Source: Streptomyces sp. NBC_00582
GTDB lineage: Bacteria; Actinomycetota; Actinomycetes; Streptomycetales; Streptomycetaceae
Reading direction: 5' to 3'
Assembly: GCF_036345155.1 (NCBI RefSeq)
Contig: NZ_CP107772.1
Span: 1,116,001 to 1,180,000 of the forward strand
DNA: 64,000 bases
This document shows, in pieces, positions 1 through 64,000 of this stretch. A program made the translations under genes and the position numbers. Each line of letters begins with the position of its first letter. Within the stretch, counting starts at the first letter, position 1. Below the pieces are notes generated by a model that saw only the letters and a program-made list of their open reading frames with translations, did not search any database and was not told the origin of the DNA.

Positions 1-418
1 GGTCGAGAGCGCTGTGGGGCAGCCCCAGGTCGAGCCGGTCCACGGCCCTCAGCTCCGCCTGCCGTCCGGAGTCCTCGTGCGCGCTCACGACCCACGCGCG
101 GAACTCCTCGACGGCGCATACCCGGTGCGGCCGGCCGTCGCGGTAGTGCACGGTCAGCGTCTCCCGTGCGGCCCGGTGCAGCCTGGTCACCTGGAACGTC
201 AGCTCCGACACCCCGGTCGGGACGCGTTCCTCCCGCAGCAGGGCGTTGACCAGCGTCGACTTGCCCGAGCTGACCCGGCCGACGAGGGCGACCCTCAGGC
301 GTGCCCCGAAGCCGTCCCGTATCTCCGCCAGCCGCTCCCGCGCCGCGGCGAGCTCCTGCGCCCCGCCCAACCGCCGTTCAGCGCGCCCGAAGGCCTCCCA
401 CACCCGCTCCCGCACCAT
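1..418 (-). CDS. Dynamin-like GTPase, N-terminal part (runs off the left edge)
   Basis: About 139 N-terminal residues are visible. They start with a basic, Ala/Glu-rich helical stretch and then show a classical P-loop, ALVGRVSSGKSTLVNALL (about residues 44-61), followed by a PTGVSELT stretch that can serve as switch I. GRVSSGKST-type loops are usual in bacterial dynamin-like proteins. The G3 and G4 motifs would lie beyond the window, so the class is inferred from the P-loop and from the neighbouring dynamin. The ATG at 418-416 overlaps the TGA of the upstream gene by one base (TGATG), so translation is probably coupled. Paired dynamin-like genes are known in Streptomyces (DynA/DynB) and elsewhere, where the partners can form hetero-oligomers on membranes; pairing here is inference. 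It is the last visible gene of the cluster. Confidence 0.75.
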   Translation of the reverse strand, partial: MVRERVWEAFGRAERRLGGAQELAAARERLAEIRDGFGARLRVALVGRVSSGKSTLVNALLREERVPTGVSELTFQVTRLHRAARETLTVHYRDGRPHRVCAVEEFRAWVVSAHEDSGRQAELRAVDRLDLGLPHSALD

Positions 419-2472
419 CACCCCACATCACCACCCGGCTCGGGAGACGGTGAGGGAGCCGGTGCCGGGGCGGGATCGTCTTTCGGCACATCCGGCCCAT
501 CCGGCCCATCCTCCCGATACAGCCCGGCCGCTGCCTCGGACAAGGTCGCCGCGCGGAGCCTGAGGTGGCTCAGTTCGTGCAGTTCCTCCTCGAGGGCGCG
601 GCGGCGGGTCAGGGCGTCGCGGGCTGTCGTCTCGCGGGCGTCGGCCAGCCGCCGTTGTTCGGCCTGGGCGGTCTGGCGGGCCTGGGCCACACGGCTGTCG
701 AGTTCGGTGACGACGGCGGTGCTCCACTCCGTGAGCACCGTGGTGATCTCCTGGTCGAGGTACTTCTGCTGTTCCTTGCGCAGGGGTGCCAGCGCCCGGC
801 GCAGTGCCTCGCGCCGGGCGGTGGTCTCCTCCTGTGTGATGATCCGCTCCGCGTTGCCGTACCCGGCCGCGGTCCCCACGGCGCCGCCGAGCGCGGAGCC
901 GATGAAGGCCCCCCACTGGCCGCCGAGCGTGCTTCCCAGCCCGGGGAAGATCAGTGTGCCCGCCAGCGCGCCGAGGGCGAATCCGCCGGCGGCGCCGGCC
1001 GAGCTGCCCACGCCGAACCCGGCACTGGAACTCATCAGTTTGCGGCGCTCGGCGTCACCCTTGCGCTCGGACCTGGCCATCGGGGGCAGCGCGGGAACGG
1101 GCGGGGTGGGCAGCCGGCCGATCGGGGCGGGTGTCAGCCGCAGGCCGTCGAAGGTGGAGAAGTCCCGCACCACGCGGGCCGCTTCCCGTGCCGCCAGCTC
1201 GTTCGCGGTGCCGAGGAGCTGGGCGATCTCCTCCGTGAGGTCGGACAGCAGGCGGTCCGGGTTGTCCAGGTAGGCGTCCTGGTAGAGGTGGTCGGCGTTG
1301 ACGAGCCCCCAGGCCTGGGCGAGGCCGTCGCTCGTCTCGCGCCGCAGCCGGGCGTGCATCGCGGTGAGGGCGTCCCGCAGTTCCGTACGCCACCGGGAGC
1401 CGTTGCCGTCGAGTTCGGCGAGGCGGCGCTGCTGGTCCTCGGCCTGCGCGGTGAGGCGGCCGAGCTCGTCCTCCTGCAGTGCGGCGAGGGCCGTCATCTC
1501 GGCCTGCACCGGCCGTGCCAGCGCGTGCGCGCAGGCGTCGACGGCGTCGAGGGCACCGCCCAGCAGCACCTGCGCCCGCCTGCGGAAGAGCGCCGACCAC
1601 AGTGCCTCCTCCAGTGCGGTGAAGTTGCTCAGCTCCAGGTCCTCGGGGTCGCCGGAGACCAGGTGGTCGAGCCGTGCGCGGCTGGAGACGGGCACCACGG
1701 TCAGCCGGTCGGCGGGCACCCCGGTGGTGGCGGCGAGTTTGTCTACGGTGTTGCGCAGCGCCTCCTCGTGGTCGGGCAGCGCGTCCGTCTTGTTGAGGAC
1801 GAAGACCTGCCCGCCGACGTCCCCGAGTGTCTGCGCCGCCTTCATGGCGCGGTCGAGGAAGGCGAGTTCGCTCTCGCTGAGGGGGCGCAGGACGTCGGTG
1901 ACGAAGACCAGCGCGTCGGCGGCGGGCAGGATCGCGGCCGTGGCCGCCGTGTGTTCCCGGTGGACGCCGCCGACCCCGGGTGTGTCGACCAGCGTGAGGC
2001 CGCCCGCCAGGCGGGCGTTGGGGGTGAACACCCGTACGGAGAGGACGCGTTCGTCCCCCGGCGGGCCGTCGTGCTCGGTGGTGTACCGGGCGAGGTCCTC
2101 GCGTTCGACCCGGCGTTCCTCGACGGTCCCGTCGAGATGCTCCAGGGTGACGTCGATGCGTTCCTCGGGCCCGTGGGAGACCGTCGTGACGGCGTTCGTC
2201 GTGTACGAGGCGCCGACCGGGAAGAGCTCCTCCGTCTCGCCCAGCAGGGCGTTGACGAGGGTGGACTTGCCCCGGTCGAACTCGCCGCAGACGAGGACGG
2301 TCAGCCGTCCCTCCGTCAGTCGCCCGTGGGCGGCCTCCAGCCGTGCGAGCGCCTCCTGCGCGCCCTGCCGCCGGGCGCGGTCGGTGAGTTCGGGGAACAG
2401 GTCGAGGATCTCTCGCCGGAGTTCCTCGTAGGTGTGTGCGCCGTGCGGCCGGGCCGCGTCGTGCTGGGTCAT
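418..2472 (-). CDS. Dynamin-like GTPase with glycine-zipper membrane segment
   Basis: 684 residues. A complete dynamin-type G domain is visible: G1 GEFDRGKST at 63-71, switch I around SYTTNAVTT (89-97), G3 DTPGVGG at 163-169 and G4 NKTD at 227-230. A long helical, Gln/Arg/Glu-rich middle (about 300-445) would form the stalk. Residues about 484-538 are a Gly/Ala-rich hydrophobic stretch (GFALGALAGTLIFPGLG...) of the glycine-zipper kind that inserts into membranes, followed by another helical region. Family knowledge: such proteins hydrolyse GTP to tubulate, fuse or repair bilayers. AGGAGGA lies 9 bases before the ATG, inside the 16-base gap after the Hsp70 gene. The stop overlaps the next GTPase gene by one base. 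Confidence 0.85.
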   Translation of the reverse strand: MTQHDAARPHGAHTYEELRREILDLFPELTDRARRQGAQEALARLEAAHGRLTEGRLTVLVCGEFDRGKSTLVNALLGETEELFPVGASYTTNAVTTVSHGPEERIDVTLEHLDGTVEERRVEREDLARYTTEHDGPPGDERVLSVRVFTPNARLAGGLTLVDTPGVGGVHREHTAATAAILPAADALVFVTDVLRPLSESELAFLDRAMKAAQTLGDVGGQVFVLNKTDALPDHEEALRNTVDKLAATTGVPADRLTVVPVSSRARLDHLVSGDPEDLELSNFTALEEALWSALFRRRAQVLLGGALDAVDACAHALARPVQAEMTALAALQEDELGRLTAQAEDQQRRLAELDGNGSRWRTELRDALTAMHARLRRETSDGLAQAWGLVNADHLYQDAYLDNPDRLLSDLTEEIAQLLGTANELAAREAARVVRDFSTFDGLRLTPAPIGRLPTPPVPALPPMARSERKGDAERRKLMSSSAGFGVGSSAGAAGGFALGALAGTLIFPGLGSTLGGQWGAFIGSALGGAVGTAAGYGNAERIITQEETTARREALRRALAPLRKEQQKYLDQEITTVLTEWSTAVVTELDSRVAQARQTAQAEQRRLADARETTARDALTRRRALEEELHELSHLRLRAATLSEAAAGLYREDGPDGPDVPKDDPAPAPAPSPSPEPGGDVG

Positions 2473-2488
2473 GGTCGTCGTCCTCCTG

Positions 2489-4510
2489 TCAGCGGATGAG
2501 GAGTTCCACTCGGTCCGCGACGTCGGAGAGCTGCTGGCCGATCGACGCGGTGATCTCCCGGGCGAGCCGCCCGTCCTCGGCCGACCGGAAGCCGGCCGAG
2601 AGCTGCCGGGCGAGCTGTTCCTCCTGCTGGGGGGCCTGGGCGCGCAGCTTGCGCACCATGGCGTCCTTCCCGCCCGATCGGCGCAGGGCGGCGGGAATGT
2701 CCTTGTCGCCGATCTTCTCGAAGACGAGGCCCTTGACCTTGTCGAGTCCCAGGAAGACGGCCGCGCCGGCGGCCAGGACGGCGACGGGTCCGGTGACCAT
2801 GACCAGCGCCATGCCGGAGCCGAACAGGACGGTGGCGACGATCCCGGACACCACGAAGTTGGCCAGGTTGCTGAGGTTGTTCAGGACGTCGGTGGTGGCG
2901 GACGTGTCGATGTCCACGGCCAACCGCCCGCCGTCGATGCTCACTTCGGGAAGCTCCAGCGCCGACGGCTCCAGGTTCCACCGGCGGCAGATCACCGCCG
3001 TGTGCTGGGCGAGCTCGGGGCGCAGCCCGGCCATCCAGTCCGTGATGATCTCCTTCAGCACGAGATTGCGGGTGCTGTCGAGTTCCGCGCGGACGCCGTC
3101 GGCGATGCGTTCGCGCATGGCGTCGAGGGTGACGATGTCGCGTCGCTGCCAGTCGAGGACCGCCGGGACGACGTGGTTCTCGGTGATGCCGGCGGCCACG
3201 GCCTCGGCGAGTTTCCCCGTGAGGTCCGGGAGCCGCTCCTCGACGAGGGTGCGGACGGTGCCGGTGGCGAGGAACTCCTCGACGTCGGCGCGGAATCCGC
3301 GGGCCCGGCTGTCCATCCGGCCGGCCAGGGCCAGCCCGCGCGCGATGGCGAACTCCGGCTCGGTGCCGAGGATCACCTGCGCCTCCGGTGCCAGCTCCCG
3401 GGCGATCTCCCGGACGAAGCGCATACGGGACGGTCCGCCGGTGAGCACGATGCTCTCCACCTTCCCCCCGACGTGTTCCAGGGCCGTGGCGAGGTCCTGG
3501 CGGCAGGCGTCCCGCCAGGAGCGGCCGTCCAGTGCCGGGAGCGGCTCGGTGAGGACCCCGGCCATGTCGTCCTGGTCGATCGTGAGGGTGAGGGCGAGGA
3601 TGTCGTCGTCGCGGGTGAAGATCTCCTCCGTGGTGCGCACCCGCATCCTGGGGTTGCCGCGCAGGCGTTCCGGGCTGTACGCGAAGAACTTCTCCTTCAG
3701 CTTGCGCGCGGCGATCTCCAGCGTCTGGGCGGCGGCGGGGTTGTCGCGCAGCTCCGCGCGCAGCCGGGGTGCGTCGGGCGACCGTTCCACGGCCAGCGCG
3801 AGCAGGCCCTTGTCGATCAGGTGGGCGCCGAGGACGACGTTGCCGTGGTCGACCGGGCTTCCGGTGCCGTCGACCACCGAGGTGTAGTCCGTGGTCGACG
3901 ACCCGATGTCGACGATGAGGGTCGAGGCGGCGAGGTCGGTGCCGCTGCGGGGTGCGGAGTCCGGGATGTCGCCGGCGTCCCGGGCGTAGAGCAGCGCGGC
4001 CCGCGACTCGGGGACGAGGGCGACCTCGTCGGGTGCGCACACGTCCGCGAAGAGGTCCCGGTAGGCCGTGACCTGGTCCGGGGTCCAGCCCGAGGGATGG
4101 CCGAAGACCCAGCGGACCGGGCCGTCGCCGACGTGCGTCGCGCGTACGTCCGCCACGACGCGGCGTGCGAACAGCTCCAGCGGGGTGCGGACGTCCGCCT
4201 CGTCCAGGTCGGGGGACTTGAAGGCGACGTACTTCCTGGGTCCCTCGTGGGCGACGGCGTCCTCTCCGACCAGGACGGCGTCGTCGGGGGTCACCGCCAC
4301 CGCGGTGACGAGCTGCCTGCGGTCGCCTCCCAGCTCGATGACCTCGGGCGGGGCGTTGCGGTCGCCGAGCGCGGCGGCACCCGTGTGCAGGCCGATGTGG
4401 ACCTTGGTCAGCGCCGTGTCCCCGTGGCCCAGGTCGAAGCCGATGACGGCGGTGCCGGAGCCGTCGTCGGCCGCTGCCGGGAGTGCGGGGGTGGTGGGCT
4501 CGGTGTTCAT
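2489..4510 (-). CDS. Membrane-anchored Hsp70/actin-fold ATPase
   Basis: 673 residues from the ATG at 4510, chosen because AGGAG sits 8 bases upstream; the frame is open further but without a better site. ASKHA motifs are clear: phosphate-1 VIGFDLGHGDTALTK at about 22-36, phosphate-2 LIVDIGSSTTDY at 198-209, and adenosine motif VLTGGPSRMRFV at 354-365. After the ATPase domain there is no typical DnaK substrate-binding beta-sandwich. A helical region follows, then a hydrophobic segment at about 549-587 able to cross the membrane once or twice, then a basic cytoplasmic tail. It is therefore probably a membrane-tethered relative of Hsp70. It lies between the GrpE-like gene (118-base gap) and two dynamin genes, suggesting that it acts at a membrane together with them. 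Substrate unknown. Confidence 0.8.
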   Translation of the reverse strand: MNTEPTTPALPAAADDGSGTAVIGFDLGHGDTALTKVHIGLHTGAAALGDRNAPPEVIELGGDRRQLVTAVAVTPDDAVLVGEDAVAHEGPRKYVAFKSPDLDEADVRTPLELFARRVVADVRATHVGDGPVRWVFGHPSGWTPDQVTAYRDLFADVCAPDEVALVPESRAALLYARDAGDIPDSAPRSGTDLAASTLIVDIGSSTTDYTSVVDGTGSPVDHGNVVLGAHLIDKGLLALAVERSPDAPRLRAELRDNPAAAQTLEIAARKLKEKFFAYSPERLRGNPRMRVRTTEEIFTRDDDILALTLTIDQDDMAGVLTEPLPALDGRSWRDACRQDLATALEHVGGKVESIVLTGGPSRMRFVREIARELAPEAQVILGTEPEFAIARGLALAGRMDSRARGFRADVEEFLATGTVRTLVEERLPDLTGKLAEAVAAGITENHVVPAVLDWQRRDIVTLDAMRERIADGVRAELDSTRNLVLKEIITDWMAGLRPELAQHTAVICRRWNLEPSALELPEVSIDGGRLAVDIDTSATTDVLNNLSNLANFVVSGIVATVLFGSGMALVMVTGPVAVLAAGAAVFLGLDKVKGLVFEKIGDKDIPAALRRSGGKDAMVRKLRAQAPQQEEQLARQLSAGFRSAEDGRLAREITASIGQQLSDVADRVELLIR

Positions 4511-4628
4511 CCGGATCTCCTGGTGACGTCCCCTGGTGGATTGCCCCGGGGTGTGGCGGTGGGTGTCGGGGCGCCCGTCGTGGGGGCCGGGCGGGTGTGC
4601 GTGAGGTGCGGGCGGGTGTGATGGGGGG

Positions 4629-5449
4629 TCAGTCGGTGTTCCCGTCGGGGGGCGGGGCTCCGCCGTCGGCGGTGGCGGGGCGCGGTGCGGCCGGCGGCCG
4701 GACACGGCCGCGCCGCAGGGTCCTGCCGTCGGCGGTGACGTCGACCAGTGCGGGTACGAGCGTCATGGCGGGGGCGCCGGGCCGGGCGCCCTCGGTGAAG
4801 TCGAAGCGGAGCGGGTCACCGCCGAGGCCGGTGTCGGCGGGGTCGTAGCGGACCGTCCGGATGCCGTGTGCCGAAAGGGTCTCGGTCAGGTCCCCGATCC
4901 GGGCCAGCGCGAAGGACTCCCGCCCGCGTACGCCCGCGGCCAGCAGGTCGTGCAGCATGTCGAGGAGGTCGTCGTCCGCGCTCCACGGCCGTGGCTCGGC
5001 GGGCCGCGCCGCCTCGGCGGCTGCCCTGCGGTCGGCCTCCTCCAGCGCGGCGCGGAGGCCGTCGAGCACCTTGGCGACCGTCACCAGGACCGGACCGGGA
5101 GCGGGGTCCGGGCCGGTGCGCTCCGCGTCCTGGGCCGGATGACTCCGGCCCACCCTCGCCCGTATCCGGGCCATGCGGCCGGGGTGTCCCTCGGCGGTGT
5201 CGCCCGTCGGGTCGTCCTGCGTGCCGTCGGTCCGCGCCGGGGACGCGCGCACGGCGTACAGGGTCAGGGCGATCGCCGACTTGACGGCGTCGGCGTAGCC
5301 CGCGGCCGACGGGCCGGTCCCGTCGGCGGGGGCCCGGGGAGTCAGCCGGGCGAGGGCGTCGGCGAGTTCGACGGCCGGAACAGCCTCGTCCAGGGACTTC
5401 CGGAGCGTGTCCAGCGGATCGCGGTACAGGTCGAGCAGGCTGATGGGGC

Positions 5450-5453
<4 letters not shown>
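4629..5453 (-). CDS. GrpE-like nucleotide exchange factor
   Basis: 274 residues from a GTG start with GGGAGGA 6 bases upstream; the GTG overlaps the Hsp70-WD40 stop as GTGA. Residues about 120-180 are helical. The stretch from about 188 to 255 follows the order of the GrpE head domain: a LxxLxxxGI-like ETLSAHGIRTVRYDP, an acidic/aromatic DPLRFDF where GrpE has its FDPxxHEAV segment, and TLVPALVDVTADGRTLRRGRVRPPA matching the GrpE GY..GRxLRPAxVxV end. The N-terminal 110 residues are specific to this protein. GrpE releases ADP from Hsp70; a dedicated copy between two Hsp70-type genes suggests it serves them. The assignment rests on motif order and context and is moderate because the sequence is divergent. 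Confidence 0.6.
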
Positions 5454-7929
<2,476 letters not shown>

Positions 7930-7933
<4 letters not shown>

Positions 7934-9252
7934 GAGGCGGCCGCCCGGGCCTCGCGGGCGTCGCCGAAGTCCCACAGGCAGACGACGCTGCGGTCTCCGC
8001 CGGCCACCCGGGCGGGCACGTTGACCTCGGAGAGGAACGTCGTCAGATAGGGCTGGCGGCCCGCCCACCGACCGGCGAACCACGCGCCGGCCTCCGGGCG
8101 CAGCAGCAGTTCCGCCATGGGGGCGCTGCACAGGGCGAGGAGGTCGCCGGGCCGGGTCGTCACGCGTGCGCAGCGCACGTGTGCCGCGGCGGAGGGCATC
8201 CGCAGGCCCTGTTCGGCCGCCGTCGTCCCGGGGGTGAACAGCGAGTGCCAGGCGCCGTCGCGCAGCAGCATCAGGGCGCCGTCGCCCACCCCGAACACGA
8301 CGTGGTCGCGCTGCCTGCTGTCGCCGAGCCGGGACAGCAGCGCGGTCACGGCCACCCCGAGGGCGGAGTCGTCGGACTCGCCTTCGGGGCCCTCGCCGCG
8401 GGTCAGGAGCCGCATGGAGTGGGCGACGCCCTGGAAAGCCGTCCGCAGCAGCGGGGCCAGGTCGTCGCAGGAGTCCGTCGTCGTGAAGAGTCGCCGGCCG
8501 AGCGGTTCCGCGTATCGGGCCACCTGGGCCGCGAGGTTGCGGCAGGCGCGGTCGGCCGCGGACTGGGTCCAGCGGCCGTGCGGGGTTCCGGCGGCCACCA
8601 CGCTCAGCAGGGTCGGGGTGGGCAGTTCCTCGGCGAAGCGCAGCAGGACCGCGTCGCGGCGGTGTTCGCCCTCGTCCCGTGAGCGGTCCCCGCGCACGGA
8701 CCCGGCCCGTACGACGACCGGCCCGAGGTCGGCGCCGTCGACGCTGCTGTCCGACGTCGTGTCCCGGCCGAGCGGAATGCGCCGCGGGATCGCCGGGGAC
8801 ACCTCGTCCGGCCCGAACGGGGCGTCGCCGCGGGCCTCCGCCTCGGACAGGCGCTGCCTGGCCTTCTCGGCCTCCGCCCGCGCCGCGTCGCGCTCGCCCG
8901 TGACCTGGCGTACGACGTCCTGGAGGGCCCGTACCTGGCGCTGCGCGGCGGCGATCTCCTCGCGTCCCGGGGACTCGGCCTCGGTGCCGTGGGCGTCCTG
9001 GGTCTCCTTGTAGAGCGCCCGCAGCCGCGCGAGTTCCAGGTTGCGTCCCCGCAGCATCTCCTCGACGGCGCCCGTCTCCTGTCGCGCCGCCGCCAACTGC
9101 GCGCGAAGGTCCCCGAGTTCCTGGGCCGACGGCTCGAGCACGGGGGCGGACACGGGTGGCGGGGGTGTGCGGCGCAGCCGGAGCAGACGCACCGTGAGGA
9201 CGGCGTCGACCACGAGGGACAGCGCGAGAAGAACGATCAGCCAGGTGGTCAT
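7930..9252 (-). CDS. Membrane-anchored coiled-coil protein with degenerate PP2C-like domain
   Basis: 440 residues. A transmembrane helix (about 4-22) is followed by an Arg-rich stop-transfer, a coiled coil (about 42-140) and a cytoplasmic domain (about 170-435) with the outline of a PP2C phosphatase. VVFGVGDGALMLLRDG (318-333) matches the PP2C GDSRxYLxRDG segment, and GDRSVVCLW near the end matches the final DNxT/S strand. The first metal-binding block, normally VxDGMGG, reads VVAAGTPHG (218-226), so the key Asp is missing. Activity is doubtful and the domain may act as a sensor or scaffold. It overlaps both neighbours by 4 bases. PP2C-like proteins next to Hsp70-type ATPases could respond to phosphorylation; that is inference. 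Confidence 0.65.
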
Positions 9253-10673
9253 GGTGTGGTGGCTCCCCGTGAGTCGTAGGGATGGTCGGCCGGATCCTCC
9301 GGTCGGCGGGGCCCGGCGCCCGGTGCGGCGCCTCCACCGGGCGCCTCGCCGGTCGCGGTCCGCTCCAGCCGGCGCAGGGTGCGTCCGGCCAGCGGCACCG
9401 CCGTGAAGCGGTCCAGTTCGTTCCACAACCGCTCGGGCGGCACGTCCGAGGCGAGGGCCTCGGCCGCGGTCCGGGGCGTGCCGTGGGTTCCCTCGCCCGC
9501 TTCGAGCCGGATGTCGCGCAGTGCCGCGGTCAGGCGCCGGGTGCCGAGTGCGGCCGTCGTCGTACGCGCCCCGCGCAGGGCCGGGCCGAGCACGGCGGTA
9601 CACACCTCCGGCATGCCGGAGGTGTGCCACGCGTCCCGGGCCCGGGTGAGGGCGGGGGTGCCCCGGTCCTGCGGCCCCTTGAGGACGGCCAGGGCATGCC
9701 GGGCGCGTTCGGGTCCCACCGCGTACACGGGCAGCCCCCACGCGGCGGGCCCCGCGGTCTCCGGGACGACGGTGCGCAGCCATCCGCCGAGCGCGTCCAG
9801 GAAGGCCAGGCCGCGCCGATGGGTGACGGCGGAGACGAGCACGACGGGCGCGGGGCACGGTCCGCCGACGGCCGCGGCCAGCAGGGGGCGGAACGGTGCG
9901 GGCAGCGGTTCACGGCCGGCCAGTTGGGCGTGCCCCGCGGCGACGACGACCAGATGCGCGCCGGCGAGCAGCTCGCGCGCCGGGCCCGCTGCGGCTTCGC
10001 CGGGCGGGACGGGCAGGTCCGTCACCGTCACGCCGACGCCGGTCTCCTCGGCGAGCGCCCACGGCAGCGGCGGGCCCGCGAATCCGGCCGCCAGGGTCAC
10101 GGGGACCCCGGTGAGGGTCTCGGCAGCCGGGACGCCGAGTCGGGTGCCCGCGGCCGTCACGTCCTGGATCCGGGGCCAGACGCGGGCGATGTCGTCCTCG
10201 CCGGTGTACCTCGTCCTGAAGAACGAGCGGCGGCCCTGGGCCCACCGCACCCGCAGCCAGGTCAGTGTCTCGTAGGGGCCCGGGGCGTCCGGGTGCCGCA
10301 GCAGACGCCGGGCCAGCCGGTCGAGTACGTCCCGCCGCCCGGGCGACAGCAGCAACTCGGGCCCGGCGCCGGGTCGATGGAGGAGGGCGTGCGGCACGGG
10401 GGCGGGCGCGTCGGCCGGTCCGGGCGGCGCGACCCCGGTCAGCACGGGCACCAGCGCCCGTGCCGGGTCCGTGCGGAGTACGACGACGCGCAGGACGGGG
10501 GCCGGCGGGGTGCCGGGGTCCTCCGGGAGGCCGAGATCCTCCAGCAGCCGGTGGGACAGACCGCCCGCCCGTCCGGTGGTGGAGTCGGCCAGCAGCCGGC
10601 ACGCGGGAAGGATCCCGTCCTGCGGGCGGGTGGGGCGCACGGGGTGAGGAGGGTGCGGGGAGGGACCGGTCAT
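9249..10673 (-). CDS. Uncharacterised protein of the Hsp70-dynamin cluster, possible degenerate G domain
   Basis: 474 residues; family not recognised. There is no signal peptide or convincing membrane helix. Residues about 60-130 contain Leu/Arg-rich segments. From about 190 to 320 the order of strands recalls a GTPase core: VGVTVTDLPVPPG in the place of a DxxG switch II, a hydrophobic strand HLVVVAAG, then APVVLVSAVTHRRG where the base-recognition loop follows, and LPVYAVGPERARHALAVLKG. No P-loop GxxxxGKS is present, so if it is a G domain it cannot bind nucleotide in the usual way. The ATG stands 3 bases after the upstream stop, and the stop overlaps the PP2C-like gene as ATGA. Its position inside the operon is the best clue to its role. 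Confidence 0.6.
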   Translation of the reverse strand: MTGPSPHPPHPVRPTRPQDGILPACRLLADSTTGRAGGLSHRLLEDLGLPEDPGTPPAPVLRVVVLRTDPARALVPVLTGVAPPGPADAPAPVPHALLHRPGAGPELLLSPGRRDVLDRLARRLLRHPDAPGPYETLTWLRVRWAQGRRSFFRTRYTGEDDIARVWPRIQDVTAAGTRLGVPAAETLTGVPVTLAAGFAGPPLPWALAEETGVGVTVTDLPVPPGEAAAGPARELLAGAHLVVVAAGHAQLAGREPLPAPFRPLLAAAVGGPCPAPVVLVSAVTHRRGLAFLDALGGWLRTVVPETAGPAAWGLPVYAVGPERARHALAVLKGPQDRGTPALTRARDAWHTSGMPEVCTAVLGPALRGARTTTAALGTRRLTAALRDIRLEAGEGTHGTPRTAAEALASDVPPERLWNELDRFTAVPLAGRTLRRLERTATGEAPGGGAAPGAGPRRPEDPADHPYDSRGATTP

Positions 10674-10676
10674 CGC

Positions 10677-12218
10677 TCACCCCCGCGACGGCGGGTCGAC
10701 GGGACGGACGACGAGCCGGCCGCGGTGCCGGTTGTCCCCGAGGTTCCCGTACGGCCGCAGCGGCGTCCACACCACCCACTGCACCTCCAGCTCGCCCGCC
10801 CCCGGGACGCCCTTGACGGTCCCGGCGACGGTGCAGTCCTTCAGCGCGTCGCGCCGCAGTTCGTCCAGGCGCTGGACGATCACCTCGTACCTGGCCTCTC
10901 TGGCCAGCGGGACCAGCAGCCGTGACACCCGGGTGCGCCACTCGTACCACCAGCTGTCGGGGGCCGCGGGCCGGGCGTGGACGAGTCCGCCGAGCACCAT
11001 GTCGAGCTCGTGCGCGGCGCCGAGCCGGTGGTCGGGAGTCCACCCTTCCTCCTGCAGCCCTTGTCCCGCGGAGCGCAGATGTCCCAGCAGCGCGGCGCGG
11101 TAGGTCTCGCGGGCCTCCCGCCGGGCGAGGCCGCCCGGTTGCTCGTCGTGGACGAGGGCGACCCTCAGGTCGGGGTCGAGTTCGACGAGGCGCAGGGCCT
11201 GGTCGGCGCGGGCCGCCCACTCCAGCCGGGGGTCGCCGGGGTCCAGCGCGAGGGTCTCCTCCGGTGTGAGGGCGAGTTCGCGCAGGATGTCCGGGGCCGC
11301 GCGGGCGGCGGCCCCGGCCGGGTCGGCGAGGTCGAGCGGCAGCAGCAGGGGGTCGCACAGCCCGTCCGGCAGGGCGGGGATCACGGCGTCGGGGTTGTCG
11401 GAGTCCCGTTGGCCCACGGCGAAGCCCGCGTCGGCGGCGGTCCGTCCGGCCTGCCCGCGCCAGGTGCGCCGGGCGTCGGCGGGCAGCCGGAGCAGGGCCA
11501 GGTGGAAGCGGCGCCACAGCTCGGCGATCTGCTCCGCGGGAGGCCGTGCCGCCCCGGCCGGCCGCCGCTTCGCGGGCGGCTTGCCCAGGTGACGGGCCTG
11601 CTCGCGCCAGAGCTCCCCTTCGAGGACGGTCAGTGCGTCCACGAGGTCCTGACGCGGGTCACGGGGCGGGTCCGCCGACGCGGAGAAGGGCGCCGGGTCC
11701 CGTTTCTGTTCGGCGTCTTCCTGCTCCGTGTCTTCCTGCTCCGCGTCTTCCTGCTCCGCGTCTTCCTGCTCCCCGTCTTCCTGTTCCGCGTCTTCCTGTT
11801 CTACGGCCGATGCTTCGTCCGACTCTTCGTCCGGGTCTCCGTCCGGTTCTCCGTCCGGTTCCTCGTCCTGCTCCACGTCCGGTTCCTCGTCCCGTTCCTG
11901 TGGCGCGGGCGGGTCCGGCGTGACGCCCGGCCGGTCGTCGCTCTTTCCCTCCGCGGGTGCGGCGACCTCGTACAGGACCCATTGCAGTGCGGTCCGGACC
12001 CGTTCGAAGTTCTCCAGGGTCGTGCGGGGGTCGCTCCGGTACGGCTCCTCGTAGACGGACACCGCGCCGAGGGACCGGCAGCAGTCGGCCAGCGCGGTGA
12101 ACAGGGCCCGGCCGGACGCCGTGGACAGGTCCAGGACGACGGACGCCGCTTCGGTGAGACGGGTGAGCGGCGCGGTGAGATCGTGCCGGCGGCCGGGGCC
12201 CGCGGCGACGTCGTTCAT
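10677..12218 (-). CDS. Acidic repeat-containing protein of the Hsp70-dynamin cluster
   Basis: 513 residues; family not recognised. The N-terminal domain (1-95) is helical. Residues about 100-175 are strongly acidic and low in complexity, ending in pentapeptide repeats of the type EQEDA (six tandem 15-base units in the DNA). The C-terminal part (about 185-513) is Leu/Arg/Ala-rich and helical, with ELWRRFHLALLRLP and a final basic beta segment ending VVWTPLRPYGNLGDN. No catalytic motif was found. It begins with the ATG of a TGATG overlap with the 1,154-residue Hsp70-fold gene, so the two are probably made in stoichiometric amounts and may form a complex. The acidic linker could be a flexible tether or mimic nucleic acid; neither is shown by the sequence. 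Confidence 0.6.
   Translation of the reverse strand: MNDVAAGPGRRHDLTAPLTRLTEAASVVLDLSTASGRALFTALADCCRSLGAVSVYEEPYRSDPRTTLENFERVRTALQWVLYEVAAPAEGKSDDRPGVTPDPPAPQERDEEPDVEQDEEPDGEPDGDPDEESDEASAVEQEDAEQEDGEQEDAEQEDAEQEDTEQEDAEQKRDPAPFSASADPPRDPRQDLVDALTVLEGELWREQARHLGKPPAKRRPAGAARPPAEQIAELWRRFHLALLRLPADARRTWRGQAGRTAADAGFAVGQRDSDNPDAVIPALPDGLCDPLLLPLDLADPAGAAARAAPDILRELALTPEETLALDPGDPRLEWAARADQALRLVELDPDLRVALVHDEQPGGLARREARETYRAALLGHLRSAGQGLQEEGWTPDHRLGAAHELDMVLGGLVHARPAAPDSWWYEWRTRVSRLLVPLAREARYEVIVQRLDELRRDALKDCTVAGTVKGVPGAGELEVQWVVWTPLRPYGNLGDNRHRGRLVVRPVDPPSRG
11715..11804 (-). repeat. Six tandem 15-bp units coding EQEDA-type pentapeptides
   Basis: Six consecutive 15-base units, plus-strand consensus GTCTTCCTGCTCCGC, run without gaps. 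Unit length is a multiple of three, so copy-number change keeps the reading frame. The last units are more divergent (TGTTCCGC, TGTTCTAC). Confidence 0.9.
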
Positions 12219-15200
12219 CAGTGCCTCCCGCTGTTGGGGTCCCAGTGGTGGTTGAACCGCGTGGTGGGCCGGTCCATGCGCTCGCGCAGCACCCGCCCGG
12301 GGAAGTCCTCCACCTGACGCAGGGACCCGGCGGGCAGGTAGGGAACGACGCCGCGGTGCACCCGGAGCCGGCCGCGGACGTCGAGGGTGGCGTGGTGCTG
12401 ACCGTCCTGGACGGCCGGGAGGTACCCGAGGTGGACGGGGGCGCCGTCGTCCCGGTCGAGGAAGAACTCGTAGGTGAAGGTGCCGTTGGCCTCTTCGGGG
12501 GGCACGGTGATGGGTGCGCTGCGTCCCGGCTGGGGCAGCTCGTGCAGGTCGAGCGACTCGTGGAAGGACTCCGGCAGATAGCCGGCCGGTGACACCGCCG
12601 CCTCTCCGTCCAGGGCCGGCGTGGGCGGGAACACCTCGACGAGCCGTCGTGCACCGCTGTCGTCGTCCGTGCCGGCCCTCACACAGATCCGGCCGGGCAC
12701 GGAGCAGCTCGGCAGGTCCGGGTCGAAGGCGAGGCCCGGGGCGGCGCCGTCGAGTTCGAGGGCCCGTCCTTCGACGAGCAGCCGGGCCGGGCCGTTGCAC
12801 AGCAGGATGTGCGGGACGAGCCGGTTGTCCAGTTCGAGCTGGTAGCGCACCCCGCGCTCGCTGCCGCTGGGCGGGCGCCAGACGGAGGCGGTGGGGGTGA
12901 AGCCCTCCGCGCTCGCGGCGAGGGCCAGGTCGAACACGCCCCATTGCAGGGAGTCCCCGGGTCCGATGTAGCGGTGGATGCCCAGGACGCGGCTGAGCGG
13001 GTTCCAGCCGGTGCGCACGCCGAGCCGCCCCGAGCTGTCCAGTTCGACGTAGGGGTCGCCGGCCCGCAGCAGCGGGGTGACGCGCTCCATGTGACCGCGC
13101 GGGCCGAAGTCGGCCGGGAGGCTGGAGAAGAGGCCCTGGAGCCGGATGTCGAGGTCGCTCAGCCGGACGGTGGCCTCGGTCCGTCCGCCCTTGGTGTGGT
13201 GGTGGTCGATCTGTCCGGAGAGGTTGCGCACGGCGTGCGCCCAGGCCGCGCCGAGCGAGGTCGCCTGCTTGGCGTAGGCGGTCTCCGCCGACAGTTGGGT
13301 GGCCTCGTACCAGCCGGGTGCGTCCTCGCCGTCGCCGTCGCCCTCGTCCTGTCGCAGCGCCGCCTCGACCTGCTCGGCGAGCAGCGCCATCCGGCTGGTG
13401 CGGCCGGACAGCACCACCTGGTCGAGCCGTGGCTCGGGCAGTTCGGGCAGTCCCTGCTCGCGCCGTCGCGCGTTCTCCTCCCGGATGCGCCGGAAGGAGC
13501 TGCGGACCAGGTCCGCGCCGAGTGCCGCGGCCCGCCGCAGCACGGGCTGGACGAGTTTGGTGAACTGCGCGGCGTCCAGGGTGATCGGCTCGCGGACCTC
13601 GCTGAGCCGGTGCGGGGCCGCGTTGAGGATGTTGGCGATTTTGTCGGGCTGGAGAACGGCCTGGGCCGCGTCGGCCGCGCCGAGTTCACGCTTCTTCTGT
13701 TCCGCGAGCCGCCACAGCATGTCGAAGCGGTTCTTGCGCTTGCCGCGCTCGACCGGGTCCTCCACTCCGGCCCAGTCGGTCGGCAACGCCTCCGCGAGGA
13801 CCCTGCCCACCTCGGCGGAGACCAGGGTGTCGAGTTGGTCGGCGGCCTGTTCGACCACCGTCTCGGCGTAGCCGCGCCGGGGCCTGTCGTCGGTGTCCGG
13901 GTCCGGTGCGGGGCCCTCCTCGTCCGTGTCGGCGCCGGTCGTGTCCGGTCCGGGCCGGCGCGCGGGGGGCCTCAGTTCGTCCACCAGCCTGGCCTTGATC
14001 CAGTAGAAGACCTGGAGGGTCAGCAGGTCGCCGCCGAGCCGTTCGTGGCCGGTGGAGCCGAGGAGTTCGGGTTCCAGGCGGTAGGCGCGGCCGGCGACGA
14101 ATTCCTGGGCGGAGGGGAGTTCGGGGGTCTGGTCGACCAGGGTCAGCCGGAGCAGGGCGATGTCGGTGGTGCCGCCGCCGATGTCGATCACCAGCATGAC
14201 GCGTTGCCAGGTGGGCGGGTCGTCCCCGACGCGACGGCAGCGCGAACGCAGCGCCTCCAGGCCGGCGTTGAGGTTGTCGGTCAGGTCCCGCATGAGGAAG
14301 AACAGTCCGGCCGCCAGTCCCTCGTCGTAGTCCATGACGACGCGGGGGCCGCCCAGGGCCGCGCGGACGAGCTTGCCGAGCTTCTCCTTGACCTCGGGCA
14401 GGACGGTGGTCGGGTACGTCACGACGACGGTGGCCATGCGGCTGATGGTGTCGGGCACCGGGTCGTACGTGATCTGTTCGGCGCCGTCGACCAGCAGCAG
14501 GTACATGTGCTGGGCCAGATGATCGGCCGACAGGTCCGACCCCACCACGGGTTCCGGGGTCAGCCGCAGGGCCGCCCGCTTGATGCCGGTCAGGTTCCCG
14601 TACAGGGCGAAACGGCGGGCGGCGGGGTGGGGCGGCGGGTCACCGTCGGGGTACTCCGTCTCCCGCAGGGTGCTGGCGGGGGCCGTGGTGAGCTGGCCGG
14701 AGTCGTCCTGGTAGTGGACGGGATGCAGTCCGTGGCGGTGCAGGGGCGGGGTCCCGATGACGGAGGCGTAGGCGCGGTACAGGCGGTGGTTCAGCCAGTG
14801 TTTGACCTCGGGTGCGGCCTGTTCCCGCAGAGCCTCCACGCGCAGCAGGAGTGCGTCCGCGACGTCGACGTCGTCCAGCCTGGCCAGTGCGTCGGCGCCC
14901 TGGATCTCCGTGCCCCGGCGGGGCAGCGGGAGCTTCGCGGCGAGCAGGGCCTCCACGTCCTTGCGCCACTCGGCGGGCGCCTCCGGGGGCGGTGCCAGCA
15001 GATCGGCGAGGTGGGCCGCGAGGGAGCCGGACTGCGCCTCGTCGACCAGCCGGGCCTTGATCCGCGTCGGGTCGTGCAGGGTCGCCGTGGACGCGGTGGT
15101 GCCGAAGTCCACGACGACGAACTCGTGTTCGTGGGTGGTGCTGGTGACATCGCGCAGGACGAGGAAGTCGTCGTCGTCCTCCACCGGCGGGGGCGGGCCG

Positions 15201-15682
15201 GGTTCCTCACCCGGGGGTGCGAACTCCAGCAGGACGCGGCCCCGTGCGGTGCCCGCGTGCTGGTCGGACGAGAAGTCCACGCTCCACAGCACCTCCAGCC
15301 GCAGCCGTTCCTCGTCCGGTGCGGGCGGTGCGCCGGCGGGGTGGACGAGGGCGGTCGGCAGGGGCGTGTCGGCGGACAGCTTGCGCGGCCCGTCCACGCT
15401 GAGGGAGGTGTACTCCTGCGGTACCCAGCAGTCCACCAGGGCCTGGGCGAGGTGGGCCGGCACCAGTCCGCCGCTGGGGGTGATGACCTCGATACGGGCG
15501 GGCAGGTGGACGGTGACCAGGCGGCTGCCGCCGTTCTGCTCCTCCGGCCGGAGGAAGACGTCGGGCAGGAGGATGCCGTCCGGGCCGGTGTGCAACCGGA
15601 ACTGCCGGCGGCCGAGCGGGACGACACCGGAGGCCGGGCCACTGTGCGGGAGGTCGAAGGCTACGGTCAGTTCGTCACTCAT
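12218..15682 (-). CDS. Giant Hsp70/actin-fold ATPase, SrfB-like architecture
   Basis: 1,154 residues. A beta-rich N-terminal domain (1-180) precedes a split ASKHA ATPase: phosphate-1 FVVVDFGTTASTATL at 188-202, then a long insertion, phosphate-2 MLVIDIGGGTTDIALL at 496-511 and adenosine-type motif QVVLSGRTSRMALL at 755-768. A further beta-rich C-terminal domain runs from about 850 to the end. The large insertion between the two phosphate motifs and the size of about 1,000 residues recall the enterobacterial SrfB family, whose gene is followed by SrfC; here the gene just upstream encodes a large GTPase. That comparison is from memory of the families and needs a profile search. The start is one base after the GTPase stop, and the stop overlaps the acidic-protein gene as TGATG. 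Confidence 0.75.
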   Translation of the reverse strand: MSDELTVAFDLPHSGPASGVVPLGRRQFRLHTGPDGILLPDVFLRPEEQNGGSRLVTVHLPARIEVITPSGGLVPAHLAQALVDCWVPQEYTSLSVDGPRKLSADTPLPTALVHPAGAPPAPDEERLRLEVLWSVDFSSDQHAGTARGRVLLEFAPPGEEPGPPPPVEDDDDFLVLRDVTSTTHEHEFVVVDFGTTASTATLHDPTRIKARLVDEAQSGSLAAHLADLLAPPPEAPAEWRKDVEALLAAKLPLPRRGTEIQGADALARLDDVDVADALLLRVEALREQAAPEVKHWLNHRLYRAYASVIGTPPLHRHGLHPVHYQDDSGQLTTAPASTLRETEYPDGDPPPHPAARRFALYGNLTGIKRAALRLTPEPVVGSDLSADHLAQHMYLLLVDGAEQITYDPVPDTISRMATVVVTYPTTVLPEVKEKLGKLVRAALGGPRVVMDYDEGLAAGLFFLMRDLTDNLNAGLEALRSRCRRVGDDPPTWQRVMLVIDIGGGTTDIALLRLTLVDQTPELPSAQEFVAGRAYRLEPELLGSTGHERLGGDLLTLQVFYWIKARLVDELRPPARRPGPDTTGADTDEEGPAPDPDTDDRPRRGYAETVVEQAADQLDTLVSAEVGRVLAEALPTDWAGVEDPVERGKRKNRFDMLWRLAEQKKRELGAADAAQAVLQPDKIANILNAAPHRLSEVREPITLDAAQFTKLVQPVLRRAAALGADLVRSSFRRIREENARRREQGLPELPEPRLDQVVLSGRTSRMALLAEQVEAALRQDEGDGDGEDAPGWYEATQLSAETAYAKQATSLGAAWAHAVRNLSGQIDHHHTKGGRTEATVRLSDLDIRLQGLFSSLPADFGPRGHMERVTPLLRAGDPYVELDSSGRLGVRTGWNPLSRVLGIHRYIGPGDSLQWGVFDLALAASAEGFTPTASVWRPPSGSERGVRYQLELDNRLVPHILLCNGPARLLVEGRALELDGAAPGLAFDPDLPSCSVPGRICVRAGTDDDSGARRLVEVFPPTPALDGEAAVSPAGYLPESFHESLDLHELPQPGRSAPITVPPEEANGTFTYEFFLDRDDGAPVHLGYLPAVQDGQHHATLDVRGRLRVHRGVVPYLPAGSLRQVEDFPGRVLRERMDRPTTRFNHHWDPNSGRH

Positions 15683-15683
15683 G

Positions 15684-18332
15684 TCACTCGGCGCTCCAGT
15701 CTCGGATCAGGGTGTCGAGCGGGTCCTCGTGCGGACCCTCGTCCGTCGCGGGGAGGTCACCCGCCGGGCCGGTGCCGGTGGCGCGCGGTCCCCGGGGCGG
15801 GCGGATCTCGCTCTCCAGGGGCAGGAAGGCGGTGGCCTGCGCGTAGAGCCCGAGCAGGTCCTTCTCGATCCGGCCGAGTGCCTGCCCGAGGTGCTCGGTG
15901 ACGAGCCGGGCAGCGGCGTCGGCCGTGTGCTGCCGCAACTGCACGACGAGCAGCGGGTGGCGCTCGCGCTCCTCGGAACGCTGGTCGTCGAGCCTGGGCA
16001 TGCGGTGGTGCCAGGGCAGGGCGTGCGGGGCCCGCATCGGGAACCGGTTCTCCTGCTCCTGCGGCGTGGGCCCGGGCACGATCATGAGTTCCTCGAGCTG
16101 CGGCCGTACCGCGTCCGGGTTGAGCGCGGTCCACAGGTGCTGCAGTTGCCGGGCGGCCAGGCCCTCACCGCCGCGGAGCCGGACGAAGAGGTCGTGCAGC
16201 AGTTTGTAGGACTCCGGGTCGGCCATCCATTCGCGCAGCGGCCCGAACTCGTCCTGCCAGTGCGCCGCCCAGCCCTCCAGCCAGACCCTCAGCTGTTCCT
16301 GGCCTTCGGCCGCGCGCCGGTCCACGAGGCCGCGGAACCGCTCCAGGAAGGCGGTCGTCGCGTCCGCCGAGTCCTCGGGGGCCGCGGATTCCTGCGCCGC
16401 CGTGGCGGCCTGGCCCGGCGGGAGCAGCAGGGTGATGCCCGTGCTGGAGGGCGGCCTGCTGCGCGGCACCAGATGGTGACCGTCGCGTTCGGCCCGGCCC
16501 AGCAGTTCCTGCCACTCGCGCCAGTCGAAGACGTCGTCGCGCACCGACGCGGCGATCTCCTCGCGCTGCGGCGGGCGTCCGCCGAGGTCCGCGGCCGCTT
16601 CGCCGTCGTCCGGGCCGTCCCGGTGGCTCACGGTGGACCTGAGCTGGTACAGCATGGGCAGGATCCGGCCCAGCAGTTCGCGGAACTCCCCTATTCTGGC
16701 GGCAAGTTCACGGTACTCCTCCGGTGTCTGGGTGCCCCTGGCCCGGCGGAGCCGGGAGCGCAGCACGCCCAGCTCACGCCAGAGTCTGCGGTGGGAGCCG
16801 AGCGCGCGCTCCAGCTTCTGGTCGAGGCCGTGCTCCTGGACGTGGTTCTCGACGAGACGGCGCAGCCGTTCGACGCCGCCGTCGCTGTCGTAGGCGCGCA
16901 GCCGGTCCGTCCACGGGTTGGCCTCGTCGGCCTGGCGCAGCCGTCCCGCGACGGCCTCCCAGCGTTTGGCCCCCGGTGCGTCGAGGTCCTCCAGCGCCTT
17001 GCGGATGCGTGCCCTGGTCTCGTCGGACGTCCGGGTGTACGGCAGTTGGTAGGCGCGGATCGCGGAGATGGAGGAGACGACGACGATCCCGTTCTCGCGG
17101 TGCTGGACGAACTTGTTGCCGTAGACGTGGATGCCGTTGATCTCGGCGGAGTGGGCGAGCAGGTGGCGCAAGGGCAGTGGTCCGTCCGGTACGGCGCTCA
17201 GGGCGGGCGGCCCGACCCGGTCGAAGGCGTTCGCCGCGACGAGGGCGGCGCTGGCGAGGGCCTGGGGTGTGCGGCCGTCGGCGGTGAGCATGTCCCAGAA
17301 GGCGGAGGCGCCCTTGGATTCGGGGCGCACCGCGTTGATGACGAGCAGGATGGTGTGGACGGACACCATCTCGCGCCGGCTGAGGAAGGTGTCGCGGCCG
17401 GCGGAGCCCGCGGCGTTGATGCCGGGGAAGTCCATCAACCGCACGGGGGTGTCGTCCGAGATCAGTCCGGCCAGGTCCCAGTGGTCGGGGGAGACCGTCA
17501 CCTTCAGGGTCACCTTCTCCACGAGGGGGAAGGCCCGGCGCATGGCCTCCTTGGCGGTGTCCGGCACGGGGTGCCTGAGCTGGGCCGTGTCGAAGGGCCG
17601 CACCTGGCGCTTGGGCGGGTGCTCCGGGGTGCGCTGGGCGGCCTCCAGCCGGAGCGCCTCGTCCATCACGGCCGTGGCGACGCCGACCGGGATGCCGAGG
17701 AGGTCGCGCTGACTGAGGGCCGCGTCACGGATCCGGCAGAGTTCGGTGACCGTGTCCCGGTGGACCGCGCCGATGGCCTGGTGGGTGCCGGATTCACCCG
17801 AGGCCGGCCACAGGCGCGGGTACCACGTCTCGAAGGGCGCCCATCCGCGGGGGTCGGTCACCGGGTTGTATCCGCCGAGCGCGATGCCGGCGCCGAGGTG
17901 CGGGTGCCGTTCGTCCAGGGCGCGGACGAGTTCCTCCAGCATGGCGCCCACGCACTCGGCGAGTCTGGGCTCGGTGAGGAAGGTGACCTCGGCGATGTCC
18001 GCCTTCTCGGTCGGCTTGCCCGGCTCGCCCCGGGTCAGTTCGAGGACGGTGATGTTCCCGGTGCTGGGGCCGGCCTCGACGGGCAGCAGGTCGGGCTTGC
18101 CGAGCAGGGTGCCCAGGAGCAGGGACTTGCCGACCGAGTACTCGCCGACGACACCGATGGTGACGGGGGCGGCGAGCCGGGACTCCAGTTCGGAGGCGAG
18201 CGCCTGGGCCCGGTCGCGCGACGCGTGCGCCTCGGGGACGTCCGGCATGTCCAGCCCGCTCAGCACGGTCAGGGTCCGGCCGGCGAACTCGCGCAGATCG
18301 GCCAGGGTCGGTTGCTTCTTGAAGGCGGTCAC
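15684..18332 (-). CDS. Large dynamin-type GTPase, SrfC-like
   Basis: 882 residues from a GTG with GGAGC about 6 bases upstream. G1 is TIGVVGEYSVGKSLLLGTLL (58-77), switch I is STGNITV (90-96), and G3 is VRLMDFPGINAAG (297-309) after an insertion of about 200 residues. The G4 position reads AANAFDRVG (366-374), where the Lys of NKxD is replaced (NAFD). Long helical regions (about 430-550 and 640-800) would form a stalk. The large insertion between switch I and switch II sets it apart from the two dynamins at the other end of the cluster. Together with the next gene (1,154-residue Hsp70-fold protein, 1-base gap) it forms a GTPase/ASKHA pair reminiscent of SrfC/SrfB. No transmembrane segment was seen, so membrane contact may need partners. 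Confidence 0.75.
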   Translation of the reverse strand: MTAFKKQPTLADLREFAGRTLTVLSGLDMPDVPEAHASRDRAQALASELESRLAAPVTIGVVGEYSVGKSLLLGTLLGKPDLLPVEAGPSTGNITVLELTRGEPGKPTEKADIAEVTFLTEPRLAECVGAMLEELVRALDERHPHLGAGIALGGYNPVTDPRGWAPFETWYPRLWPASGESGTHQAIGAVHRDTVTELCRIRDAALSQRDLLGIPVGVATAVMDEALRLEAAQRTPEHPPKRQVRPFDTAQLRHPVPDTAKEAMRRAFPLVEKVTLKVTVSPDHWDLAGLISDDTPVRLMDFPGINAAGSAGRDTFLSRREMVSVHTILLVINAVRPESKGASAFWDMLTADGRTPQALASAALVAANAFDRVGPPALSAVPDGPLPLRHLLAHSAEINGIHVYGNKFVQHRENGIVVVSSISAIRAYQLPYTRTSDETRARIRKALEDLDAPGAKRWEAVAGRLRQADEANPWTDRLRAYDSDGGVERLRRLVENHVQEHGLDQKLERALGSHRRLWRELGVLRSRLRRARGTQTPEEYRELAARIGEFRELLGRILPMLYQLRSTVSHRDGPDDGEAAADLGGRPPQREEIAASVRDDVFDWREWQELLGRAERDGHHLVPRSRPPSSTGITLLLPPGQAATAAQESAAPEDSADATTAFLERFRGLVDRRAAEGQEQLRVWLEGWAAHWQDEFGPLREWMADPESYKLLHDLFVRLRGGEGLAARQLQHLWTALNPDAVRPQLEELMIVPGPTPQEQENRFPMRAPHALPWHHRMPRLDDQRSEERERHPLLVVQLRQHTADAAARLVTEHLGQALGRIEKDLLGLYAQATAFLPLESEIRPPRGPRATGTGPAGDLPATDEGPHEDPLDTLIRDWSAE

Positions 18333-18399
18333 AGTGCTCCACGCTCCGTTTGGCTGTGGTGGGTGCGGCGGGTCGGCGGGGCGGGTGGGTTCCGGCCGG

Positions 18400-18972
18400 T
18401 CACCGCTGGAGGAAGAACAGTTCGATCCGCGCCGTCCCCGAGGCGATGCGGAAGCTGCTGTCGTGGTAGCCGCGGATGATCTTCTCGTCGTAGGGCGGGA
18501 AGAATTCCGGGGCGATCCTGGGCAGCAGCCGGGCGACGGCGGTGGCGTAGACGTCGCTGCGGGCGGTGTCGACGCCGCCTCCGGAGGTGTGGACGGTGGC
18601 GAAGACCATGACGAACGCGGCGGTCCGTCCTCGGTACGGCCCGATCCGGCGGTCGACCTGACGCCGGACCGAGGCGACGGCGCCCGCGGTTCCCGCGATG
18701 ACCGCTTCGGCGTCGGCGCGGACGGTGATCGAACGGGTGACGGGATCCAGTCCGGCGGGCCGTGAGGCGCGGGGGGCCGGGGGCGAGGCGGTCGGTCGGG
18801 GGGTGCGGCCGGTTGCCGCGGAGGCGGTCGTGCTCGGTGTCGGCCCCGCGTCGTCGGACTGTTCCGTCGTGCCGGGCTGGCTGCCGAGCACCACCAGCAC
18901 CAGGACGAGCAGCAGGTCGGCGAAGAGCCATCCCGCGAGATACGGCGTCGGGGTCCGCCCGGACCGCCTCAT
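18400..18972 (-). CDS. MotB/ZorB/TolR-like single-pass protein with OmpA-like C-terminus
   Basis: 190 residues. One membrane helix spans about 12-30, YLAGWLFADLLLVLVLVVLG, with Asp19 near its cytoplasmic end. This reproduces the YADxxxxxxxFFLVxWL pattern of MotB, where the Asp is the ion-binding residue of the stator; TolR, ExbD and ZorB carry the same feature. A Pro/Ser/Thr-rich linker (32-75) leads to an extracytoplasmic domain (about 78-190) ending IRGYHDSSFRIASGTARIEL, similar in order to the OmpA-type peptidoglycan-binding fold (G-x-G...N-R-R-V/I-E), though the usual GHTD is replaced. The ATG overlaps the stop of the coiled-coil membrane protein as ATGA, as expected for motA/motB- or zorA/zorB-type pairs. 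Function as an ion-driven unit is inference. Confidence 0.65.
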   Translation of the reverse strand: MRRSGRTPTPYLAGWLFADLLLVLVLVVLGSQPGTTEQSDDAGPTPSTTASAATGRTPRPTASPPAPRASRPAGLDPVTRSITVRADAEAVIAGTAGAVASVRRQVDRRIGPYRGRTAAFVMVFATVHTSGGGVDTARSDVYATAVARLLPRIAPEFFPPYDEKIIRGYHDSSFRIASGTARIELFFLQR

Positions 18973-21044
18973 CGGGGGGTCTCCCGATTCCCGGTGCCGA
19001 CGCCCTGTTCCGCTCCGGCCGGCCGGGACCCGCCGCCGTCCCCGTGCGGGCGCGCTTCCGCGCCGGCGGGCACCGCAGGCGTCCCGGCCGCGAGGGCGGC
19101 ACGCTCGGCCGGCTCCCCGGTCGTGTGCCCGTCGGAGCGGTTGCCGTCCGCCCGCCGCACGGCATCCCCCGCCCGTCCGCCACGGCTGCCGTCCGGCTGA
19201 CGTAGGGCGTCCCCCGCCCGTCCGCCATGGCTGTCTTCCGCCTGCCCTACGGCATCCCCCGCCCCTCCACCACGGTTGGCGTCCCCCTGCCCTACGGCAT
19301 CCCCCGCACGTCCACCCCGGCTGCCGTCCGCCTGCCCTACGGCATCCCCCGCCCCTCCGCCACGGTTGCCGTCCGCCTGCCCTACGGCATCCCCCGCACC
19401 TCCGCCACGGCTGCCATCCGCCTGCCCTACCCTGCTGTCCCCCTGCCCTACGGCATCCCCCGCCCGTTCGTCGAAGACGTCGTCCGTGGGGGCGGGTGCC
19501 GTCCGGGGTGACGGCGTGGGCCGGGAGGGCCGGTGGGCCGGGGGGCCGGCCGACCGGCCGGGGGCGCCGGGGTCCGCGGCCAAGACCGCCTCGCGGAGGC
19601 TCACCGTGACCCGGCGCAGCGTCTCCTCGAACTCGGCCAGGGTGGCGCGCAGTCGTTCCTCCGCCAGGTCGTGTCCCCGGTGTGTCTTCTCCCGCTCGCT
19701 CTCCCGGGCGGCCACCGCCACCTGCAACTGGGTGATGCGGTCGGCGAGTTCGTCGGAGACCTGACGGACCTCGCGGCGCAGGGAGGACGCCAGGGCGGTG
19801 ACGGCCATGTCGTACGCCGTGCCGATGCGGTCGGCGCCGTCGGCGGCCGACGTCTCCAGCGCCGAGGGCAGTGCGGCCATGGTCCCGTCCAGTCCGCGCA
19901 CCGTCGAGGTCAGGGTCCGGGACGACTCGGTCAGGGAGGCCGAGGTCCGGTCGATCGAGGCCCTCGCGTCGGCGCCGACGCGTTCGAGCAGGGCCGCCGC
20001 CTGTTCGGCGACCGTCGTCTCGCGTGCCTCCGCCGCGCGGGCGGCGGCGTCGAACCGGGCGGCGACGGAGTCCCCCGCGGCGCCGATCCGGTCGGCGGCG
20101 GCACGGCCCGCCTCGGCGACCGCGTCATGCAGAAGGGTCACCGAGCCGGACAGACCGCTGCTGATGCCGTCGGCTCCCCTGGCCACCGCCTCCGCGGCCG
20201 TCGCCGCTCCCTGCACGGCGACGCGTACCTCGGAGGCGCCGGAGCGCACGGCGGCGAGCGCGGACTCCATGGCGGTCAGCGCCTGCGCGGCCCGGCTCAC
20301 CGCGCCGTCGGCCTGGGTGACCACGGCGCGGGCTCCGGCCTCCAGGCCGACGGCCTGCGCGACGAGGCCGTGCAACTGCGTGGCCGCGCCCTGGAGTTCC
20401 TCGGTGAAACGACGGGGCGACGCGACCGCGGCACGGGCGGCGAGCGCCTCCGTCTGGGCGAGGGCCCCGGACAGCCGCCGGGAGAGAACGAGCCGTTCCT
20501 GCTCGTCCCGTTGTTCCCAGCGCTGCCGCAGCAGGGTGGTGGTGGCGAGGGCGGCCAGGGAGAGCACCGTCCACAGGGCCATCATGTCGAAGCGCAGAAA
20601 GGGCCACAGGTGCCCGTCGAACCCCTGCTGCCAGAGCGTCAGAAAGGTGCCCTCGGTGTCGCTGTCCTGATCCCTCATCCTCCGGTTCGCCCAGGTGGCG
20701 GCGCCCAGTCCCACCCAGGTGATGAGCAGGGGCACGAAGACGAGGGCCGCCGCGAGCGGCCCCAGCCGTCGTCCGCCGCCGCCCGCGTCGACGAGCGCGT
20801 CGGGCCCGCCGTAGGCGGCGACCAGGCTGCCCCCGGCCCACACCTCGAGGTCCCTGTCCCGGCGTACGGCGTCGGCCAGTTCCCGTAGGGCGCCGCTGTG
20901 CGGGGCGAGTCTCGGGTGCTCCGCGAGTTCCGTGAGTTCGTCCGCCAGCGCGGCGCGCCGGCGGTATGTGGGCCGTACCGGCTCCGTACGTGCCGCCGCG
21001 GTACGCCGCCGCGGCCGGAACGGATTCCCCCCGCCAAGTTTCAC
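18969..21044 (-). CDS. Two-pass membrane protein with long coiled-coil tail (MotA/ZorA-like architecture)
   Basis: 691 residues from a GTG with GGGGAGG 7 bases upstream. After a basic N-terminus there are two membrane helices, about 95-119 (LGPLAAALVFVPLLITWVGL...) and 152-173, separated by a short loop with FLTLWQQGFDG. Residues about 178-490 are an almost unbroken Ala/Glu/Arg coiled coil, and 505-665 are low-complexity, containing seven copies of a 15-residue repeat (consensus GAGDAVGQADGSRGG). Two or more helices followed by a long cytoplasmic coiled coil, translated just before a MotB-like partner, is the layout of ZorA and other MotA/ExbB relatives; sequence identity is not evident by eye. 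It is the first gene of the twelve-gene cluster, 128 bases after the Crp/Fnr gene. Confidence 0.6.
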   Translation of the reverse strand: MKLGGGNPFRPRRRTAAARTEPVRPTYRRRAALADELTELAEHPRLAPHSGALRELADAVRRDRDLEVWAGGSLVAAYGGPDALVDAGGGGRRLGPLAAALVFVPLLITWVGLGAATWANRRMRDQDSDTEGTFLTLWQQGFDGHLWPFLRFDMMALWTVLSLAALATTTLLRQRWEQRDEQERLVLSRRLSGALAQTEALAARAAVASPRRFTEELQGAATQLHGLVAQAVGLEAGARAVVTQADGAVSRAAQALTAMESALAAVRSGASEVRVAVQGAATAAEAVARGADGISSGLSGSVTLLHDAVAEAGRAAADRIGAAGDSVAARFDAAARAAEARETTVAEQAAALLERVGADARASIDRTSASLTESSRTLTSTVRGLDGTMAALPSALETSAADGADRIGTAYDMAVTALASSLRREVRQVSDELADRITQLQVAVAARESEREKTHRGHDLAEERLRATLAEFEETLRRVTVSLREAVLAADPGAPGRSAGPPAHRPSRPTPSPRTAPAPTDDVFDERAGDAVGQGDSRVGQADGSRGGGAGDAVGQADGNRGGGAGDAVGQADGSRGGRAGDAVGQGDANRGGGAGDAVGQAEDSHGGRAGDALRQPDGSRGGRAGDAVRRADGNRSDGHTTGEPAERAALAAGTPAVPAGAEARPHGDGGGSRPAGAEQGVGTGNRETPR
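19130..19470 (-). repeat. Minisatellite of 45-bp units in the membrane-protein tail
   Basis: About seven imperfect 45-base units (with one shorter, partly deleted unit near the right end) encode GAGDAVGQADGSRGG-like peptides. Each plus-strand unit contains CTGCCCTACGGCATCCCCCG. Units differ by point changes, and all keep the frame. This is a likely site of length variation between strains and of assembly error. Confidence 0.9.
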
Positions 21045-21074
21045 CCCGCGCCTCCCCTGCGTGGCCGACTCTCA

Positions 21075-21094
21075 CCGGTCCACTGTCGGACCGG
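21075..21094. promoter_or_regulatory. Perfect inverted repeat CCGGTCC-N6-GGACCGG upstream of the cluster
   Basis: Lies 31 bases before the GTG of the first cluster gene and 79 bases after the Crp/Fnr stop. It could be a terminator/attenuator for the regulator transcript or an operator for the cluster. There is no U-tract, so neither reading is favoured strongly. Confidence 0.5.
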
Positions 21095-21172
21095 CGGGGC
21101 GGCCGGATCCGGTCAGGTGACGCTTTCGCGGCAATCCGCCGGAGCAACTCCCCGCCGTGGCAGACGGTTTGG

Positions 21173-22030
21173 TCAGCCCGCGTCGGGCAGGGCGTCCCCG
21201 TCGTGCTCGGGCCGTGCGGGGTCGAGAGCGGTCGGGGGCACCGGTCCGGCTCGTTTCGGACGCGGCGGCCTGGGCCCGGCCCCGCCCACGGCCGGCTCAC
21301 CGTCGGGGGCGACGGGCCTGCAGCTCTGGCCCGCGATGGCACGCAGGATGTCCTGATCGCGGATCACGACCATGCGGTACTTCGTCGTCACCGCGCCGGC
21401 GGCCCGCAGGCTGCGCAGGGCGCGCTGCACGCTCGCCTCGGACACCCCGGCCAGTGCGGCGAGATCAGCGTGGGTGAGCGGCACGTCGATCCTCAGCCCT
21501 TCGGGGACGGCACGGGCGTAGCTGCGCACCAGGTTGTCGAGTGCCCGGGCGAGCCGGACGGCGGCGCTGCCGCTGCTGCCGTCGATCCGGTAGCGGGTGG
21601 CGCCGCGCAGTTTGGCGAGGACGGACCGTTGCACGACGTCGGCCACCCCGCTGCGTTCCCGCAGGAGTTCGCGGAACGCCGCGCCGGTGAGCGTGCGCGT
21701 GACCGTGGGCCGGGCGGCGATCACCGTGGCCGACCGCGGCTGGCCGTCGAGCGCGGAGATCTCCCCCACGATTTCCCCTCGCACCCGCAGGGCGAGCAGG
21801 GTGGTGCCCCCGTCCTCGGCGACGCCGACGACCTTGACACAGCCGTCGAGGAGCAGCAGGACGGACGTGTCGGTACTTCCCTCCCGGATGAGGACGTCAC
21901 CGGTGTCGTACCGCACGACGCGGCCGCGCGTGAGTAAGGCGTCCCGGTCGTCGGGGTGCAGATGGAACATGAAGGTGCCCTGGGGCCACCGGCCCGCGGA
22001 ACGGGCTCTGTCTCTGGAATGCGCCAACAC
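21173..22030 (-). CDS. Crp/Fnr-family transcriptional regulator
   Basis: 285 residues from a GTG with GGGGGAG 8 bases upstream; an internal ATG 20 codons later is the alternative. Residues about 22-135 form a cyclic-nucleotide-binding-type beta-roll (VVRYDTGDVLIREGSTDTSVLLLLDG, then GEIVGEISALDGQPRSATV, close to the GEIGLL..RSATV cassette). Residues about 170-235 carry a winged HTH with LTHADLAALAGVSEASVQRALRSLRAAG. The last 50 residues are Pro/Arg-rich. No Fe-S cysteines are seen, so it is more like Crp than Fnr. It faces the same way as the cluster downstream and is divergent from a small GTPase gene, which makes it the obvious candidate regulator of both. The ligand cannot be told from the sequence. 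Confidence 0.85.
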   Translation of the reverse strand: MLAHSRDRARSAGRWPQGTFMFHLHPDDRDALLTRGRVVRYDTGDVLIREGSTDTSVLLLLDGCVKVVGVAEDGGTTLLALRVRGEIVGEISALDGQPRSATVIAARPTVTRTLTGAAFRELLRERSGVADVVQRSVLAKLRGATRYRIDGSSGSAAVRLARALDNLVRSYARAVPEGLRIDVPLTHADLAALAGVSEASVQRALRSLRAAGAVTTKYRMVVIRDQDILRAIAGQSCRPVAPDGEPAVGGAGPRPPRPKRAGPVPPTALDPARPEHDGDALPDAG

Positions 22031-22269
22031 GGAATCTCCCCCTCACCCCTGACCGGCCGCGACTCCCCGGGCGGGCGGCATGGGTCGGTGAGGAAAATAG
22101 CGCAAGAACCGCTTGTATGAGCATCAGACGGATGAGTTAGCACATACAACCGATTTCCCTCGTGCGGCCGTGCGGCCGGTCCGCTCCGCATCCCGTCATC
22201 TGACCGCTTTCCCCGCGCGCTTGCCCGTCACCATGGCGACATACCGACATGGCCCTCCGAAGGAGACCG
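22031..22269. promoter_or_regulatory. Divergent regulatory region with AT-rich inverted repeat
   Basis: The 239 bases between the Crp/Fnr gene and the small GTPase gene include an unusually AT-rich stretch (about 22,090-22,160). It holds a perfect 7-base inverted repeat, TTGTATG at 22,113-22,119 and CATACAA at 22,143-22,149, separated by 23 bases. Promoters for both genes are expected here. The Crp-family consensus (TGTGA-N6-TCACA) is not present. Confidence 0.5.
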
Positions 22270-23076
22270 ATGGACTTCGTCATGCTGGGCCACCACGGCG
22301 TCGGGAAGACCAGTTACCTGTCGCTGATGTACGCGGCCATGCGGGACGGCATCCACGGGTTCGGTCTGGACGCCCGGGCGGCGGCCGACCACGAGGCCCT
22401 CACCCGCGCCGCCGAGTACGTGCTGGCGGGCCACCCGCCGCCCCGCACCGAGAATCTGCCGGTCCTGGAACTCGTCCTGCGGTTCCACGGCCGGGCCGCG
22501 GTGACCCTGCGCTGGCACGAGCATCACGACCTCGTCACCGGCCCCGGCGCGAAGCCGAGCGGGCAGGTCCTGACCGCCGACGGGATCGTCCTGTTCGCCG
22601 AGGCCCCGCAGCTCCTCGAAGACGGCGCCTACCGTGCCGAGATGCGCCGGACGGCCCACCGGCTGCGGCAGGCCCTGGCCGAGCGGGGCCGTCAGCTCAC
22701 CCCGCTCGTCCTCACCTTCACCAAGTGCGACCTGGTCTGCCGTCCGATGCCGCCGGGCGCGGTTCCCACGGCGCTGCTGGCCGACCTCACCGCCCCCTTC
22801 TCCGACCTCGTCGACGCGGTCGCGGCCACGGAGCATCTGCGGGGCGCCGTGGCCCTCGTCTCCTGCGGGCCGGAGCCGGTCAACATCACCGTCCCCGTCC
22901 TGTGGTCCCTGCACCACGCCATCGCCGGCCGCGGCCTCGCCCTGCAGACGCTGTGCTCACCCTCACGCAGGCTCACCCCGCTGACCGGGCCCGCCGCCGA
23001 GTACGCCCGGCTGGCTCCTCTGTTCGAGCCGGCGGACCGCCTGGCCGTCCTGCTGACGCGGGTACCGAGTTTCTGA
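22270..23076 (+). CDS. Small P-loop GTPase-like protein
   Basis: 268 residues from the ATG at 22,270 (AAGGAG 5 bases before it). It begins directly with a P-loop, FVMLGHHGVGKTSYLSLMY (3-21), has a predicted switch region around LRWHEHHDLV (80-89), where the usual DxxG is not clear, and a good base-recognition motif LTFTKCD (148-154), followed by VALVSCG in the place of the SAK motif. This MLGxxGVGKTxxLxxMY type of loop occurs in TRAFAC-type GTPases found in bacterial conflict and signalling operons. It is divergent from the Crp/Fnr gene and may belong to the same functional unit as the dynamin-Hsp70 cluster; this is inference from position. Confidence 0.7.
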   Translation: MDFVMLGHHGVGKTSYLSLMYAAMRDGIHGFGLDARAAADHEALTRAAEYVLAGHPPPRTENLPVLELVLRFHGRAAVTLRWHEHHDLVTGPGAKPSGQVLTADGIVLFAEAPQLLEDGAYRAEMRRTAHRLRQALAERGRQLTPLVLTFTKCDLVCRPMPPGAVPTALLADLTAPFSDLVDAVAATEHLRGAVALVSCGPEPVNITVPVLWSLHHAIAGRGLALQTLCSPSRRLTPLTGPAAEYARLAPLFEPADRLAVLLTRVPSF

Positions 23077-23112
23077 GCGGGCACGACGCCGCTGACGGCC
23101 GCGCGCCGCCGT

Positions 23113-24327
23113 TCAGCGCGCCGCCACCGACCCGGCCTCCGTCGAGGCGTTCTTCTCCGACGACGTGATCACCTCGGAGCGTGCGCCACCGCGGTCCATG
23201 ACGCCGCCGGTGAAGGCGAGGCCGAGGCCCGCGGCGGCGAGGGCCGCGCCGACCAGGGCGGGCGAGGCCCAGCCCCAGCCGGCCGAGATGGCCAGACCGC
23301 CGAGCCAGGCGCCGCCCGCGTTGGCCAGGTTGAAGGCGGAGTGGTTGGAGGCCGCCGCCATCGTCGGGGCGTCCTTCGCCTTGGCCATGAGCAGCATCTG
23401 CACGGGCGTGGTGACGAGCGCGCCCATCGCGCCCATGACGACGAGGGTCAGCAGGGCGGGCACGGTGCTGTGGACCGTGAAGTAGAACACCACCAGGGTC
23501 GTCCCGAGCAGGGCGAGCCCGCCGTACAGCGTCGGACGCAGGGCGCGGTCCGTCAGCGGGCCCGCGATCAGGGTGCCCAGGGTCATGCCGCCGCCGTAGA
23601 GCGCGAGGACCAGGGTGGTCGAGGAGTCCGAGAGGCCCGTCAGATGCGTCAGGATCGGCACCAGATAGCTGTAGACGGCGAAGAAACCGCCGAATCCGAC
23701 GACGGCGGTGGCCAGTCCGAGGGCGACCTGCCTGTCCCCCATCGCGCGCAGTTCGTGACGGATGCCCGCCTGGGGGCCGCGCGGCTGGTCGGGCACGAAG
23801 GCGGCCAGCGCGGCGAGGGCGATCAGACCGATGACGGCGACCGCGCAGTAGGCGTAACGCCAGCCGAGTTGCTGTCCGAGCGCCGTGCCGGCCGGGACGC
23901 CGACGATGTTGGCGACGGTGAGGCCCAGGAACATCCTCGACACGGCACGCCCGGCCCGGTCGGGGGCGACCAGCCGGGAGGCCACGACGGCTCCCACGCC
24001 GAACAGGGCTCCGTGCGGCAGGCCGGCCAGGAAGCGGGCCGCGAACAGCAGGCCGAAGGTGGGAGCGAGGGCGGACGCGACGTTGCCGATCACGAAGAGT
24101 CCGGACAGCAGGAGCAGGAGCCGCTTGTGGGGGACGCGGGCGCCGATGCCCGTCAGGACAGGAGCGCCGACGACCACGCCGAGCGCGTAGGCGGAGACGA
24201 CGTTGCCGGCCTGCGGGACGGACACGCCGACGCCGTCGGCGATCTGGGGAAGCAGTCCCATCGTGGCGAATTCGGTCGTACCGATGCCGAACGCGACGGC
24301 GGCGAGGGACAGCAGAGCCAGGGGCAT
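23113..24327 (-). CDS. MFS transporter, DHA1-type efflux family
   Basis: 404 residues, twelve predicted membrane helices. The start MPLALLSLAAVAFGIGTTEFATMGLLP is the hallmark of the AraJ/Cmx/sugar-efflux branch of the DHA1 family. The motif-A equivalent after helix 2 reads GARVPHKRLLLLLSG, and RFLAGLPHGALFG and NIVGVPAGTALGQQLGWR match conserved blocks of helices 4-5. The expected role is proton-coupled export of small molecules; the substrate is unknown. It has no close operon partner: the upstream same-strand gene ends 224 bases away, and the GTPase gene is convergent with a 36-base gap. The ribosome-binding site before the ATG is weak, so the start could lie a few codons off. Confidence 0.9.
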   Translation of the reverse strand: MPLALLSLAAVAFGIGTTEFATMGLLPQIADGVGVSVPQAGNVVSAYALGVVVGAPVLTGIGARVPHKRLLLLLSGLFVIGNVASALAPTFGLLFAARFLAGLPHGALFGVGAVVASRLVAPDRAGRAVSRMFLGLTVANIVGVPAGTALGQQLGWRYAYCAVAVIGLIALAALAAFVPDQPRGPQAGIRHELRAMGDRQVALGLATAVVGFGGFFAVYSYLVPILTHLTGLSDSSTTLVLALYGGGMTLGTLIAGPLTDRALRPTLYGGLALLGTTLVVFYFTVHSTVPALLTLVVMGAMGALVTTPVQMLLMAKAKDAPTMAAASNHSAFNLANAGGAWLGGLAISAGWGWASPALVGAALAAAGLGLAFTGGVMDRGGARSEVITSSEKNASTEAGSVAAR

Positions 24328-24551
24328 GGAGCGGGAGTACCTTTCAGCGGCGGCGAACGGGATGCGGCGGAGCGGACCGGGGACCGATCTCGTCCCGCTC
24401 CGGTGGCCCTTCGCTCCGGCCGCCATCGCCCGGTGCGCCCCCCGGACAGGGAGGGCCCATAAGATCCAGCGGCGTCGGGGGCGCGCGCATTCCAAGATCG
24501 GACGGACGGGCGTATGGCGTGCGTCACATCGGCCGGTTCACTCCGTGGCTT

Positions 24552-25226
24552 CTACCAGATCAGACACCAGTAGCCGTCGAAGGTGCCGACGCCGATGCGG
24601 CCGCCCTGCGGCACGAGCCGCGGGTCGGGGTCGCCCTGCGCGGACAGTGAGCACGCCGGATCGCCGACCGTCCCCGCGGCGGCCATGCGCCGGGCCGCGG
24701 CCTCGGCCGCCGAAGACGTGAACCAGGTGGTCGTCGCCGCGCTGCTCGCGACGGTCGGCGACGGTGTCGCCGCCGGGGTCGTGGACGGCGCCGGCGCGGT
24801 CGGCGTCGGCCGGGGCACCGCCGTCGCGGTGAGCGCCGGGTGGGGCGACCGGGCGGGCGCGCCGGACGGCACCGGCGTCGCCGTCGGCGGCGGCGCGACG
24901 GACTCCGGCGAGAGCGAGGACACATGTCCGGGGCTCGCGCGGTCGGCGGTGTGCGTGGGGTGCCCCGGTGCCGTCGGCGGCCGGGAGCTCCGGGTGTCCG
25001 TGGGCGCGGGACGCGACGTACTGGAGGTCTGCGGGGTGGCCGTCCGTGTGGGCGGGGGGACGGGTGTCGGCAGGGACAGGTCGTGGGAGGCCGACGGCGC
25101 CGGTCGGGGGGTGCCGTCGTCGGACGCCGCGAGCGCCCAGATGCCGAGGCCGCCCCCCACCAGGACGACGGCTGCCGCACCCGCGATCCACCGGGATCTG
25201 GGCGGTGGACGTCGATGACGGCTCAT
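24552..25226 (-). CDS. Membrane-anchored Pro/Ser/Thr-rich extracytoplasmic protein
   Basis: 224 residues from the ATG at 25,226 (GGGAGG 4 bases upstream). A basic start (MSRHRRPPPRSR) is followed by a hydrophobic helix WIAGAAAVVLVGGGLGIWALA that acts as an uncleaved signal-anchor. A long Pro/Thr/Ser-rich, probably extended region (about 40-165) spans the cell wall. A small C-terminal domain has two Cys residues (DPACSLSAQG and GYWCLIW) that could form a disulfide. No catalytic motif was recognised. Such anchored proteins with a short cap are frequent in Streptomyces and usually uncharacterised. Its start region is back-to-back with the sirtuin gene, 76 bases away. Confidence 0.75.
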   Translation of the reverse strand: MSRHRRPPPRSRWIAGAAAVVLVGGGLGIWALAASDDGTPRPAPSASHDLSLPTPVPPPTRTATPQTSSTSRPAPTDTRSSRPPTAPGHPTHTADRASPGHVSSLSPESVAPPPTATPVPSGAPARSPHPALTATAVPRPTPTAPAPSTTPAATPSPTVASSAATTTWFTSSAAEAAARRMAAAGTVGDPACSLSAQGDPDPRLVPQGGRIGVGTFDGYWCLIW

Positions 25227-25302
25227 GCCTCCCACTGTCTGCCTGCCCGCCGGTCATCTCAACCGGTGGGGCGGGTGCCCCGTGGTTCCGTACGCTGGCG
25301 CC

Positions 25303-26190
25303 ATGCGCACGCGCCCCACTCTGAGCTGGACCCCCGACGAGGGACTGCCGCCGGGCACCACGGACCTGGAGCCGGTCGTGGCCGCCCTGCGCACCGGCGG
25401 TCTGCTGGTGCTGAGCGGGGCGGGCCTGTCCACGGAGTCGGGCATCCCCGACTACCGGGGCGAGGGCGGGAGTCTGAGCCGGCACACCCCGATGACCTAT
25501 CAGGACTTCACCGCGGGAGCGCAGGCGCGGCGCCGGTACTGGGCACGCAGCCATCTCGGCTGGCGCGCCTTCGGCCGCGCCCGGCCCAACGCCGGGCATC
25601 GGGCGGTGGCCGCGTTCGGGCGGCACGGGCTGGTCACGGGGGTGATCACCCAGAACGTCGACGGTCTGCACCAGGCCGCCGGCAGCGAGGACGTCGTGGA
25701 GCTCCACGGGAGCCTGGCCCGGGTCGTCTGTCTGTCCTGCGGCGCCTCGAGCCCGCGCCGGGAACTCGCCCGGCGACTGGAGGAGGCCAACGCGGACTTC
25801 GCGCCGGTGGCCGCCGGAATCAACCCGGACGGCGATGCCGACCTCACCGACGACCAGGTGGGGGACTTCCAGGTGGTGCCCTGCGCGGACTGCGGCGGCA
25901 TCCTCAAGCCGGACGTGGTGTTCTTCGGCGAGTCCGTTCCGCCGCGACGGGTCGAGCACTGCCGACGGCTGGTCCAGGAGGCGACCGGGCTGCTGGTCCT
26001 GGGGTCCTCACTGACGGTGATGTCCGGGCTCCGGTTCGTCCGCGAGGCGGCGCAGGCCGGGAAGCCGGTGCTGATCGTCAACCGCGACCCGACCCGGGGC
26101 GACCGGCACGCGCTGACCCGGGTCGCGCTCCCGCTGGGTGAGGCCCTCACCACCGTCGCGGCCCGGCTGGAGATTCCCGTGGCCGGCTGA
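25303..26190 (+). CDS. Sir2-family NAD-dependent protein deacylase
   Basis: 295 residues. All sirtuin motifs are present: LVLSGAGLSTESGIPDYRG (NAD binding), TQNVDGLHQAAG, catalytic His in ELHGS, two zinc CxxC pairs (CLSCGAS and CADCGG), KPDVVFFGESVP and GSSLTVMSG. It would remove acyl groups from lysine using NAD. The ATG at 25,303 is 6 bases after a TACGCT -10-like hexamer (25,291-25,296) with no Shine-Dalgarno sequence, so the transcript is probably leaderless. No partner is linked on the same strand. A hairpin at 26,234-26,258 probably ends the transcript. Confidence 0.93.
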   Translation: MRTRPTLSWTPDEGLPPGTTDLEPVVAALRTGGLLVLSGAGLSTESGIPDYRGEGGSLSRHTPMTYQDFTAGAQARRRYWARSHLGWRAFGRARPNAGHRAVAAFGRHGLVTGVITQNVDGLHQAAGSEDVVELHGSLARVVCLSCGASSPRRELARRLEEANADFAPVAAGINPDGDADLTDDQVGDFQVVPCADCGGILKPDVVFFGESVPPRRVEHCRRLVQEATGLLVLGSSLTVMSGLRFVREAAQAGKPVLIVNRDPTRGDRHALTRVALPLGEALTTVAARLEIPVAG

Positions 26191-26233
26191 GCGGGCCGCC
26201 GGACGCGACATGGGTCACGGAACGGTGCGCCGC

Positions 26234-26258
26234 ACCGCCAGGGCAGTCTGCTGGCGGT
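26234..26258 (+). terminator. Stem-loop after the sirtuin gene
   Basis: Perfect 8-base inverted repeat ACCGCCAG / CTGGCGGT with a 9-base loop, 44 bases after the sirtuin stop and before the convergent K+-channel gene. There is no U-run, as is common in streptomycete terminators. It may work in both directions. Confidence 0.6.
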
Positions 26259-26309
26259 CGCGTGATTGAGGCGCTGACGTGGTCGAGGGTGTGGTGATCG
26301 ACATGCCCT

Positions 26310-27203
26310 TCACCCCAGGGGTGACCCCCCGGGGGTGACCGGGCGGCCGTGGTCGGCGGCGTAGGCGGCGAAGACCTCCGCCGGAGGGCCGTGCGTGTGG
26401 AGGAAGCGTTCGTCGAGGACGGTGGCGAGGTCCTCCAGGGCGCCGGTGAGCAGGTCGGCCGCCAGGCGGACCTCCGGCAGCCGCGCCGACCGGCCGTGCC
26501 GGGCCAGGACGGCGGCGTGGCCGATCATGGCCGCCAGTGAGGAGTGGTCCTCGCCGTCGTGGAAGTAGTAGGCCTCGGCGTACTGGGTGAAGTCGATCCG
26601 GACGCGTACGACGTCCGAGGCCAGGCTGTCCAGGAGCAGTGCGCCCGCCGTGCAGTCGAGTTGCCGGTCCGTCGGCCGCGCCTCGCGCAGCAGGGCCAGC
26701 CGGATGGCCAGGACCCTACGGCGGGTCAGTGCCGGAAAGATCTCCAGCACCCACGAGACGGTGGCCGTCAGCAGGGCGAAGCCGACGAGGGCCTCGAGGG
26801 GGGAGACGAGGCGCAGCCAGCCCTCGTCGGGGGCGATGTCGCCCAGTCCCAGCGTCGCGACCGTGACGAGGGACAGATACACGGAGTCCAGCAGCGCCGG
26901 CTCCTGCGCCGCCTTGGACCCGGAGGAGAAGGTGAACGCCCCCGGCATGTGGGGCCAGTAGACGATCGCCCAGCCGAGGACGACGGTGAAGGCCCACATG
27001 CCCACCACGGTGACCATGGCGAGCGGTCCGACGAGACCGGCCACCCGCCCCCGGGAGCGGACGCGCTTGGCGAGCCGCCACAGCCCCGTCATCACCAGGC
27101 GGCTGAGACCGCCGTGGCGGGTGGGGTGCCAGAGCGTGTGGAACAGATCCCGCAGGGTGACCATCACCAGCCCGGCGCCGAGGAGGGAGATCAGCCACTT
27201 CAT
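26310..27203 (-). CDS. Two-transmembrane potassium-channel-like protein
   Basis: 297 residues; GAGGAGA lies 7 bases before the ATG. An N-terminal hydrophobic segment (1-20) precedes a helix at about 62-84, a pore region LLDSVYLSLVTVATLGLGDIAPD (about 105-127) and a second helix at about 136-158, giving the bacterial two-TM ion-channel layout. The filter reads TLGLGD where K+ channels have TVGYGD, so selectivity may differ. A cytoplasmic helical domain of about 140 residues follows, without an obvious RCK/TrkA Rossmann fold. The gene starts 10 bases after the stop of the GH65 enzyme and is probably co-transcribed with it. Confidence 0.8.
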   Translation of the reverse strand: MKWLISLLGAGLVMVTLRDLFHTLWHPTRHGGLSRLVMTGLWRLAKRVRSRGRVAGLVGPLAMVTVVGMWAFTVVLGWAIVYWPHMPGAFTFSSGSKAAQEPALLDSVYLSLVTVATLGLGDIAPDEGWLRLVSPLEALVGFALLTATVSWVLEIFPALTRRRVLAIRLALLREARPTDRQLDCTAGALLLDSLASDVVRVRIDFTQYAEAYYFHDGEDHSSLAAMIGHAAVLARHGRSARLPEVRLAADLLTGALEDLATVLDERFLHTHGPPAEVFAAYAADHGRPVTPGGSPLG

Positions 27204-27213
27204 CCGCTTCTCC

Positions 27214-29613
27214 TCAGCTCGCCGGCACCGCGAGCGTGCGGGTCTCCCCGGGTGCGACGGTCACGGCCCGGTCCGGCAGCAGCACGCGCAGCGGCGACTC
27301 CGCCGAGTCGGGCACGCCGATCCGCAGCTCACCGCCGCGGCGTCGCACACTCACGCCCCAGTGACCGCGGTAGCGCAGCGAGAAGCCGTACTCGGAGAGC
27401 GCCGGCAGGGGGACCGGGTCGAACCGGAGGGCGTCCTCGCGGCTCTCCAGTCCGGTCAGACCGCGCTGGACCAGGTCCAGGGTCCCCGCCATCGCGCCGA
27501 GATGGATGCCTTCGCCGGTCGTACCGCCCTGGAGGTCGGCGACGTCGGCCTCCAGGGCCTCCTGGACGTACTGCCACGCCTCGGCCCGCCGGGCTCTGGC
27601 GAGCACCAGTCCGTGGACCAGTCCGCTGAGGGTGGAGCCGTGGCTGGTGCGCCGCAGATAGTGGTCGACCGTCCTGTGCCAGACCTCGTCGTCCACGTCG
27701 TGGCCGAGGCGCCGGAACAGCTCGCGCAGTTCGGCGGGCGGGAACAGATGGCCGAGCATGAGGACGTCGGCCTGCTTGGACGCCCGGTAGCGGTTGACGC
27801 TGTCGCCCTCGGCCTCCAGGATCCGGTCCAGGCGCCGGATGTCGGCGTACCGGGCCCGGTAGGCGTCCCAGTCGAGCTCGGCGAGATCGCCGTACCCCTC
27901 GAACTGGCTGATGACGCCCTGGTGGAAGGGGACCCGCAACCGTCGGGAGATCTCGTCCCACCGCAGGGGTTCCTCGGCGTCCAGCCGGATCCGGTCGCAC
28001 AGTTCGTCGCGGCGCCAGGCGGGCAGGCGCCGCAGGAGGTCCAGGGCGCGGACGAGGACCCAGGCGGCGGTGACGTTCGTATAGGCGTTGTCGTCCAGGC
28101 CCGGGCGGGCGGCGCCGGGGTAGGCGTCGTGGTACTCGTCGGGGCCGACCACGCCCCGGACGCGGTAGCGGCCCGTGCCGGGGTCGAGGGTCGCGAGCCC
28201 GGCCCAGAACCGGGCGATCTGCAGGAGCATCTCCGCGCCCCTGGTGTGCAGGTACTCCGTGTCGCCGGTGGCCTCGCAGTACCGCCAGATGTTGTAGGCG
28301 ATCGCCGAGCCCACGTGGTGCTGGAGCCGGGAGTGGTCGGGCAGCCAGCGTCCCGAGGCGGGGTTCAGGTGCCACTCCTGGCTCTCCTCGCGACCGTCGC
28401 TGCCGCTCTGCCAGGGGTACATCGCCCCGGTCCGGCCGGCCTCGGCGGCCGCCCGGACGGCCCGGGGCAGACGCCGGTACCGGTAGTCCAGCAGGGCGCG
28501 TGAGACCTCGGGGAAGTGCAGGTTGAGGTACGGCAGGACGAACAGCTCGTCCCAGAAGACATGCCCGCGGTACGCCTCGCCGTGCAGTCCCCGCGCCGGG
28601 ACGCCCACGTCCAGGTCCGCGGTGTGCGGGGACAGCGTCTGCAGGAGGTGGAAGAGGTGGAGCCGCAGCACGCGGCCGGCCCGGCCGGGGACGTGGAGCT
28701 CGGCCCGCCGCCACAGTCGCTCCCACGCGGCGGTGTGGGAGTCCAGCAGGTCCGGGAAGTCCGGCGCCGTGACGGCCCGGTCGACCGCCGCGCCGAGCGG
28801 GTCGCCGATCGCGGTGTCGCGCGAGGTGTGCAGGGCCACGGTCTTGTCCACGGTGACCGGCCGGCCGGGGGTGAGCGGCAGGACCAGTCGGTGGACGGCA
28901 CGGCGGCGGGCGGGGCGGAGCACGGAGGTGACCGGGGGGAGGCCGGTGACGGTCGTCCGCGCGGCCGTGGCGATCTGGATGCCGGAGGTGCTGGTGCGGC
29001 AGGTCAGCCAGATCGCGCCGGGCTCCCGGGTGCCGGTGCGTACGCCGGCCACCTGGCGGCGTTCGAGGGCGCGGTAGCGGTGCACGTTGCCGTTGATCAC
29101 GTCGCCGTCGAGACCGGACTCGACCTCGATCTCGCCCGACCGGTCCTCGGCGGTGAAGACGGTCCGCAGCACGGCCAGGTGGGGGTCGCCCATGTGGACC
29201 AGGCGGGTCTGTACGACGGCGACCACGCCCGCCCCGTCCGCCCGGTGGCGGAAGGCGCGGGTGAGCGTGGCGCGGCGCAGGTCCAGGGTGTGCCGGTGGT
29301 CCAGGACGGGGCGTGTGTCCGGGGTGAACCAGGTGCCCCACGGTCCCCCGGCGCTGCGGACGCGGAAGCGCAGGGGGAGCCAGTTCGGGAGGTTGACCAG
29401 GTCCTCGTTCACCACCCGCCGTCCCGCCACCGTCGACTCCAGCCGGTTGTAGCACCCGGCGACATAGGTTCCCGGGCAGTGCACCAGCCCCGCCCGGCAC
29501 TCGGGCACCGCCCCCCGGGTGGCGAAGTAGCCGTTCCCGAGCGTGCACAGCGCTTCCCGCAGCTGCTCGCCGGCGGGGTCGTAGCCCTCCCACTCCCAGG
29601 TCCAGTCCTGCAT
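27214..29613 (-). CDS. Glycoside hydrolase family 65 protein (disaccharide phosphorylase type)
   Basis: 799 residues from the ATG at 29,613 (AGGGGGG just upstream). It has the GH65 layout: an N-terminal beta-sandwich with LGNGYFATRG, a linker, an (alpha/alpha)6 barrel with GHVFWDELFVLPY and GAMYPWQSGSDGREES, and the catalytic acid Glu in VRGVVGPDEYHDAYPG. RYRASKQADVLMLGHLFP and HGSTLSGLVHGLV match phosphate-binding and active-site loops, and a beta C-terminal domain closes the protein. GH65 members are maltose, trehalose, kojibiose or nigerose phosphorylases, or hydrolases. The presence of the HGSTLS phosphate-site motif favours a phosphorylase; the sugar cannot be named. Just upstream of the channel gene in a two-gene operon. 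Confidence 0.88.
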   Translation of the reverse strand: MQDWTWEWEGYDPAGEQLREALCTLGNGYFATRGAVPECRAGLVHCPGTYVAGCYNRLESTVAGRRVVNEDLVNLPNWLPLRFRVRSAGGPWGTWFTPDTRPVLDHRHTLDLRRATLTRAFRHRADGAGVVAVVQTRLVHMGDPHLAVLRTVFTAEDRSGEIEVESGLDGDVINGNVHRYRALERRQVAGVRTGTREPGAIWLTCRTSTSGIQIATAARTTVTGLPPVTSVLRPARRRAVHRLVLPLTPGRPVTVDKTVALHTSRDTAIGDPLGAAVDRAVTAPDFPDLLDSHTAAWERLWRRAELHVPGRAGRVLRLHLFHLLQTLSPHTADLDVGVPARGLHGEAYRGHVFWDELFVLPYLNLHFPEVSRALLDYRYRRLPRAVRAAAEAGRTGAMYPWQSGSDGREESQEWHLNPASGRWLPDHSRLQHHVGSAIAYNIWRYCEATGDTEYLHTRGAEMLLQIARFWAGLATLDPGTGRYRVRGVVGPDEYHDAYPGAARPGLDDNAYTNVTAAWVLVRALDLLRRLPAWRRDELCDRIRLDAEEPLRWDEISRRLRVPFHQGVISQFEGYGDLAELDWDAYRARYADIRRLDRILEAEGDSVNRYRASKQADVLMLGHLFPPAELRELFRRLGHDVDDEVWHRTVDHYLRRTSHGSTLSGLVHGLVLARARRAEAWQYVQEALEADVADLQGGTTGEGIHLGAMAGTLDLVQRGLTGLESREDALRFDPVPLPALSEYGFSLRYRGHWGVSVRRRGGELRIGVPDSAESPLRVLLPDRAVTVAPGETRTLAVPAS

Positions 29614-29689
29614 CCGCCCCCCTTTCAGCAGGCCACCGCCTGCCGCGTCCGGCTGCCGGGAGGTCACCCTGTGCCTACCGTCGCACCGC

Positions 29690-29727
29690 CCGCGGGCCGC
29701 CGCGACACGGACGGGGGCGGCCCGCGG
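29690..29727 (-). terminator. GC-rich stem-loop after the nitroreductase gene
   Basis: Perfect 12-base arms CCGCGGGCCGCC / GGCGGCCCGCGG with a 14-base loop. The hairpin starts 38 bases after the nitroreductase stop and lies 77 bases before the GH65 start. It fits an intrinsic terminator without U-tract that separates the two transcripts. Confidence 0.65.
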
Positions 29728-29764
29728 TGCGCTCGGACGCGGTCGGGTGCGGTCGGTGTGCTCC

Positions 29765-30787
29765 TCAGGCTTCGATGTCGAGCACCTGGGACACGGGACG
29801 TCGTGGCGTGCCCGGGCCCTTGGGGCCGTAGCCCAGGCGGAGCACGACCTGGGTGCAGCCCGCCCCGGTCGACGGGTCGCGCAGGGGCCGGCGCAGGTCC
29901 GTCCATTCGAGGGGCTGGGTGGCGAAGGAGCTGGACAGGCCGTGCAGGGTGGCCAGCAGCAGGACGCGTTGCATGGCCTGGCCGGCGCGGAGCCAGTCCT
30001 CGGGGTGGTCGTGCACCGTGCTGACGAGGGCCAGTTGCGGGGTCTGCTCGAAGTCGGCCGCTTCCCGTCCCGCCGTCGGCCGGGCCCCGGCGAAGTCGCG
30101 CATGGGGGCCCTTCCGCCGAGCATGCGCGGCCCGTAGGCGTAGTGCGGCACCCCCTCGCCCGCGGTGCCCGCGGAGACCGCGTCGCCGCTCGTCCACCGG
30201 GTCAGGTCCTGGTCGCTGCCGGGGTCGGTCCGGTTGCGGGCCTCGGCCTCCTGGAAGAGTTCCAGCACCTCTCGCAGATGCCATGACGTGGGGAACGTCA
30301 GCGTCGCCCCCTCGGCCCGTGCGGCGGCGGCCAGAGCCTCCCGTACGGCGTCGGGGATCTCCCTCTCCTCGAAGGGCCGGCGGCTGGTGTGCCGCCGGTG
30401 GATCGCCGGATGCAGCGCGGCGAGGTCCCGCTCGCCGGTCGTCCCGTCGGCGGACCGCACCGTCGCGAGGAGCGTCCGGTCGGCGGGGTCGGGCAGCAGC
30501 AGGGTCTCGGGGTGCCGGCCCTCGTGGGCGACCGCGGCCCTCAGGTTCAGCAGGGCGGCGCCGCAGCCGAGATGCAGGGCGCGGGTGTCGGGGTCGGCGT
30601 GCGGCAGGGTGCGCTCGAAGTCCGCGCGCAGCTCGAAGGTGTGGCGGTGCCGGAGATAACGGAAGCGCCAGGGCTGGGCGTTGTGCATGGAGGGCGCGGC
30701 GGTCGCGTCCTGGACGAGGGCCGCCACCCGGTCGTCGGAGAGCCCTGGTCGGCTCGGTGCCTGTCGGCTCGGTGCTTGTCGGCTCAT
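29765..30787 (-). CDS. Acg/Rv2032-like nitroreductase-family protein
   Basis: 340 residues from the ATG at 30,787 (GGGAGG 7 bases upstream). It contains two half nitroreductase modules as in the Acg family: AAPSMHNAQPWRFR near the N-terminus (the FMN-contacting APSxxNxQPW motif), RRHTSRRPFEEREIP in the middle, and a C-terminal LLATLHGLSSSFATQPLEWTDLR...VVLRLGYGP. In Mycobacterium tuberculosis, Acg belongs to the DosR dormancy regulon and lacks ordinary nitroreductase activity, being proposed to bind flavin. A repeated SRQAP at the N-terminus comes from a short DNA duplication. It is 121 bases downstream of a same-strand DUF1876 gene and may share its transcript. Confidence 0.85.
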   Translation of the reverse strand: MSRQAPSRQAPSRPGLSDDRVAALVQDATAAPSMHNAQPWRFRYLRHRHTFELRADFERTLPHADPDTRALHLGCGAALLNLRAAVAHEGRHPETLLLPDPADRTLLATVRSADGTTGERDLAALHPAIHRRHTSRRPFEEREIPDAVREALAAAARAEGATLTFPTSWHLREVLELFQEAEARNRTDPGSDQDLTRWTSGDAVSAGTAGEGVPHYAYGPRMLGGRAPMRDFAGARPTAGREAADFEQTPQLALVSTVHDHPEDWLRAGQAMQRVLLLATLHGLSSSFATQPLEWTDLRRPLRDPSTGAGCTQVVLRLGYGPKGPGTPRRPVSQVLDIEA

Positions 30788-30908
30788 TGCGGGCCTCCCT
30801 CGCGGGTCGTCGGCGCGCGGGACGCCGGGGCGGCCACGAGGGCGGCCGCCGGCGCGGGCGGGGTGCGTCGGAGGGGTCGTACGGGATGCGCCTCGGTCCA
30901 CGGGGGCG

Positions 30909-31196
30909 TCACAGCGACCACGCCGTGGTCACGCGCGTGCTCGGCCGGGGCGCGCCCACGCCCTCCAGGTCGCGATCGGCGGCTCGCAGGAGTTGCCGTG
31001 CGAGGTCGTTCATCGCCCGGCCGGCCGCCAGTTCGTCGCCGATCTCCGGGACGTTCGCGTCCGCCGGGTGGCAGTGCGCGGCCCCGTGACCGGTGAGTGC
31101 CGTGGTGCCGGTGTCCAGCACCAGATGGGCCTTCGTCGTTCCCTCCTCGTCCTCGAAGAGGTGGAGTCGGACCGTCCATTCCCTTGTGTGGGGCAT
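30909..31196 (-). CDS. DUF1876-family small protein (dsRBD-like fold)
   Basis: 95 residues from MPHTREWTV; AAGGAGG lies 8 bases before this ATG, whereas an upstream in-frame start has none. VRLHLFEDEEGTTKAHLVLDTGTTALTGHGAAHCHPADANVPEIGDELAAGRAMNDLARQLL is the signature of the DUF1876 family, abundant in actinobacterial hypoxia/dormancy islands. The fold is thought to resemble a double-stranded-RNA-binding domain; function is unknown. It is divergent from the CBS/BON gene, and a DevR/DosR-type palindrome (31,262-31,275) lies between them. Confidence 0.85.
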   Translation of the reverse strand: MPHTREWTVRLHLFEDEEGTTKAHLVLDTGTTALTGHGAAHCHPADANVPEIGDELAAGRAMNDLARQLLRAADRDLEGVGAPRPSTRVTTAWSL

Positions 31197-31261
31197 CGTG
31201 ATCCTCCTTCGTCCCCCTCCCTCCTCCTTCCAGCTTGGGACGCCGAGAGGCACCTGTCACC

Positions 31262-31275
31262 GGGCCGAAGGTCCC
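31262..31275. promoter_or_regulatory. DevR/DosR-box-like palindrome GGGCCGAAGGTCCC
   Basis: Matches GGGNC-N4-GNCCC, the core of the mycobacterial DosR box (GGGAC-N4-GTCCC). It sits 66 bases upstream of the DUF1876 start and 98 bases upstream of the CBS/BON start, so it could control both. The regulator itself is not in this window. Confidence 0.5.
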
Positions 31276-31372
31276 CGTCGGGCCGGGGATCGGGGCCGCC
31301 CGGCCCATGCGGCTCCCGCGGGCCGGGCGGAGAGTGGAAGGAGGAACGCGCACGACACGAGGAGGCGGAACC

Positions 31373-32074
31373 ATGCGGAACCGGATGGTGAGCGACCTCA
31401 TGACCGCAGCGGTCGTCAAGGTGCACCGGGACACGGGGTTCAAGGAGATCGCCAAGCTGCTCGCCGAGCACGACATCACCGCCGTACCGGTCGTCGACGA
31501 CGACGAGCACACCGTGGGCGTGGTCTCCGAGGCGGATCTGCTGCGCAAGGAGGCCGCCCTGCTCGATCCGGCGGGCCTGCTGCCGGTGCTGCGCCCCGGG
31601 GCCGCCGACCGCGCGAAGGCCGGGGCGACGACCGCCGAGGGCCTGATGAACAGCCCGGCGGTGACCGCGCGGCCGCAGTGGACCGCGGTGGAGGCGGCCC
31701 AGGCGATGGAACGCCACCACGTCAAACGCCTTCCGGTGGTCGACGAGGCCGACCGGCCGGTCGGCGTGATCAGCAGGGCCGATCTGCTGCGGGTCTTCCT
31801 GCGGGGCGACAGCGCCATCCGGGAGGAGATCTCCGGGGACGTGCTCCTGCGCACCCTCGGCATCACGCCCGGCGCGATCACGGTACGGGTCGTCGACGGA
31901 CGGGTGACGCTGAAGGGCGGCGTCGAGCGCAAGTCGCTCGTCCCGGTCGTCGTACGTCTGTGTCAGGGCGTGGACGGGGTGGTCGACGTCTCCGCCGACC
32001 TGAGTCACCGGGTGGACGACACCGACACGGTGCCGGACCCGGGTACGCCCCGCAGTGCGGGGCTGGCCCTGTGA
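31373..32074 (+). CDS. CBS-pair and BON domain protein
   Basis: 233 residues; GGAGG is 7 bases before the ATG. Two CBS motifs follow one another, VSDLMTAAVVKVHRDTGFKEIAKLLAEHDITAVPVVDDD..VGVVSEADLL (about 5-60) and LMNSPAVTARPQWTAVEAAQAMERHHVKRLPVVDEADRPVGVISRADLL (about 87-142). A BON domain follows (about 150-212, ITVRVVDGRVTLKGGV...VDGVVDVSADL). CBS pairs bind adenine nucleotides; BON domains bind lipids or membranes. This combination is typical of actinobacterial DosR/OsdR-type regulons. Divergent from the DUF1876 gene with a shared regulatory region. Confidence 0.9.
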   Translation: MRNRMVSDLMTAAVVKVHRDTGFKEIAKLLAEHDITAVPVVDDDEHTVGVVSEADLLRKEAALLDPAGLLPVLRPGAADRAKAGATTAEGLMNSPAVTARPQWTAVEAAQAMERHHVKRLPVVDEADRPVGVISRADLLRVFLRGDSAIREEISGDVLLRTLGITPGAITVRVVDGRVTLKGGVERKSLVPVVVRLCQGVDGVVDVSADLSHRVDDTDTVPDPGTPRSAGLAL

Positions 32075-32139
32075 GCCGGAGTACGAGGAGGGGGGCCTCC
32101 GACACCGCGTGACGGGTCGCACCCGCACCGACCGGTTCA

Positions 32140-32153
32140 GGGGCGGCCGGCCC
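32140..32153. promoter_or_regulatory. Weak DevR/DosR-box-like palindrome before the phosphofructokinase gene
   Basis: GGGGCGGCCGGCCC fits GGGNC-N4-GNCCC, 114 bases upstream of the phosphofructokinase ATG. In DNA this GC-rich it may be chance, and its value depends on the better copies elsewhere in the window. Confidence 0.3.
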
Positions 32154-32267
32154 CTCTCCCCAGCGGGTCGCCGACGGGGCCGTGCGCGCCCATGATGGAG
32201 GAGTCACAGGGGTCTCGGCTGATCCACCGTCCTGACGTCACCGCGCGCGGCGAAGGGAGGAAGCCCC

Positions 32268-33293
32268 ATGAGGGTCGGAGTGCTGACGGGGGGCGGGGAC
32301 TGTCCCGGTCTCAACGCCGTGATCCGCAGCGTCGTCCGCAAGGGCGTGCAGGAGTACGGCTTCGACTTCGTCGGCCTGCGCGACGGCTGGCTCGGCGCGC
32401 TCCAGGGGAAGGTCGTACCCCTGGACATCGCCGCGGTACGGGGGATCCTCCCGCGCGGCGGAACCATCCTGGGTTCCTCCCGCACCAACCCCTTCAAGCA
32501 CGACGACGGGGTACGGCGCGTGCGGGACACCCTGGCCGCGCACCGGATCGACGCGCTCGTCGTGATCGGCGGCGAGGACACCCTGGGTGCCGCCGCCGCA
32601 CTCGGCCGTGCGGGGGTCCGGCTGGTCGGCGTACCGAAGACGATCGACAACGACGTGTCCGGCACCGACTACACCTTCGGCTTCGACACGGCCGTAGGTA
32701 TCGCGACCGAGGCCATCGACCGCCTCCACACCACCGCCGAGTCGCACATGCGCACCCTGGTGGTGGAGGTGATGGGGCGGCACTCCGGGTGGATCGCCCT
32801 GCACGCCGGGGTCGCGGGCGGCGCCAACGTGATCCTGATCCCGGAGCGGCCGTTCGACATCGACCAGGTGTGCGCCTGGGTGAACAGCCGATTCAAGATC
32901 AATTACGCCCCGATCGTGGTCGTCGCCGAAGGAGCCGTGCCCCGGCAGGGGCAGGCCATCCTCAAGGACCGGTCGGTGGACGAGTACGGCCATGTGCGGC
33001 TGTCGGGCGTGGGCGAGTGGCTGTCGCGGGAGATCTCGCGGCGCACGGGCACGGATGCCCGCACCACGGTCCTCGGCCATGTCCAGCGCGGCGGCACACC
33101 CAGCGCCTTCGACCGGTGGCTGGCCACCCGCTTCGGGCTGCACGCCGTGGACGCGGTCCAGGAGGGGGACTTCGGCACGATGACGGCGCTGCGCGGAACC
33201 CGGATCGTCCGCACGCCGCTGCCGGAGGCCGGGGCGAGGAACAAGACGGTCGATCTCTCACTCTACGACGAGTTCGAGGTGTTCTTCGGCTGA
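32268..33293 (+). CDS. pfkA: 6-phosphofructokinase
   Basis: 341 residues, start supported by GAAGGGAGG just before the ATG. It phosphorylates fructose 6-phosphate in glycolysis. Visible motifs: VLTGGGDCPGLNAVIR (phosphate loop), VIGGEDTLGAA, VGVPKTIDNDVSGTDYTFGFDTA (catalytic TIDND), VEVMGRHSGWIAL and LGHVQRGGTPSAFDR. At the two positions that separate ATP- from pyrophosphate-dependent enzymes (104 and 124 in E. coli numbering) it has Asp (GGED) and Lys (PKTIDND), the PPi-type residues. Characterised actinobacterial enzymes of this clade can nevertheless be ATP-dependent, so the donor should not be assumed. Its last 36 bases overlap the 3' end of the convergent universal stress gene. Confidence 0.92.
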   Translation: MRVGVLTGGGDCPGLNAVIRSVVRKGVQEYGFDFVGLRDGWLGALQGKVVPLDIAAVRGILPRGGTILGSSRTNPFKHDDGVRRVRDTLAAHRIDALVVIGGEDTLGAAAALGRAGVRLVGVPKTIDNDVSGTDYTFGFDTAVGIATEAIDRLHTTAESHMRTLVVEVMGRHSGWIALHAGVAGGANVILIPERPFDIDQVCAWVNSRFKINYAPIVVVAEGAVPRQGQAILKDRSVDEYGHVRLSGVGEWLSREISRRTGTDARTTVLGHVQRGGTPSAFDRWLATRFGLHAVDAVQEGDFGTMTALRGTRIVRTPLPEAGARNKTVDLSLYDEFEVFFG

Positions 33294-34154
33294 CGGTACG
33301 ACCGCCACCGGGCACGGGGTGTGGTGCAGGACGGCGTGCGCGACCGGCCCCAGCCGGCCCTCCCCCGTCTGCGGGGCGGAGCGTCGGCCGACGACCAGCA
33401 GAGCCGCGCCGCGGGCCGCGTTCAGCAGCGCCGAGGCGGGATGCAGCAGCACGACATCGGGGCGGACGGCCACCTCGGGATGCTTCTCCCGCCAGCCTCG
33501 CAGGGCGTCGGACAGCCGCAGGTTCTCCTGGTCCTCCCAGGTGGCACGGTCCTCCTCGGTCACGAACAGGGTCCGGGCGGAGACGGCCTCGGCGGGAAAC
33601 GCCCATGCCCGCACGACCCGCAGCGGCGCCCCTCGGGAACCGGCGGCGGCGAAGGCGAAGTCCGCCACCTCGCCGACCGGGCGGTGCGCGTCGAAACCCG
33701 CCACGACCGCCGGCGTCCCGTTCCCGGAGCCGCCGAAGGGCCGTGCGGGCACCATGACGACGGGGCAGGCGGCCGCAGCCGCCACACGCAGAGCGACCGA
33801 GCCGACCGCGAGCCCGTCGAAACCCCCCGAGCCGCGTGCGCCGACGACCAGGAGCCGGGCGTCGCGCGCGGCGGTGAGCAGGGCGGAGCCGGGTGGGCCG
33901 ACGGACTGACGACCGCTCACCCGGAGGTCGGGGTGGCGGGCGCGGAGGTCGGCGATCACCCGATGGAGCACGCTCTCCCCCACCTGGTGCAGCCACTGCT
34001 CGGCCGCGGCCGGGACGGTGTCACCCGGAAGCGGCGGGGAGGCGTGCAGGACGCGCAACGCGGCACCGCGCAGCGCCGCCTCGCGCGCGGCCCAGTCGGC
34101 TGCCACGAGGCTGTGTTCGGATCCGTCGACGGCGGCCAGCACGGGGTGACTCAT
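33258..34154 (-). CDS. Universal stress protein, tandem UspA domains
   Basis: 298 residues from MSHPVLAAVDGS (GGAGG 6 bases upstream; the frame is open further up without a site). There are two UspA domains, about 3-142 and 155-290. The first ends with the ATP-binding pattern LLVVGARGSGGFDGLAVGSVALRVAAAAACPVVMVP (G-2x-G-9x-G-S/T) and the second with LLVVGRRSAPQTGEGRLGPVAHAVLHHTPCPVAVVP. Tandem USPs bind ATP and are strongly induced in hypoxia or stationary phase in actinobacteria; several belong to DosR/OsdR-type regulons. The gene is convergent with pfkA and overlaps it by 36 bases, so the mRNAs are complementary at their ends. Confidence 0.92.
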   Translation of the reverse strand: MSHPVLAAVDGSEHSLVAADWAAREAALRGAALRVLHASPPLPGDTVPAAAEQWLHQVGESVLHRVIADLRARHPDLRVSGRQSVGPPGSALLTAARDARLLVVGARGSGGFDGLAVGSVALRVAAAAACPVVMVPARPFGGSGNGTPAVVAGFDAHRPVGEVADFAFAAAGSRGAPLRVVRAWAFPAEAVSARTLFVTEEDRATWEDQENLRLSDALRGWREKHPEVAVRPDVVLLHPASALLNAARGAALLVVGRRSAPQTGEGRLGPVAHAVLHHTPCPVAVVPSAEEHLELVVE

Positions 34155-34259
34155 CACGACCTCCTCCGCCGCGCCCCTCGCCCACTCTTCCACGTGCTGG
34201 TGCGCGGTGAGGCCTCGAGGGAGTTGGCCGGCCGTCGGCTCGGCGGCGGCAGGTCGGGG

Positions 34260-35231
34260 TCAGGTCGTAGCGCTCGTCAGCCGTCGGACCGGTTCGCCGG
34301 AAAGGAAGGCGGCGATGTCCTCCACGGCGTGGGCGTAGAAGGTGCGGTAGTTCTGCTCGGTGACGTAACCGAGGTGCGGTGTGGCCAGGACGTTCGGCAG
34401 GGAGCGCAGGGGGTCGTCCGCGGGCAGCGGCTCGGTGTCGAAGACGTCGAGGCCCGCCCCGGCGATCCAGCCCTCCCGGAGGGCGCGCAGGAGCGCGGGG
34501 CGGTCGACGAGGGCGGCGCGGGAGGTGTTGACCAGGAAGGCGTGCGGGCGCATGGCACGCAGCTCGGGCTCGCCGAGCAGGCCGCGGGTGCGCTCGGACA
34601 GGACGAGGTGGAGGGAGACGAAGTCGCTCCGGCTCAACAACTCCTCCTTGTTCGCGGCGAGTCGGGCGCCGGCGTCGGCCGCCCGCTCGGGGGTGAGGTG
34701 CTCGCTCCAGGCGAGGACGTCCATGCCGAAGGCGGTGGCGACGCGGGCGACCCGGGTGCCGATCCTGCCGAGTCCGAGCAGGCCCAGGGTCCGGCCGCGC
34801 AGGTCCTGGCCGACGGTGGACTGCCAGGGGCCGCCCTCGCGCAGGGCCCGGTTCTCGGTGGTGAGGTGCCGGGCGAGGCCCAGGAGGAGGGCCCAGGTCA
34901 GTTCGACGGGAGGCGTGGGGCTGCTCGCCGTACCGCAGACCGTGACGCCGCGGGCCGCCGCCGCGTCGAGGTCGATGGAGGCGTTGCGCATACCGGTGGT
35001 CACCAGCAGGCGCAGCCGGGGCAGGCGGTCCAGGAGGCCGGCGTCGAAGGGGGTGCGCTCGCGCATGGCGACGACGATCTCGCAGTCGGCCAGTTCGGCG
35101 GCGAGCCGGTCCCGGTCGGTGAGGTGTTCACGGACCGCGCGTACGTCGACTGTGCCGTCGAGGACGCTCCAGTCCGCCAGGGTCAGGGCGGCGCCCTGGT
35201 AGTCGTCGAGCACCGCGCAGTGGAGGGTCAT
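34260..35231 (-). CDS. D-2-hydroxyacid dehydrogenase family protein
   Basis: 323 residues. The NAD-binding Rossmann motif is GRTLGLLGLGRIGTRVARVATAFGMDVLAWS (about 148-178). Catalytic residues appear in order: Arg in VNTSRAALVD, Glu in DVFDTEPLP, and His in ATPHLGYVTEQN. The substrate segment VTTGMRNASIDLDAAAARGVTVCGT is typical of the family. It would oxidise or reduce a 2-hydroxy/2-oxo acid with NAD(H); the substrate is unknown. It is 105 bases downstream of no obvious partner and 127 bases from the MocR gene on the same strand. Confidence 0.9.
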   Translation of the reverse strand: MTLHCAVLDDYQGAALTLADWSVLDGTVDVRAVREHLTDRDRLAAELADCEIVVAMRERTPFDAGLLDRLPRLRLLVTTGMRNASIDLDAAAARGVTVCGTASSPTPPVELTWALLLGLARHLTTENRALREGGPWQSTVGQDLRGRTLGLLGLGRIGTRVARVATAFGMDVLAWSEHLTPERAADAGARLAANKEELLSRSDFVSLHLVLSERTRGLLGEPELRAMRPHAFLVNTSRAALVDRPALLRALREGWIAGAGLDVFDTEPLPADDPLRSLPNVLATPHLGYVTEQNYRTFYAHAVEDIAAFLSGEPVRRLTSATT

Positions 35232-35358
35232 GCGGACATTCTGCCGTTCGGCGCACGCCGGAAGCCTCGCGGTCGTGCCCGGCGGCCCCCTTCACCGGCC
35301 GTGGGTGAGCCGTGCCCGGCGCGGTGCCGGGCCGACGGCTCCGGCGCGGGTCGCGGTC

Positions 35359-36909
35359 TCAGCCGTCCCCGGGCGGAAGGCTCCGCAGGACCTCGCCGAG
35401 GACGGCGACGCCCTCTTCGATCTCGTGGGCGGGGCCGGCCGCGTAGCCGAGGACCAGGCCGGGCGGGCCGGGGCTGATCCGGTGCCAGGACAGGGGGTGC
35501 GCCTTCACCCCGCGTTCCAGGGCGGCCGCCGCCACATCGACGTCGCGTGGGGCGTGGTCGTCGAAGGTGACCATGAGGTGCAGTCCGGCGGCCGCCCCGT
35601 GCACGCGGGCGCCGGGCAGATGCTCCTCCACGGCCCGCAGCATCACGTCCCGGCGTCGGCGGTGGCGCCGCCGGACGTGGCGCAGATGCCGTTCCAGATC
35701 GCCCGAGTCCATCAGGCGGGCGAGGACCAGCTGGGTGAGGACGCCGTTGCCGAGGTCGGCGTACCGCTTCGCGGTGACGGCGGCGTCCAGCCGGTCCGGT
35801 GGGACGAGCAGCCAGCCGACGCGGAGGGCGGGCGCGAGCAGTTTGGAGACGCTGCCCGCGTAGCAGACCCTCTCGGGCATCAGCGAGCGCAGCGCCGGGA
35901 CCGGCGGCCGGTCGTAGCGGTGCTCGGCGTCGTAGTCGTCCTCGATCACCACCCCGCCGTCGGCCGCCCAGCGCAGCAGCTCGCGGCGGCGCTCCCCGTC
36001 GAGGACGACACCGGTGGGGAACTGGTGGGCCGGGGTCAGCAGCACCGCCCGGGCGCCGTCGGCGCGCAGGGCACCCACGTCGAGGCCGCCCGCGTCCACG
36101 GGGACCGGCACGACCGTGTGACCGCCGTACTCCAACTGCTGGCGCGCGCCGAGCGATCCGGGGTCCTCGACGGCGATGCGGCGGATGCCGTCCGTCCGCA
36201 GGAGCTGTCCGAGCAGGCCCAGCGCCTGGGCCACGCCCGCGACCACCACGACCTCGTCCGGGTCGGCGCGGATGCCGCGGTTGCGGGCCAGCCAGCCGAC
36301 GACGGCCCGGCGCAGGGCGGGGGCGCCCCGGGGGTCGCCGTAGCCGAAGTCGGCCGGTCCGACGCCCGCGAGGACGGCTCGTTCGGCGCGCAGCCACGCG
36401 GTGCGGGGGAAGGCGGCGAGGTCGGGGACGCCCGGGGAGAGGTCGATGCGGCAGGGCAGGGCCCGCAGCGCGTCGACGAGGCCCTCGCGGTCGTCGGAGG
36501 CGAAGAAGGAGGGCGCCGGTGCCGACGCACCGGAGGGCGGGGTGTCGCGCGCGGCGGCGGGAGGCGCGGCGGGCGCCGCCACGACCACGGTGCCGAGCCG
36601 GCCCCGGCCGGCGATCTGTCCGGACTCGGCGAGGCGCCGGTACGCCTCGGTGACCACGCCGCGGGTGACGTGGAGCTCCTGCGCGAGCACCCGGCTGGCG
36701 GGCAGCCGCGCTCCGACGGGCAGCCGTCCGTCGGCGACGGCCGACCGCAGCTGGTCGGCGAGCCAGGCGATCCGGCCCCCGGGCGGAGCCTGTCCGATGT
36801 CGAGCTGGAGGAAGTCGGAGCCGGCGGCAGCACCGTCCGCGGGCGCCGGGGCCCGTGCTGGTTTGGACCCCTGAGTCGGTGGCTTTCTGGACCTGCCCAT
36901 GGCGTCCAT
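35359..36909 (-). CDS. MocR/PdxR-type regulator (GntR HTH fused to aminotransferase fold)
   Basis: 516 residues from the ATG at 36,909; a second ATG three codons later is equally possible and neither has a good Shine-Dalgarno. The N-terminal wHTH (about 40-105) contains LPVGARLPASRVLAQELHVTRGVVTEAYRRLAESGQI. The type-I aminotransferase-like domain (about 145-510) has DFGYGDPRGAPALR, LLTPAHQFPTGVV, VVIEDDYDAEHRYD and the PLP lysine in CYAGSVSKLLAPALRVGW. MocR proteins bind PLP as co-effector and usually control a neighbouring divergent gene, here an EamA exporter 21 bases away. Overlapping divergent promoters between 36,900 and 36,935 are likely. Confidence 0.9.
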   Translation of the reverse strand: MDAMGRSRKPPTQGSKPARAPAPADGAAAGSDFLQLDIGQAPPGGRIAWLADQLRSAVADGRLPVGARLPASRVLAQELHVTRGVVTEAYRRLAESGQIAGRGRLGTVVVAAPAAPPAAARDTPPSGASAPAPSFFASDDREGLVDALRALPCRIDLSPGVPDLAAFPRTAWLRAERAVLAGVGPADFGYGDPRGAPALRRAVVGWLARNRGIRADPDEVVVVAGVAQALGLLGQLLRTDGIRRIAVEDPGSLGARQQLEYGGHTVVPVPVDAGGLDVGALRADGARAVLLTPAHQFPTGVVLDGERRRELLRWAADGGVVIEDDYDAEHRYDRPPVPALRSLMPERVCYAGSVSKLLAPALRVGWLLVPPDRLDAAVTAKRYADLGNGVLTQLVLARLMDSGDLERHLRHVRRRHRRRRDVMLRAVEEHLPGARVHGAAAGLHLMVTFDDHAPRDVDVAAAALERGVKAHPLSWHRISPGPPGLVLGYAAGPAHEIEEGVAVLGEVLRSLPPGDG

Positions 36910-36930
36910 TGTGGGGGCACCGTGGTCGGC

Positions 36931-37941
36931 ATGGACACACCTTCCGCACCCTCCGCTTCGCTCGCCCGGCTGGTGCCCGGCATGGTCGGGATGACGCTGG
37001 TCGGCAGCAGCGTCACCGTCTCGCGCACACTCGTCGACGCCCCGCTGTTCACCACCCAGGCGGTCCGGTACGCGGCCGCGACCGCGATCCTCCTGGTCAT
37101 GGCCCGGCTGGCCGGTGCCCGGCTGATATGGCCGCGGGGACGGGAATGGCTGTGGCTGGCGGGGATCGCGGTCAGCGGCCTGGTGCTGTTCAACGTGGCC
37201 GTGGTGCGGGGCGTCGCCCATGCCGAGCCCGCGGTGATCGCCGTCGCGGTCGCCTGTGTGCCGGTGGTGCTCGGGGTCGTGGGACCGGCGCTGGAGCGGC
37301 GCGCGCCGAGTCGGCAGGTGCTGTGGGCGGCGCCCGTGGTGATGGCGGGCGCGGTGCTGGTGGAGGGAACGGGGCGCACCGATGCCGTCGGGGTGGCCTG
37401 GGCGGCGCTGGCCCTGGGCTGTGAGGCGGCGTTCACCCTGCTCGCCGTACCGGTGCTGCGACGGCACTCGCCGTGGGGGGTGTCCGTGCACGCGATGTGG
37501 CTGGCGGGTGTGCTGCTGGCCGTGCTCGGCGCGGTGTCGGAAGGGCCTTCGGCGGTCGGGGAGTTGTCCGGGGCGCAGTGGGCGGCGGTCGGCTATCTCG
37601 CGTCGATGGTGACGGCGGTCGCCTTCGTGCTGTGGTACTCGACGGTCCGCGCCGTGGGAGCGGGGCGCGCCGGGCTGCTCACCGGGATCGCGCCGCTCGC
37701 CGCGGCGGTGGTGGGCGCCGTCTCGGGGGGCGGTGTGCCGGGCCCGTCGGTGTGGCTGGGCATCGTCGTGCTGATCGCCGGCCTGGTCGGCGGCATCCGT
37801 CCGCGTGGCGGTTCGCCGTCCCGCACACCGGCATCCCTCGGTAAGCCGCTCTCGTGCGGGGATTGCGGCGGATCACACCGGGGCAATAAGTTTGGGGCCA
37901 AACGAACACCCTCCGCGGCCTCAGGGACGCCCGAAGTGTGA
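36931..37941 (+). CDS. EamA/DMT-family transporter
   Basis: 336 residues with about ten membrane helices arranged as two EamA repeats (about 10-145 and 150-290). GLVLFNVAVVRGVAHAEPAVIAVAVACVPVVLGVVGP and AAVGYLASMVTAVAFVLWYSTVRAVGAGRAGLLTGIAPLAA are characteristic. Members export amino acids or other metabolites. It is divergent from the MocR gene, the common arrangement in which the regulator controls the transporter. The last 35 residues after the final helix (with PLSCGDCGG) are polar, have no counterpart in the family core and run across the probable promoter region of the next gene, so the original stop may have been lost. Confidence 0.88.
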   Translation: MDTPSAPSASLARLVPGMVGMTLVGSSVTVSRTLVDAPLFTTQAVRYAAATAILLVMARLAGARLIWPRGREWLWLAGIAVSGLVLFNVAVVRGVAHAEPAVIAVAVACVPVVLGVVGPALERRAPSRQVLWAAPVVMAGAVLVEGTGRTDAVGVAWAALALGCEAAFTLLAVPVLRRHSPWGVSVHAMWLAGVLLAVLGAVSEGPSAVGELSGAQWAAVGYLASMVTAVAFVLWYSTVRAVGAGRAGLLTGIAPLAAAVVGAVSGGGVPGPSVWLGIVVLIAGLVGGIRPRGGSPSRTPASLGKPLSCGDCGGSHRGNKFGAKRTPSAASGTPEV

Positions 37942-37949
37942 GGACGCCG

Positions 37950-38894
37950 ATGACGACCACCCCGCCCCGCATGCTGCTCGTCCTCTCCGAGAACTGGACA
38001 CTGACCGGCGGCCGGGCCGATCTGCCCGCCGCCGTACGGTGGGCGCGGGAGGCCGAGGACGCCGGGTTCGACTCCGTCATGGTCAGCGAACACATCGTGC
38101 TCGGCCCGGACGCCGCCGCCGACGGCATCATGGGCAACCCCCGCGACTACGCCCTCCCGGGCAACCAGGACCCGTACACCCCTTGGCCGCACTCCCTGCT
38201 CCTGCTGGCCTCCGTGGCGTCCGTCACCGAGCGGCTGCGCCTGGCCGCCGCCGCTGTCCTCGCCCCGCTGCGGCACCCCCTGCTGATGGCGAGGGAACTC
38301 GGCACCCTCGACCTCCTCAGCGAGGGGCGGCTGCTCGTGCAGCCCACGGTGAGCTGGAGCAGGGACGAGTACGACGCGCTCGGCGTGCCCTTCGGCCGGC
38401 GGGGGCAACTGCTCGACGAGCACCTGGAGGTCTGGGCGAAGGCGTGGGGACCGTCCCCGATCTCGCACGACAGCGAGCACTACCCCTTCCGGGACGTCTA
38501 CTTCGAGCCCAAGGCGTATCGCCCGGAGGGTCCGCGACTGTGGTTCGGCGGCCGGCATCTGCACGGACCCCTCCTGCGCCGGCTGGTCCGGCACGGCCAC
38601 GGCTTCCACCCCTTGGGCCGGCCCGCGCCCCAGGAGCTGCAGACACTGAAGACGGCCATGGCCGCGGCGGGACGGGACATCGCCGAACTGGAGATGATCG
38701 GCGGCACCCAGGCCGTCTTCCCCGACGACCGCTCACCGGCGGATCTCGGCGCTGCCCTCGCGTCGATCCCCGAGCAGCTCGAACAGGGCTTCACCACCTT
38801 CTGCGTCAAGCCGAACCAGTTCATCGACGACCCGGACGGCGTCGGCGCGTTCTGCCGCGACGTCATACGGCGCGTGGAGGCACGCACCGCATGA
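37950..38894 (+). CDS. LLM-class flavin-dependent oxidoreductase (F420-type)
   Basis: 314 residues from the ATG at 37,950, which has GAGG upstream; a GTG at 37,938 overlaps the transporter stop but lacks a ribosome site. The luciferase-like TIM barrel is shown by AVRWAREAEDAGFDSVMVSEHIVL, LLASVASVTERLRLAAAAVLAPLRHPLLMARELGTLDLLSEGRLLVQPTVSWSRDEYDALGVPFGRRGQLLDEHLEVW and WFGGRHLHGPLLRRLVRHGHGFHPLG. Actinobacterial proteins of this subgroup mostly use coenzyme F420 and oxidise or reduce specialised substrates; the substrate is unknown. It follows the EamA gene by 8 bases and may be co-transcribed. Its 3' end overlaps a gene remnant on the other strand by about 30 bases. Confidence 0.88.
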   Translation: MTTTPPRMLLVLSENWTLTGGRADLPAAVRWAREAEDAGFDSVMVSEHIVLGPDAAADGIMGNPRDYALPGNQDPYTPWPHSLLLLASVASVTERLRLAAAAVLAPLRHPLLMARELGTLDLLSEGRLLVQPTVSWSRDEYDALGVPFGRRGQLLDEHLEVWAKAWGPSPISHDSEHYPFRDVYFEPKAYRPEGPRLWFGGRHLHGPLLRRLVRHGHGFHPLGRPAPQELQTLKTAMAAAGRDIAELEMIGGTQAVFPDDRSPADLGAALASIPEQLEQGFTTFCVKPNQFIDDPDGVGAFCRDVIRRVEARTA

Positions 38895-39111
38895 TGCCGT
38901 TTGCGAATCGCTCCCGGAGACGGTGGGCCGCCAGCAGGGCGCCGACCTCCTCCAGCGTCGTCGTACCGTCGTCGCCGAGGACCACACCGGGCGCGTCGGC
39001 CGGCACGCCGGCGGCTTCGAGGGCCGCTTCGGCGCCCATCCAGCCGCCGATCGCCTTGCAGTCACGGAAGGACTCGTTCAGCAGCGGGGAGACGCACCGG
39101 CTCCCCGTGAG
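38863..39111 (-). pseudogene. Remnant of a DJ-1/PfpI domain, as at the C-terminus of large catalases
   Basis: An 82-codon open frame without a credible start begins after an in-frame TAG (39,114-39,112). It reads LLNESFRDCKAIGGW, then MGAEAALEAAGV, ending GALLAAHRLRERF. The ESFRHxKAIG segment is typical of the DJ-1-like C-terminal domain of large-subunit (KatE/HPII-type) catalases. No catalase core precedes it, so it is probably the last trace of a deleted gene. Its end overlaps the oxidoreductase gene on the other strand. The 276 bases between it and the next gene (39,112-39,387) hold only a doubtful 46-codon frame. Confidence 0.5.
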
Positions 39112-39387
39112 CTAGTGGCTCGCCCACGCCGTTGACCTGGACGGCCGTCCCGGCGTCCGGACCGGTGACGGTCGACGACCTTCTCCGCGGCTCGCTCCAG
39201 GGGGTTGCGCTCGCTCATCACGCCGTCCCGTTCGCCGGTGTCCGGACGGTCCACCGGTGCGCGGACCGTCGGTGTGGTGGCGCGGGCCCGTCCCCCGCGC
39301 CGCCTACGCGCGGCGCGCTCGCCCGCCGCACCCGCGTACCCCGGCAGGCCAGGGGTACCCGGCCGACGGCAGGCACAGGAGATCGCC

Positions 39388-39570
39388 ATGAGTGAGCAGA
39401 CCCCGTCCCAGGCGGAAGGCGAGCGGCCGCCGGAGTCCTCGGCGGACGACATGCCGCGGGAGACCCGGCACCGTGAGGTGCCCCGCACCACCCCTTCGCA
39501 GGCGGAGGGCGAGGCGATCCCGGACGACGAGGACGGCGAGGAAGAGCACGGCGGCGCCACGACACCGTGA
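39388..39570 (+). CDS. Small acidic hypothetical protein
   Basis: 60 residues; AGGAGA is well placed before the ATG. The sequence MSEQTPSQAEGERPPESS... is hydrophilic and very acidic (a DDEDGEEE run near the end), contains TPSQAEGE/TPSQAEGER twice, and is probably unstructured. No family function is known to me. Codon bias and a good ribosome site support a real gene despite its size. It stands alone, 43 bases before the convergent decarboxylase gene. Confidence 0.65.
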   Translation: MSEQTPSQAEGERPPESSADDMPRETRHREVPRTTPSQAEGEAIPDDEDGEEEHGGATTP

Positions 39571-39613
39571 GCGCCGACTGCCGCTGCGGCCCGGCCGCTC
39601 GGCCGCCGGCCTC

Positions 39614-41074
39614 TCAGCGCCGTACGACGCGCAGGGTGCGTACCGACGGGTCGGCCGCGTCCGGGATGAGGACGCCGTGCTCGACGCCGCTGCGGAGATA
39701 GTCGAGGACCTCGTCGGTGATGACCTCTCCGGGAGCGACCACGGGCACCCCGGGCGGATACGGACTGATCATCTCCGCCGAGACACGGCCAGCCGCGCGT
39801 TCGGCGGGCACATGGTCGACCTCGGCGAAGAACGCCTCGCGCGGCAGCATGGCCTGTTCCAGCTCCAGGGCGGACGGCTCCGGGAGGTGGACCCGGGGCT
39901 GCCGTTCGATCGAGTCGGCGCCGTCGACCAGGGCGCCGAGGGCGTCGAGGAGGGTCTTCTCGGTCGCGTCGTCGTCGGCGTAGGTGAGGGAGGCGCTGAC
40001 ACGGCAGCTGTCGGAGCCGCCGAGGTCCACGTGCCGATGCGTCCGCAGCCATTCGGCGGCCTGCATCCCGCTGATGCCGAGCCCGCGCACGTCGATCACG
40101 ATCTTCAGGGGGTCGTAGGAGGCGGCGAGTCCCTCGTCGACGACCTCCTGGCCCATGGGCGTCACACCGGGCAGTTCGGCGACGGCCGCGCGGACGCGTT
40201 CCGCGCGACGCAGGGCGGTCTCCAGGAGGTCGTGCCCCTGCTCGACCATCTGGCGGCGCCAGCCGTCGAGCGTGGCGTACACCAGGGACGAGGCGCTGGT
40301 GGTGCCGAGCAGGTCCTCGCGCTGCTTGAGGACTTCGGGGGAGACGCGGTCGTACTGGAGGTGGAAGACGGAACTCTGCTCGATGGCCCCGCCGGTCTTG
40401 TGGACGCTGGTGACGACCAGGTCGGCCTCGGCGTCCATGCCCCAGGGCGGCAGGCCGGGGTGGAACGGCAGCACGGCGCCCCAGGCCTCGTCGACGATGA
40501 GGGGGACGTCGAACTCGTGGCACACCCGGGCCACCCCCCGGATGTCGGCGCACGTGCCCCAGTCCGTGGGCGTGATCAGCAGCATGCCCTTGGCGTCCGG
40601 GTGCTCGCGCAGCCGACGGCGTACGTCGTCGGGCTCGGGCGGATGGGCCAGATGACGTTCGGTGTCGAACTTGGGGTGGACCCAGATCGGCTCGACCCCG
40701 TTGACGACGACGGCCGCGATCACCGATTTGTGCGCGTTGCGGGACAGCAGCAGCTTCTCGCCGGGACCGGCCACCGAGAGCATGGCGGTCTTGACCGACA
40801 GGGAGCTGCCGCAGGTCGAGAAGAACGCCTGGTCGGCGCCGACCGCGTCCGCCATCAGGTCCTGTGCCTGGCTCAGCACGCCCTGTGACTGGCGGCGGTC
40901 GTCCAGTCCGTTCAGGGAGAGGACGTCCGAGCGGAACACGTCGAGGCCGACGACGGCCGCGACCCGGGGGTCGGCGCCGCGGCCCTGTTTGTGCCCCGGC
41001 GGGCCGAAGGCGACGTCTCCGCGGCGGCGGAATTCCTGCAACGCCTCCAACACGGGTACACGCGAGTGATCCAT
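39614..41074 (-). CDS. Orn/Lys/Arg decarboxylase-family PLP enzyme
   Basis: 486 residues from the ATG at 41,074 (GGGAGGA 5 bases upstream). Fold-type I features of the Orn/Lys/Arg decarboxylase family are clear: FGPPGHKQGRG near the N-terminus, FFSTCGSSLSVKTAMLS, LLSRNAHKSVIAAVV, PLIVDEAWGAVLPFHP and the PLP lysine in LVVTSVHKTGGAIEQSS. The C-terminal part has EMISPYPPGVPVVAPGEVIT. Members decarboxylate a basic amino acid to a polyamine precursor and can aid acid or anaerobic stress tolerance; which amino acid is used cannot be read from the sequence. A DosR-box-like palindrome lies 44 bases upstream of the start. Confidence 0.9.
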   Translation of the reverse strand: MDHSRVPVLEALQEFRRRGDVAFGPPGHKQGRGADPRVAAVVGLDVFRSDVLSLNGLDDRRQSQGVLSQAQDLMADAVGADQAFFSTCGSSLSVKTAMLSVAGPGEKLLLSRNAHKSVIAAVVVNGVEPIWVHPKFDTERHLAHPPEPDDVRRRLREHPDAKGMLLITPTDWGTCADIRGVARVCHEFDVPLIVDEAWGAVLPFHPGLPPWGMDAEADLVVTSVHKTGGAIEQSSVFHLQYDRVSPEVLKQREDLLGTTSASSLVYATLDGWRRQMVEQGHDLLETALRRAERVRAAVAELPGVTPMGQEVVDEGLAASYDPLKIVIDVRGLGISGMQAAEWLRTHRHVDLGGSDSCRVSASLTYADDDATEKTLLDALGALVDGADSIERQPRVHLPEPSALELEQAMLPREAFFAEVDHVPAERAAGRVSAEMISPYPPGVPVVAPGEVITDEVLDYLRSGVEHGVLIPDAADPSVRTLRVVRR

Positions 41075-41117
41075 CGTTCCTCCCAGCGACATCCCGTGCA
41101 GCGGCGCGCCGCTGTAC

Positions 41118-41131
41118 GGGTCCTCGGACCG
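41118..41131. promoter_or_regulatory. DevR/DosR-box-like palindrome upstream of the decarboxylase gene
   Basis: GGGTCCTCGGACCG matches GGGNC-N4-GNCCC at all but the last base and is itself nearly palindromic. Its position, 44 bases before the decarboxylase ATG, would suit an activator site. Confidence 0.4.
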
Positions 41132-41168
41132 GGTGCACCGTGGGGAGGCCGTCGAAACCCGCGGCCGG

Positions 41169-41534
41169 TCAGCGGGTCAGTGCCAGGACGACCACGAAGG
41201 CCATGCCGACGCAGACGGTCAGCGTCCATCCCACGCAGCGCCGGCGCAGGGCGCCGTACCGCCGCTCGTACTCGCCCCGCAGGGACGCGCAGCGGGCGGC
41301 GATCCGTTCCAGGTCCTGCCGGGCGCGCAGGAGGCCGTCGTTGATGTGGTGGCGTTCGACCTCGTCCCGTTGGGCCGTGGTCAGCCAGTCCATGCGTCCG
41401 GTGAACTCGCGCGCCCGCTGTTCGGCCTCCGCGACCCTCGCCTGCCAGAGCAGATAGCCCTCGACCTCGTTGCCGAGGTCGGCGTCGGCGCCCTGCTTCG
41501 GCGGACCGTCGGCTCTGCGTCCCGGGTCGGTCAT
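41169..41534 (-). CDS. Small single-pass membrane protein linked to cytochrome oxidase gene
   Basis: 121 residues. A hydrophilic, helical, charged region of about 95 residues (coiled-coil-like, [32 protein letters not shown]) is followed by a C-terminal membrane helix [17 protein letters not shown], so it is probably tail-anchored with the N-terminus in the cytoplasm. Family not recognised. The ATG overlaps the stop of ctaD as ATGA, so the two are translated together and it may be an accessory or assembly factor for this oxidase subunit; that is inference. Confidence 0.75.
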
Positions 41535-43225
41535 GCGTGGACGCCGTGCGCCTCGGCCTCGGCCATCGCGATCTCGGGGTGGTGGAGGTCGAAGGCCGGG
41601 GACTCACTGCGGATGCGGGGCAGCGTCGTGAAGTTGTGGCGGGGCGGCGGGCAGGAGGTCGCCCACTCCAGGGAGCGGCCGTAGCCCCAGGGGTCGTCGA
41701 CGCCGACGGGCTTGCCGTACTTGCCGGTCTTCCACACGTTGTAGAGGAACGGCACCATCGACAGCCCGAGGATGAAGGAGCTGATCGTCGAGACCGTGTT
41801 GAGGGCGGTGAAGCCGTCCTGCGCCAGGTAGTCGGCGTAACGGCGGGGCATCCCCTCGGCGCCCAGCCAGTGCTGGACGAGGAAGGTGCCGTGGAAGCCG
41901 ACGAACAGCGTCCAGAAGGTCATCTTGCCGAGGCGTTCGTCGAGCATCCTGCCGGTGAACTTGGGCCACCAGAAGTGGAAGCCGGCGAACATCGCGAAGA
42001 CGACGGTGCCGAAGACGACGTAGTGGAAGTGCGCGACGACGAAGTACGAGTCACTCACGTGGAAGTCCATCGGCGGCGAGGCGAGGATGATGCCGGTCAG
42101 ACCGCCGAAGAGGAACGTGACGAGGAAGCCCGCCGCCCACAGCATCGGCGTCTCGAAGGACAGCGAGCCCTTCCACATCGTGCCGATCCAGTTGAAGAAC
42201 TTCACTCCGGTGGGGACGGCGATGAGGAAGGTCATGAAGGAGAAGAAGGGCAGCAGCACCGCGCCGGTGACGAACATGTGGTGCGCCCACACCGTCACGG
42301 ACAGACCGGCGATGGCGATGGTCGCGGCGACCAGACCCATGTAACCGAAGATCGGCTTGCGGGAGAAGACCGGGATGATCTCCGTGACGATGCCGAAGAA
42401 CGGCAGCGCGATGATGTAGACCTCGGGATGGCCGAAGAACCAGAACAGGTGCTGCCACAGGATCGGGCCGCCGTTGGCCGGGTCGTAGATGTGGGCGCCG
42501 AACTTGCGGTCCGCCTCCAGGGCGAACAGGGCGGCCGCGAGGACCGGGAAGGCCAGCAGGACCAGGACACCGGTCAGCAGGACGTTCCAGGTGAAGATGG
42601 GCATGCGGAACATGGTCATGCCGGGTGCGCGCATACAGATGATCGTGGTGATGAAATTGACCGCGCCGAGGATGGTGCCGAAGCCGGAGAAGGCCAGACC
42701 CATGATCCACATGTCGGCGCCGATGCCCGGCGTGCGGATGGCGTCCGACAGCGGGGTGTACGCGAACCAGCCGAAGTCGGCCGCTCCTTGCGGGGTGAGG
42801 AAGCCGCCGACGGCGATCGACGAGCCGAAGAGGTACAGCCAGTACGCGAACATGTTCAGCCGGGGGAAGGCGACGTCCGGGGCGCCGATCTGGAGCGGCA
42901 TGATCCAGTTCGTGAAGCCGGCGAACAGGGGCGTGGCGAACATCAGCAGCATGATCGTGCCGTGCATCGTGAACGCCTGGTTGTACTGCTCGTTCGACAT
43001 GATCTGCAGGCCCGGCCGGGCGAGTTCGGCGCGGATGAAGAGCGCCATGACTCCGCCGATCAGGAAGAAGGCGAAGGACGTGGCGAGGTACAGGGTGCCG
43101 ATGGTCTTGTGGTCGGTGGTCGTCAGCCACTTCACCACGACGTTGCCGGGCTGCCTGCCCCGTACCGGGACCTCGGCGTCGTAGGGGGCTACGGCCGACT
43201 CCTCCGGGCCATTGAGAATAGTCAC
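41531..43225 (-). CDS. ctaD: Cytochrome c oxidase subunit I (copy 1)
   Basis: 564 residues from a GTG with GAAGGA 7 bases upstream; twelve membrane helices. It holds the catalytic core of aa3-type oxidase: haem a ligand His in [15 protein letters not shown], Cu-B/cross-link segment [15 protein letters not shown], the Cu-B His pair in [11 protein letters not shown]-channel region and the haem ligands in [14 protein letters not shown]. No subunit II or III gene is nearby, so this is an orphan copy apart from the usual qcr-cta locus. A close paralogue lies at 60,903-62,558 with the same C-terminal [22 protein letters not shown]. Probably an alternative subunit for low oxygen. Confidence 0.95.
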
Positions 43226-43338
43226 TGGGGTCCTTCTCCAAAGGTGCGCGGGCCGGCCGCGCGGGGGCGTGCGTCAGCCGTCATCCTCGCGTCTCGGGGC
43301 CGGGAGCGAAGCCCTGAGCTGCCGACACACCGCCGAAC

Positions 43339-43355
43339 GGGGGGTCGCGCCCCCC
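43339..43355 (-). terminator. Stem-loop after the exonuclease gene
   Basis: GGGGGG-TCGCG-CCCCCC hairpin, 16 bases past the exonuclease stop and upstream of ctaD copy 1. A six-pair pure GC stem without U-run; a plausible terminator. Confidence 0.5.
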
Positions 43356-43370
43356 GATTGGAGCAACCTC

Positions 43371-43961
43371 TCAGTGGGTGACGGCGGTCGTGGCCGGCCA
43401 GGCCTCGCGGGCCAGCAGGTCCAGGACGAGGGCCGCGATGTTCCAGGCGTCGTCCTCGCCGCGGTGATGGCGTCCTTCGAGGGGCAGTCCGGCGATCCGC
43501 AGGGCCTGGCTCATGCCTGGCTTGCGGCGCAGGCCGTGGGCGGTGGTGAAGACGGCCTTGGCGTTGGTGTGGCCGCGCTCGACCGGATACCCGAACGGGT
43601 AGGCCACCCCGTCGGCCCGGCTCTGGCGGGCGAACTGGCGCCGGTCGTAGTCGCCCCAGCTCGCCCAGGGCCGCCGCGCCGCCCCGAACTCCTCGACGAG
43701 GAGCCGGCAGGCCTCGGCGAAGGTCACGCCGCGGTCCACGTCCGCCTGGGTCAGGCCGGTGAGTTCCGTGCAGAAGGGACTGACGGTCGAACGGGTGGGG
43801 CGGACCATGATGCCGTGCCGGGAGAGGCGGCGCCGCGCCCGGAGGTCGACGACCGTGAGACCGATCTCGATGATCTCGTTCACCGATCCCGGCGGCGGCT
43901 GTCCCTCCCAGCAGGTGGCTTCCACGTCGATGACGTTCAGGAGGGTGGGGTCATGGCGCAT
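43371..43961 (-). CDS. DEDDh-type 3'-5' exonuclease
   Basis: 196 residues. Metal-binding residues are in place: DVEATCWEG (Exo I, D-x-E), TGLTQADVDRG and ASWGDYDRRQFARQ (Exo II Asp), and HRGEDDAWNIAAL (Exo III H-x4-D). The pattern, including EIIEIGLTVVDL and KAVFTTAHGLRRKPGMSQALRIAGLPLEGRHHRGEDDA, is that of the ERI-1/KapD subgroup, which trims 3' ends of RNA or DNA. The ATG has no Shine-Dalgarno and may be leaderless. It stands alone. Confidence 0.88.
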   Translation of the reverse strand: MRHDPTLLNVIDVEATCWEGQPPPGSVNEIIEIGLTVVDLRARRRLSRHGIMVRPTRSTVSPFCTELTGLTQADVDRGVTFAEACRLLVEEFGAARRPWASWGDYDRRQFARQSRADGVAYPFGYPVERGHTNAKAVFTTAHGLRRKPGMSQALRIAGLPLEGRHHRGEDDAWNIAALVLDLLAREAWPATTAVTH

Positions 43962-44097
43962 GGGGCGAGGCTACGAGGGGACGGCCGCGGTCGGCATCCG
44001 CATTTCCGCCCCTCGGTCACGCGGTCAGGACGGGTCGGTCAGGACGGGGGCGGTCCCAGGGCGCGGCGGTGACGCGGGGAGAGCGGTGCGCCCACGG

Positions 44098-44433
44098 TGG
44101 TCGACGCGCGGCGCCACCAGGGGCGAGGCGGTGGTACGGCTGACGCCCGGGCTCCTGGAGCGGCTGCCGGACCTCGTGGAACCGGCGGTGGCGCGTGGCG
44201 CCCGGGAGAGCCGCCGGGCCGCCGGGTCCCGACGGGCGGGTCCCGACGGGCGGGTCCGGGTCGTCGTCCCCGTCGAGACCGTCGAGCACGCCGTCGGCAC
44301 GCTGCTGCGGCTCGGTGCGGAGGCCGAGGTGGTGGCGCCCGCGGAGCCGCGGGAGCAGATGGCGCGCACGGTCGGGGCGCCGGCCGACACGTATCTGCGC
44401 CCGCCCCCTACGGCGCGGCCGCAGGGGTCATGA
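44098..44433 (+). pseudogene. Remnant of a WYL-domain transcriptional regulator (C-terminal part)
   Basis: About 110 codons of good codon bias read VVRLTPGLLERLPDLVEPAV, then GRVRVVVPVETVEHAVGTLL, RLGAEAEVVAPAEPREQMA and a final ADTYL. This is the usual end of DeoR/WYL-type regulators (lGaeaeVlaPpelRe.m....Y). The HTH and the WYL motif itself are absent and no start signal is seen, so this is a decayed gene. Its end overlaps the MFS gene on the other strand by 26 bases. The rest of 43,962-44,097 shows nothing recognisable. Confidence 0.55.
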
Positions 44434-45583
44434 CGGCGGTACGGCCGAGGAGGGCGGCGAGAAGCAGCGCGGTGAGCGCCGTGAGGGTCGTGCCCCGCCG
44501 GCCGAGGGCGTCGAGCAGAGGTGCGGCGGCGGCGGTGCCGAGGGCGCCGGCCGAGAAGTACAGCACGAGATAGACGCTGGTGAGGCTGCCGGAGCGGCGG
44601 GGGTCGAGGGCGATGACACGGCTGGTGTTGGCGGCCTGGGCGGCGAAGCAGCCGGCGTCGAAGAGGGCCAGGCCGAGGACGAGGACCGGCGGGGTGTCCG
44701 GGCCGGAGGCCAGCAGGGCGGTGCCGGCCGCCGCGGCCGCCATGCTGAGGCCGATCACGGTGTCCGGGGTGCGGCGGTCGCCGAGGCGTCCGGTGAACGG
44801 GAGGGCGGCGAGTCCGAGGAGCCCGGTGAGGCTGTACAGGCCGATGGCGGTCGGGTCCAGGGAGTGGGGCGGTGCGGCCAGGGCGAGCGCGAGGGTGACC
44901 CAGACGAGGTTGAAGGCGAAGTACCACAGTCCCCCGGCGAGCGCGGCGCGCCGCAGGGGCGGGAACTCCCGCAGCAGCGCGGGGAGTGCGGTGAGGGTGG
45001 CGCGGTAGCCGTGCGGGGAGCGCGGGCGCTCGCGGGGCAGGAGGGTCGCCGCGGCGACGGCGCAGAGCAGGGCGAGGCCGGCGAAGACGAGGAGCATGCG
45101 GCGCCAGCCGAGGGCATCGGTGAGGGCGCCGCCCGCCAGGCGGCTCAGCAGGATGCCCGCCGACATGCCGGCGGCCACCGTGGCGACGCCCGTGGCGCGC
45201 CGCTCGGGCGGGGCGTGCCGGCCCGCGATGCCGCCGGCCTGGGCAGCGACGCCGGCGGCCGCGCCGATGAGCAGGTAGGCGGTCAGGAGCACCGTCGGGC
45301 CGGACGCGGCCGCGGCGACGGCGAGGGCGGCGGCCAGAGCGGTGAGCTGGGCGGCCACGAGGCGGTGGGGGGCGAGACGGTCGGCGAGCGGCAGCAGGAG
45401 GGCGAAGCCGGTCATGCAGCCGGCGAGCGCGGCGGTCGGCACGAGGCCGATCACGGAGTCGGAGACACCCACGTCGGCGGCGATGGTGGAGAGCACGGGC
45501 TGGACGGCGTAGTTGTTGGCGATCGCCGTACCGGCGACGCAGGCGAGGAGGAGGGGGCCGTGGCGCGGAAGGGGGCGCGTCAT
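44408..45583 (-). CDS. MFS transporter (YgaY/YnfM-like efflux family)
   Basis: 391 residues, twelve helices. The N-terminus LLLACVAGTAIANNYAVQPVL and PTAALAGCMTGFALLLPLADRLAPHRL are typical of this MFS branch, and GLWYFAFNLVWVTLALAL and GRLGDRRTPDTVIGLS match its second half (motif A). Likely proton-driven export of a small compound. The ATG overlaps the stop of the XRE-cupin regulator as ATGA, so regulator and pump form an operon in which the regulator probably senses the exported substance. Its 3' end overlaps the WYL remnant. Confidence 0.88.
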   Translation of the reverse strand: MTRPLPRHGPLLLACVAGTAIANNYAVQPVLSTIAADVGVSDSVIGLVPTAALAGCMTGFALLLPLADRLAPHRLVAAQLTALAAALAVAAAASGPTVLLTAYLLIGAAAGVAAQAGGIAGRHAPPERRATGVATVAAGMSAGILLSRLAGGALTDALGWRRMLLVFAGLALLCAVAAATLLPRERPRSPHGYRATLTALPALLREFPPLRRAALAGGLWYFAFNLVWVTLALALAAPPHSLDPTAIGLYSLTGLLGLAALPFTGRLGDRRTPDTVIGLSMAAAAAGTALLASGPDTPPVLVLGLALFDAGCFAAQAANTSRVIALDPRRSGSLTSVYLVLYFSAGALGTAAAAPLLDALGRRGTTLTALTALLLAALLGRTAVMTPAAAP

Positions 45584-46194
45584 GGCCGGGTGCCGCGGGT
45601 GAGGACGACGGCGTAACGGCACTCGGTGTCCGTGGTGTTGGCGAAGGCGCGCTCCGACGGCTCGCCGAGTTCGATGGTGTCGCCGGGGCCGAGGTCGTGG
45701 ACGGTGTCGCCGTCGTGGAAGGTCAGGTGCCCGTCGAGGACCCACACGATCTGCCGTACGAACGCGAAGGCGGCCGCCGGGTACGGCACATGGGCGCCGG
45801 CGGGCAGCCGGATCTCGGCGACCTCGGCGGGGAAGTGCGGGGAGGTGATCTGGCGGCGCCGGTAACCGGTGTCGGGGTCCCGCCACTCGGGCGCCCCGTC
45901 CCCTCGGCGCACACCCGCCGTCTCCCCCGTGTCGGCCGTCATGTCGTCTCCCGGGGCGTCCCGGGTGCCTTCGGCGAGGGCGAGCAGGGAGGCGATGCTG
46001 AGCTGGAAGGCCGCCGACAGCTTGCCGAGGACGACGGCGGTGGGACTGCTCTCGCCGCGCTCGATCCTGCTGATCATCGCCTGGGACACGCCGGAGGCGT
46101 CGGCGAGCTGGGCCAGGGTCCAGCGGCGGCGTTCACGTTCGGTGCGGACGCGGGTGGCGATCTGCCTCACCAGAGGATCTACTATGTTGGACAT
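45580..46194 (-). CDS. XRE-family regulator with C-terminal cupin domain
   Basis: 204 residues from the ATG at 46,194. HTH (about 12-68): RERRRWTLAQLADASGVSQAMISRIERGESSPTAVVLGKLSAAF. The cupin sensor (about 110-200) contains LPAGAHVPYPAAAFAFVRQIVWVLDGHLTFHDGDTVHDLGPGDTIELG. Such XRE-cupin proteins bind small ligands and control adjacent transport genes. No Shine-Dalgarno is present; a TATATT hexamer (46,206-46,201) lies 6 bases before the ATG, so the mRNA is probably leaderless. The start codon shares CATG with the divergent acetyltransferase start, and a palindrome over this point is a likely autoregulatory operator. Confidence 0.9.
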   Translation of the reverse strand: MSNIVDPLVRQIATRVRTERERRRWTLAQLADASGVSQAMISRIERGESSPTAVVLGKLSAAFQLSIASLLALAEGTRDAPGDDMTADTGETAGVRRGDGAPEWRDPDTGYRRRQITSPHFPAEVAEIRLPAGAHVPYPAAAFAFVRQIVWVLDGHLTFHDGDTVHDLGPGDTIELGEPSERAFANTTDTECRYAVVLTRGTRP

Positions 46195-46206
46195 GAATCC
46201 AATATA
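46183..46206. promoter_or_regulatory. Back-to-back leaderless promoters over a TTGGA-N6-TCCAA palindrome
   Basis: TTGGACATGAATCCAA (46,187-46,202) is a 5-base inverted repeat that extends outward with one mismatch. Its centre holds CATG, which contains both divergent start codons. Plus-strand -10 TACTAT lies at 46,180-46,185 and minus-strand -10 TATATT at 46,206-46,201, 7 and 6 bases from their ATGs. A likely operator for the XRE regulator. Confidence 0.6.
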
Positions 46207-46714
46207 CGAGAGACACCGGGCGTCGGTGACCGTGCGCCCCGCGCGGCCCGGCGACGGCGAGGCGATCCGCGCGATCCGCAACCACGCCGTCGAGAAGTCG
46301 ACGGCCCTGTGGACGCAGACCCCGCAGTCCCCCGCCGAGGGAAGGGTCTGGCTGGCGGCCCATCTGGAGCGCGGCTCGGCGTACGTGGCCGAGGTGGAGG
46401 GGGAGATCGCCGGATTCGCCGTGTACGGCCCCTGGCGGGCGCTCGACGGGTACCGCCACACGGTCGAGGACTCGGTCTACGTCCGTGAGGGCCGGCACGG
46501 ACTCGGCATCGGCTCGGCGCTGCTCGACGCCCTCATCACCTCGGCGCGCGAGGCCGGGCATCACGTCATGATCGCCGGCATCGAGGCGGGGAACACCGGG
46601 TCGGTCCGGCTGCACGAGCGGTTCGGCTTCGAGCACGCCGGGACCGTGCGGGAGGTCGGCACCAAGTTCGGCCGGTGGCTCGATCTGACGCTCATGCGAC
46701 GGGCCCTGAGCTGA
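46193..46714 (+). CDS. GNAT acetyltransferase, phosphinothricin-acetyltransferase-like
   Basis: 173 residues from the ATG at 46,193, preferred over 46,184 because TACTAT lies 7 bases upstream and no Shine-Dalgarno exists. It has the PAT/YncA pattern: VRPARPGDGEAIRAIRNHAVEKSTALWTQTPQS, EIAGFAVYGPWRALDGYRHTVEDSVYV, the acetyl-CoA loop REGRHGLGIGSALLDALI, and AGIEAGNTGSVRLHERFGFEHAGTVREVGTKFGRWLDLTLM. Members acetylate phosphinothricin, methionine derivatives or related amino acids. Divergent from the XRE-MFS operon, so detoxification and export may be controlled together. Confidence 0.88.
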   Translation: MNPIYERHRASVTVRPARPGDGEAIRAIRNHAVEKSTALWTQTPQSPAEGRVWLAAHLERGSAYVAEVEGEIAGFAVYGPWRALDGYRHTVEDSVYVREGRHGLGIGSALLDALITSAREAGHHVMIAGIEAGNTGSVRLHERFGFEHAGTVREVGTKFGRWLDLTLMRRALS

Positions 46715-46734
46715 CGGCCGCCGGCGCCCCCGCG

Positions 46735-47103
46735 TCAGCCACCGGACCCCGGCCTCACCAGACCGCTCCGGTAGGCCAGGACGACGAGTTGGGCGCGATC
46801 GCGGGCGTTCAGCTTGGTCATCGCGCGCTGGATGTGGCTGCGGACGGTCAGCCGGCCGAGGACCGGCTCGCCGGCGATCTCCGCGTTGGACTTGCCGTAC
46901 GCGGCCAGGGCCATGACCTCGCGTTCGCGGTCGGTCAGCGGTCTGACGGCCTGCGGGAGGTCGTCGAAGTCGGGCGCGTCGGGAGTGGCCAGGAAGCGGG
47001 TGATGAGAGCCCGGATGGCGGCCGGGGACAGCAGGGCGTCACCGGCGGCGACCGTGCGGATGCTCGACAGCAGCACCTCCGGGCTGACCCCCTTGCCGAG
47101 GTG
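46735..47103 (-). pseudogene. Truncated LuxR-type response regulator (output domain only)
   Basis: The open frame begins HLGKGVSPEVLLSSIRTVAAGDALLSP, the end of a receiver domain and linker, and continues to a full LuxR/NarL HTH (RPLTDREREVMALAAYGKSNAEIAGEPVLGRLTVRSHIQRAMTKLNARDRAQLVVLAYRSG). The phosphorylated Asp and about 90 residues before it are missing. Upstream, another frame shows a hydrophobic fragment (LLTPLLMGPLLVTQYSTS, about 47,215-47,155) that may derive from a lost partner membrane protein. A GTG at 47,076 could still start a free HTH domain of 113 residues. Confidence 0.6.
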
Positions 47104-47271
47104 CGACCGCCAGGGCGCTGTTCCAGGCCACCCGTCGCGGGGTGCGCAGGCTCGTGGAGTACTGGGTGACGAGCAGCGGGCCCATGAGGAGCGGGGTCAG
47201 CAGATGGCCGAGGGCGCCCCGCGCTGCCGGAGAGCGGGTGCCGGGGCATCGTGCCCGTGCCGGCACTTTCA

Positions 47272-47313
47272 CTTGGTGCGAGGGCACAAGGTCTCTTGGT
47301 GCGAGCGCACCAG
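47272..47313. promoter_or_regulatory. Two tandem palindromes CTTGGTGCGAGSGCACMAG
   Basis: Two 19-base copies, 47,272-47,290 and 47,295-47,313, start 23 bases apart. The second is a perfect inverted repeat TGGTGC-GAGC-GCACCA and the first has one mismatch. They look like operators for a dimeric regulator, but the gene they would control has decayed, and the nearest intact gene ends 47 bases away. Confidence 0.55.
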
Positions 47314-47359
47314 CCGGACCCCTGCGGGTCAGCCTCAGGTCGGGGTGGGGCCGCGCGGA

Positions 47360-48325
47360 TCAGCCGAAGTACGCCGTCTCGTTCACGTGGACCATGTAGT
47401 CGCGCCAGTGCGCCCTGATGTAGGTGAACCGCGCGGGGTCGTAGCTCCAGAGTCGGTCCAGCGCGCCCGCGATCAGCTCGTCGTTGGCCCGGACGAAGCC
47501 CAGGACCGCCTCAGCGACCGGGGCGTACGACCAGTGCCAGCGCTCCTGGCTGATCGCCGGGGCCGCCTGGGCGGACTCGGCCGTGTACGTCTGGAGGAAG
47601 CCGTAACGGGCGGCGTTGGCGCGCAGCCAGGCGTAATGGGCGGCCTGCGGGCCGTCGTCCGTCCAGTTCTGCGGCGTGGTGTCGAAGAAGTCGGCGTCGG
47701 ATCCCAGGTGGTGGCGGGAGACTCCGGGCGCGGTCGAGGTGCGGAGTATCTCGATCTGGCGCTCGTCCGGGGTCAGGGACGCCCAGACCGTGCGGTGGGA
47801 TTCCTTGTCGGGGTCCCATTGCGGGTCCGAGCCGAGCTCGGCGGGGTGCTGGGCGCGGATCTCGTCGGTGATGACGCCGAAGGTGCCCGCTCCGCCCGAA
47901 CCGGTGCGCAGGAACTCGTACTTGCGGTCCCAGATGGTGCGCTGGGTGGCCGCGGTCCGCAGCCGGGAGACGACGACCGCGCCCCGGTCGGTGCCCGTAC
48001 CGGCCGCGGCGGCGTCGGCCAGGGCGCCGACCTGGGTGTCCAGCTCCGCCGGGATCGCGCCGGGGGCGGTCCCCGTGCCGGTGATCCAGGCCGCGACCGC
48101 CGCCGGATCCTCGGCGTTGAGCACGGCCGTGACGGCGCTTTCGCGGTCGTCGATGTCCCGCTGCGTGTCGAACACCCGCGGCGGCGGGGTCTCGCCCCCG
48201 AAGGCCGACCAGCCGATCCCGGCCGCGCCGACGGCACCCGCGCCGGCCGTGGCCAGCAGAAGGAACCCTCGTCGGCTGCGCCTCGCGTGGCGGCCGGACG
48301 TCGACTCGCCGTTCGTGCCCTGCAT
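47360..48325 (-). CDS. Tat-exported D,D-carboxypeptidase-like protein (VanY/peptidase M15)
   Basis: 321 residues. A twin-arginine signal RRSRRGFLLLATAGAGAVGAAG (about 16-37) directs folded export. The C-terminal half holds the M15 zinc site: SRHHLGSDADFF (S-x-H-x-x-G-x-A-x-D type) and ERWHWSY, with the Asp and second His placed as in VanY D-Ala-D-Ala carboxypeptidases. The N-terminal 100 residues are helical and of unknown role. It would trim peptidoglycan stem peptides outside the cell. GGGA precedes the ATG. It stands alone, 113 bases from the next same-strand gene. Confidence 0.8.
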   Translation of the reverse strand: MQGTNGESTSGRHARRSRRGFLLLATAGAGAVGAAGIGWSAFGGETPPPRVFDTQRDIDDRESAVTAVLNAEDPAAVAAWITGTGTAPGAIPAELDTQVGALADAAAAGTGTDRGAVVVSRLRTAATQRTIWDRKYEFLRTGSGGAGTFGVITDEIRAQHPAELGSDPQWDPDKESHRTVWASLTPDERQIEILRTSTAPGVSRHHLGSDADFFDTTPQNWTDDGPQAAHYAWLRANAARYGFLQTYTAESAQAAPAISQERWHWSYAPVAEAVLGFVRANDELIAGALDRLWSYDPARFTYIRAHWRDYMVHVNETAYFG

Positions 48326-48438
48326 GGTCGTCCCTTCCCCGTCTCCCCTGCGGACGCCCCTGCACCTGTCCGCCCCCGCAGTGGTCGAACTCCGGAGACT
48401 CTAGGGCACTCGACCGGAGGATCCGAGTCCGGGTCCCG

Positions 48439-49329
48439 TCAACGTCCTTCGCCCGCGCGGCCGTTGCTCCGCGCCTCCAGCGCGTGCAGGACGGCCACCA
48501 TGTCCTCGCCGCCGTGTCCCTGGGCGACGGTCTCGCCGTACAGGGCGTGGCAGACGTCGAGGAGCGGCGAGGCCGTGTCGGTCCGGCGGGCGGCCTCGGC
48601 GATCAGCCGGTTGTTCTTCAGGACGTCCGCGGCGGCCGCCTGGACGTCGAAGTCGCGGTCCAGCAGCTTGGGGCCCTTGACGCGGGAGACGGCACTGGCC
48701 ATCGGACCCGCGTCCAGGACGTCCCGCAGCAGCTCCTGGTCGAGCCCGTGCCGGCCGGCGAAGTGGTACGCCTCGGCGAGCCCGGTGACCAGGGTGATCA
48801 GGAAGAGGTTCACGGAGAACTTCATGAGCAGCGCGCCCGGTACGTCACCGCAGCCGAACGTCTCACGGCACACGGGCGCGAGCAGGGGCCGTACGGCCTC
48901 CACCGCGTCGGCGGACCCCGCGAGCATCCCGACCAGGTGCCCCCGCTCGGCGGGGACCCGGGAGCCGGAGACCGGGGCCTCGACATACCGCCCGCCCGCC
49001 GCGTGGACGGCGTCCCGCAGCGCCGTGGAGTACTCGGCCGAGGTGGTGCCCATGTGGACGACGGTGCGGTCACGGACGCGGGCGGCGAAGTCCGGGGTGT
49101 CACGGGACAGGACCGCGTCCAGGGCGCTCTCGTCGGCCATCATCAGCAGCACGGTCGACGCCCGGTCGAAGACCTCGGCGGGGCTCGGCGCGATCTCGGC
49201 GCCGGCGGCGCGCAGGGGATCGCAGCGGGCCGGGGTGCGGTTCCAGACGACGAGAGGCGTTCCCGCCCGGGCCAGGTTGAGCGCCATGGGCTGCCCCATG
49301 ACCCCGAGACCGATGAAACCCACGTACAC
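48439..49329 (-). CDS. NAD(P)-dependent beta-hydroxyacid dehydrogenase (3-hydroxyisobutyrate dehydrogenase family)
   Basis: 296 residues from a GTG. The N-terminal Rossmann motif is [21 protein letters not shown], the substrate-binding signature [22 protein letters not shown], and the catalytic Lys lies in [22 protein letters not shown]. Helical C-terminal domain with [18 protein letters not shown]. The usual catalytic segment has GxxGxGxxxKxxxN; here it is [11 protein letters not shown]. It would oxidise a small 3-hydroxy acid or act as an imine reductase. It is divergent from a TetR-family gene with two perfect palindromes between them (49,386-49,428), so it is the likely target of that regulator. 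Confidence 0.88.
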
Positions 49330-49385
49330 GCCGCACCGCCGCTTCCGTCGCACGTCGAGGCCGAGCGCCTCCCGTCGTCCGCCAC

Positions 49386-49428
49386 TATGACAGCGGTCAT
49401 AACGAGGTGCACTATGACACGGGTCATA
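49386..49428. promoter_or_regulatory. Two perfect TATGAC-N4-GTCATA operators
   Basis: TATGACAGCGGTCATA (49,386-49,401) and TATGACACGGGTCATA (49,413-49,428) lie 27 bases apart centre to centre, between the divergent dehydrogenase and TetR genes. They are AT-rich islands in GC-rich DNA and the clear candidates for binding by the adjacent TetR-family protein. Confidence 0.8.
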
Positions 49429-49461
49429 AGATGGGGGCTCACCAAGGATGGGGAGTCCGGC

Positions 49462-50061
49462 ATGGCGACGTCCGAACGCGGGCCGCGCGAGCGGATGGTG
49501 TTCAGCGCGGCCCAGCTCCTGCGGCGCGGCGGGGTCGCCGCCGCGGGGATGCGTGAGGTGGCCGCGCACGCCGGGGCGCCGCGCGGCTCGCTCCAGCACT
49601 ACTTCCCCGGCGGCAAGGAACAGCTGGTCAACGAGGCCGTGGGCTGGGCCGGACGGTACGCGGGCCGCCGCGTCGCCCGCTTCCTCGCCGCGCTGCCGGA
49701 GCCGACGCCGAGCGGGCTGTTCGCCGAGATGGTGCGACAGTGGACGGACGAGTACGAGACCGCCGGCTTCGCGGGCGGCTGCCCGGTGGCCGCCGCCACG
49801 GTGGACTGCGCCGAGACGACCGGGTCGACCAGGGAGGCGACGGCCGCCGCCTTCGCCACCTGGACCGGGCCGGTGGCCACGGCCCTGGCGGACATGGGCG
49901 TACCGCCGGAGCGGGCGGGCTCACTGGCCACCCTGATGATCAGCTCACTGGAGGGCGCGATCCTCATGGCCCGGGCGGAACGCGACGTCCGCGCCCTGAC
50001 GACCGTCGCCCGGGAGCTGGGCCCGCTCCTCGACGCCGCGGTGACGGACCGGGCCCGGTGA
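49462..50061 (+). CDS. TetR-family transcriptional regulator
   Basis: 199 residues from the ATG at 49,462 (GGGAG 8 bases upstream). The HTH (about 8-52) is [49 protein letters not shown], with the YxHYFPxGKExL signature of the LmrA/YxaF-like TetR subgroup. The C-terminal domain has [40 protein letters not shown], also typical of that subgroup. Usually a repressor relieved by a small molecule. It is divergent from the dehydrogenase gene and probably co-transcribed with the downstream amidohydrolase gene (79-base gap). Confidence 0.92.
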
Positions 50062-50101
50062 CGCCACGAGGCGGGGACCGGGCCCGGTGACGCCACGAGG
50101 C
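50048..50101. repeat. 25-bp direct repeat at the end of the TetR gene
   Basis: Two identical 25-base copies (50,048-50,072 and 50,077-50,101), each beginning with the palindrome ACCGGGCCCGGT and separated by GGGG. The first copy contains the TetR stop codon. It looks like a recent tandem duplication. Confidence 0.85.
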
Positions 50102-50140
50102 CATCCGGTCCCGCACTCCCCCGACCCTTCGAGAGGACAC

Positions 50141-51043
50141 ATGACGGAAGCACAGGCGCACGACTGGGTGAGCGAGGCGGTCGCGGTCCGGCGTTTCTGG
50201 GAGCGGCTCGGACTGCCGGGGCTGATCGACGTGCACGTCCACTTCATGCCCGAGCGCGTGCTGCGCAAGGTCTGGAGCTACTTCGACTCGGTCGGCCCGC
50301 TGACCGGTGGCGTCGAGTGGCCCATCACCTACCGCGCGGAGGAGGCCGAACGCCTCGCCGTCCTCCGGGACTTCGGCGTCCGCGCCTTCACCTCGATGCT
50401 CTATCCCCACAAAGGGGCCATGGCGGAGTGGCTCAACGGCTGGGCCGCCGACTTCGCCCGCCGCACCCCCGGCTGCCTCCACACCTCGACCCTGTTCCCG
50501 GAGCCGGGCGTCGAGGCGTATGTGCGGGAGGCGGTCGAGTCGGGCGCACGCGTCTTCAAGGCCCATGTGCAGGTGGGGGCGTACGACCCGGCCGACGAGC
50601 TCCTCGACTCCGCCTGGGGGCTGCTCGCCGAGGCGGGGGTCCCCGTCGTGATCCACTGCGGCTCGGGCCCCGCGCCGGGCAAGTACACCGGCCCCGAACG
50701 CGTGGGACGCGTGCTCGCCCGCCACCCCCGGCTCCGGCTGATCGTCGCGCACATGGGCATGCCCGAGTACGAGGACTTCCTCACCCTCGCCGAGCGGTAC
50801 CCGGAGGTGAGGCTCGACACCACGATGGCCTTCACCGACTTCGCGGACCGCTTCGCCCCGTTCCCCCCGCGGTCCCTGCCTCGCCTGTCCGCGCTCGGCG
50901 ACCGCGTCCTCCTCGGCAGCGACTTCCCCAACATCCCCTATCCGTACGTCCATCAACTGGAGGCGCTGGAACGGCTGGACCTCGGGGACGAGTGGCTGCG
51001 GGCGGTCTGCCACGACAACGGGGCGCGGCTGTTCGGGCTGTGA
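50141..51043 (+). CDS. Amidohydrolase-2 family metal-dependent hydrolase
   Basis: 300 residues; GAGAGGA precedes the ATG. It starts its TIM barrel with LIDVHVHFMP (metal ligands H-x-H), followed by VFKAHVQVGAYDP, VPVVIHCGSGPAPGKYTG (third metal His), RLIVAHMGMPEYEDFLTL and DRVLLGSDFPNIPYPY (metal Asp). Members hydrolyse or decarboxylate cyclic and aromatic acids (ACMSD-like). It lies downstream of the TetR gene on the same strand, with the dehydrogenase divergent, suggesting one small catabolic or detoxification set under TetR control. The substrate is unknown. Confidence 0.88.
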   Translation: MTEAQAHDWVSEAVAVRRFWERLGLPGLIDVHVHFMPERVLRKVWSYFDSVGPLTGGVEWPITYRAEEAERLAVLRDFGVRAFTSMLYPHKGAMAEWLNGWAADFARRTPGCLHTSTLFPEPGVEAYVREAVESGARVFKAHVQVGAYDPADELLDSAWGLLAEAGVPVVIHCGSGPAPGKYTGPERVGRVLARHPRLRLIVAHMGMPEYEDFLTLAERYPEVRLDTTMAFTDFADRFAPFPPRSLPRLSALGDRVLLGSDFPNIPYPYVHQLEALERLDLGDEWLRAVCHDNGARLFGL

Positions 51044-51288
51044 CCCACCGCGCCGCACAGGCGTCCGCGCGCCACGCCGTACCGCAGAGGACCATCAGGA
51101 AGCCGAGCCTCCTGGAGACCGTCGTGGACCGTCTCACGGCGCAACCGGCGTGCCTGCACGAGGTGGCGCCGGGGACCCACGGCCGCGCGGTCGCACCGTG
51201 ATCGCGGGCGCTGACCTCGCGCCCCCCGGTCCCGGCCGCGCAGTATGGGAAGGAGGAGAAGGGGGCTCGCACGAGGGGAGCCGGGACG

Positions 51289-53754
51289 GTGGTGGATCGG
51301 GCGCACGGCGACGGAGACCGGCCGCCGGACGGGCCGCTCCCCGTGCCCGGTGAGGACCTGACGGCCCGGGCCGTCGTGGACGAGCGGGGCACGGTCACCG
51401 AATGGAGCGAGGGCGCCCGCCGGCTGCTCGGCCACCCGGCCGAGGAGATCGTCGGCCGTCCGGCCGCCGGTCTGGTCGACGGGGAGCTGCCCCGCGAGAC
51501 GCTGCACGGGCTGCCCGGTCTGCCGCGGTGGACCGGGACGGTCCGGCTGCGGCACCGTGACGGGCACACCGAGGAGGTCCGGCTGCTCGCCCACCATCGG
51601 ACGACGCAGGGCGGTGGCTCGGACTGGCTGGTGCTGTCCGCGCTCGCCGACGCCGTACCCGCGCCGGACTCCGGCGAGCTGGCCGCCTGGGGGTTCCGCC
51701 AGGCGTCCTGCTGCTCGATGGAGGTGTACGACACCCGGCTGCGCCTGGTCCACGCCAACCGCTTCTCCCAGCACGCCATGAACCTCGGCGAGGAGGAGAT
51801 GCGCGGGCTGCGGCACGCCGAGATCATGGCGCATCCGGAGTTCGACCGGGTCGAGCGCCTGATGGCGGAGGTGCTGCGGACGGGCCGTCCGCAGGACGTG
51901 GAGGTCCAGGTGCGGGTCGCGGGCGAGCTCCGCAAGCAGGCCTGGTCGCTCTCGCTCTTCCCGCTGACCGACGAGCACGGCGTCCTGCGCGGCGTGGGGC
52001 TGTCGGCGCACGACCGGACCGAACAGTACTGGGCGCACAAGCGGCTCCAGCTGCTCAGCGACGCCGGTGCCCGCATCGGAAGCACGCTCGACGTCTCCCG
52101 CACGGCGCAGGAACTGGCGGACGTGGCCGTCCCGCAGTTCGCCGACTTCGTCACCGTGGAGCTGCTCCCCGACGTCGAGCGGGCCGAAGCCGGGCGGGCC
52201 AGGGACGAGGGGGTGCTGCGGCTGCGGCGCGCCGCCCAGCAGTCGGTGCTGCCGGGTGTCGCCGAGGCGGTGCTGCGCCCCGGCGAGGTGGACAGCTGGC
52301 CCGCGGACTCCCCGGCGGCGCAGTGCCTGGCCACCGGCCGGGCCGTGCTCCGGGCCGAGTTCGATCCGTGGACGGCCGACTGGTCGGCGGGACACCCGGC
52401 GCGGGCGGCCGCGGTCCGCGCCGTCGGCGTCCACTCCGTCATGGCGGTGCCGCTCAGGGCCCGCGGCCACACCCTGGGCGTGGCCGTCTTCCTGCGCCAT
52501 CAGCGGCCGGAGTCCTTCGGCGAGGCGGATCTGCTGCTCGCCGAGGAGATCACCGCGCGGGCCGCAGTCTGCATCGACAACGCGCGCCGGTACACCCGTG
52601 AACGGGACACCGCGCTGACGCTCCAGCGGACCCTGCTCCCCCGGCGGCTGCCCGCGCAGGCCGCGGTGGAGGCGGCCTTCCGCTATCTGCCCGCGGACAC
52701 CCTGGCGGGGGTGGGCGGCGACTGGTTCGACCTGATCCCGCTGTCCGGCGCGCGGGTCGCGCTGGTCGTCGGCGATGTCGTCGGGCACGGCATCCAGGCC
52801 TCGGCCGTCATGGGGCGGCTGCGGACCGCCGTCCGCACCCTCGCCGACATCGACCTCCCGCCCGACGAGCTCCTCACCCACCTCGACGACCTGGTCATCC
52901 GGCTCTCCGTGGACGCGGCCCCCGACGACGACGTACCGCCCGACCAGGCCACCGAGATGGCGGCCGGCCTCGGCGCCACCTGTCTGTACGCCGTCTACGA
53001 CCCGGTCTCCCGCGTCTGCACCCTGGCCAGCGCCGGCCATCCGGCGCCCGCCGTGGTGAGCCCGGCGGGAGAGGTGGACGTCCCGGACGTACCGCCCGGG
53101 CCTCCGCTGGGGCTGGGCGGGGTGCCGTTCGAGACGACGGAGATCGTCCTCGCGGAGGGCAGTCTGCTCGTCCTCTACACCGACGGGCTGGTGGAGTCCC
53201 GTGAGCAGGACCTGGCGGAGGGCACCGCACGGCTGCGGCACGCGCTCGCCCGTCCGGCCGGGTCGCCGGACGAGGTGTGCGACGCGCTGCTCGCCTCGGT
53301 GCCGCCCGGGGAACCCGGTGACGACATCGCCCTGCTCGTCGCCCGCACCCGGGTCTTCGACCCCGGGCAGGTGGCCACCTGGGATCTTCCGGCGGATCCG
53401 TCCGTGGTGGCCCGTGCCCGCAAGCTCGTCACGGCCCAGCTCGAGGCGTGGGACCTGCCGGAGGTGTCGTTCGTCGCCGAGCTGGTGGTGAGCGAGCTGG
53501 TCACCAACGCGATCCGGCACGCCGAACCGCCCATCCGGCTACGGCTCCTGCGTGAGCGCCGGCTCCTGTGCGAGGTCTCCGACTCCAGCGACACCGCCCC
53601 GCACCTGCGTCGCGCCCGCACCTACGACGAGGGCGGCCGGGGCATCCTCCTCGTGGCCCAGCTCAGCCGCGGCTGGGGCACCCGCCACACCGGCACCGGC
53701 AAGACCATCTGGGCGGCACTGAGCCTGGACCCGGCGCCCGCGGAGGACCCGTAA
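51289..53754 (+). CDS. SpoIIE-type PP2C phosphatase with PAS, GAF and histidine-kinase-like ATPase domains
   Basis: 821 residues from a GTG (a second GTG follows at once). Domain order: PAS (about 25-120, TVTEWSEGARRLLGHPAEEIVGRP), PAS (about 140-245), GAF (about 255-440), SpoIIE PP2C (about 455-685) with VGGDWFDLIPLSGARVALVVGDVVGHG, VLYTDGLVESREQ and PGDDIALLVAR, then an RsbW-type ATPase (about 695-815) with VSELVTNAIRHAEPPI and DEGGRGILLVAQLSRGWG. It would dephosphorylate anti-sigma-factor antagonists and phosphorylate or bind such partners. These multi-domain proteins are abundant in Streptomyces and sense stress. It lies 42 bases before the RNA-repair genes on the same strand. Confidence 0.93.
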   Translation: MVDRAHGDGDRPPDGPLPVPGEDLTARAVVDERGTVTEWSEGARRLLGHPAEEIVGRPAAGLVDGELPRETLHGLPGLPRWTGTVRLRHRDGHTEEVRLLAHHRTTQGGGSDWLVLSALADAVPAPDSGELAAWGFRQASCCSMEVYDTRLRLVHANRFSQHAMNLGEEEMRGLRHAEIMAHPEFDRVERLMAEVLRTGRPQDVEVQVRVAGELRKQAWSLSLFPLTDEHGVLRGVGLSAHDRTEQYWAHKRLQLLSDAGARIGSTLDVSRTAQELADVAVPQFADFVTVELLPDVERAEAGRARDEGVLRLRRAAQQSVLPGVAEAVLRPGEVDSWPADSPAAQCLATGRAVLRAEFDPWTADWSAGHPARAAAVRAVGVHSVMAVPLRARGHTLGVAVFLRHQRPESFGEADLLLAEEITARAAVCIDNARRYTRERDTALTLQRTLLPRRLPAQAAVEAAFRYLPADTLAGVGGDWFDLIPLSGARVALVVGDVVGHGIQASAVMGRLRTAVRTLADIDLPPDELLTHLDDLVIRLSVDAAPDDDVPPDQATEMAAGLGATCLYAVYDPVSRVCTLASAGHPAPAVVSPAGEVDVPDVPPGPPLGLGGVPFETTEIVLAEGSLLVLYTDGLVESREQDLAEGTARLRHALARPAGSPDEVCDALLASVPPGEPGDDIALLVARTRVFDPGQVATWDLPADPSVVARARKLVTAQLEAWDLPEVSFVAELVVSELVTNAIRHAEPPIRLRLLRERRLLCEVSDSSDTAPHLRRARTYDEGGRGILLVAQLSRGWGTRHTGTGKTIWAALSLDPAPAEDP

Positions 53755-53796
53755 ACCGTTGGCGGCCCCGCTTCCCGCGCTCCTAAGGTGGCGATC

Positions 53797-55539
53797 ATGC
53801 GCACCGCCTACCCCCGGACTCCCCATCTGCCCTGGTCACCCGGCGTCTCCGCCGACGATGTAAGGGCCGCCGGGCTGGCGGGGTTCGTCGGGCGGGAGGT
53901 CGTCGTCACCGAGAAGCTCGACGGGGAGAACACGACGCTGTACGCGGACGGGCTGCACGCGCGGTCCGTGGATTCCGCGCACCATCCGTCCCGGGCGTGG
54001 GTCAAGGCGCTCCAGGGACGCGTGGGGGCGCGGATACCGGCGGGCTGGCGGGTGTGCGGCGAGAATCTGTACGCGCGGCACTCCCTCCCGTACGACGGCC
54101 TGGAGAGCTACTTCTACGGCTTCTCCGTGTGGGACGCGCACGACCGGTGCCTGGGCTGGGACGAGACCGTGCGGTTTCTGCGCGGGCTGGGGGTGCCCGT
54201 GCCGCCGGTGCTGTGGCGCGGGGTGTTCGACGAGCGGGCGCTGCGGCGGCTGCGGGTGGAGACCGGGCGGCAGGAGGGGTTCGTCGTACGGACCGCGGAG
54301 GGCTTCGCCGGGGTGGAGTTCGCCGGGCGGGTCGCCAAGTGGGTGCGGTCCGGGCATGTCACGACGGACACGCACTGGATGCACACGGCCGTCGTGGAGA
54401 ACGGCCTCGGCCCGGCGGCCCCGCTGTGGGCCGTACGGTCCGGCGCGGCACCGGACGCAGAGGCGCTGGCCGCGCTGCTCGCTCCGCCCACCTCCGACAC
54501 GGACGCCCGCTGCGACGCGGACGGCGCCGCCGAAGCGGCCACGCGGCTGGACGTCCTCGGTCGCGGCGGGGACGTACGGCTCGCGGGGGTGCTCGCCGCG
54601 CTGCTGCGTCGCACACCGCGGGCGCGGCTGATGAGCGGGACCGCCGGGCCCCTCGGCGTGCCGCTCGCACGGCGGGTCGCCGATCTGGTGGGGCTGCACA
54701 CCGCGCTGCACCGGCCGTACCCGGACGGGGAGCGACGCGCGGGGCTCGTACGGATGTCGTTCGCGGCGGATCCCGGGGCGCTGCACGCCGTCGCCGGGGC
54801 CGCCGCGGGGGACGAGGCGGCGCGCGAGCAGGTGGAGTGGTCCGCGCTGCACGCCGAGGAGGCCGGGCTGTTCGGCGAGGCGCCGCTCGGTGTGCTGCGG
54901 GCCGGGCTGCGCGAGGCGCTGGCGCGCGACGGGGTCGGCGGCGTGGCGGCGGACCGCTGCTGGGCCGAGGCACGGCAGGCGTACGCCGAGGGGCGGATCT
55001 CCACGGTGGAGGAGGCCGTCGCGGCGACCTGGCGGTGGCGGGGTGGGGCGTTCCCCCGGCTGGTGCATCTCGTGGGACCGTCCGGCAGCGGCAAGAGCGC
55101 CTTCGCGGCGCGGCTGGAGGGCGTCTCGGCGTGTGTCTCGCTGGACGGGCTGCGGGAGGCGCGTGGCGCACGGGCCGACCAGAAGGCCAACGGGGAGGTG
55201 CTGCGGGAGGGTCTGGAGCGGCTGGACGGGGAGCTCGCGTACGGGGCCGGCACGGTGGTGTGGGACGCCACCTCGCTCAACCCGCGCCAGCGGTCCCTGG
55301 TGCACGCCGTGGCGCGCCGCCGCGACGCGCTGGTGACGCATGCCGTGCTGGTCACGGACGAGGACGAGCTCGTACGACGCAACGCCGGGCGGGCGCATCC
55401 GGTGCCGGCGGACGTGCTGACGGGGCAGCTGCGCCGGTTCGTGCCGCCGTATCCCGGCCAGGCGCACCGGACCTGGTACGTCGGCGCGGACGGCGGCGTG
55501 CGGGACAGCGACGGCACACTGGAGGGGGAGGACGCCTGA
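53797..55539 (+). CDS. RNA ligase fused to polynucleotide-kinase-like P-loop domain
   Basis: 580 residues from the ATG at 53,797 (AAGGTGG upstream). The N-terminal RNA ligase (about 1-190) has nucleotidyl-transfer motif I VVVTEKLDGENTTLY with the adenylated Lys at 40, motif III YFYGFSVWD, motif IV EGFVVRTAEGF and motif V AKWVRSG. A helical middle follows, then a kinase domain (about 420-580) with Walker A HLVGPSGSGKSAF (about 424-436), SLDGLRE and TVVWDATSLNPRQRSLV as in T4 polynucleotide kinase-type proteins. Together these would heal 5' ends and seal broken RNA. The stop overlaps the next gene as TGATG, forming a two-gene RNA-repair operon. Confidence 0.9.
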   Translation: MRTAYPRTPHLPWSPGVSADDVRAAGLAGFVGREVVVTEKLDGENTTLYADGLHARSVDSAHHPSRAWVKALQGRVGARIPAGWRVCGENLYARHSLPYDGLESYFYGFSVWDAHDRCLGWDETVRFLRGLGVPVPPVLWRGVFDERALRRLRVETGRQEGFVVRTAEGFAGVEFAGRVAKWVRSGHVTTDTHWMHTAVVENGLGPAAPLWAVRSGAAPDAEALAALLAPPTSDTDARCDADGAAEAATRLDVLGRGGDVRLAGVLAALLRRTPRARLMSGTAGPLGVPLARRVADLVGLHTALHRPYPDGERRAGLVRMSFAADPGALHAVAGAAAGDEAAREQVEWSALHAEEAGLFGEAPLGVLRAGLREALARDGVGGVAADRCWAEARQAYAEGRISTVEEAVAATWRWRGGAFPRLVHLVGPSGSGKSAFAARLEGVSACVSLDGLREARGARADQKANGEVLREGLERLDGELAYGAGTVVWDATSLNPRQRSLVHAVARRRDALVTHAVLVTDEDELVRRNAGRAHPVPADVLTGQLRRFVPPYPGQAHRTWYVGADGGVRDSDGTLEGEDA

Positions 55540-58424
55540 TGCGTACCAGCGAGGAGATCTACCACCGGGTGCGCTGGGATCCGCGGTTCGACCCGGCGCG
55601 GTTCGTGCTCGGCATCAACCAGCGCAACGCCGCCCCCAAGCGGGTGCCGCTGCCGGCGTTCGTGCCGGGCGGTGAGATCCCGTGGCACCGCGTGCTGTTC
55701 GTGGAGGCGGACGGCGAGCTGGTGTGGGACCGCGCCACGGGGGTCGACCGGATCGACGCCTCCGGTGCCGGGCGGGTGCGCGAGGCACGGCTGCTGCGGG
55801 CGCCGTTCTTCACGGCGCGCACCCCGCACGCCTGGGACCCGGCGGCCGGACGGTGGACACCCGCCCCGCCGCCCGCGCCGGACACCGGGCGCGACCGGGT
55901 GCGGGTCCTGACCTGGAACACGCTCTGGGACCGCTACGACAGCCACCGCATCGACACCGCCCGGCGCCGCCCGCTGCTGCTGGAGGCGCTGGAGCGCGCC
56001 GACGCCGACGTCATCGCCCTCCAGGAGGTCGAGGCGGGACTGCTGGCCCCGCTGCTGGACGCGGCGTGGGTACGGGAGCGGTACACGGTGGGCACCGACC
56101 CCCACGGGAAGGACGTCGACGCCTGCGGGCTGCTGCTGCTCAGCCGGCTTCCCGTACGGGAGGCCGCCGTCCACGTCCTCGGACACCACAAGGCCGTCAC
56201 CGCCCTCGTCGTGGACACCGCGGCCGGGCCGCTGACCGTGGCCGCGACCCATCTGACGAGCGACCACTCCGAGGACGGGCCGGCCCGGCGCGGCGCCGAA
56301 CTGACGCGGCTCGCCGAGGGACTGTCGGGTGTCTCGGGCGGTCTGGTCCTGGTCGGTGACTTCAACGACGGCGGCCCCGGCCCGGCGCGCACGCTCGGCA
56401 TGCTCGACGCCTGGACCGAGACCCACGGCCCGGGCGACGACTCCCCCACGTTCGATCCCGGCGTCAACCCGCTGGCCGCCGTCTCCTCCCTCTCGGGCCG
56501 GGCCTCCCGGCTCGACCGGGTCTTCGTCCGGTCCGCCGACGGCCCGCGCGCGACCGCCGCGGCGCTGCTCGGCGACACACCGACCCCGCAGGGGCTGTAC
56601 GTCTCCGACCACTACGGGGTCGCCGCCGAGCTGTACTGCGGCACCGGTGCGCCCGTCGACGTGCTCGACGTCGCCCCGACACCCCGTACGGCGCTGGCCT
56701 GGGTGCCGCCGCGTGAGGTGTGGCCGGCGATCCAGGCGGTGCGCCGGGACCACGACGTGCAGATCCGGCGCTGGCCGCCGCACGTCAACGTGCTGTTCGG
56801 CTTCGTCCCGGAGGCGGAGTTCGAGCGGGCGGCGCCGCTGCTGGCCACGGCGGCCGCGCAGGTGCGGCCGTTCCGGGCACGGCTCGACGGACTGCACACC
56901 TTCGGGCACCGGCACGGTGCGACCGTGTGGCTGGATCCCGCCGCGGACGACGAGACGCCGTGGGCGGAGCTCTGGCAGGCACTCGTCCGGCGTTTCCCGC
57001 GCTGCCGGGGACGCCACGACGGGTTCACCCCGCATCTGAGCCTCGGCCGGAGCACCGACCCGCACACGGTCGAGGTCGACTGCGCGGCCCGCCTCTCCCC
57101 CATGACCGCGCGGGTCGGCGAGCTGGTCCTGCTGTCCCGCCGGGGCGACGAACCGATGCGGCCGCGGGCCACGGTCGCCCTCGGCACCGGCGAGGTGCGC
57201 TGGCTGCCGGAACCGGCCGTCGGCCGCCCCGACCGGGACTGGGAGGACTGGGCCGCGCCCGCCGCCGGCCCGTCCGTGCCGCCCGGCGCGGACGAGGCGG
57301 CGGCCGGGCGGGTCGTACGGCGCCTGGCGGACGCGTTCGCGGAGGGAGTCGTGTGGGTGGCCGGCTCCCGGCGCATGGGCTGCGCGCTCGCCGGCGCCGA
57401 CCTCGACCTGGTCGCCGCGCTGCCGGGCACGGTCGACCTCGGCGCCGTACGGGAGCGGGTCCGGGCCGCGCTGCCGGACGCGGCGCGGGTCCGAGAGGTC
57501 GTCGGCGCGCGGGTGCCGGGGCTGCGGTTGCGTGCCGAAGGGCTCGACGTGGACCTCGTGGTCGTGGCCACGGGCTCGGTGCCGCCGGGGGACGCGGTGA
57601 CCCGGCGGGCCGCACTGGGCGAGGCCGCGGCGGTCGCGCTCAGCGCGGTGTCCGACGCGGACGCGGTCCTGGCGGCCGTGGGCACCCGGGGAGCGCCGGG
57701 GTTCGTGTCGCTGGCGCGTGGCGTGAAGGCGTGGGCGCGGGCGCGCGGGCTGGACTGCGCGCCGTTCGGCGGGCTGCCCGGTATCGCGTGGGCGGTCCTC
57801 GCGGCCCGTACGGTCCGGGAGGCGCCCGAGGGCGCGGACGACGGCGCGCTGCTGCGACGCTTCTTCGGCATCTGGGCCGCGTGGGACTGGCGGGAGCCCG
57901 TCGCGCTCACCGGCGACGCCCCGGCGGCCGACGGGGCCCTGACCGTGCTGACCCCGAGCGCACCGGTGCGTTCCTGCACCGAACAGGTCGGCGCCGGCAC
58001 GAGGGATCTGCTGAGCCAGGAGCTGTACCGGGCCTGGGACACGGTGGAGACCGCGGCCGAGTCCGGCGCGGATCCCTGGCCCGCGCTCCTGTCCCCGCCG
58101 CCCCTGCACCGACGGCACGCGGCCTGGGCCGCGGTGAGGGTCGGGCCCCGCCGCCCGGAGGACTTCGACGAGCTGAACGGGCGGGTACGGGGGCGGATGC
58201 GGGCGCTGCTCGCGGCACTGGAGGAGGCGGGCGTGGGGGAAGCCCACGCGTGGCCGCGGCCGTGGCCCGCCGGGCCCGCCACCGCGACGTACGCGATCGG
58301 GCTCGGGCGTACGTCACCCCGTACCGGGGAGTGGCTCGCGGACATCGCCGACCGCTGGCTCCCGGGCCTGTCCGGGGTCGAGGTCGCGTACGTCGAGGGC
58401 GGGGCGTTGCCCACACCGGGGTGA
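55539..58424 (+). CDS. Four-domain RNA-repair protein: MJ1316-like, EEP phosphatase, 2H phosphoesterase, nucleotidyltransferase
   Basis: 961 residues; GGGGGAGG precedes the ATG. Domain 1 (about 1-80, EEIYHRVRWDPRFDPARFVLGINQRN...EIPWHRVLF) is the MJ1316/DUF504 RNA-end-recognition domain. Domain 2 (about 120-365) is an endonuclease/exonuclease/phosphatase fold: LTWNTLWDRYD, IALQEVEA, LVGDFNDGG, SDHYGV. Domain 3 (about 395-560) is a 2H phosphoesterase with HVNVLFGF (about 413) and FTPHLSLGRS (about 494), the two H-x-S/T-type motifs; the first reads HVN. Domain 4 (about 585-961) is a Pol-beta/poly(A)-polymerase-like nucleotidyltransferase, GSRRMGCALAGADLDLV (about 608-624). The set suits processing of 2',3'-cyclic phosphate ends and nucleotide addition before ligation by the upstream partner. 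Aravind-group surveys described such modules in bacterial RNA repair. Confidence 0.88.
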   Translation: MRTSEEIYHRVRWDPRFDPARFVLGINQRNAAPKRVPLPAFVPGGEIPWHRVLFVEADGELVWDRATGVDRIDASGAGRVREARLLRAPFFTARTPHAWDPAAGRWTPAPPPAPDTGRDRVRVLTWNTLWDRYDSHRIDTARRRPLLLEALERADADVIALQEVEAGLLAPLLDAAWVRERYTVGTDPHGKDVDACGLLLLSRLPVREAAVHVLGHHKAVTALVVDTAAGPLTVAATHLTSDHSEDGPARRGAELTRLAEGLSGVSGGLVLVGDFNDGGPGPARTLGMLDAWTETHGPGDDSPTFDPGVNPLAAVSSLSGRASRLDRVFVRSADGPRATAAALLGDTPTPQGLYVSDHYGVAAELYCGTGAPVDVLDVAPTPRTALAWVPPREVWPAIQAVRRDHDVQIRRWPPHVNVLFGFVPEAEFERAAPLLATAAAQVRPFRARLDGLHTFGHRHGATVWLDPAADDETPWAELWQALVRRFPRCRGRHDGFTPHLSLGRSTDPHTVEVDCAARLSPMTARVGELVLLSRRGDEPMRPRATVALGTGEVRWLPEPAVGRPDRDWEDWAAPAAGPSVPPGADEAAAGRVVRRLADAFAEGVVWVAGSRRMGCALAGADLDLVAALPGTVDLGAVRERVRAALPDAARVREVVGARVPGLRLRAEGLDVDLVVVATGSVPPGDAVTRRAALGEAAAVALSAVSDADAVLAAVGTRGAPGFVSLARGVKAWARARGLDCAPFGGLPGIAWAVLAARTVREAPEGADDGALLRRFFGIWAAWDWREPVALTGDAPAADGALTVLTPSAPVRSCTEQVGAGTRDLLSQELYRAWDTVETAAESGADPWPALLSPPPLHRRHAAWAAVRVGPRRPEDFDELNGRVRGRMRALLAALEEAGVGEAHAWPRPWPAGPATATYAIGLGRTSPRTGEWLADIADRWLPGLSGVEVAYVEGGALPTPG

Positions 58425-58465
58425 GGGTCGCCGGTGCCGCGGGACGCCGAGATGATGCGCAATAG

Positions 58466-58477
58466 GCACATATGTGC
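58466..58477. promoter_or_regulatory. Perfect palindrome GCACATATGTGC upstream of the kinase gene
   Basis: A 12-base perfect palindrome in the 168-base gap between the RNA-repair operon and the kinase gene, 116 bases before the kinase start. A CAGTAT -10-like hexamer follows at about 58,514-58,519, so it may be an operator near the kinase promoter. Confidence 0.45.
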
Positions 58478-58592
58478 GGTAAGACGGTGAACATCCCATG
58501 GGCGGATTTTCGCCAGTATCGTGTGGCGACATCCCGGGCAGCCGATCCGTCGTCGTGCTGCCGCGTGCCATCAGGGGGGCAGAGTCATACGG

Positions 58593-60181
58593 GTGCTCGC
58601 GGAGAGATACGAACTGGTCGAGGCCGTCGGGCGCGGGGGCATGGGGGAGGTCTGGCGCGCCACCGACCGGGAGCTCGGCCGCACGGTGGCGGTGAAGGTC
58701 CTGCCGCCGGAACTCACCCGCCACGAGGAGTTCCGCGTCCGCTTCCGCCGGGAGGCGCGCACGGTCGCCTCGCTCAACCACCGCAATGTCGCCGTGCTGC
58801 ACGACGTCGGCGAGGACACCACGGACGGCGAGACGACGCCGTTCCTGGTCATGGAGTTCATCGAGGGGCGCACGCTGACCGACGCGCTGGCCGAGGGCCC
58901 CTTCACGGTCGAACGGGCCCTCGCCGTCGGCAGGGACATCGCCGACGCCCTCGCCCACAGCCATGGCCAGGGCCTCATCCACCGGGACATCAAGCCGTCC
59001 AACGTCATGCTGACGTCCGGGGGCGACATCAAGGTCCTGGACTTCGGGATCGCCAAGGTCGTCGCGGAGACCACCACCCGGCTCACCGCCACCGGCATGA
59101 CCGTGGGCACGCCCGCGTATCTCTCCCCGGAGCAGCTCACGGGGACGGCGGTGGACGGTCGGTCCGACCAGTACTCCACCGGCTGTCTGCTGTACGAACT
59201 GCTGACCGGTCGACCGCCGTTCGTCGGCGACTCCCCGTTCGCGGTGATGCACCAGCACATCAGCCGGGCGCCGGTCGCACCGTCCCGGTTGCGTCCGCAG
59301 ATCCCGGCAGCCGTCGACGCTCTCGTGCTGCGGACCCTGGCGAAGGACCGTGAGGAGCGGCTCGGCAGCGCGGCGGAGCTGCGGGAGGCGCTGGCGGGGA
59401 CCCTCGCCGCGCTGGGCGCCCTGGTGGCCGCACCCATCGGGCGGGCCGCCGCCCCCGCCGCGCCCCCCGTGCCGCCCGCCCCCGCCGTCCCGCCGGCCCA
59501 CGCGGCCGCCGAACCGGGTACAGGCCCGGGGTACACGGCACTGGCCCAGCAGGAGACCCGCACCGCGCCGACCCCGCCCAGGCCGGTCGGCCCGCCGCCC
59601 GAGGAGCGGCGCTTCACGCTCACCGCCGGCCGGATCCTCGCCCTGCTGGGCCTCGTCGCCTCCGGTGTGGTCACCTTCGGCTACGACGAGCTGTACGAGG
59701 ACTCCATGGACGAGCTCATGGGCGTCTGGAGGGCGACGGCCGTCCTCGGGCTCGCCCTGTTCCGCTGGCTCCCGTTCACCTCCACCCTCGTGTGGTGGGG
59801 GGCCGGAGCCCTGGTCGTGGCGAGCGTGGAGGCGGGCGCCGCGACCGAGTCCTACGTCTACGGCTACGACAGCGAGACGGCTACTACACCACCGGCCACG
59901 ACGACATCGAGGTCCTCGGCGTTCCGCTGCTCGCCCTCGCCGTGCTGTGTCTGGTCCGCGCGTTGAGCGCTCGGCGCCCCTCCCCCCTGCTCGGGGCCGC
60001 CGGACTGACCCTCGGCGGCCCGGGGGTCGGCTGGCTGGCGTTCGACTCCGACAACCAGATCGCCGTGTTCTCGATCGCCTGGGGACTGGCCGTGATCGCG
60101 GCCGTCGTCCAGGAGATCCGCGCCCGCCGTCGCACGCCGCCCGGTGCCCGCCCGCCCCTCCGGTTCGTCACGAGCGAGTAG
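58593..60181 (+). CDS. Ser/Thr protein kinase with C-terminal membrane domain, apparent -1 frameshift
   Basis: The kinase domain is intact: AERYELVEAVGRGGMGEVWRATD (Gly loop), VAVKVL (Lys), HRDIKPSNVML (catalytic loop), DFGIAKV, and GTPAYLSPEQL, with GRSDQYSTGCLLYELLTGRPPF. A Pro/Ala-rich linker (about residues 280-345) leads to membrane helices. The first frame ends at 59,966 after an anomalous tail. From about 59,875 the natural continuation (DGYYTTGHDDIEVLGVPLLALAVLCLV..., two or more further helices) is in the next frame to 60,181. Loss of one G in AGCGAGACGG (59,871-59,880) would explain it. Either a real mutation that truncates the membrane part or a sequence error. The GTG start at 58,593 is inferred from family alignment; its purine-rich site is 14 bases away. 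Confidence 0.85.
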
Positions 60182-60734
60182 GGCGACCGTGGTCCGCCCG
60201 GGCGCGGCGGCGGGCCAGACCCGTGTACGTGACCGCGAGGGCGAGGGACAGGGCGACGATTCCGGTCGGCGCCACGGCGACCGCCGGCGGGTCCGCGCCC
60301 CGCTCCCCCGCCACGACCAGCTCCAGGGCCGCCGCGGTCGCCGCCGTCAACAGGCCGCAGGCGAGCAGGACGGCGACGACCCGCCGTCCGCCGTCGGCGC
60401 CGATCGGGCGGGGGGCCGCCCCCAACCGGGCCCAGTCACGGGCGGCTTGTCGCGTCTCCCTCCGCCGCTGCACGCGCGCACGGCCGTGGAGGACCGCCGT
60501 GACGGCCGCTCCGGTGACCGCCGCGGCGACGGGCACCCACCAGGCCTCCACCAGGAGCAGCAGCAGGGCGATGACCCCGGTCGTGCTCCAGCCGCTCAGG
60601 CAGGCGGCCGCGGCCGTGCGGCGGGAGTCGGGGCGGTCGGCCCCGGCCCGCAGGTCGACGAGGGCGGGCACGTACCAGACGCAGCCGGACACGGCCGCCA
60701 GGGCGGCGCCCAGCGCGGCGACGGGCTGGACCAC
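60168..60734 (-). CDS. Four-helix membrane protein of unknown function
   Basis: 188 residues from a GTG. Hydrophobic segments at about 5-25, 46-65, 67-82, 118-140 and 152-172 suggest four or five membrane helices, with an Arg-rich cytoplasmic loop (HGRARVQRRRETRQAARDWARLG) in the middle. No family recognised. Its 3' end overlaps the end of the frame-corrected kinase gene by 14 bases on the other strand. Upstream lies the palindromic repeat element, so its promoter may sit within or beyond that element. Confidence 0.65.
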   Translation of the reverse strand: MVQPVAALGAALAAVSGCVWYVPALVDLRAGADRPDSRRTAAAACLSGWSTTGVIALLLLLVEAWWVPVAAAVTGAAVTAVLHGRARVQRRRETRQAARDWARLGAAPRPIGADGGRRVVAVLLACGLLTAATAAALELVVAGERGADPPAVAVAPTGIVALSLALAVTYTGLARRRARADHGRPTRS

Positions 60735-60737
60735 GGC

Positions 60738-60906
60738 CTAGGGGGTGTTTCGAAAGTCCTGTGCGGTGCCCGCGGTGTCCGGTGCGTGCTCTCGGCGTGC
60801 CGGACGAAAGCCCTCGTACTGGACGTACTGGGGGTTTCGGCCGGTGCGGCGCGAGTACGTGCCGGGCGCCGCGGGTACTGTGCGGGACTTTCGAAACACC
60901 CCCTAG
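60738..60906. mobile_element. 169-bp MITE-like palindromic element with CTAG ends
   Basis: The ends are a perfect 22-base inverted repeat beginning CTAGGGGGTGTTTCGAAAG, and similarity continues inward (11 of the next 16 bases), so the whole element can fold into one long hairpin. The middle contains a further palindrome (CGAAAGCCCTCGTACTGG... / ...GTACTGGGGGTTTCG). It has no coding capacity and is bounded by CTAG, a target type used by some IS5-family elements. Its right end supplies the TAG stop of the second ctaD gene. Confidence 0.7.
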
Positions 60907-62558
60907 CCCTCCGCCTCGAGCGCGGCGATCTCCGGGTGCCGCAGGTCGAAGGCGGGTGACTCGCTGCGGATGCGGGGCAGGCTGGTGAAGTTGTGGCGCG
61001 GCGGCGGGCAGGACGTGGCCCACTCCAGGGAACGGCCGTAGCCCCAGGGGTCGTCGACGCCGACCGGCTTGCCGTACCTGGCGGTCTTCCAGACGTTGTA
61101 GAAGAACGGCAGGATCGACAGGCCGAGCAGGAACGCGCCGATGGTGGACAGGGTGTTGAGGGCGGTGAAGCCGTCGGCGGCCAGGTAGTCGGCGTAGCGG
61201 CGGGGCATGCCCTCCGCGCCGAGCCAGTGCTGGACCAGGAAGGTGAGGTGGAAGCCGACCGTGAGCGTCCAGAACGTGATCTTGCCGAGGCGTTCGTCGA
61301 GCATCCTGCCGGTGAACTTGGGCCACCAGAAGTGGAAGCCGGCGAACATCGCGTACACGACCGTACCGAAGACCGTGTAGTGGAAGTGGGCGACGACGAA
61401 GTACGAGTCGGAGAGGTGGAAGTCCATCGGGGGTGACGCCAGGATCACACCGGTGAGGCCGCCGAACACGAACGTGATGAGGAAGCCCGTGGTCCACAGC
61501 ATCGGCGTCTCGAAGGAGAGACTGCCCTTCCACATGGTGCCGATCCAGTTGAAGAACTTCACTCCGGTGGGGACGGCGATGAGGAACGTCATGAAGGAGA
61601 AGAAGGGCAGCAGCACCCCGCCGGTGACATACATGTGGTGGGCCCACACGGTGACCGACAGGCCCGCGATGGCGATGGTCGCGCCGATCAGGCCCATGTA
61701 GCCGAACATCGGCTTGCGGCTGAAGACGGGGATCACCTCGGAGACGATCCCGAAGAACGGCAGCGCCAGGATGTACACCTCGGGATGGCCGAAGAACCAG
61801 AAGAGGTGCTGCCACAGCAGGGCGCCGCCGTTCGCCGCGTCGAAGACGTGGCTGCCGAACTTGCGGTCGCACTCCAGCGCGAACAGCGCCGCCGCGAGGA
61901 CCGGGAACACCATCAGGATCAGGACGCCGGTCAGCAGCACGTTCCAGGTGAAGATCGGCATCCGGAACATGGTCATGCCGGGCGCGCGCATGCAGATGAT
62001 CGTGGTGATGAAGTTGACGGCACCGGCGATCGAGCCGAACCCGGACAGTGCCACGCCCATGATCCACAGGTCGGCGCCGAGGCCCGGCGAGTGCACGGAG
62101 TCCGACAGCGGCGCGTACAGGAACCAGCCGAAGGACGCCGCTCCGCCCGGGGTGAGGAAGCCGAACGCCGCGATCGACGAGCCGAACAGGAAGAGCCAGA
62201 AGGCCAGCATGTTCAGCCGGGGGAAGGCGACGTCCGGGGCGCCGATCTGCAGCGGCATGATCCAGTTGGCGAAGCCGGTGAACAGCGGCATCGCGAACAT
62301 CAGCAGCATGATCGAGCCGTGCATCGTGAACGCCTGGTTGAACTGCTCGTTGGACATCACCTGCAGTCCCGGGCGGGCGAGTTCGGCCCGCATCAGCAGC
62401 GCCAGGACGCCGCCGACGATGAAGAACACGAACGCGCTGACCAGATACAGCGTGCCGATCTTCTTGTGGTCGGTGGTCGTCAGCCACTCCACCCAGGAGG
62501 GGCGGGTCGCGGCGCCGGCTCGCGCGATCGCCACCTGTTCCGTACGTACGTTGTCCAC
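60903..62558 (-). CDS. ctaD: Cytochrome c oxidase subunit I (copy 2)
   Basis: 551 residues from a GTG with GGGGAGGA 12 bases upstream. All haem and copper ligands of aa3 oxidase subunit I are present: [40 protein letters not shown] and [14 protein letters not shown]. It is very similar to the copy at 41,531-43,225, differing mainly at the N-terminus, in loops ([15 protein letters not shown] against [15 protein letters not shown]) and at the extreme C-terminus. No other oxidase subunits are adjacent. Two DosR-box-like palindromes lie 67-112 bases upstream, suggesting induction in low oxygen. The stop codon TAG lies inside the end of a MITE-like element. Confidence 0.95.
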
Positions 62559-62624
62559 CGGTTCGTGTCCTCCCCTTGGTTCAGTGCCGACCCAAGATCA
62601 CCGCAGGGGAGTGGCGCGCCGATA

Positions 62625-62670
62625 GGGTCGAACGGCCCCTGTCGGTCCCGTCCACGGGGCCCAACGGCCC
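62625..62670. promoter_or_regulatory. Two DevR/DosR-box-like palindromes upstream of ctaD copy 2
   Basis: GGGTCGAACGGCCC (62,625-62,638) and GGGCCCAACGGCCC (62,657-62,670) both fit GGGNC-N4-GNCCC and lie 32 bases apart, about three helical turns. The first is identical to the site at 63,892-63,905. They lie 67-112 bases before the ctaD start. Confidence 0.6.
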
Positions 62671-62684
62671 CTCCTGGCCGCAGG

Positions 62685-63284
62685 TCAGAGCAGCGTCCGC
62701 CAGTACGGCCAGAACCGGGTCCCGATCAGCAGCACGATGCTCAGACACCAGGTGACCGGCACCACCCAGTGGAACTCCCGCACGCCCGCGACCATCCCCC
62801 GGGGAGCCCTGAGGACGCCGTGCCGGAGGTTGTGCACGGTGACGTACCAGAACATGGCGATGGTGACCGCCCAGGCCAGGCAGCACCACAGACACAGCGC
62901 GCCGATCTCGTACAGCGCCTGGGTCATCAGCCACATGCAGAAGCCCGCGCCGCCCAGCGTGCCCAGGTTCAGCCCGAGCCAGAACCAGCGCCGGAAGCGG
63001 GCCCCGGCCAGCAGCGCGAACCCGGTGAACGCCACGACGGGATAGGCGACGAGGCCGAGCAGCGGGTTGGGGAAGCCCAGCACGGACGCCTGGTGACTGC
63101 GCATCACGTTCGAGCACGACAGCACGGGGCTGAGGTTGCACGAGGGGGCGAAGCCGGGGTCCCGGAGCAGCTCGAACTTGTCCACGGTGATCACGAAGGA
63201 GGCGAGGACCCCCAGGGATCCGGTCACCATCAGCAGCCAGGCGAGGGCACGGGAGGCGCCGGTCGCGCCCGTTCCCGCGATCAC
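62685..63284 (-). CDS. Vitamin K epoxide reductase (VKOR) family membrane protein
   Basis: 199 residues from a GTG that overlaps the upstream stop as GTGA. Four to five membrane helices. Redox cysteines are placed as in VKOR: CNLSPVLSCSNVM (loop Cys pair) and the active-site CLWCC near the last helices (CxxC), with the conserved Ser/Pro-rich LGFPNPLLGLVAYP between them. Bacterial VKOR re-oxidises DsbA-like proteins for disulfide formation using quinone. It is translationally coupled to the SLOG gene. Its mRNA ends 126 bases before the ctaD start. Confidence 0.9.
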   Translation of the reverse strand: MIAGTGATGASRALAWLLMVTGSLGVLASFVITVDKFELLRDPGFAPSCNLSPVLSCSNVMRSHQASVLGFPNPLLGLVAYPVVAFTGFALLAGARFRRWFWLGLNLGTLGGAGFCMWLMTQALYEIGALCLWCCLAWAVTIAMFWYVTVHNLRHGVLRAPRGMVAGVREFHWVVPVTWCLSIVLLIGTRFWPYWRTLL

Positions 63285-63781
63285 CGTCGCCCCGGCGCCA
63301 CGCGCAGACCCGTGCGGGTCGTGCCCGCCGGCCAGAGCACGTCGACCGTGACACCGCGCGAGCGGGCGTAGGCCACCAGATGCGCGGTGGCGTCGCGGCC
63401 GTTGGACGGCGAGCCGTCCCACACGGCCACCAGGCGCCGGCAGCCCGCGATGATCTCCTCGTCCGCGCCGACGCACGCGTCGCGGTCGACCGGGTCGTAG
63501 GTCAGCAGCCGCACCTCCCGGGCGAGCAGCAGCAGCTCCCCCGTCGGCACGCGGTCCCGCTCCGGCAGCAGCGCGGGCACCATGCCGCTGGTGGGGATCA
63601 CGACGACCAGGTCCCGTCCCGCCACCCGCAGTGCCCGCGCGAACGCCAGGGGGGCACCGCCCCCCGCGCGCACCACGCCCGGCTCCCCGTCGGGCTCGCC
63701 CTCCAGCAGAGCCACCAGCTCGGCCTCCAGCAGCCCGAGGCTCTCCGGGGTCACGTCGGCGTGGCCCACCACCGCGATCAT
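63281..63781 (-). CDS. SLOG-superfamily nucleotide-binding protein
   Basis: 166 residues. It starts with MIAVVGHADV, has a Gly-rich GGGAPLAFARALRVAG, LVVVIPTSGM (phosphate-loop region) and ends with RRLVAVWDGSPSNGRDATAHLVAYARSRGVTVDVLWPAG. The VAVWDG-P-x-GxGGTAxxVxxAR pattern is typical of one SLOG branch; here GGT is changed to RDAT. SLOG proteins bind or sense nucleotides and their derivatives. Coupled to the VKOR gene by GTGA. A DosR-box-like site and an 18-base tandem repeat lie upstream, so it probably heads an oxygen-regulated operon. Confidence 0.7.
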   Translation of the reverse strand: MIAVVGHADVTPESLGLLEAELVALLEGEPDGEPGVVRAGGGAPLAFARALRVAGRDLVVVIPTSGMVPALLPERDRVPTGELLLLAREVRLLTYDPVDRDACVGADEEIIAGCRRLVAVWDGSPSNGRDATAHLVAYARSRGVTVDVLWPAGTTRTGLRVAPGRR

Positions 63782-63824
63782 TCACCGCTCCTTCCCGCCG
63801 TGCGACGCCGTCGCGGCGCCCTTG

Positions 63825-63860
63825 CGTTCGGTCTCCGCGATCCGTTCGGTCTTCGCGATC
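63825..63860. repeat. 18-bp tandem repeat upstream of the SLOG gene
   Basis: CGTTCGGTCTCCGCGATC (63,825-63,842) is followed directly by CGTTCGGTCTTCGCGATC (63,843-63,860), with one mismatch. It lies between the SLOG start and the DosR-box-like site. The rest of 63,861-64,000 shows no gene. Confidence 0.75.
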
Positions 63861-63891
63861 AATGAAGTCAGGGCCCGCGAAGACGTGACTA

Positions 63892-63905
63892 GGGTCGAAC
63901 GGCCC
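63892..63905. promoter_or_regulatory. DevR/DosR-box-like palindrome upstream of the SLOG-VKOR operon
   Basis: GGGTCGAACGGCCC, identical in all 14 bases to the site at 62,625-62,638. It lies 111 bases upstream of the SLOG start. Two identical copies before two neighbouring transcription units argue for a shared regulator. Confidence 0.6.
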
Positions 63906-64000
63906 TGAGCCAGGAAAAGGCGGCCACGAAAGTTCCGGATATGGTGTTTTCGTATGAAATGTTGCCCAGGGTGAGGTCATACGGTGGATGCTCCCCGAAG

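What the first reader, a model, noticed from the sequence alone, without database searches (positions are those of the whole stretch)
1..21044. Twelve-gene cluster joining Hsp70s, GrpE, dynamins and a motor-like pair
Twelve same-strand genes with overlaps or tiny gaps combine three Hsp70-fold ATPases, a GrpE-like protein, three dynamin-type GTPases (two at one end, one at the other), a degenerate PP2C, two uncharacterised proteins and a MotA/MotB-like pair. I know of no described system with this composition. Hypothesis: a membrane-associated machine in which Hsp70-type ATPases and dynamins assemble on, or remodel, the membrane at a site powered or sensed by the motor pair, perhaps for envelope-stress repair or phage defence.
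Basis: partly seen in the sequence, partly recalled or inferred. Interest (0 to 1): 0.95.

Follow-up and report, generated by a model that had tools for sequence, protein, structure and literature searches.

The report
Hsp70–dynamin immune locus with nucleotide switch
A soil bacterium carries one long run of genes that joins two protein machines predicted to be driven by ATP and GTP and is bracketed by a gene predicted to make, and a gene predicted to sense, a small nucleotide signal; it is likely a switchable immune system that would act at the cell membrane, and it would give the old 'virulence factor' SrfB a testable job.

Summary
The twelve genes are real (minus strand; gaps or overlaps of -4 to 118 bases), but they are not one conserved twelve-gene unit. 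They are two modules. Module A (g1-g7) is built on a dynamin-SrfB-g5 core: g4 is an SrfB-like Hsp70-fold protein, and g3 is a dynamin-family GTPase with SrfC-like motif spacing. Module B (g8-g12) is Hsp70-WD40, GrpE-like, Hsp70-like and a dynamin pair. Relatives keep A or B alone, or side by side in other arrangements; here they meet at a 4-base overlap. The run is really 14 genes: a Crp-family regulator precedes g1, and a class III cyclase-like gene follows g12, just outside the window. Beyond that lies a convergent PycTM gene. The cyclase-like and Crp genes were found together in 18 loci, beside dynamins, SrfB modules or CHAT genes; other loci lack both. One promoter-type element stands before module A, before module B (relatives) and before a DO-GTPase gene; it was absent from 800 kb of control sequence of this genome. 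MotA/MotB homology was not found. Best reading: a nucleotide-switched, membrane-acting conflict (probably anti-phage) locus, a new variant near Pycsar and DO-GTPase/Hsp70 systems. Function is inferred; nothing was tested on the bench.

The parts
22249..23076 (+). DO-GTPase2-like gene (alternative start 22270), divergent from the run
   Evidence: Pfam DO-GTPase2 E 1.6e-8; same-family genes follow the module-B Hsp70 in relatives G066 and G063
22196..22236 (+). promoter-type element TCATCTGACC-N24-ACCATGG, beginning 74 b before the called DO-GTPase start (22270)
   Evidence: 0 such elements in 800,000 control bases of the same genome
21173..22030 (-). Crp-family regulator (cNMP-binding domain plus Crp-type HTH), first gene of the run
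   Evidence: Pfam cNMP_binding E 1.8e-18, HTH_Crp_2 E 7.3e-14; 128 b before g1
21080..21120 (-). promoter-type element TCACCTGACC-N24-ACAGTGG, beginning 76 b before g1
   Evidence: same spacing before g1 and before the module-B Hsp70 in relative G066
   Evidence: no Pfam MotA match; 0.2% hhalign to MotA
   Evidence: TM; 0.1% hhalign to MotB
15684..18332 (-). g3: dynamin-family GTPase, SrfC-like (P-loop at 63, DFPG at 301)
   Evidence: Dynamin_N E 4.2e-8; SrfC-like G1-G3 spacing
12218..15682 (-). g4: SrfB-like Hsp70-fold protein with about 184 extra N-terminal residues
10677..12218 (-). g5: core partner of g3/g4, unknown fold, long low-confidence acidic stretch
   Evidence: family downstream of g4 in 13 of 15 loci; model pLDDT 69, no PDB match better than E 0.77
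9249..10673 (-). g6: uncharacterised accessory protein
   Evidence: 14 proteins found; no PDB sequence match at E 1 and no Pfam match over its cut-off
7930..9252 (-). g7: degenerate PP2C with one predicted N-terminal TM helix (likely pseudo-phosphatase)
   Evidence: PP2C_2 E 2e-7; metal-binding motif not seen in 5 of 5; TM
5450..7933 (-). g8: Hsp70 ATPase domain fused to C-terminal WD40 repeats, first gene of module B; 4-b overlap with g7
   Evidence: HSP70 E 1.7e-33, WD40 E 7e-13
4629..5453 (-). g9: GrpE-like (position and C-terminal pattern; sub-threshold)
   Evidence: aligns to the GrpE C-terminal domain at 187-254 but only 1.3%; Pfam GrpE in module B of two relatives
2489..4510 (-). g10: Hsp70-like protein with two predicted hydrophobic helices near the C-terminus
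   Evidence: HSP70 E 0.063; near full-length homologue in G271
418..2472 (-). g11: dynamin-like GTPase of the pair
   Evidence: Dynamin_N E 4.7e-22; PADLOC LeoA E 6.5e-29
1..421 (-). g12: second dynamin of the pair, 514 aa, cut by the window edge (whole gene L003:16877-18421, to window -1123). Beyond the edge follow, outside the window: the class III cyclase-like gene L003:15996-16865 (-, window -2004 to -1135), the convergent PycTM gene L003:15379-15969 (+, window -2621 to -2031) and a Ser/Thr kinase gene L003:13695-15305 (+)
   Evidence: g12 Dynamin_N E 9.5e-9 on the window piece; cyclase-like: both catalytic-type Asp kept in 20 of 20 aligned, PDB sequence hit E 0.3, 11 b after g12; PycTM Pfam E 1.6e-12, PADLOC E 4.9e-14; kinase E 6.6e-37

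Best explanation
The window holds most of a 14-gene same-strand run that begins with a Crp-family regulator gene and ends, just outside the window, with a gene predicted to encode a class III nucleotidyl cyclase, and it is likely a nucleotide-switched conflict (immune) locus in which two predicted NTP-driven machines would act on the membrane of infected cells. Shown: gene order, the two modules, the shared promoter-type element, the cyclase-like/Crp pair in other loci and the PycTM neighbour. Inferred: an infection or envelope signal activates the cyclase-like protein; its product binds the Crp-family protein, which raises transcription of the run from the element before g1 (and of the DO-GTPase gene from its twin), and also opens the PycTM membrane effector. 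Module A (g3 SrfC-like dynamin, g4 SrfB-like Hsp70-fold protein, g5, with g1/g2/g7 as membrane anchors) and module B (dynamin pair g11/g12 with Hsp70s g8/g10 and the GrpE-like g9) would then assemble on the membrane. There the Hsp70-type ATPases load and recycle the dynamin coats, which deform, seal or rupture membrane and so contain the invader or the infected hyphal compartment.
For: Two modules, repeatedly neighbours: g3 directly before g4 in 14 of 15 SrfB-type loci (the 15th contig starts inside g4), a g5-family gene downstream in 13 of 15; dynamin pair plus Hsp70 in the same neighbourhood in 5 of 15 (OWN, G066, G272, G304, G399); module B without A at 7 further loci. In 295 genomes g4 occurs in 9 (one a weak partial hit, G083) and g12-type dynamin in 22, both in 5 (Fisher p 1.5e-4); in 4 of the 5 they lie within 17 kb. 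Switch: cyclase-like and Crp genes together in 18 loci; cyclase-like without Crp only on two contigs under 10 kb; Crp of this family without it in none of the loci held. Of the 16 closest cyclase-like genes in 295 genomes, 11 lie within about 12 kb of dynamin genes and 4 of the other 5 beside CHAT genes. PycTM here Pfam E 1.6e-12; weaker PycTM-like genes beside the cyclase-like gene in G399, G091 and G125. Element: 5 in 953,844 b of related loci, all intergenic, beginning 72-100 b before g1 (2), module-B Hsp70 (2), DO-GTPase (1); 0 in 800,000 b control. g4 is an Hsp70 fold. Caspase/CHAT neighbours in relatives; GAP1 plus DO-GTPase2 in the same locus as the switch pair in G115.
Against: 8 of 15 SrfB-type loci show neither cyclase-like nor Crp gene in the stretch held (G211, G253, G125, G001, G304, G363, G568, G632; three of these are contigs under 28 kb), one more has only the cyclase-like gene (short contig), and 3 of 7 B-only loci lack both. 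Nine of the 20 cyclase-like loci were fetched because of that gene. The cyclase assignment rests on motifs and a PDB sequence hit of E 0.3; no Pfam, NCBIfam or PADLOC family supported it. The broad family occurs in 173 of 295 genomes, so only its closest subfamily is informative. The element was found after looking at shared 9-mers; shuffles gave 1.05 on average (max 3), and the five sites are about two orthologous groups; TCACCTGACC with one mismatch is not enriched by itself. No shared Crp-type palindrome was found. No phage, activity or expression data. The fused 12-gene order was seen only in this genome.
Confidence: 0.5

Rival explanations
1. Chance-assembled defence island: modules A and B, the switch pair and PycTM are separate systems that are merely stacked in one accessory region of the chromosome and work independently.
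For: A and B occur apart in most loci, order and orientation vary; the g10-bearing module B is found without A (G271); patchy distribution, g4 in 9 of 295.
Against: A and B overlap by 4 b at g7/g8 here; the same element with the same 24-b spacing precedes both modules; neighbours in 5 of 15 loci in several different arrangements; the switch pair accompanies A alone, B alone and A plus B.
Confidence: 0.25
2. Envelope-stress or developmental machine: Hsp70-dynamin assemblies reseal or remodel membrane in hyphae (septation, damage repair) under cAMP-type control, with no role in immunity.
For: Predicted membrane anchors in g1, g2, g7, g10; dynamins and Hsp70s have such roles elsewhere (established knowledge); Crp-type control of other processes in Streptomyces (titles and abstract starts, and recalled).
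Against: Rare and patchy within the genus (9 and 22 of 295), unlike developmental genes; PycTM, CHAT/caspase and DO-GTPase neighbours point to conflict.
Confidence: 0.17
3. An SrfABC-type secreted or injected toxin locus aimed at other cells.
For: g4 is SrfB-like and g3 SrfC-like; SrfABC of Xenorhabdus was reported as a cytotoxin (PMC6950479, abstract and search passages seen).
Against: No SrfA relative found (g5 and g6 against SrfA below 4%); no secretion gene named among the proteins scanned; intracellular ATPase/GTPase folds; no Crp or cyclase gene named in the four annotated proteobacterial srf stretches.
Confidence: 0.05

Closest known systems
GAP1-N2 / DO-GTPase conflict systems (Kaur, Burroughs and colleagues, eLife 2020; PMC7159879, abstract and search passages seen)
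   Same: Actinobacterial, often membrane-associated; one theme pairs HSP70 with GrpE and, in a subset, a second HSP70 without its peptide-binding domain; another has a PP2C. DO-GTPase2 genes lie beside this locus and in G066 and G063; GAP1 plus DO-GTPase2 sit in the same locus as the cyclase-like/Crp pair in G115.
   Different: No GAP1 found here; 'dynamin' and 'MotA' occur 0 times in that paper's held text; SrfB/SrfC, dynamin pairs and a Crp/cyclase-like bracket were not among the passages seen.
Pycsar (nucleotide cyclase plus PycTM/PycTIR effector; recalled)
   Same: Cyclase-like gene with both metal-binding-type Asp next to a PycTM gene.
   Different: No PADLOC model matched the cyclase-like gene; a Crp-family regulator and two NTPase modules are added.
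SrfABC (proteobacterial 'virulence factor' operon)
   Same: SrfB-like Hsp70-fold protein next to an SrfC-like GTPase with about 210-285 residues between P-loop and D[F/L]PG.
   Different: Order is C-B-then g5, g5 is not SrfA, and the annotated stretches in Rahnella, Lelliottia, Ewingella and Mesorhizobium name no Crp or cyclase gene (the Erwinia, Pseudescherichia and Hyphomicrobiales stretches were not annotated).
Bacterial dynamin pairs (LeoA/LeoBC type; Streptomyces DynAB recalled)
   Same: g11 matches PADLOC LeoA E 6.5e-29; tandem pair.
   Different: g12 type occurs in 22 of 295 genomes, so it is unlikely to be the general developmental pair; an Hsp70 of the g8 family is present in 12 of 12 two-dynamin loci examined, but in 0 of 4 three-dynamin loci.
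Zorya / MotAB motors
   Same: g2 has a single predicted TM helix with an invariant Asp; g1 has predicted TM helices and a long tail.
   Different: No MotA/MotB homology found; the ZorA model hit only the tail, E 0.024, and no ZorB-E model matched.

Membership tests
Pycsar | class III nucleotidyl cyclase with two metal-binding aspartates | tested here: inconclusive
   Asp in [V/A]D[I/V/L] and GD[G/S] kept in 20 of 20 aligned; only PDB sequence hit a cyclase at E 0.3; no Pfam or PADLOC match at E 0.1
Pycsar | adjacent PycTM or TIR effector | tested here: met
   PycTM Pfam 48.2 bits against cut-off 27.2, 26 b from the cyclase-like gene, convergent
Pycsar | phage-triggered cyclic pyrimidine synthesis | not testable with these tools
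   no biochemistry
SrfABC | SrfB (PF07520) | tested here: inconclusive
   20.1 bits against cut-off 27.1; profile-profile 97% over 348 columns; 4 of 41 homologues carry the Pfam label
SrfABC | SrfC (PF10139) | tested here: inconclusive
   no Virul_Fac match for g3 at E 1; hhalign 30%, collinear only at low stringency, global mode 0.1%; late DFPG in 12 of 14 g3 relatives (DLPG in a 13th) and DFPG/DLPG in 3 of 6 SrfC
SrfABC | SrfA | tested here: not met
   g5 and g6 against SrfA 0.2% and 3.6%
DO-GTPase / GAP1-N2 system | DO-GTPase | tested here: met
   22249-23076 DO-GTPase2 34.9 bits against cut-off 27
DO-GTPase / GAP1-N2 system | GAP1 protein | tested here: not met
   no GAP1 domain among the proteins of this locus scanned; found in relative G115
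MotAB / Zorya motor | MotA/ZorA and MotB/ZorB homology | tested here: not met
   no usable actinobacterial ZorA comparator
Zorya | ZorC/ZorD or ZorE | tested here: not met
   no such PADLOC match at E 1 for g1-g8, g10, g11 (g9 and g12 not scanned there)
Hsp70 | Hsp70 nucleotide-binding fold | tested here: met
GrpE | PF01025 in g9 | tested here: inconclusive
   no match for g9 at E 1; matches within module B of G272 and G286
active PP2C phosphatase | metal-binding aspartates | tested here: not met
   DGxGG not seen in 5 of 5 homologues (motif recalled)

The most novel reading that the evidence does not exclude
SrfB and SrfC are an ancient Hsp70-dynamin immune engine: an Hsp70-fold ATPase that loads or strips a dynamin coat. 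In actinobacteria this engine has been wired, together with a second Hsp70/GrpE-like/dynamin-pair engine, to a private nucleotide switch (cyclase-like protein plus Crp-family receptor) that both transcribes the machines and opens a PycTM pore. That would be a new class of immune system in which membrane-remodelling chaperone-dynamin machines are the effectors.
Probability: 0.3. Interest if true: 0.92.

Novelty: new variant of a known kind. Interest (0 to 1): 0.78.

Why it matters
SrfB and SrfC carry the label 'virulence factor' without, as far as I recall, an agreed mechanism. Here the same pair reads as an Hsp70-fold protein plus a dynamin-family GTPase inside a locus marked by immune-type neighbours, which makes the question testable in harmless Streptomyces. 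If confirmed, it adds a nucleotide-switched class in which chaperone-dynamin machines, not nucleases or pores alone, would carry out defence, and it links Pycsar-type signalling to the DO-GTPase/Hsp70 conflict network of multicellular bacteria.

Tried and rejected
Motor hypothesis: Pfam, PADLOC, hhalign to E. coli MotA/MotB and PDB sequence profiles gave nothing beyond coiled-coil or chance matches; 40 of 384 class genomes matched the ZorA model, and every match listed began at or after model position 277 of 590, so it gave no usable comparator.

SrfA identity of g5 or g6: rejected. Fold of g5: model pLDDT 69, no PDB match better than E 0.77. g6: no PDB sequence match at E 1. g10: no PDB sequence match at E 0.1. 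g3 against SrfC in global mode: 0.1%. In some searches I gave hhalign a template option (-tM) that it ignored, as its warning says.

Plasmid carriage of g4: no match.

Consensus promoters/terminators in 4000-22600: 0 and 1 found against 0.1 and 2.1 expected, uninformative. Palindromes before crp genes: no shared Crp-type site. TCACCTGACC alone with one mismatch is not enriched in the window (5 against 5.55 expected); only the long form with the spaced tail is.

Rows dropped: G083 (g4 hit over 157 residues, E 2.4e-5) was not fetched and is not among the 15 loci; G105 (one dynamin at a contig edge) is not among the 7 B-only loci; G266 (4.5-kb contig) stays in the 16. The other g10-like places that I fetched (G147, G231, G264, G263, G276, G007, second G271 place) showed no other gene of modules A or B by blastp; G281 was not fetched.

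Literature: ten full-text searches; judged from titles and abstract starts of the rows listed (lists capped; one search had 703 papers and listed 12, one search had 470 and listed 12), none described this combination; the holdings lack most subscription journals and preprints. SrfB with 'conflict systems' 0 papers; three of SrfB, SrfC, Hsp70, dynamin 0 papers; Zorya with MotB and dynamin 0 papers.


Full report
What is there. The window lies on a contig of 10.79 Mb in an 11.1-Mb genome, by its homologues a Streptomyces. Codon-position GC and ORF limits give twelve minus-strand genes, g1 (21044-18969) to g12, which runs past the window edge to -1123. Neighbours overlap or are at most 118 b apart. 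The run is longer than the finding: upstream of g1, 128 b away on the same strand, is a Crp-family regulator with a cNMP-binding domain (E 1.8e-18) and a Crp-type helix-turn-helix. A 289-aa gene of an unnamed family (below) follows 11 b after g12, and convergent to it is a PycTM gene (Pfam 48.2 bits, cut-off 27.2), then a Ser/Thr kinase. Divergent from crp is a DO-GTPase2 gene.

Two modules, not twelve genes. g4 occurs in 9 of 295 sampled genus genomes, one of them a weak partial hit that I dropped (G083), and a relative in 8 of 345 class genomes including this one. Around the fifteen resulting loci (own included), g3 sits directly before g4 in 14 (the remaining contig begins inside g4) and a g5-family gene lies downstream in 13. 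g1-g2 occur in 3 of 15, g7 in 5 of 15, g6 by HMM in 2 of 15; a DUF4407 membrane protein stands before g3 in 6 of 15 instead. The dynamin pair plus Hsp70 (module B) lies in the same neighbourhood in 5 of 15: downstream and overlapping here; divergent upstream in G066 and G304; downstream on the opposite strand in G272; and in G399 downstream on the same strand but in the internal order g12-g11-g8, with the Crp, PycTM-like and cyclase-like genes between. Module B occurs without A at seven loci examined (G271, G103, G109, G286, G063, G016, and a second place in G304). g10-like genes were found in 9 of 295 genomes, of which only this one also has g4. In 295 genomes, g12-type dynamin is in 22 and both g4 and g12 in 5 (Fisher p 1.5e-4), in four of them within 17 kb (genomes are not phylogenetically independent). 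In this genome A and B are fused: g7 and g8 overlap by 4 b.

The switch pair. The gene after g12 belongs to a family present in 7 of 15 SrfB-type loci. Its alignment keeps an Asp in a [V/A]D[I/V/L] motif and a GD[G/S] motif in 20 of 20 members, the layout of class III cyclases (recalled). The only PDB sequence hit is a cyclase, E 0.3, aligned at those motifs. No library names it, so 'cyclase-like' is a prediction. The wide family is in 173 of 295 genomes, but there is a break after 16 close members (E 7.6e-58, then 2.0e-48). Of these 16, 11 lie within about 12 kb of dynamin genes, 4 beside CHAT genes, and 1 is on a 4.5-kb contig; a Crp-family gene accompanies 15 of the 16. Over all loci held, cyclase-like and Crp genes occur together in 18, the cyclase-like gene without Crp on two short contigs (G601, G266), and Crp of this family without it in none. 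Nine loci were fetched because they hold the cyclase-like gene, so only the Crp partner is an independent observation there. Against this, 8 of 15 SrfB-type loci and 3 of 7 B-only loci hold neither gene in the stretch read. PycTM-like genes sit beside the cyclase-like gene here, in G399 (PADLOC E 6.4e-4) and, by a two-sequence HMM only, in G091 and G125 (Pfam did not name the latter two). Relatives add caspase (Pfam, G272, G275, G115), CHAT, or GAP1 plus DO-GTPase2 (G115).

A shared promoter-type element. TCA[C/T]CTGACC-N24-AC[A/C/G][A/G]TGG occurs five times in 953,844 b of related loci, each time intergenic and beginning 72-100 b before a called start codon: g1 here and in G066, module-B Hsp70 in G066 and G063, the DO-GTPase gene here (threshold 8 of 10 in the first part plus AC..TGG). 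Block-shuffled sequence gives 1.05 on average in 20 shuffles (maximum 3); 12.9% of these loci is intergenic by my gene calls; forty 20-kb stretches of the same genome (800,000 b) contain none at the same threshold. The motif was noticed post hoc from shared 9-mers, and the five sites amount to about two orthologous groups, so it is suggestive, not proof. It would tie module A, module B and the DO-GTPase gene to one control.

SrfC. Of 14 g3 relatives, 12 show the P-loop pattern at residues 56-77 and 12 show DFPG at 269-336 (a 13th has DLPG); of six SrfC proteins, five show the P-loop pattern and three of these also DFPG/DLPG at 340-355. This long G1-G3 spacing, not seen in g11 (63 and 163) or g12 (48 and 146), together with the SrfB neighbour, makes g3 SrfC-like although the profile score alone is weak (30%; 0.1% in global mode). 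The proteobacterial order A-B-C is reversed here and the third gene is not detectably related to SrfA.

How it probably works. Shown: anatomy, modules, co-occurring genes, shared element. Inferred from family knowledge: the cyclase-like protein answers infection; the Crp-family protein reads the nucleotide and switches on the run and the DO-GTPase gene; PycTM opens the membrane; the dynamins, loaded or recycled by Hsp70-type ATPases and a GrpE-like exchanger, remodel it. Confidence is 0.5 for this reading, 0.25 for independent stacked systems, 0.17 for a repair or developmental machine, 0.05 for a secreted toxin.

Place among known systems. The nearest described network is the DO-GTPase/GAP1-N2 family of Kaur et al. 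2020 (PMC7159879; abstract and search passages seen), which has an HSP70/GrpE theme and a PP2C theme; the held text has no mention of dynamin or MotA, and a search found no paper holding both SrfB and 'conflict systems'. Pycsar supplies the cyclase/PycTM logic (recalled); SrfABC supplies the A core (PMC6950479, abstract and search passages seen). No single family's defining set is met in full, so I file it as a new variant within this network.

Noticed in passing
window 53797-58424 (+): RNA ligase/AAA_33 protein overlapping by 1 b a 961-aa protein with MJ1316 RNA cyclic-end recognition, endonuclease/exonuclease/phosphatase, 2'-5' RNA ligase and poly(A)-polymerase central domains: a likely RNA-repair pair after a PAS-GAF-SpoIIE-HATPase protein (51289-53754).
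   Followed up: no
window 41531-43225 and 60903-62558 (-): Two cytochrome oxidase subunit I (COX1) genes about 18 kb apart.
   Followed up: no
window 19120-19465 (-): The C-terminal tail of g1 holds seven AGDA[V/L] motifs, six of them at 15-residue spacing; the region is missing in its G066 homologue.
   Followed up: partly
window 25225-26190 (+): SIR2-family protein (Pfam E 5.1e-41) about 2 kb beyond the DO-GTPase gene; SIR2 domains also occur in defence proteins (recalled).
   Followed up: no
L003:13695-15305 (+), window about -4305 to -2695: Ser/Thr kinase (Pkinase E 6.6e-37) next to PycTM; possible partner of the degenerate PP2C g7.
   Followed up: partly
L073, L074, L075, L076: A three-dynamin version of the locus (three dynamins, cyclase-like gene, Crp; two of four with a PycTM-like gene) without Hsp70-family hits in the held stretch.
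   Followed up: partly
L016:9120-14824, L079, L080: Caspase plus CHAT gene pairs beside the Crp/cyclase-like pair, in G115 in the same locus as GAP1 and DO-GTPase2: the switch pair may serve several conflict systems.
   Followed up: partly
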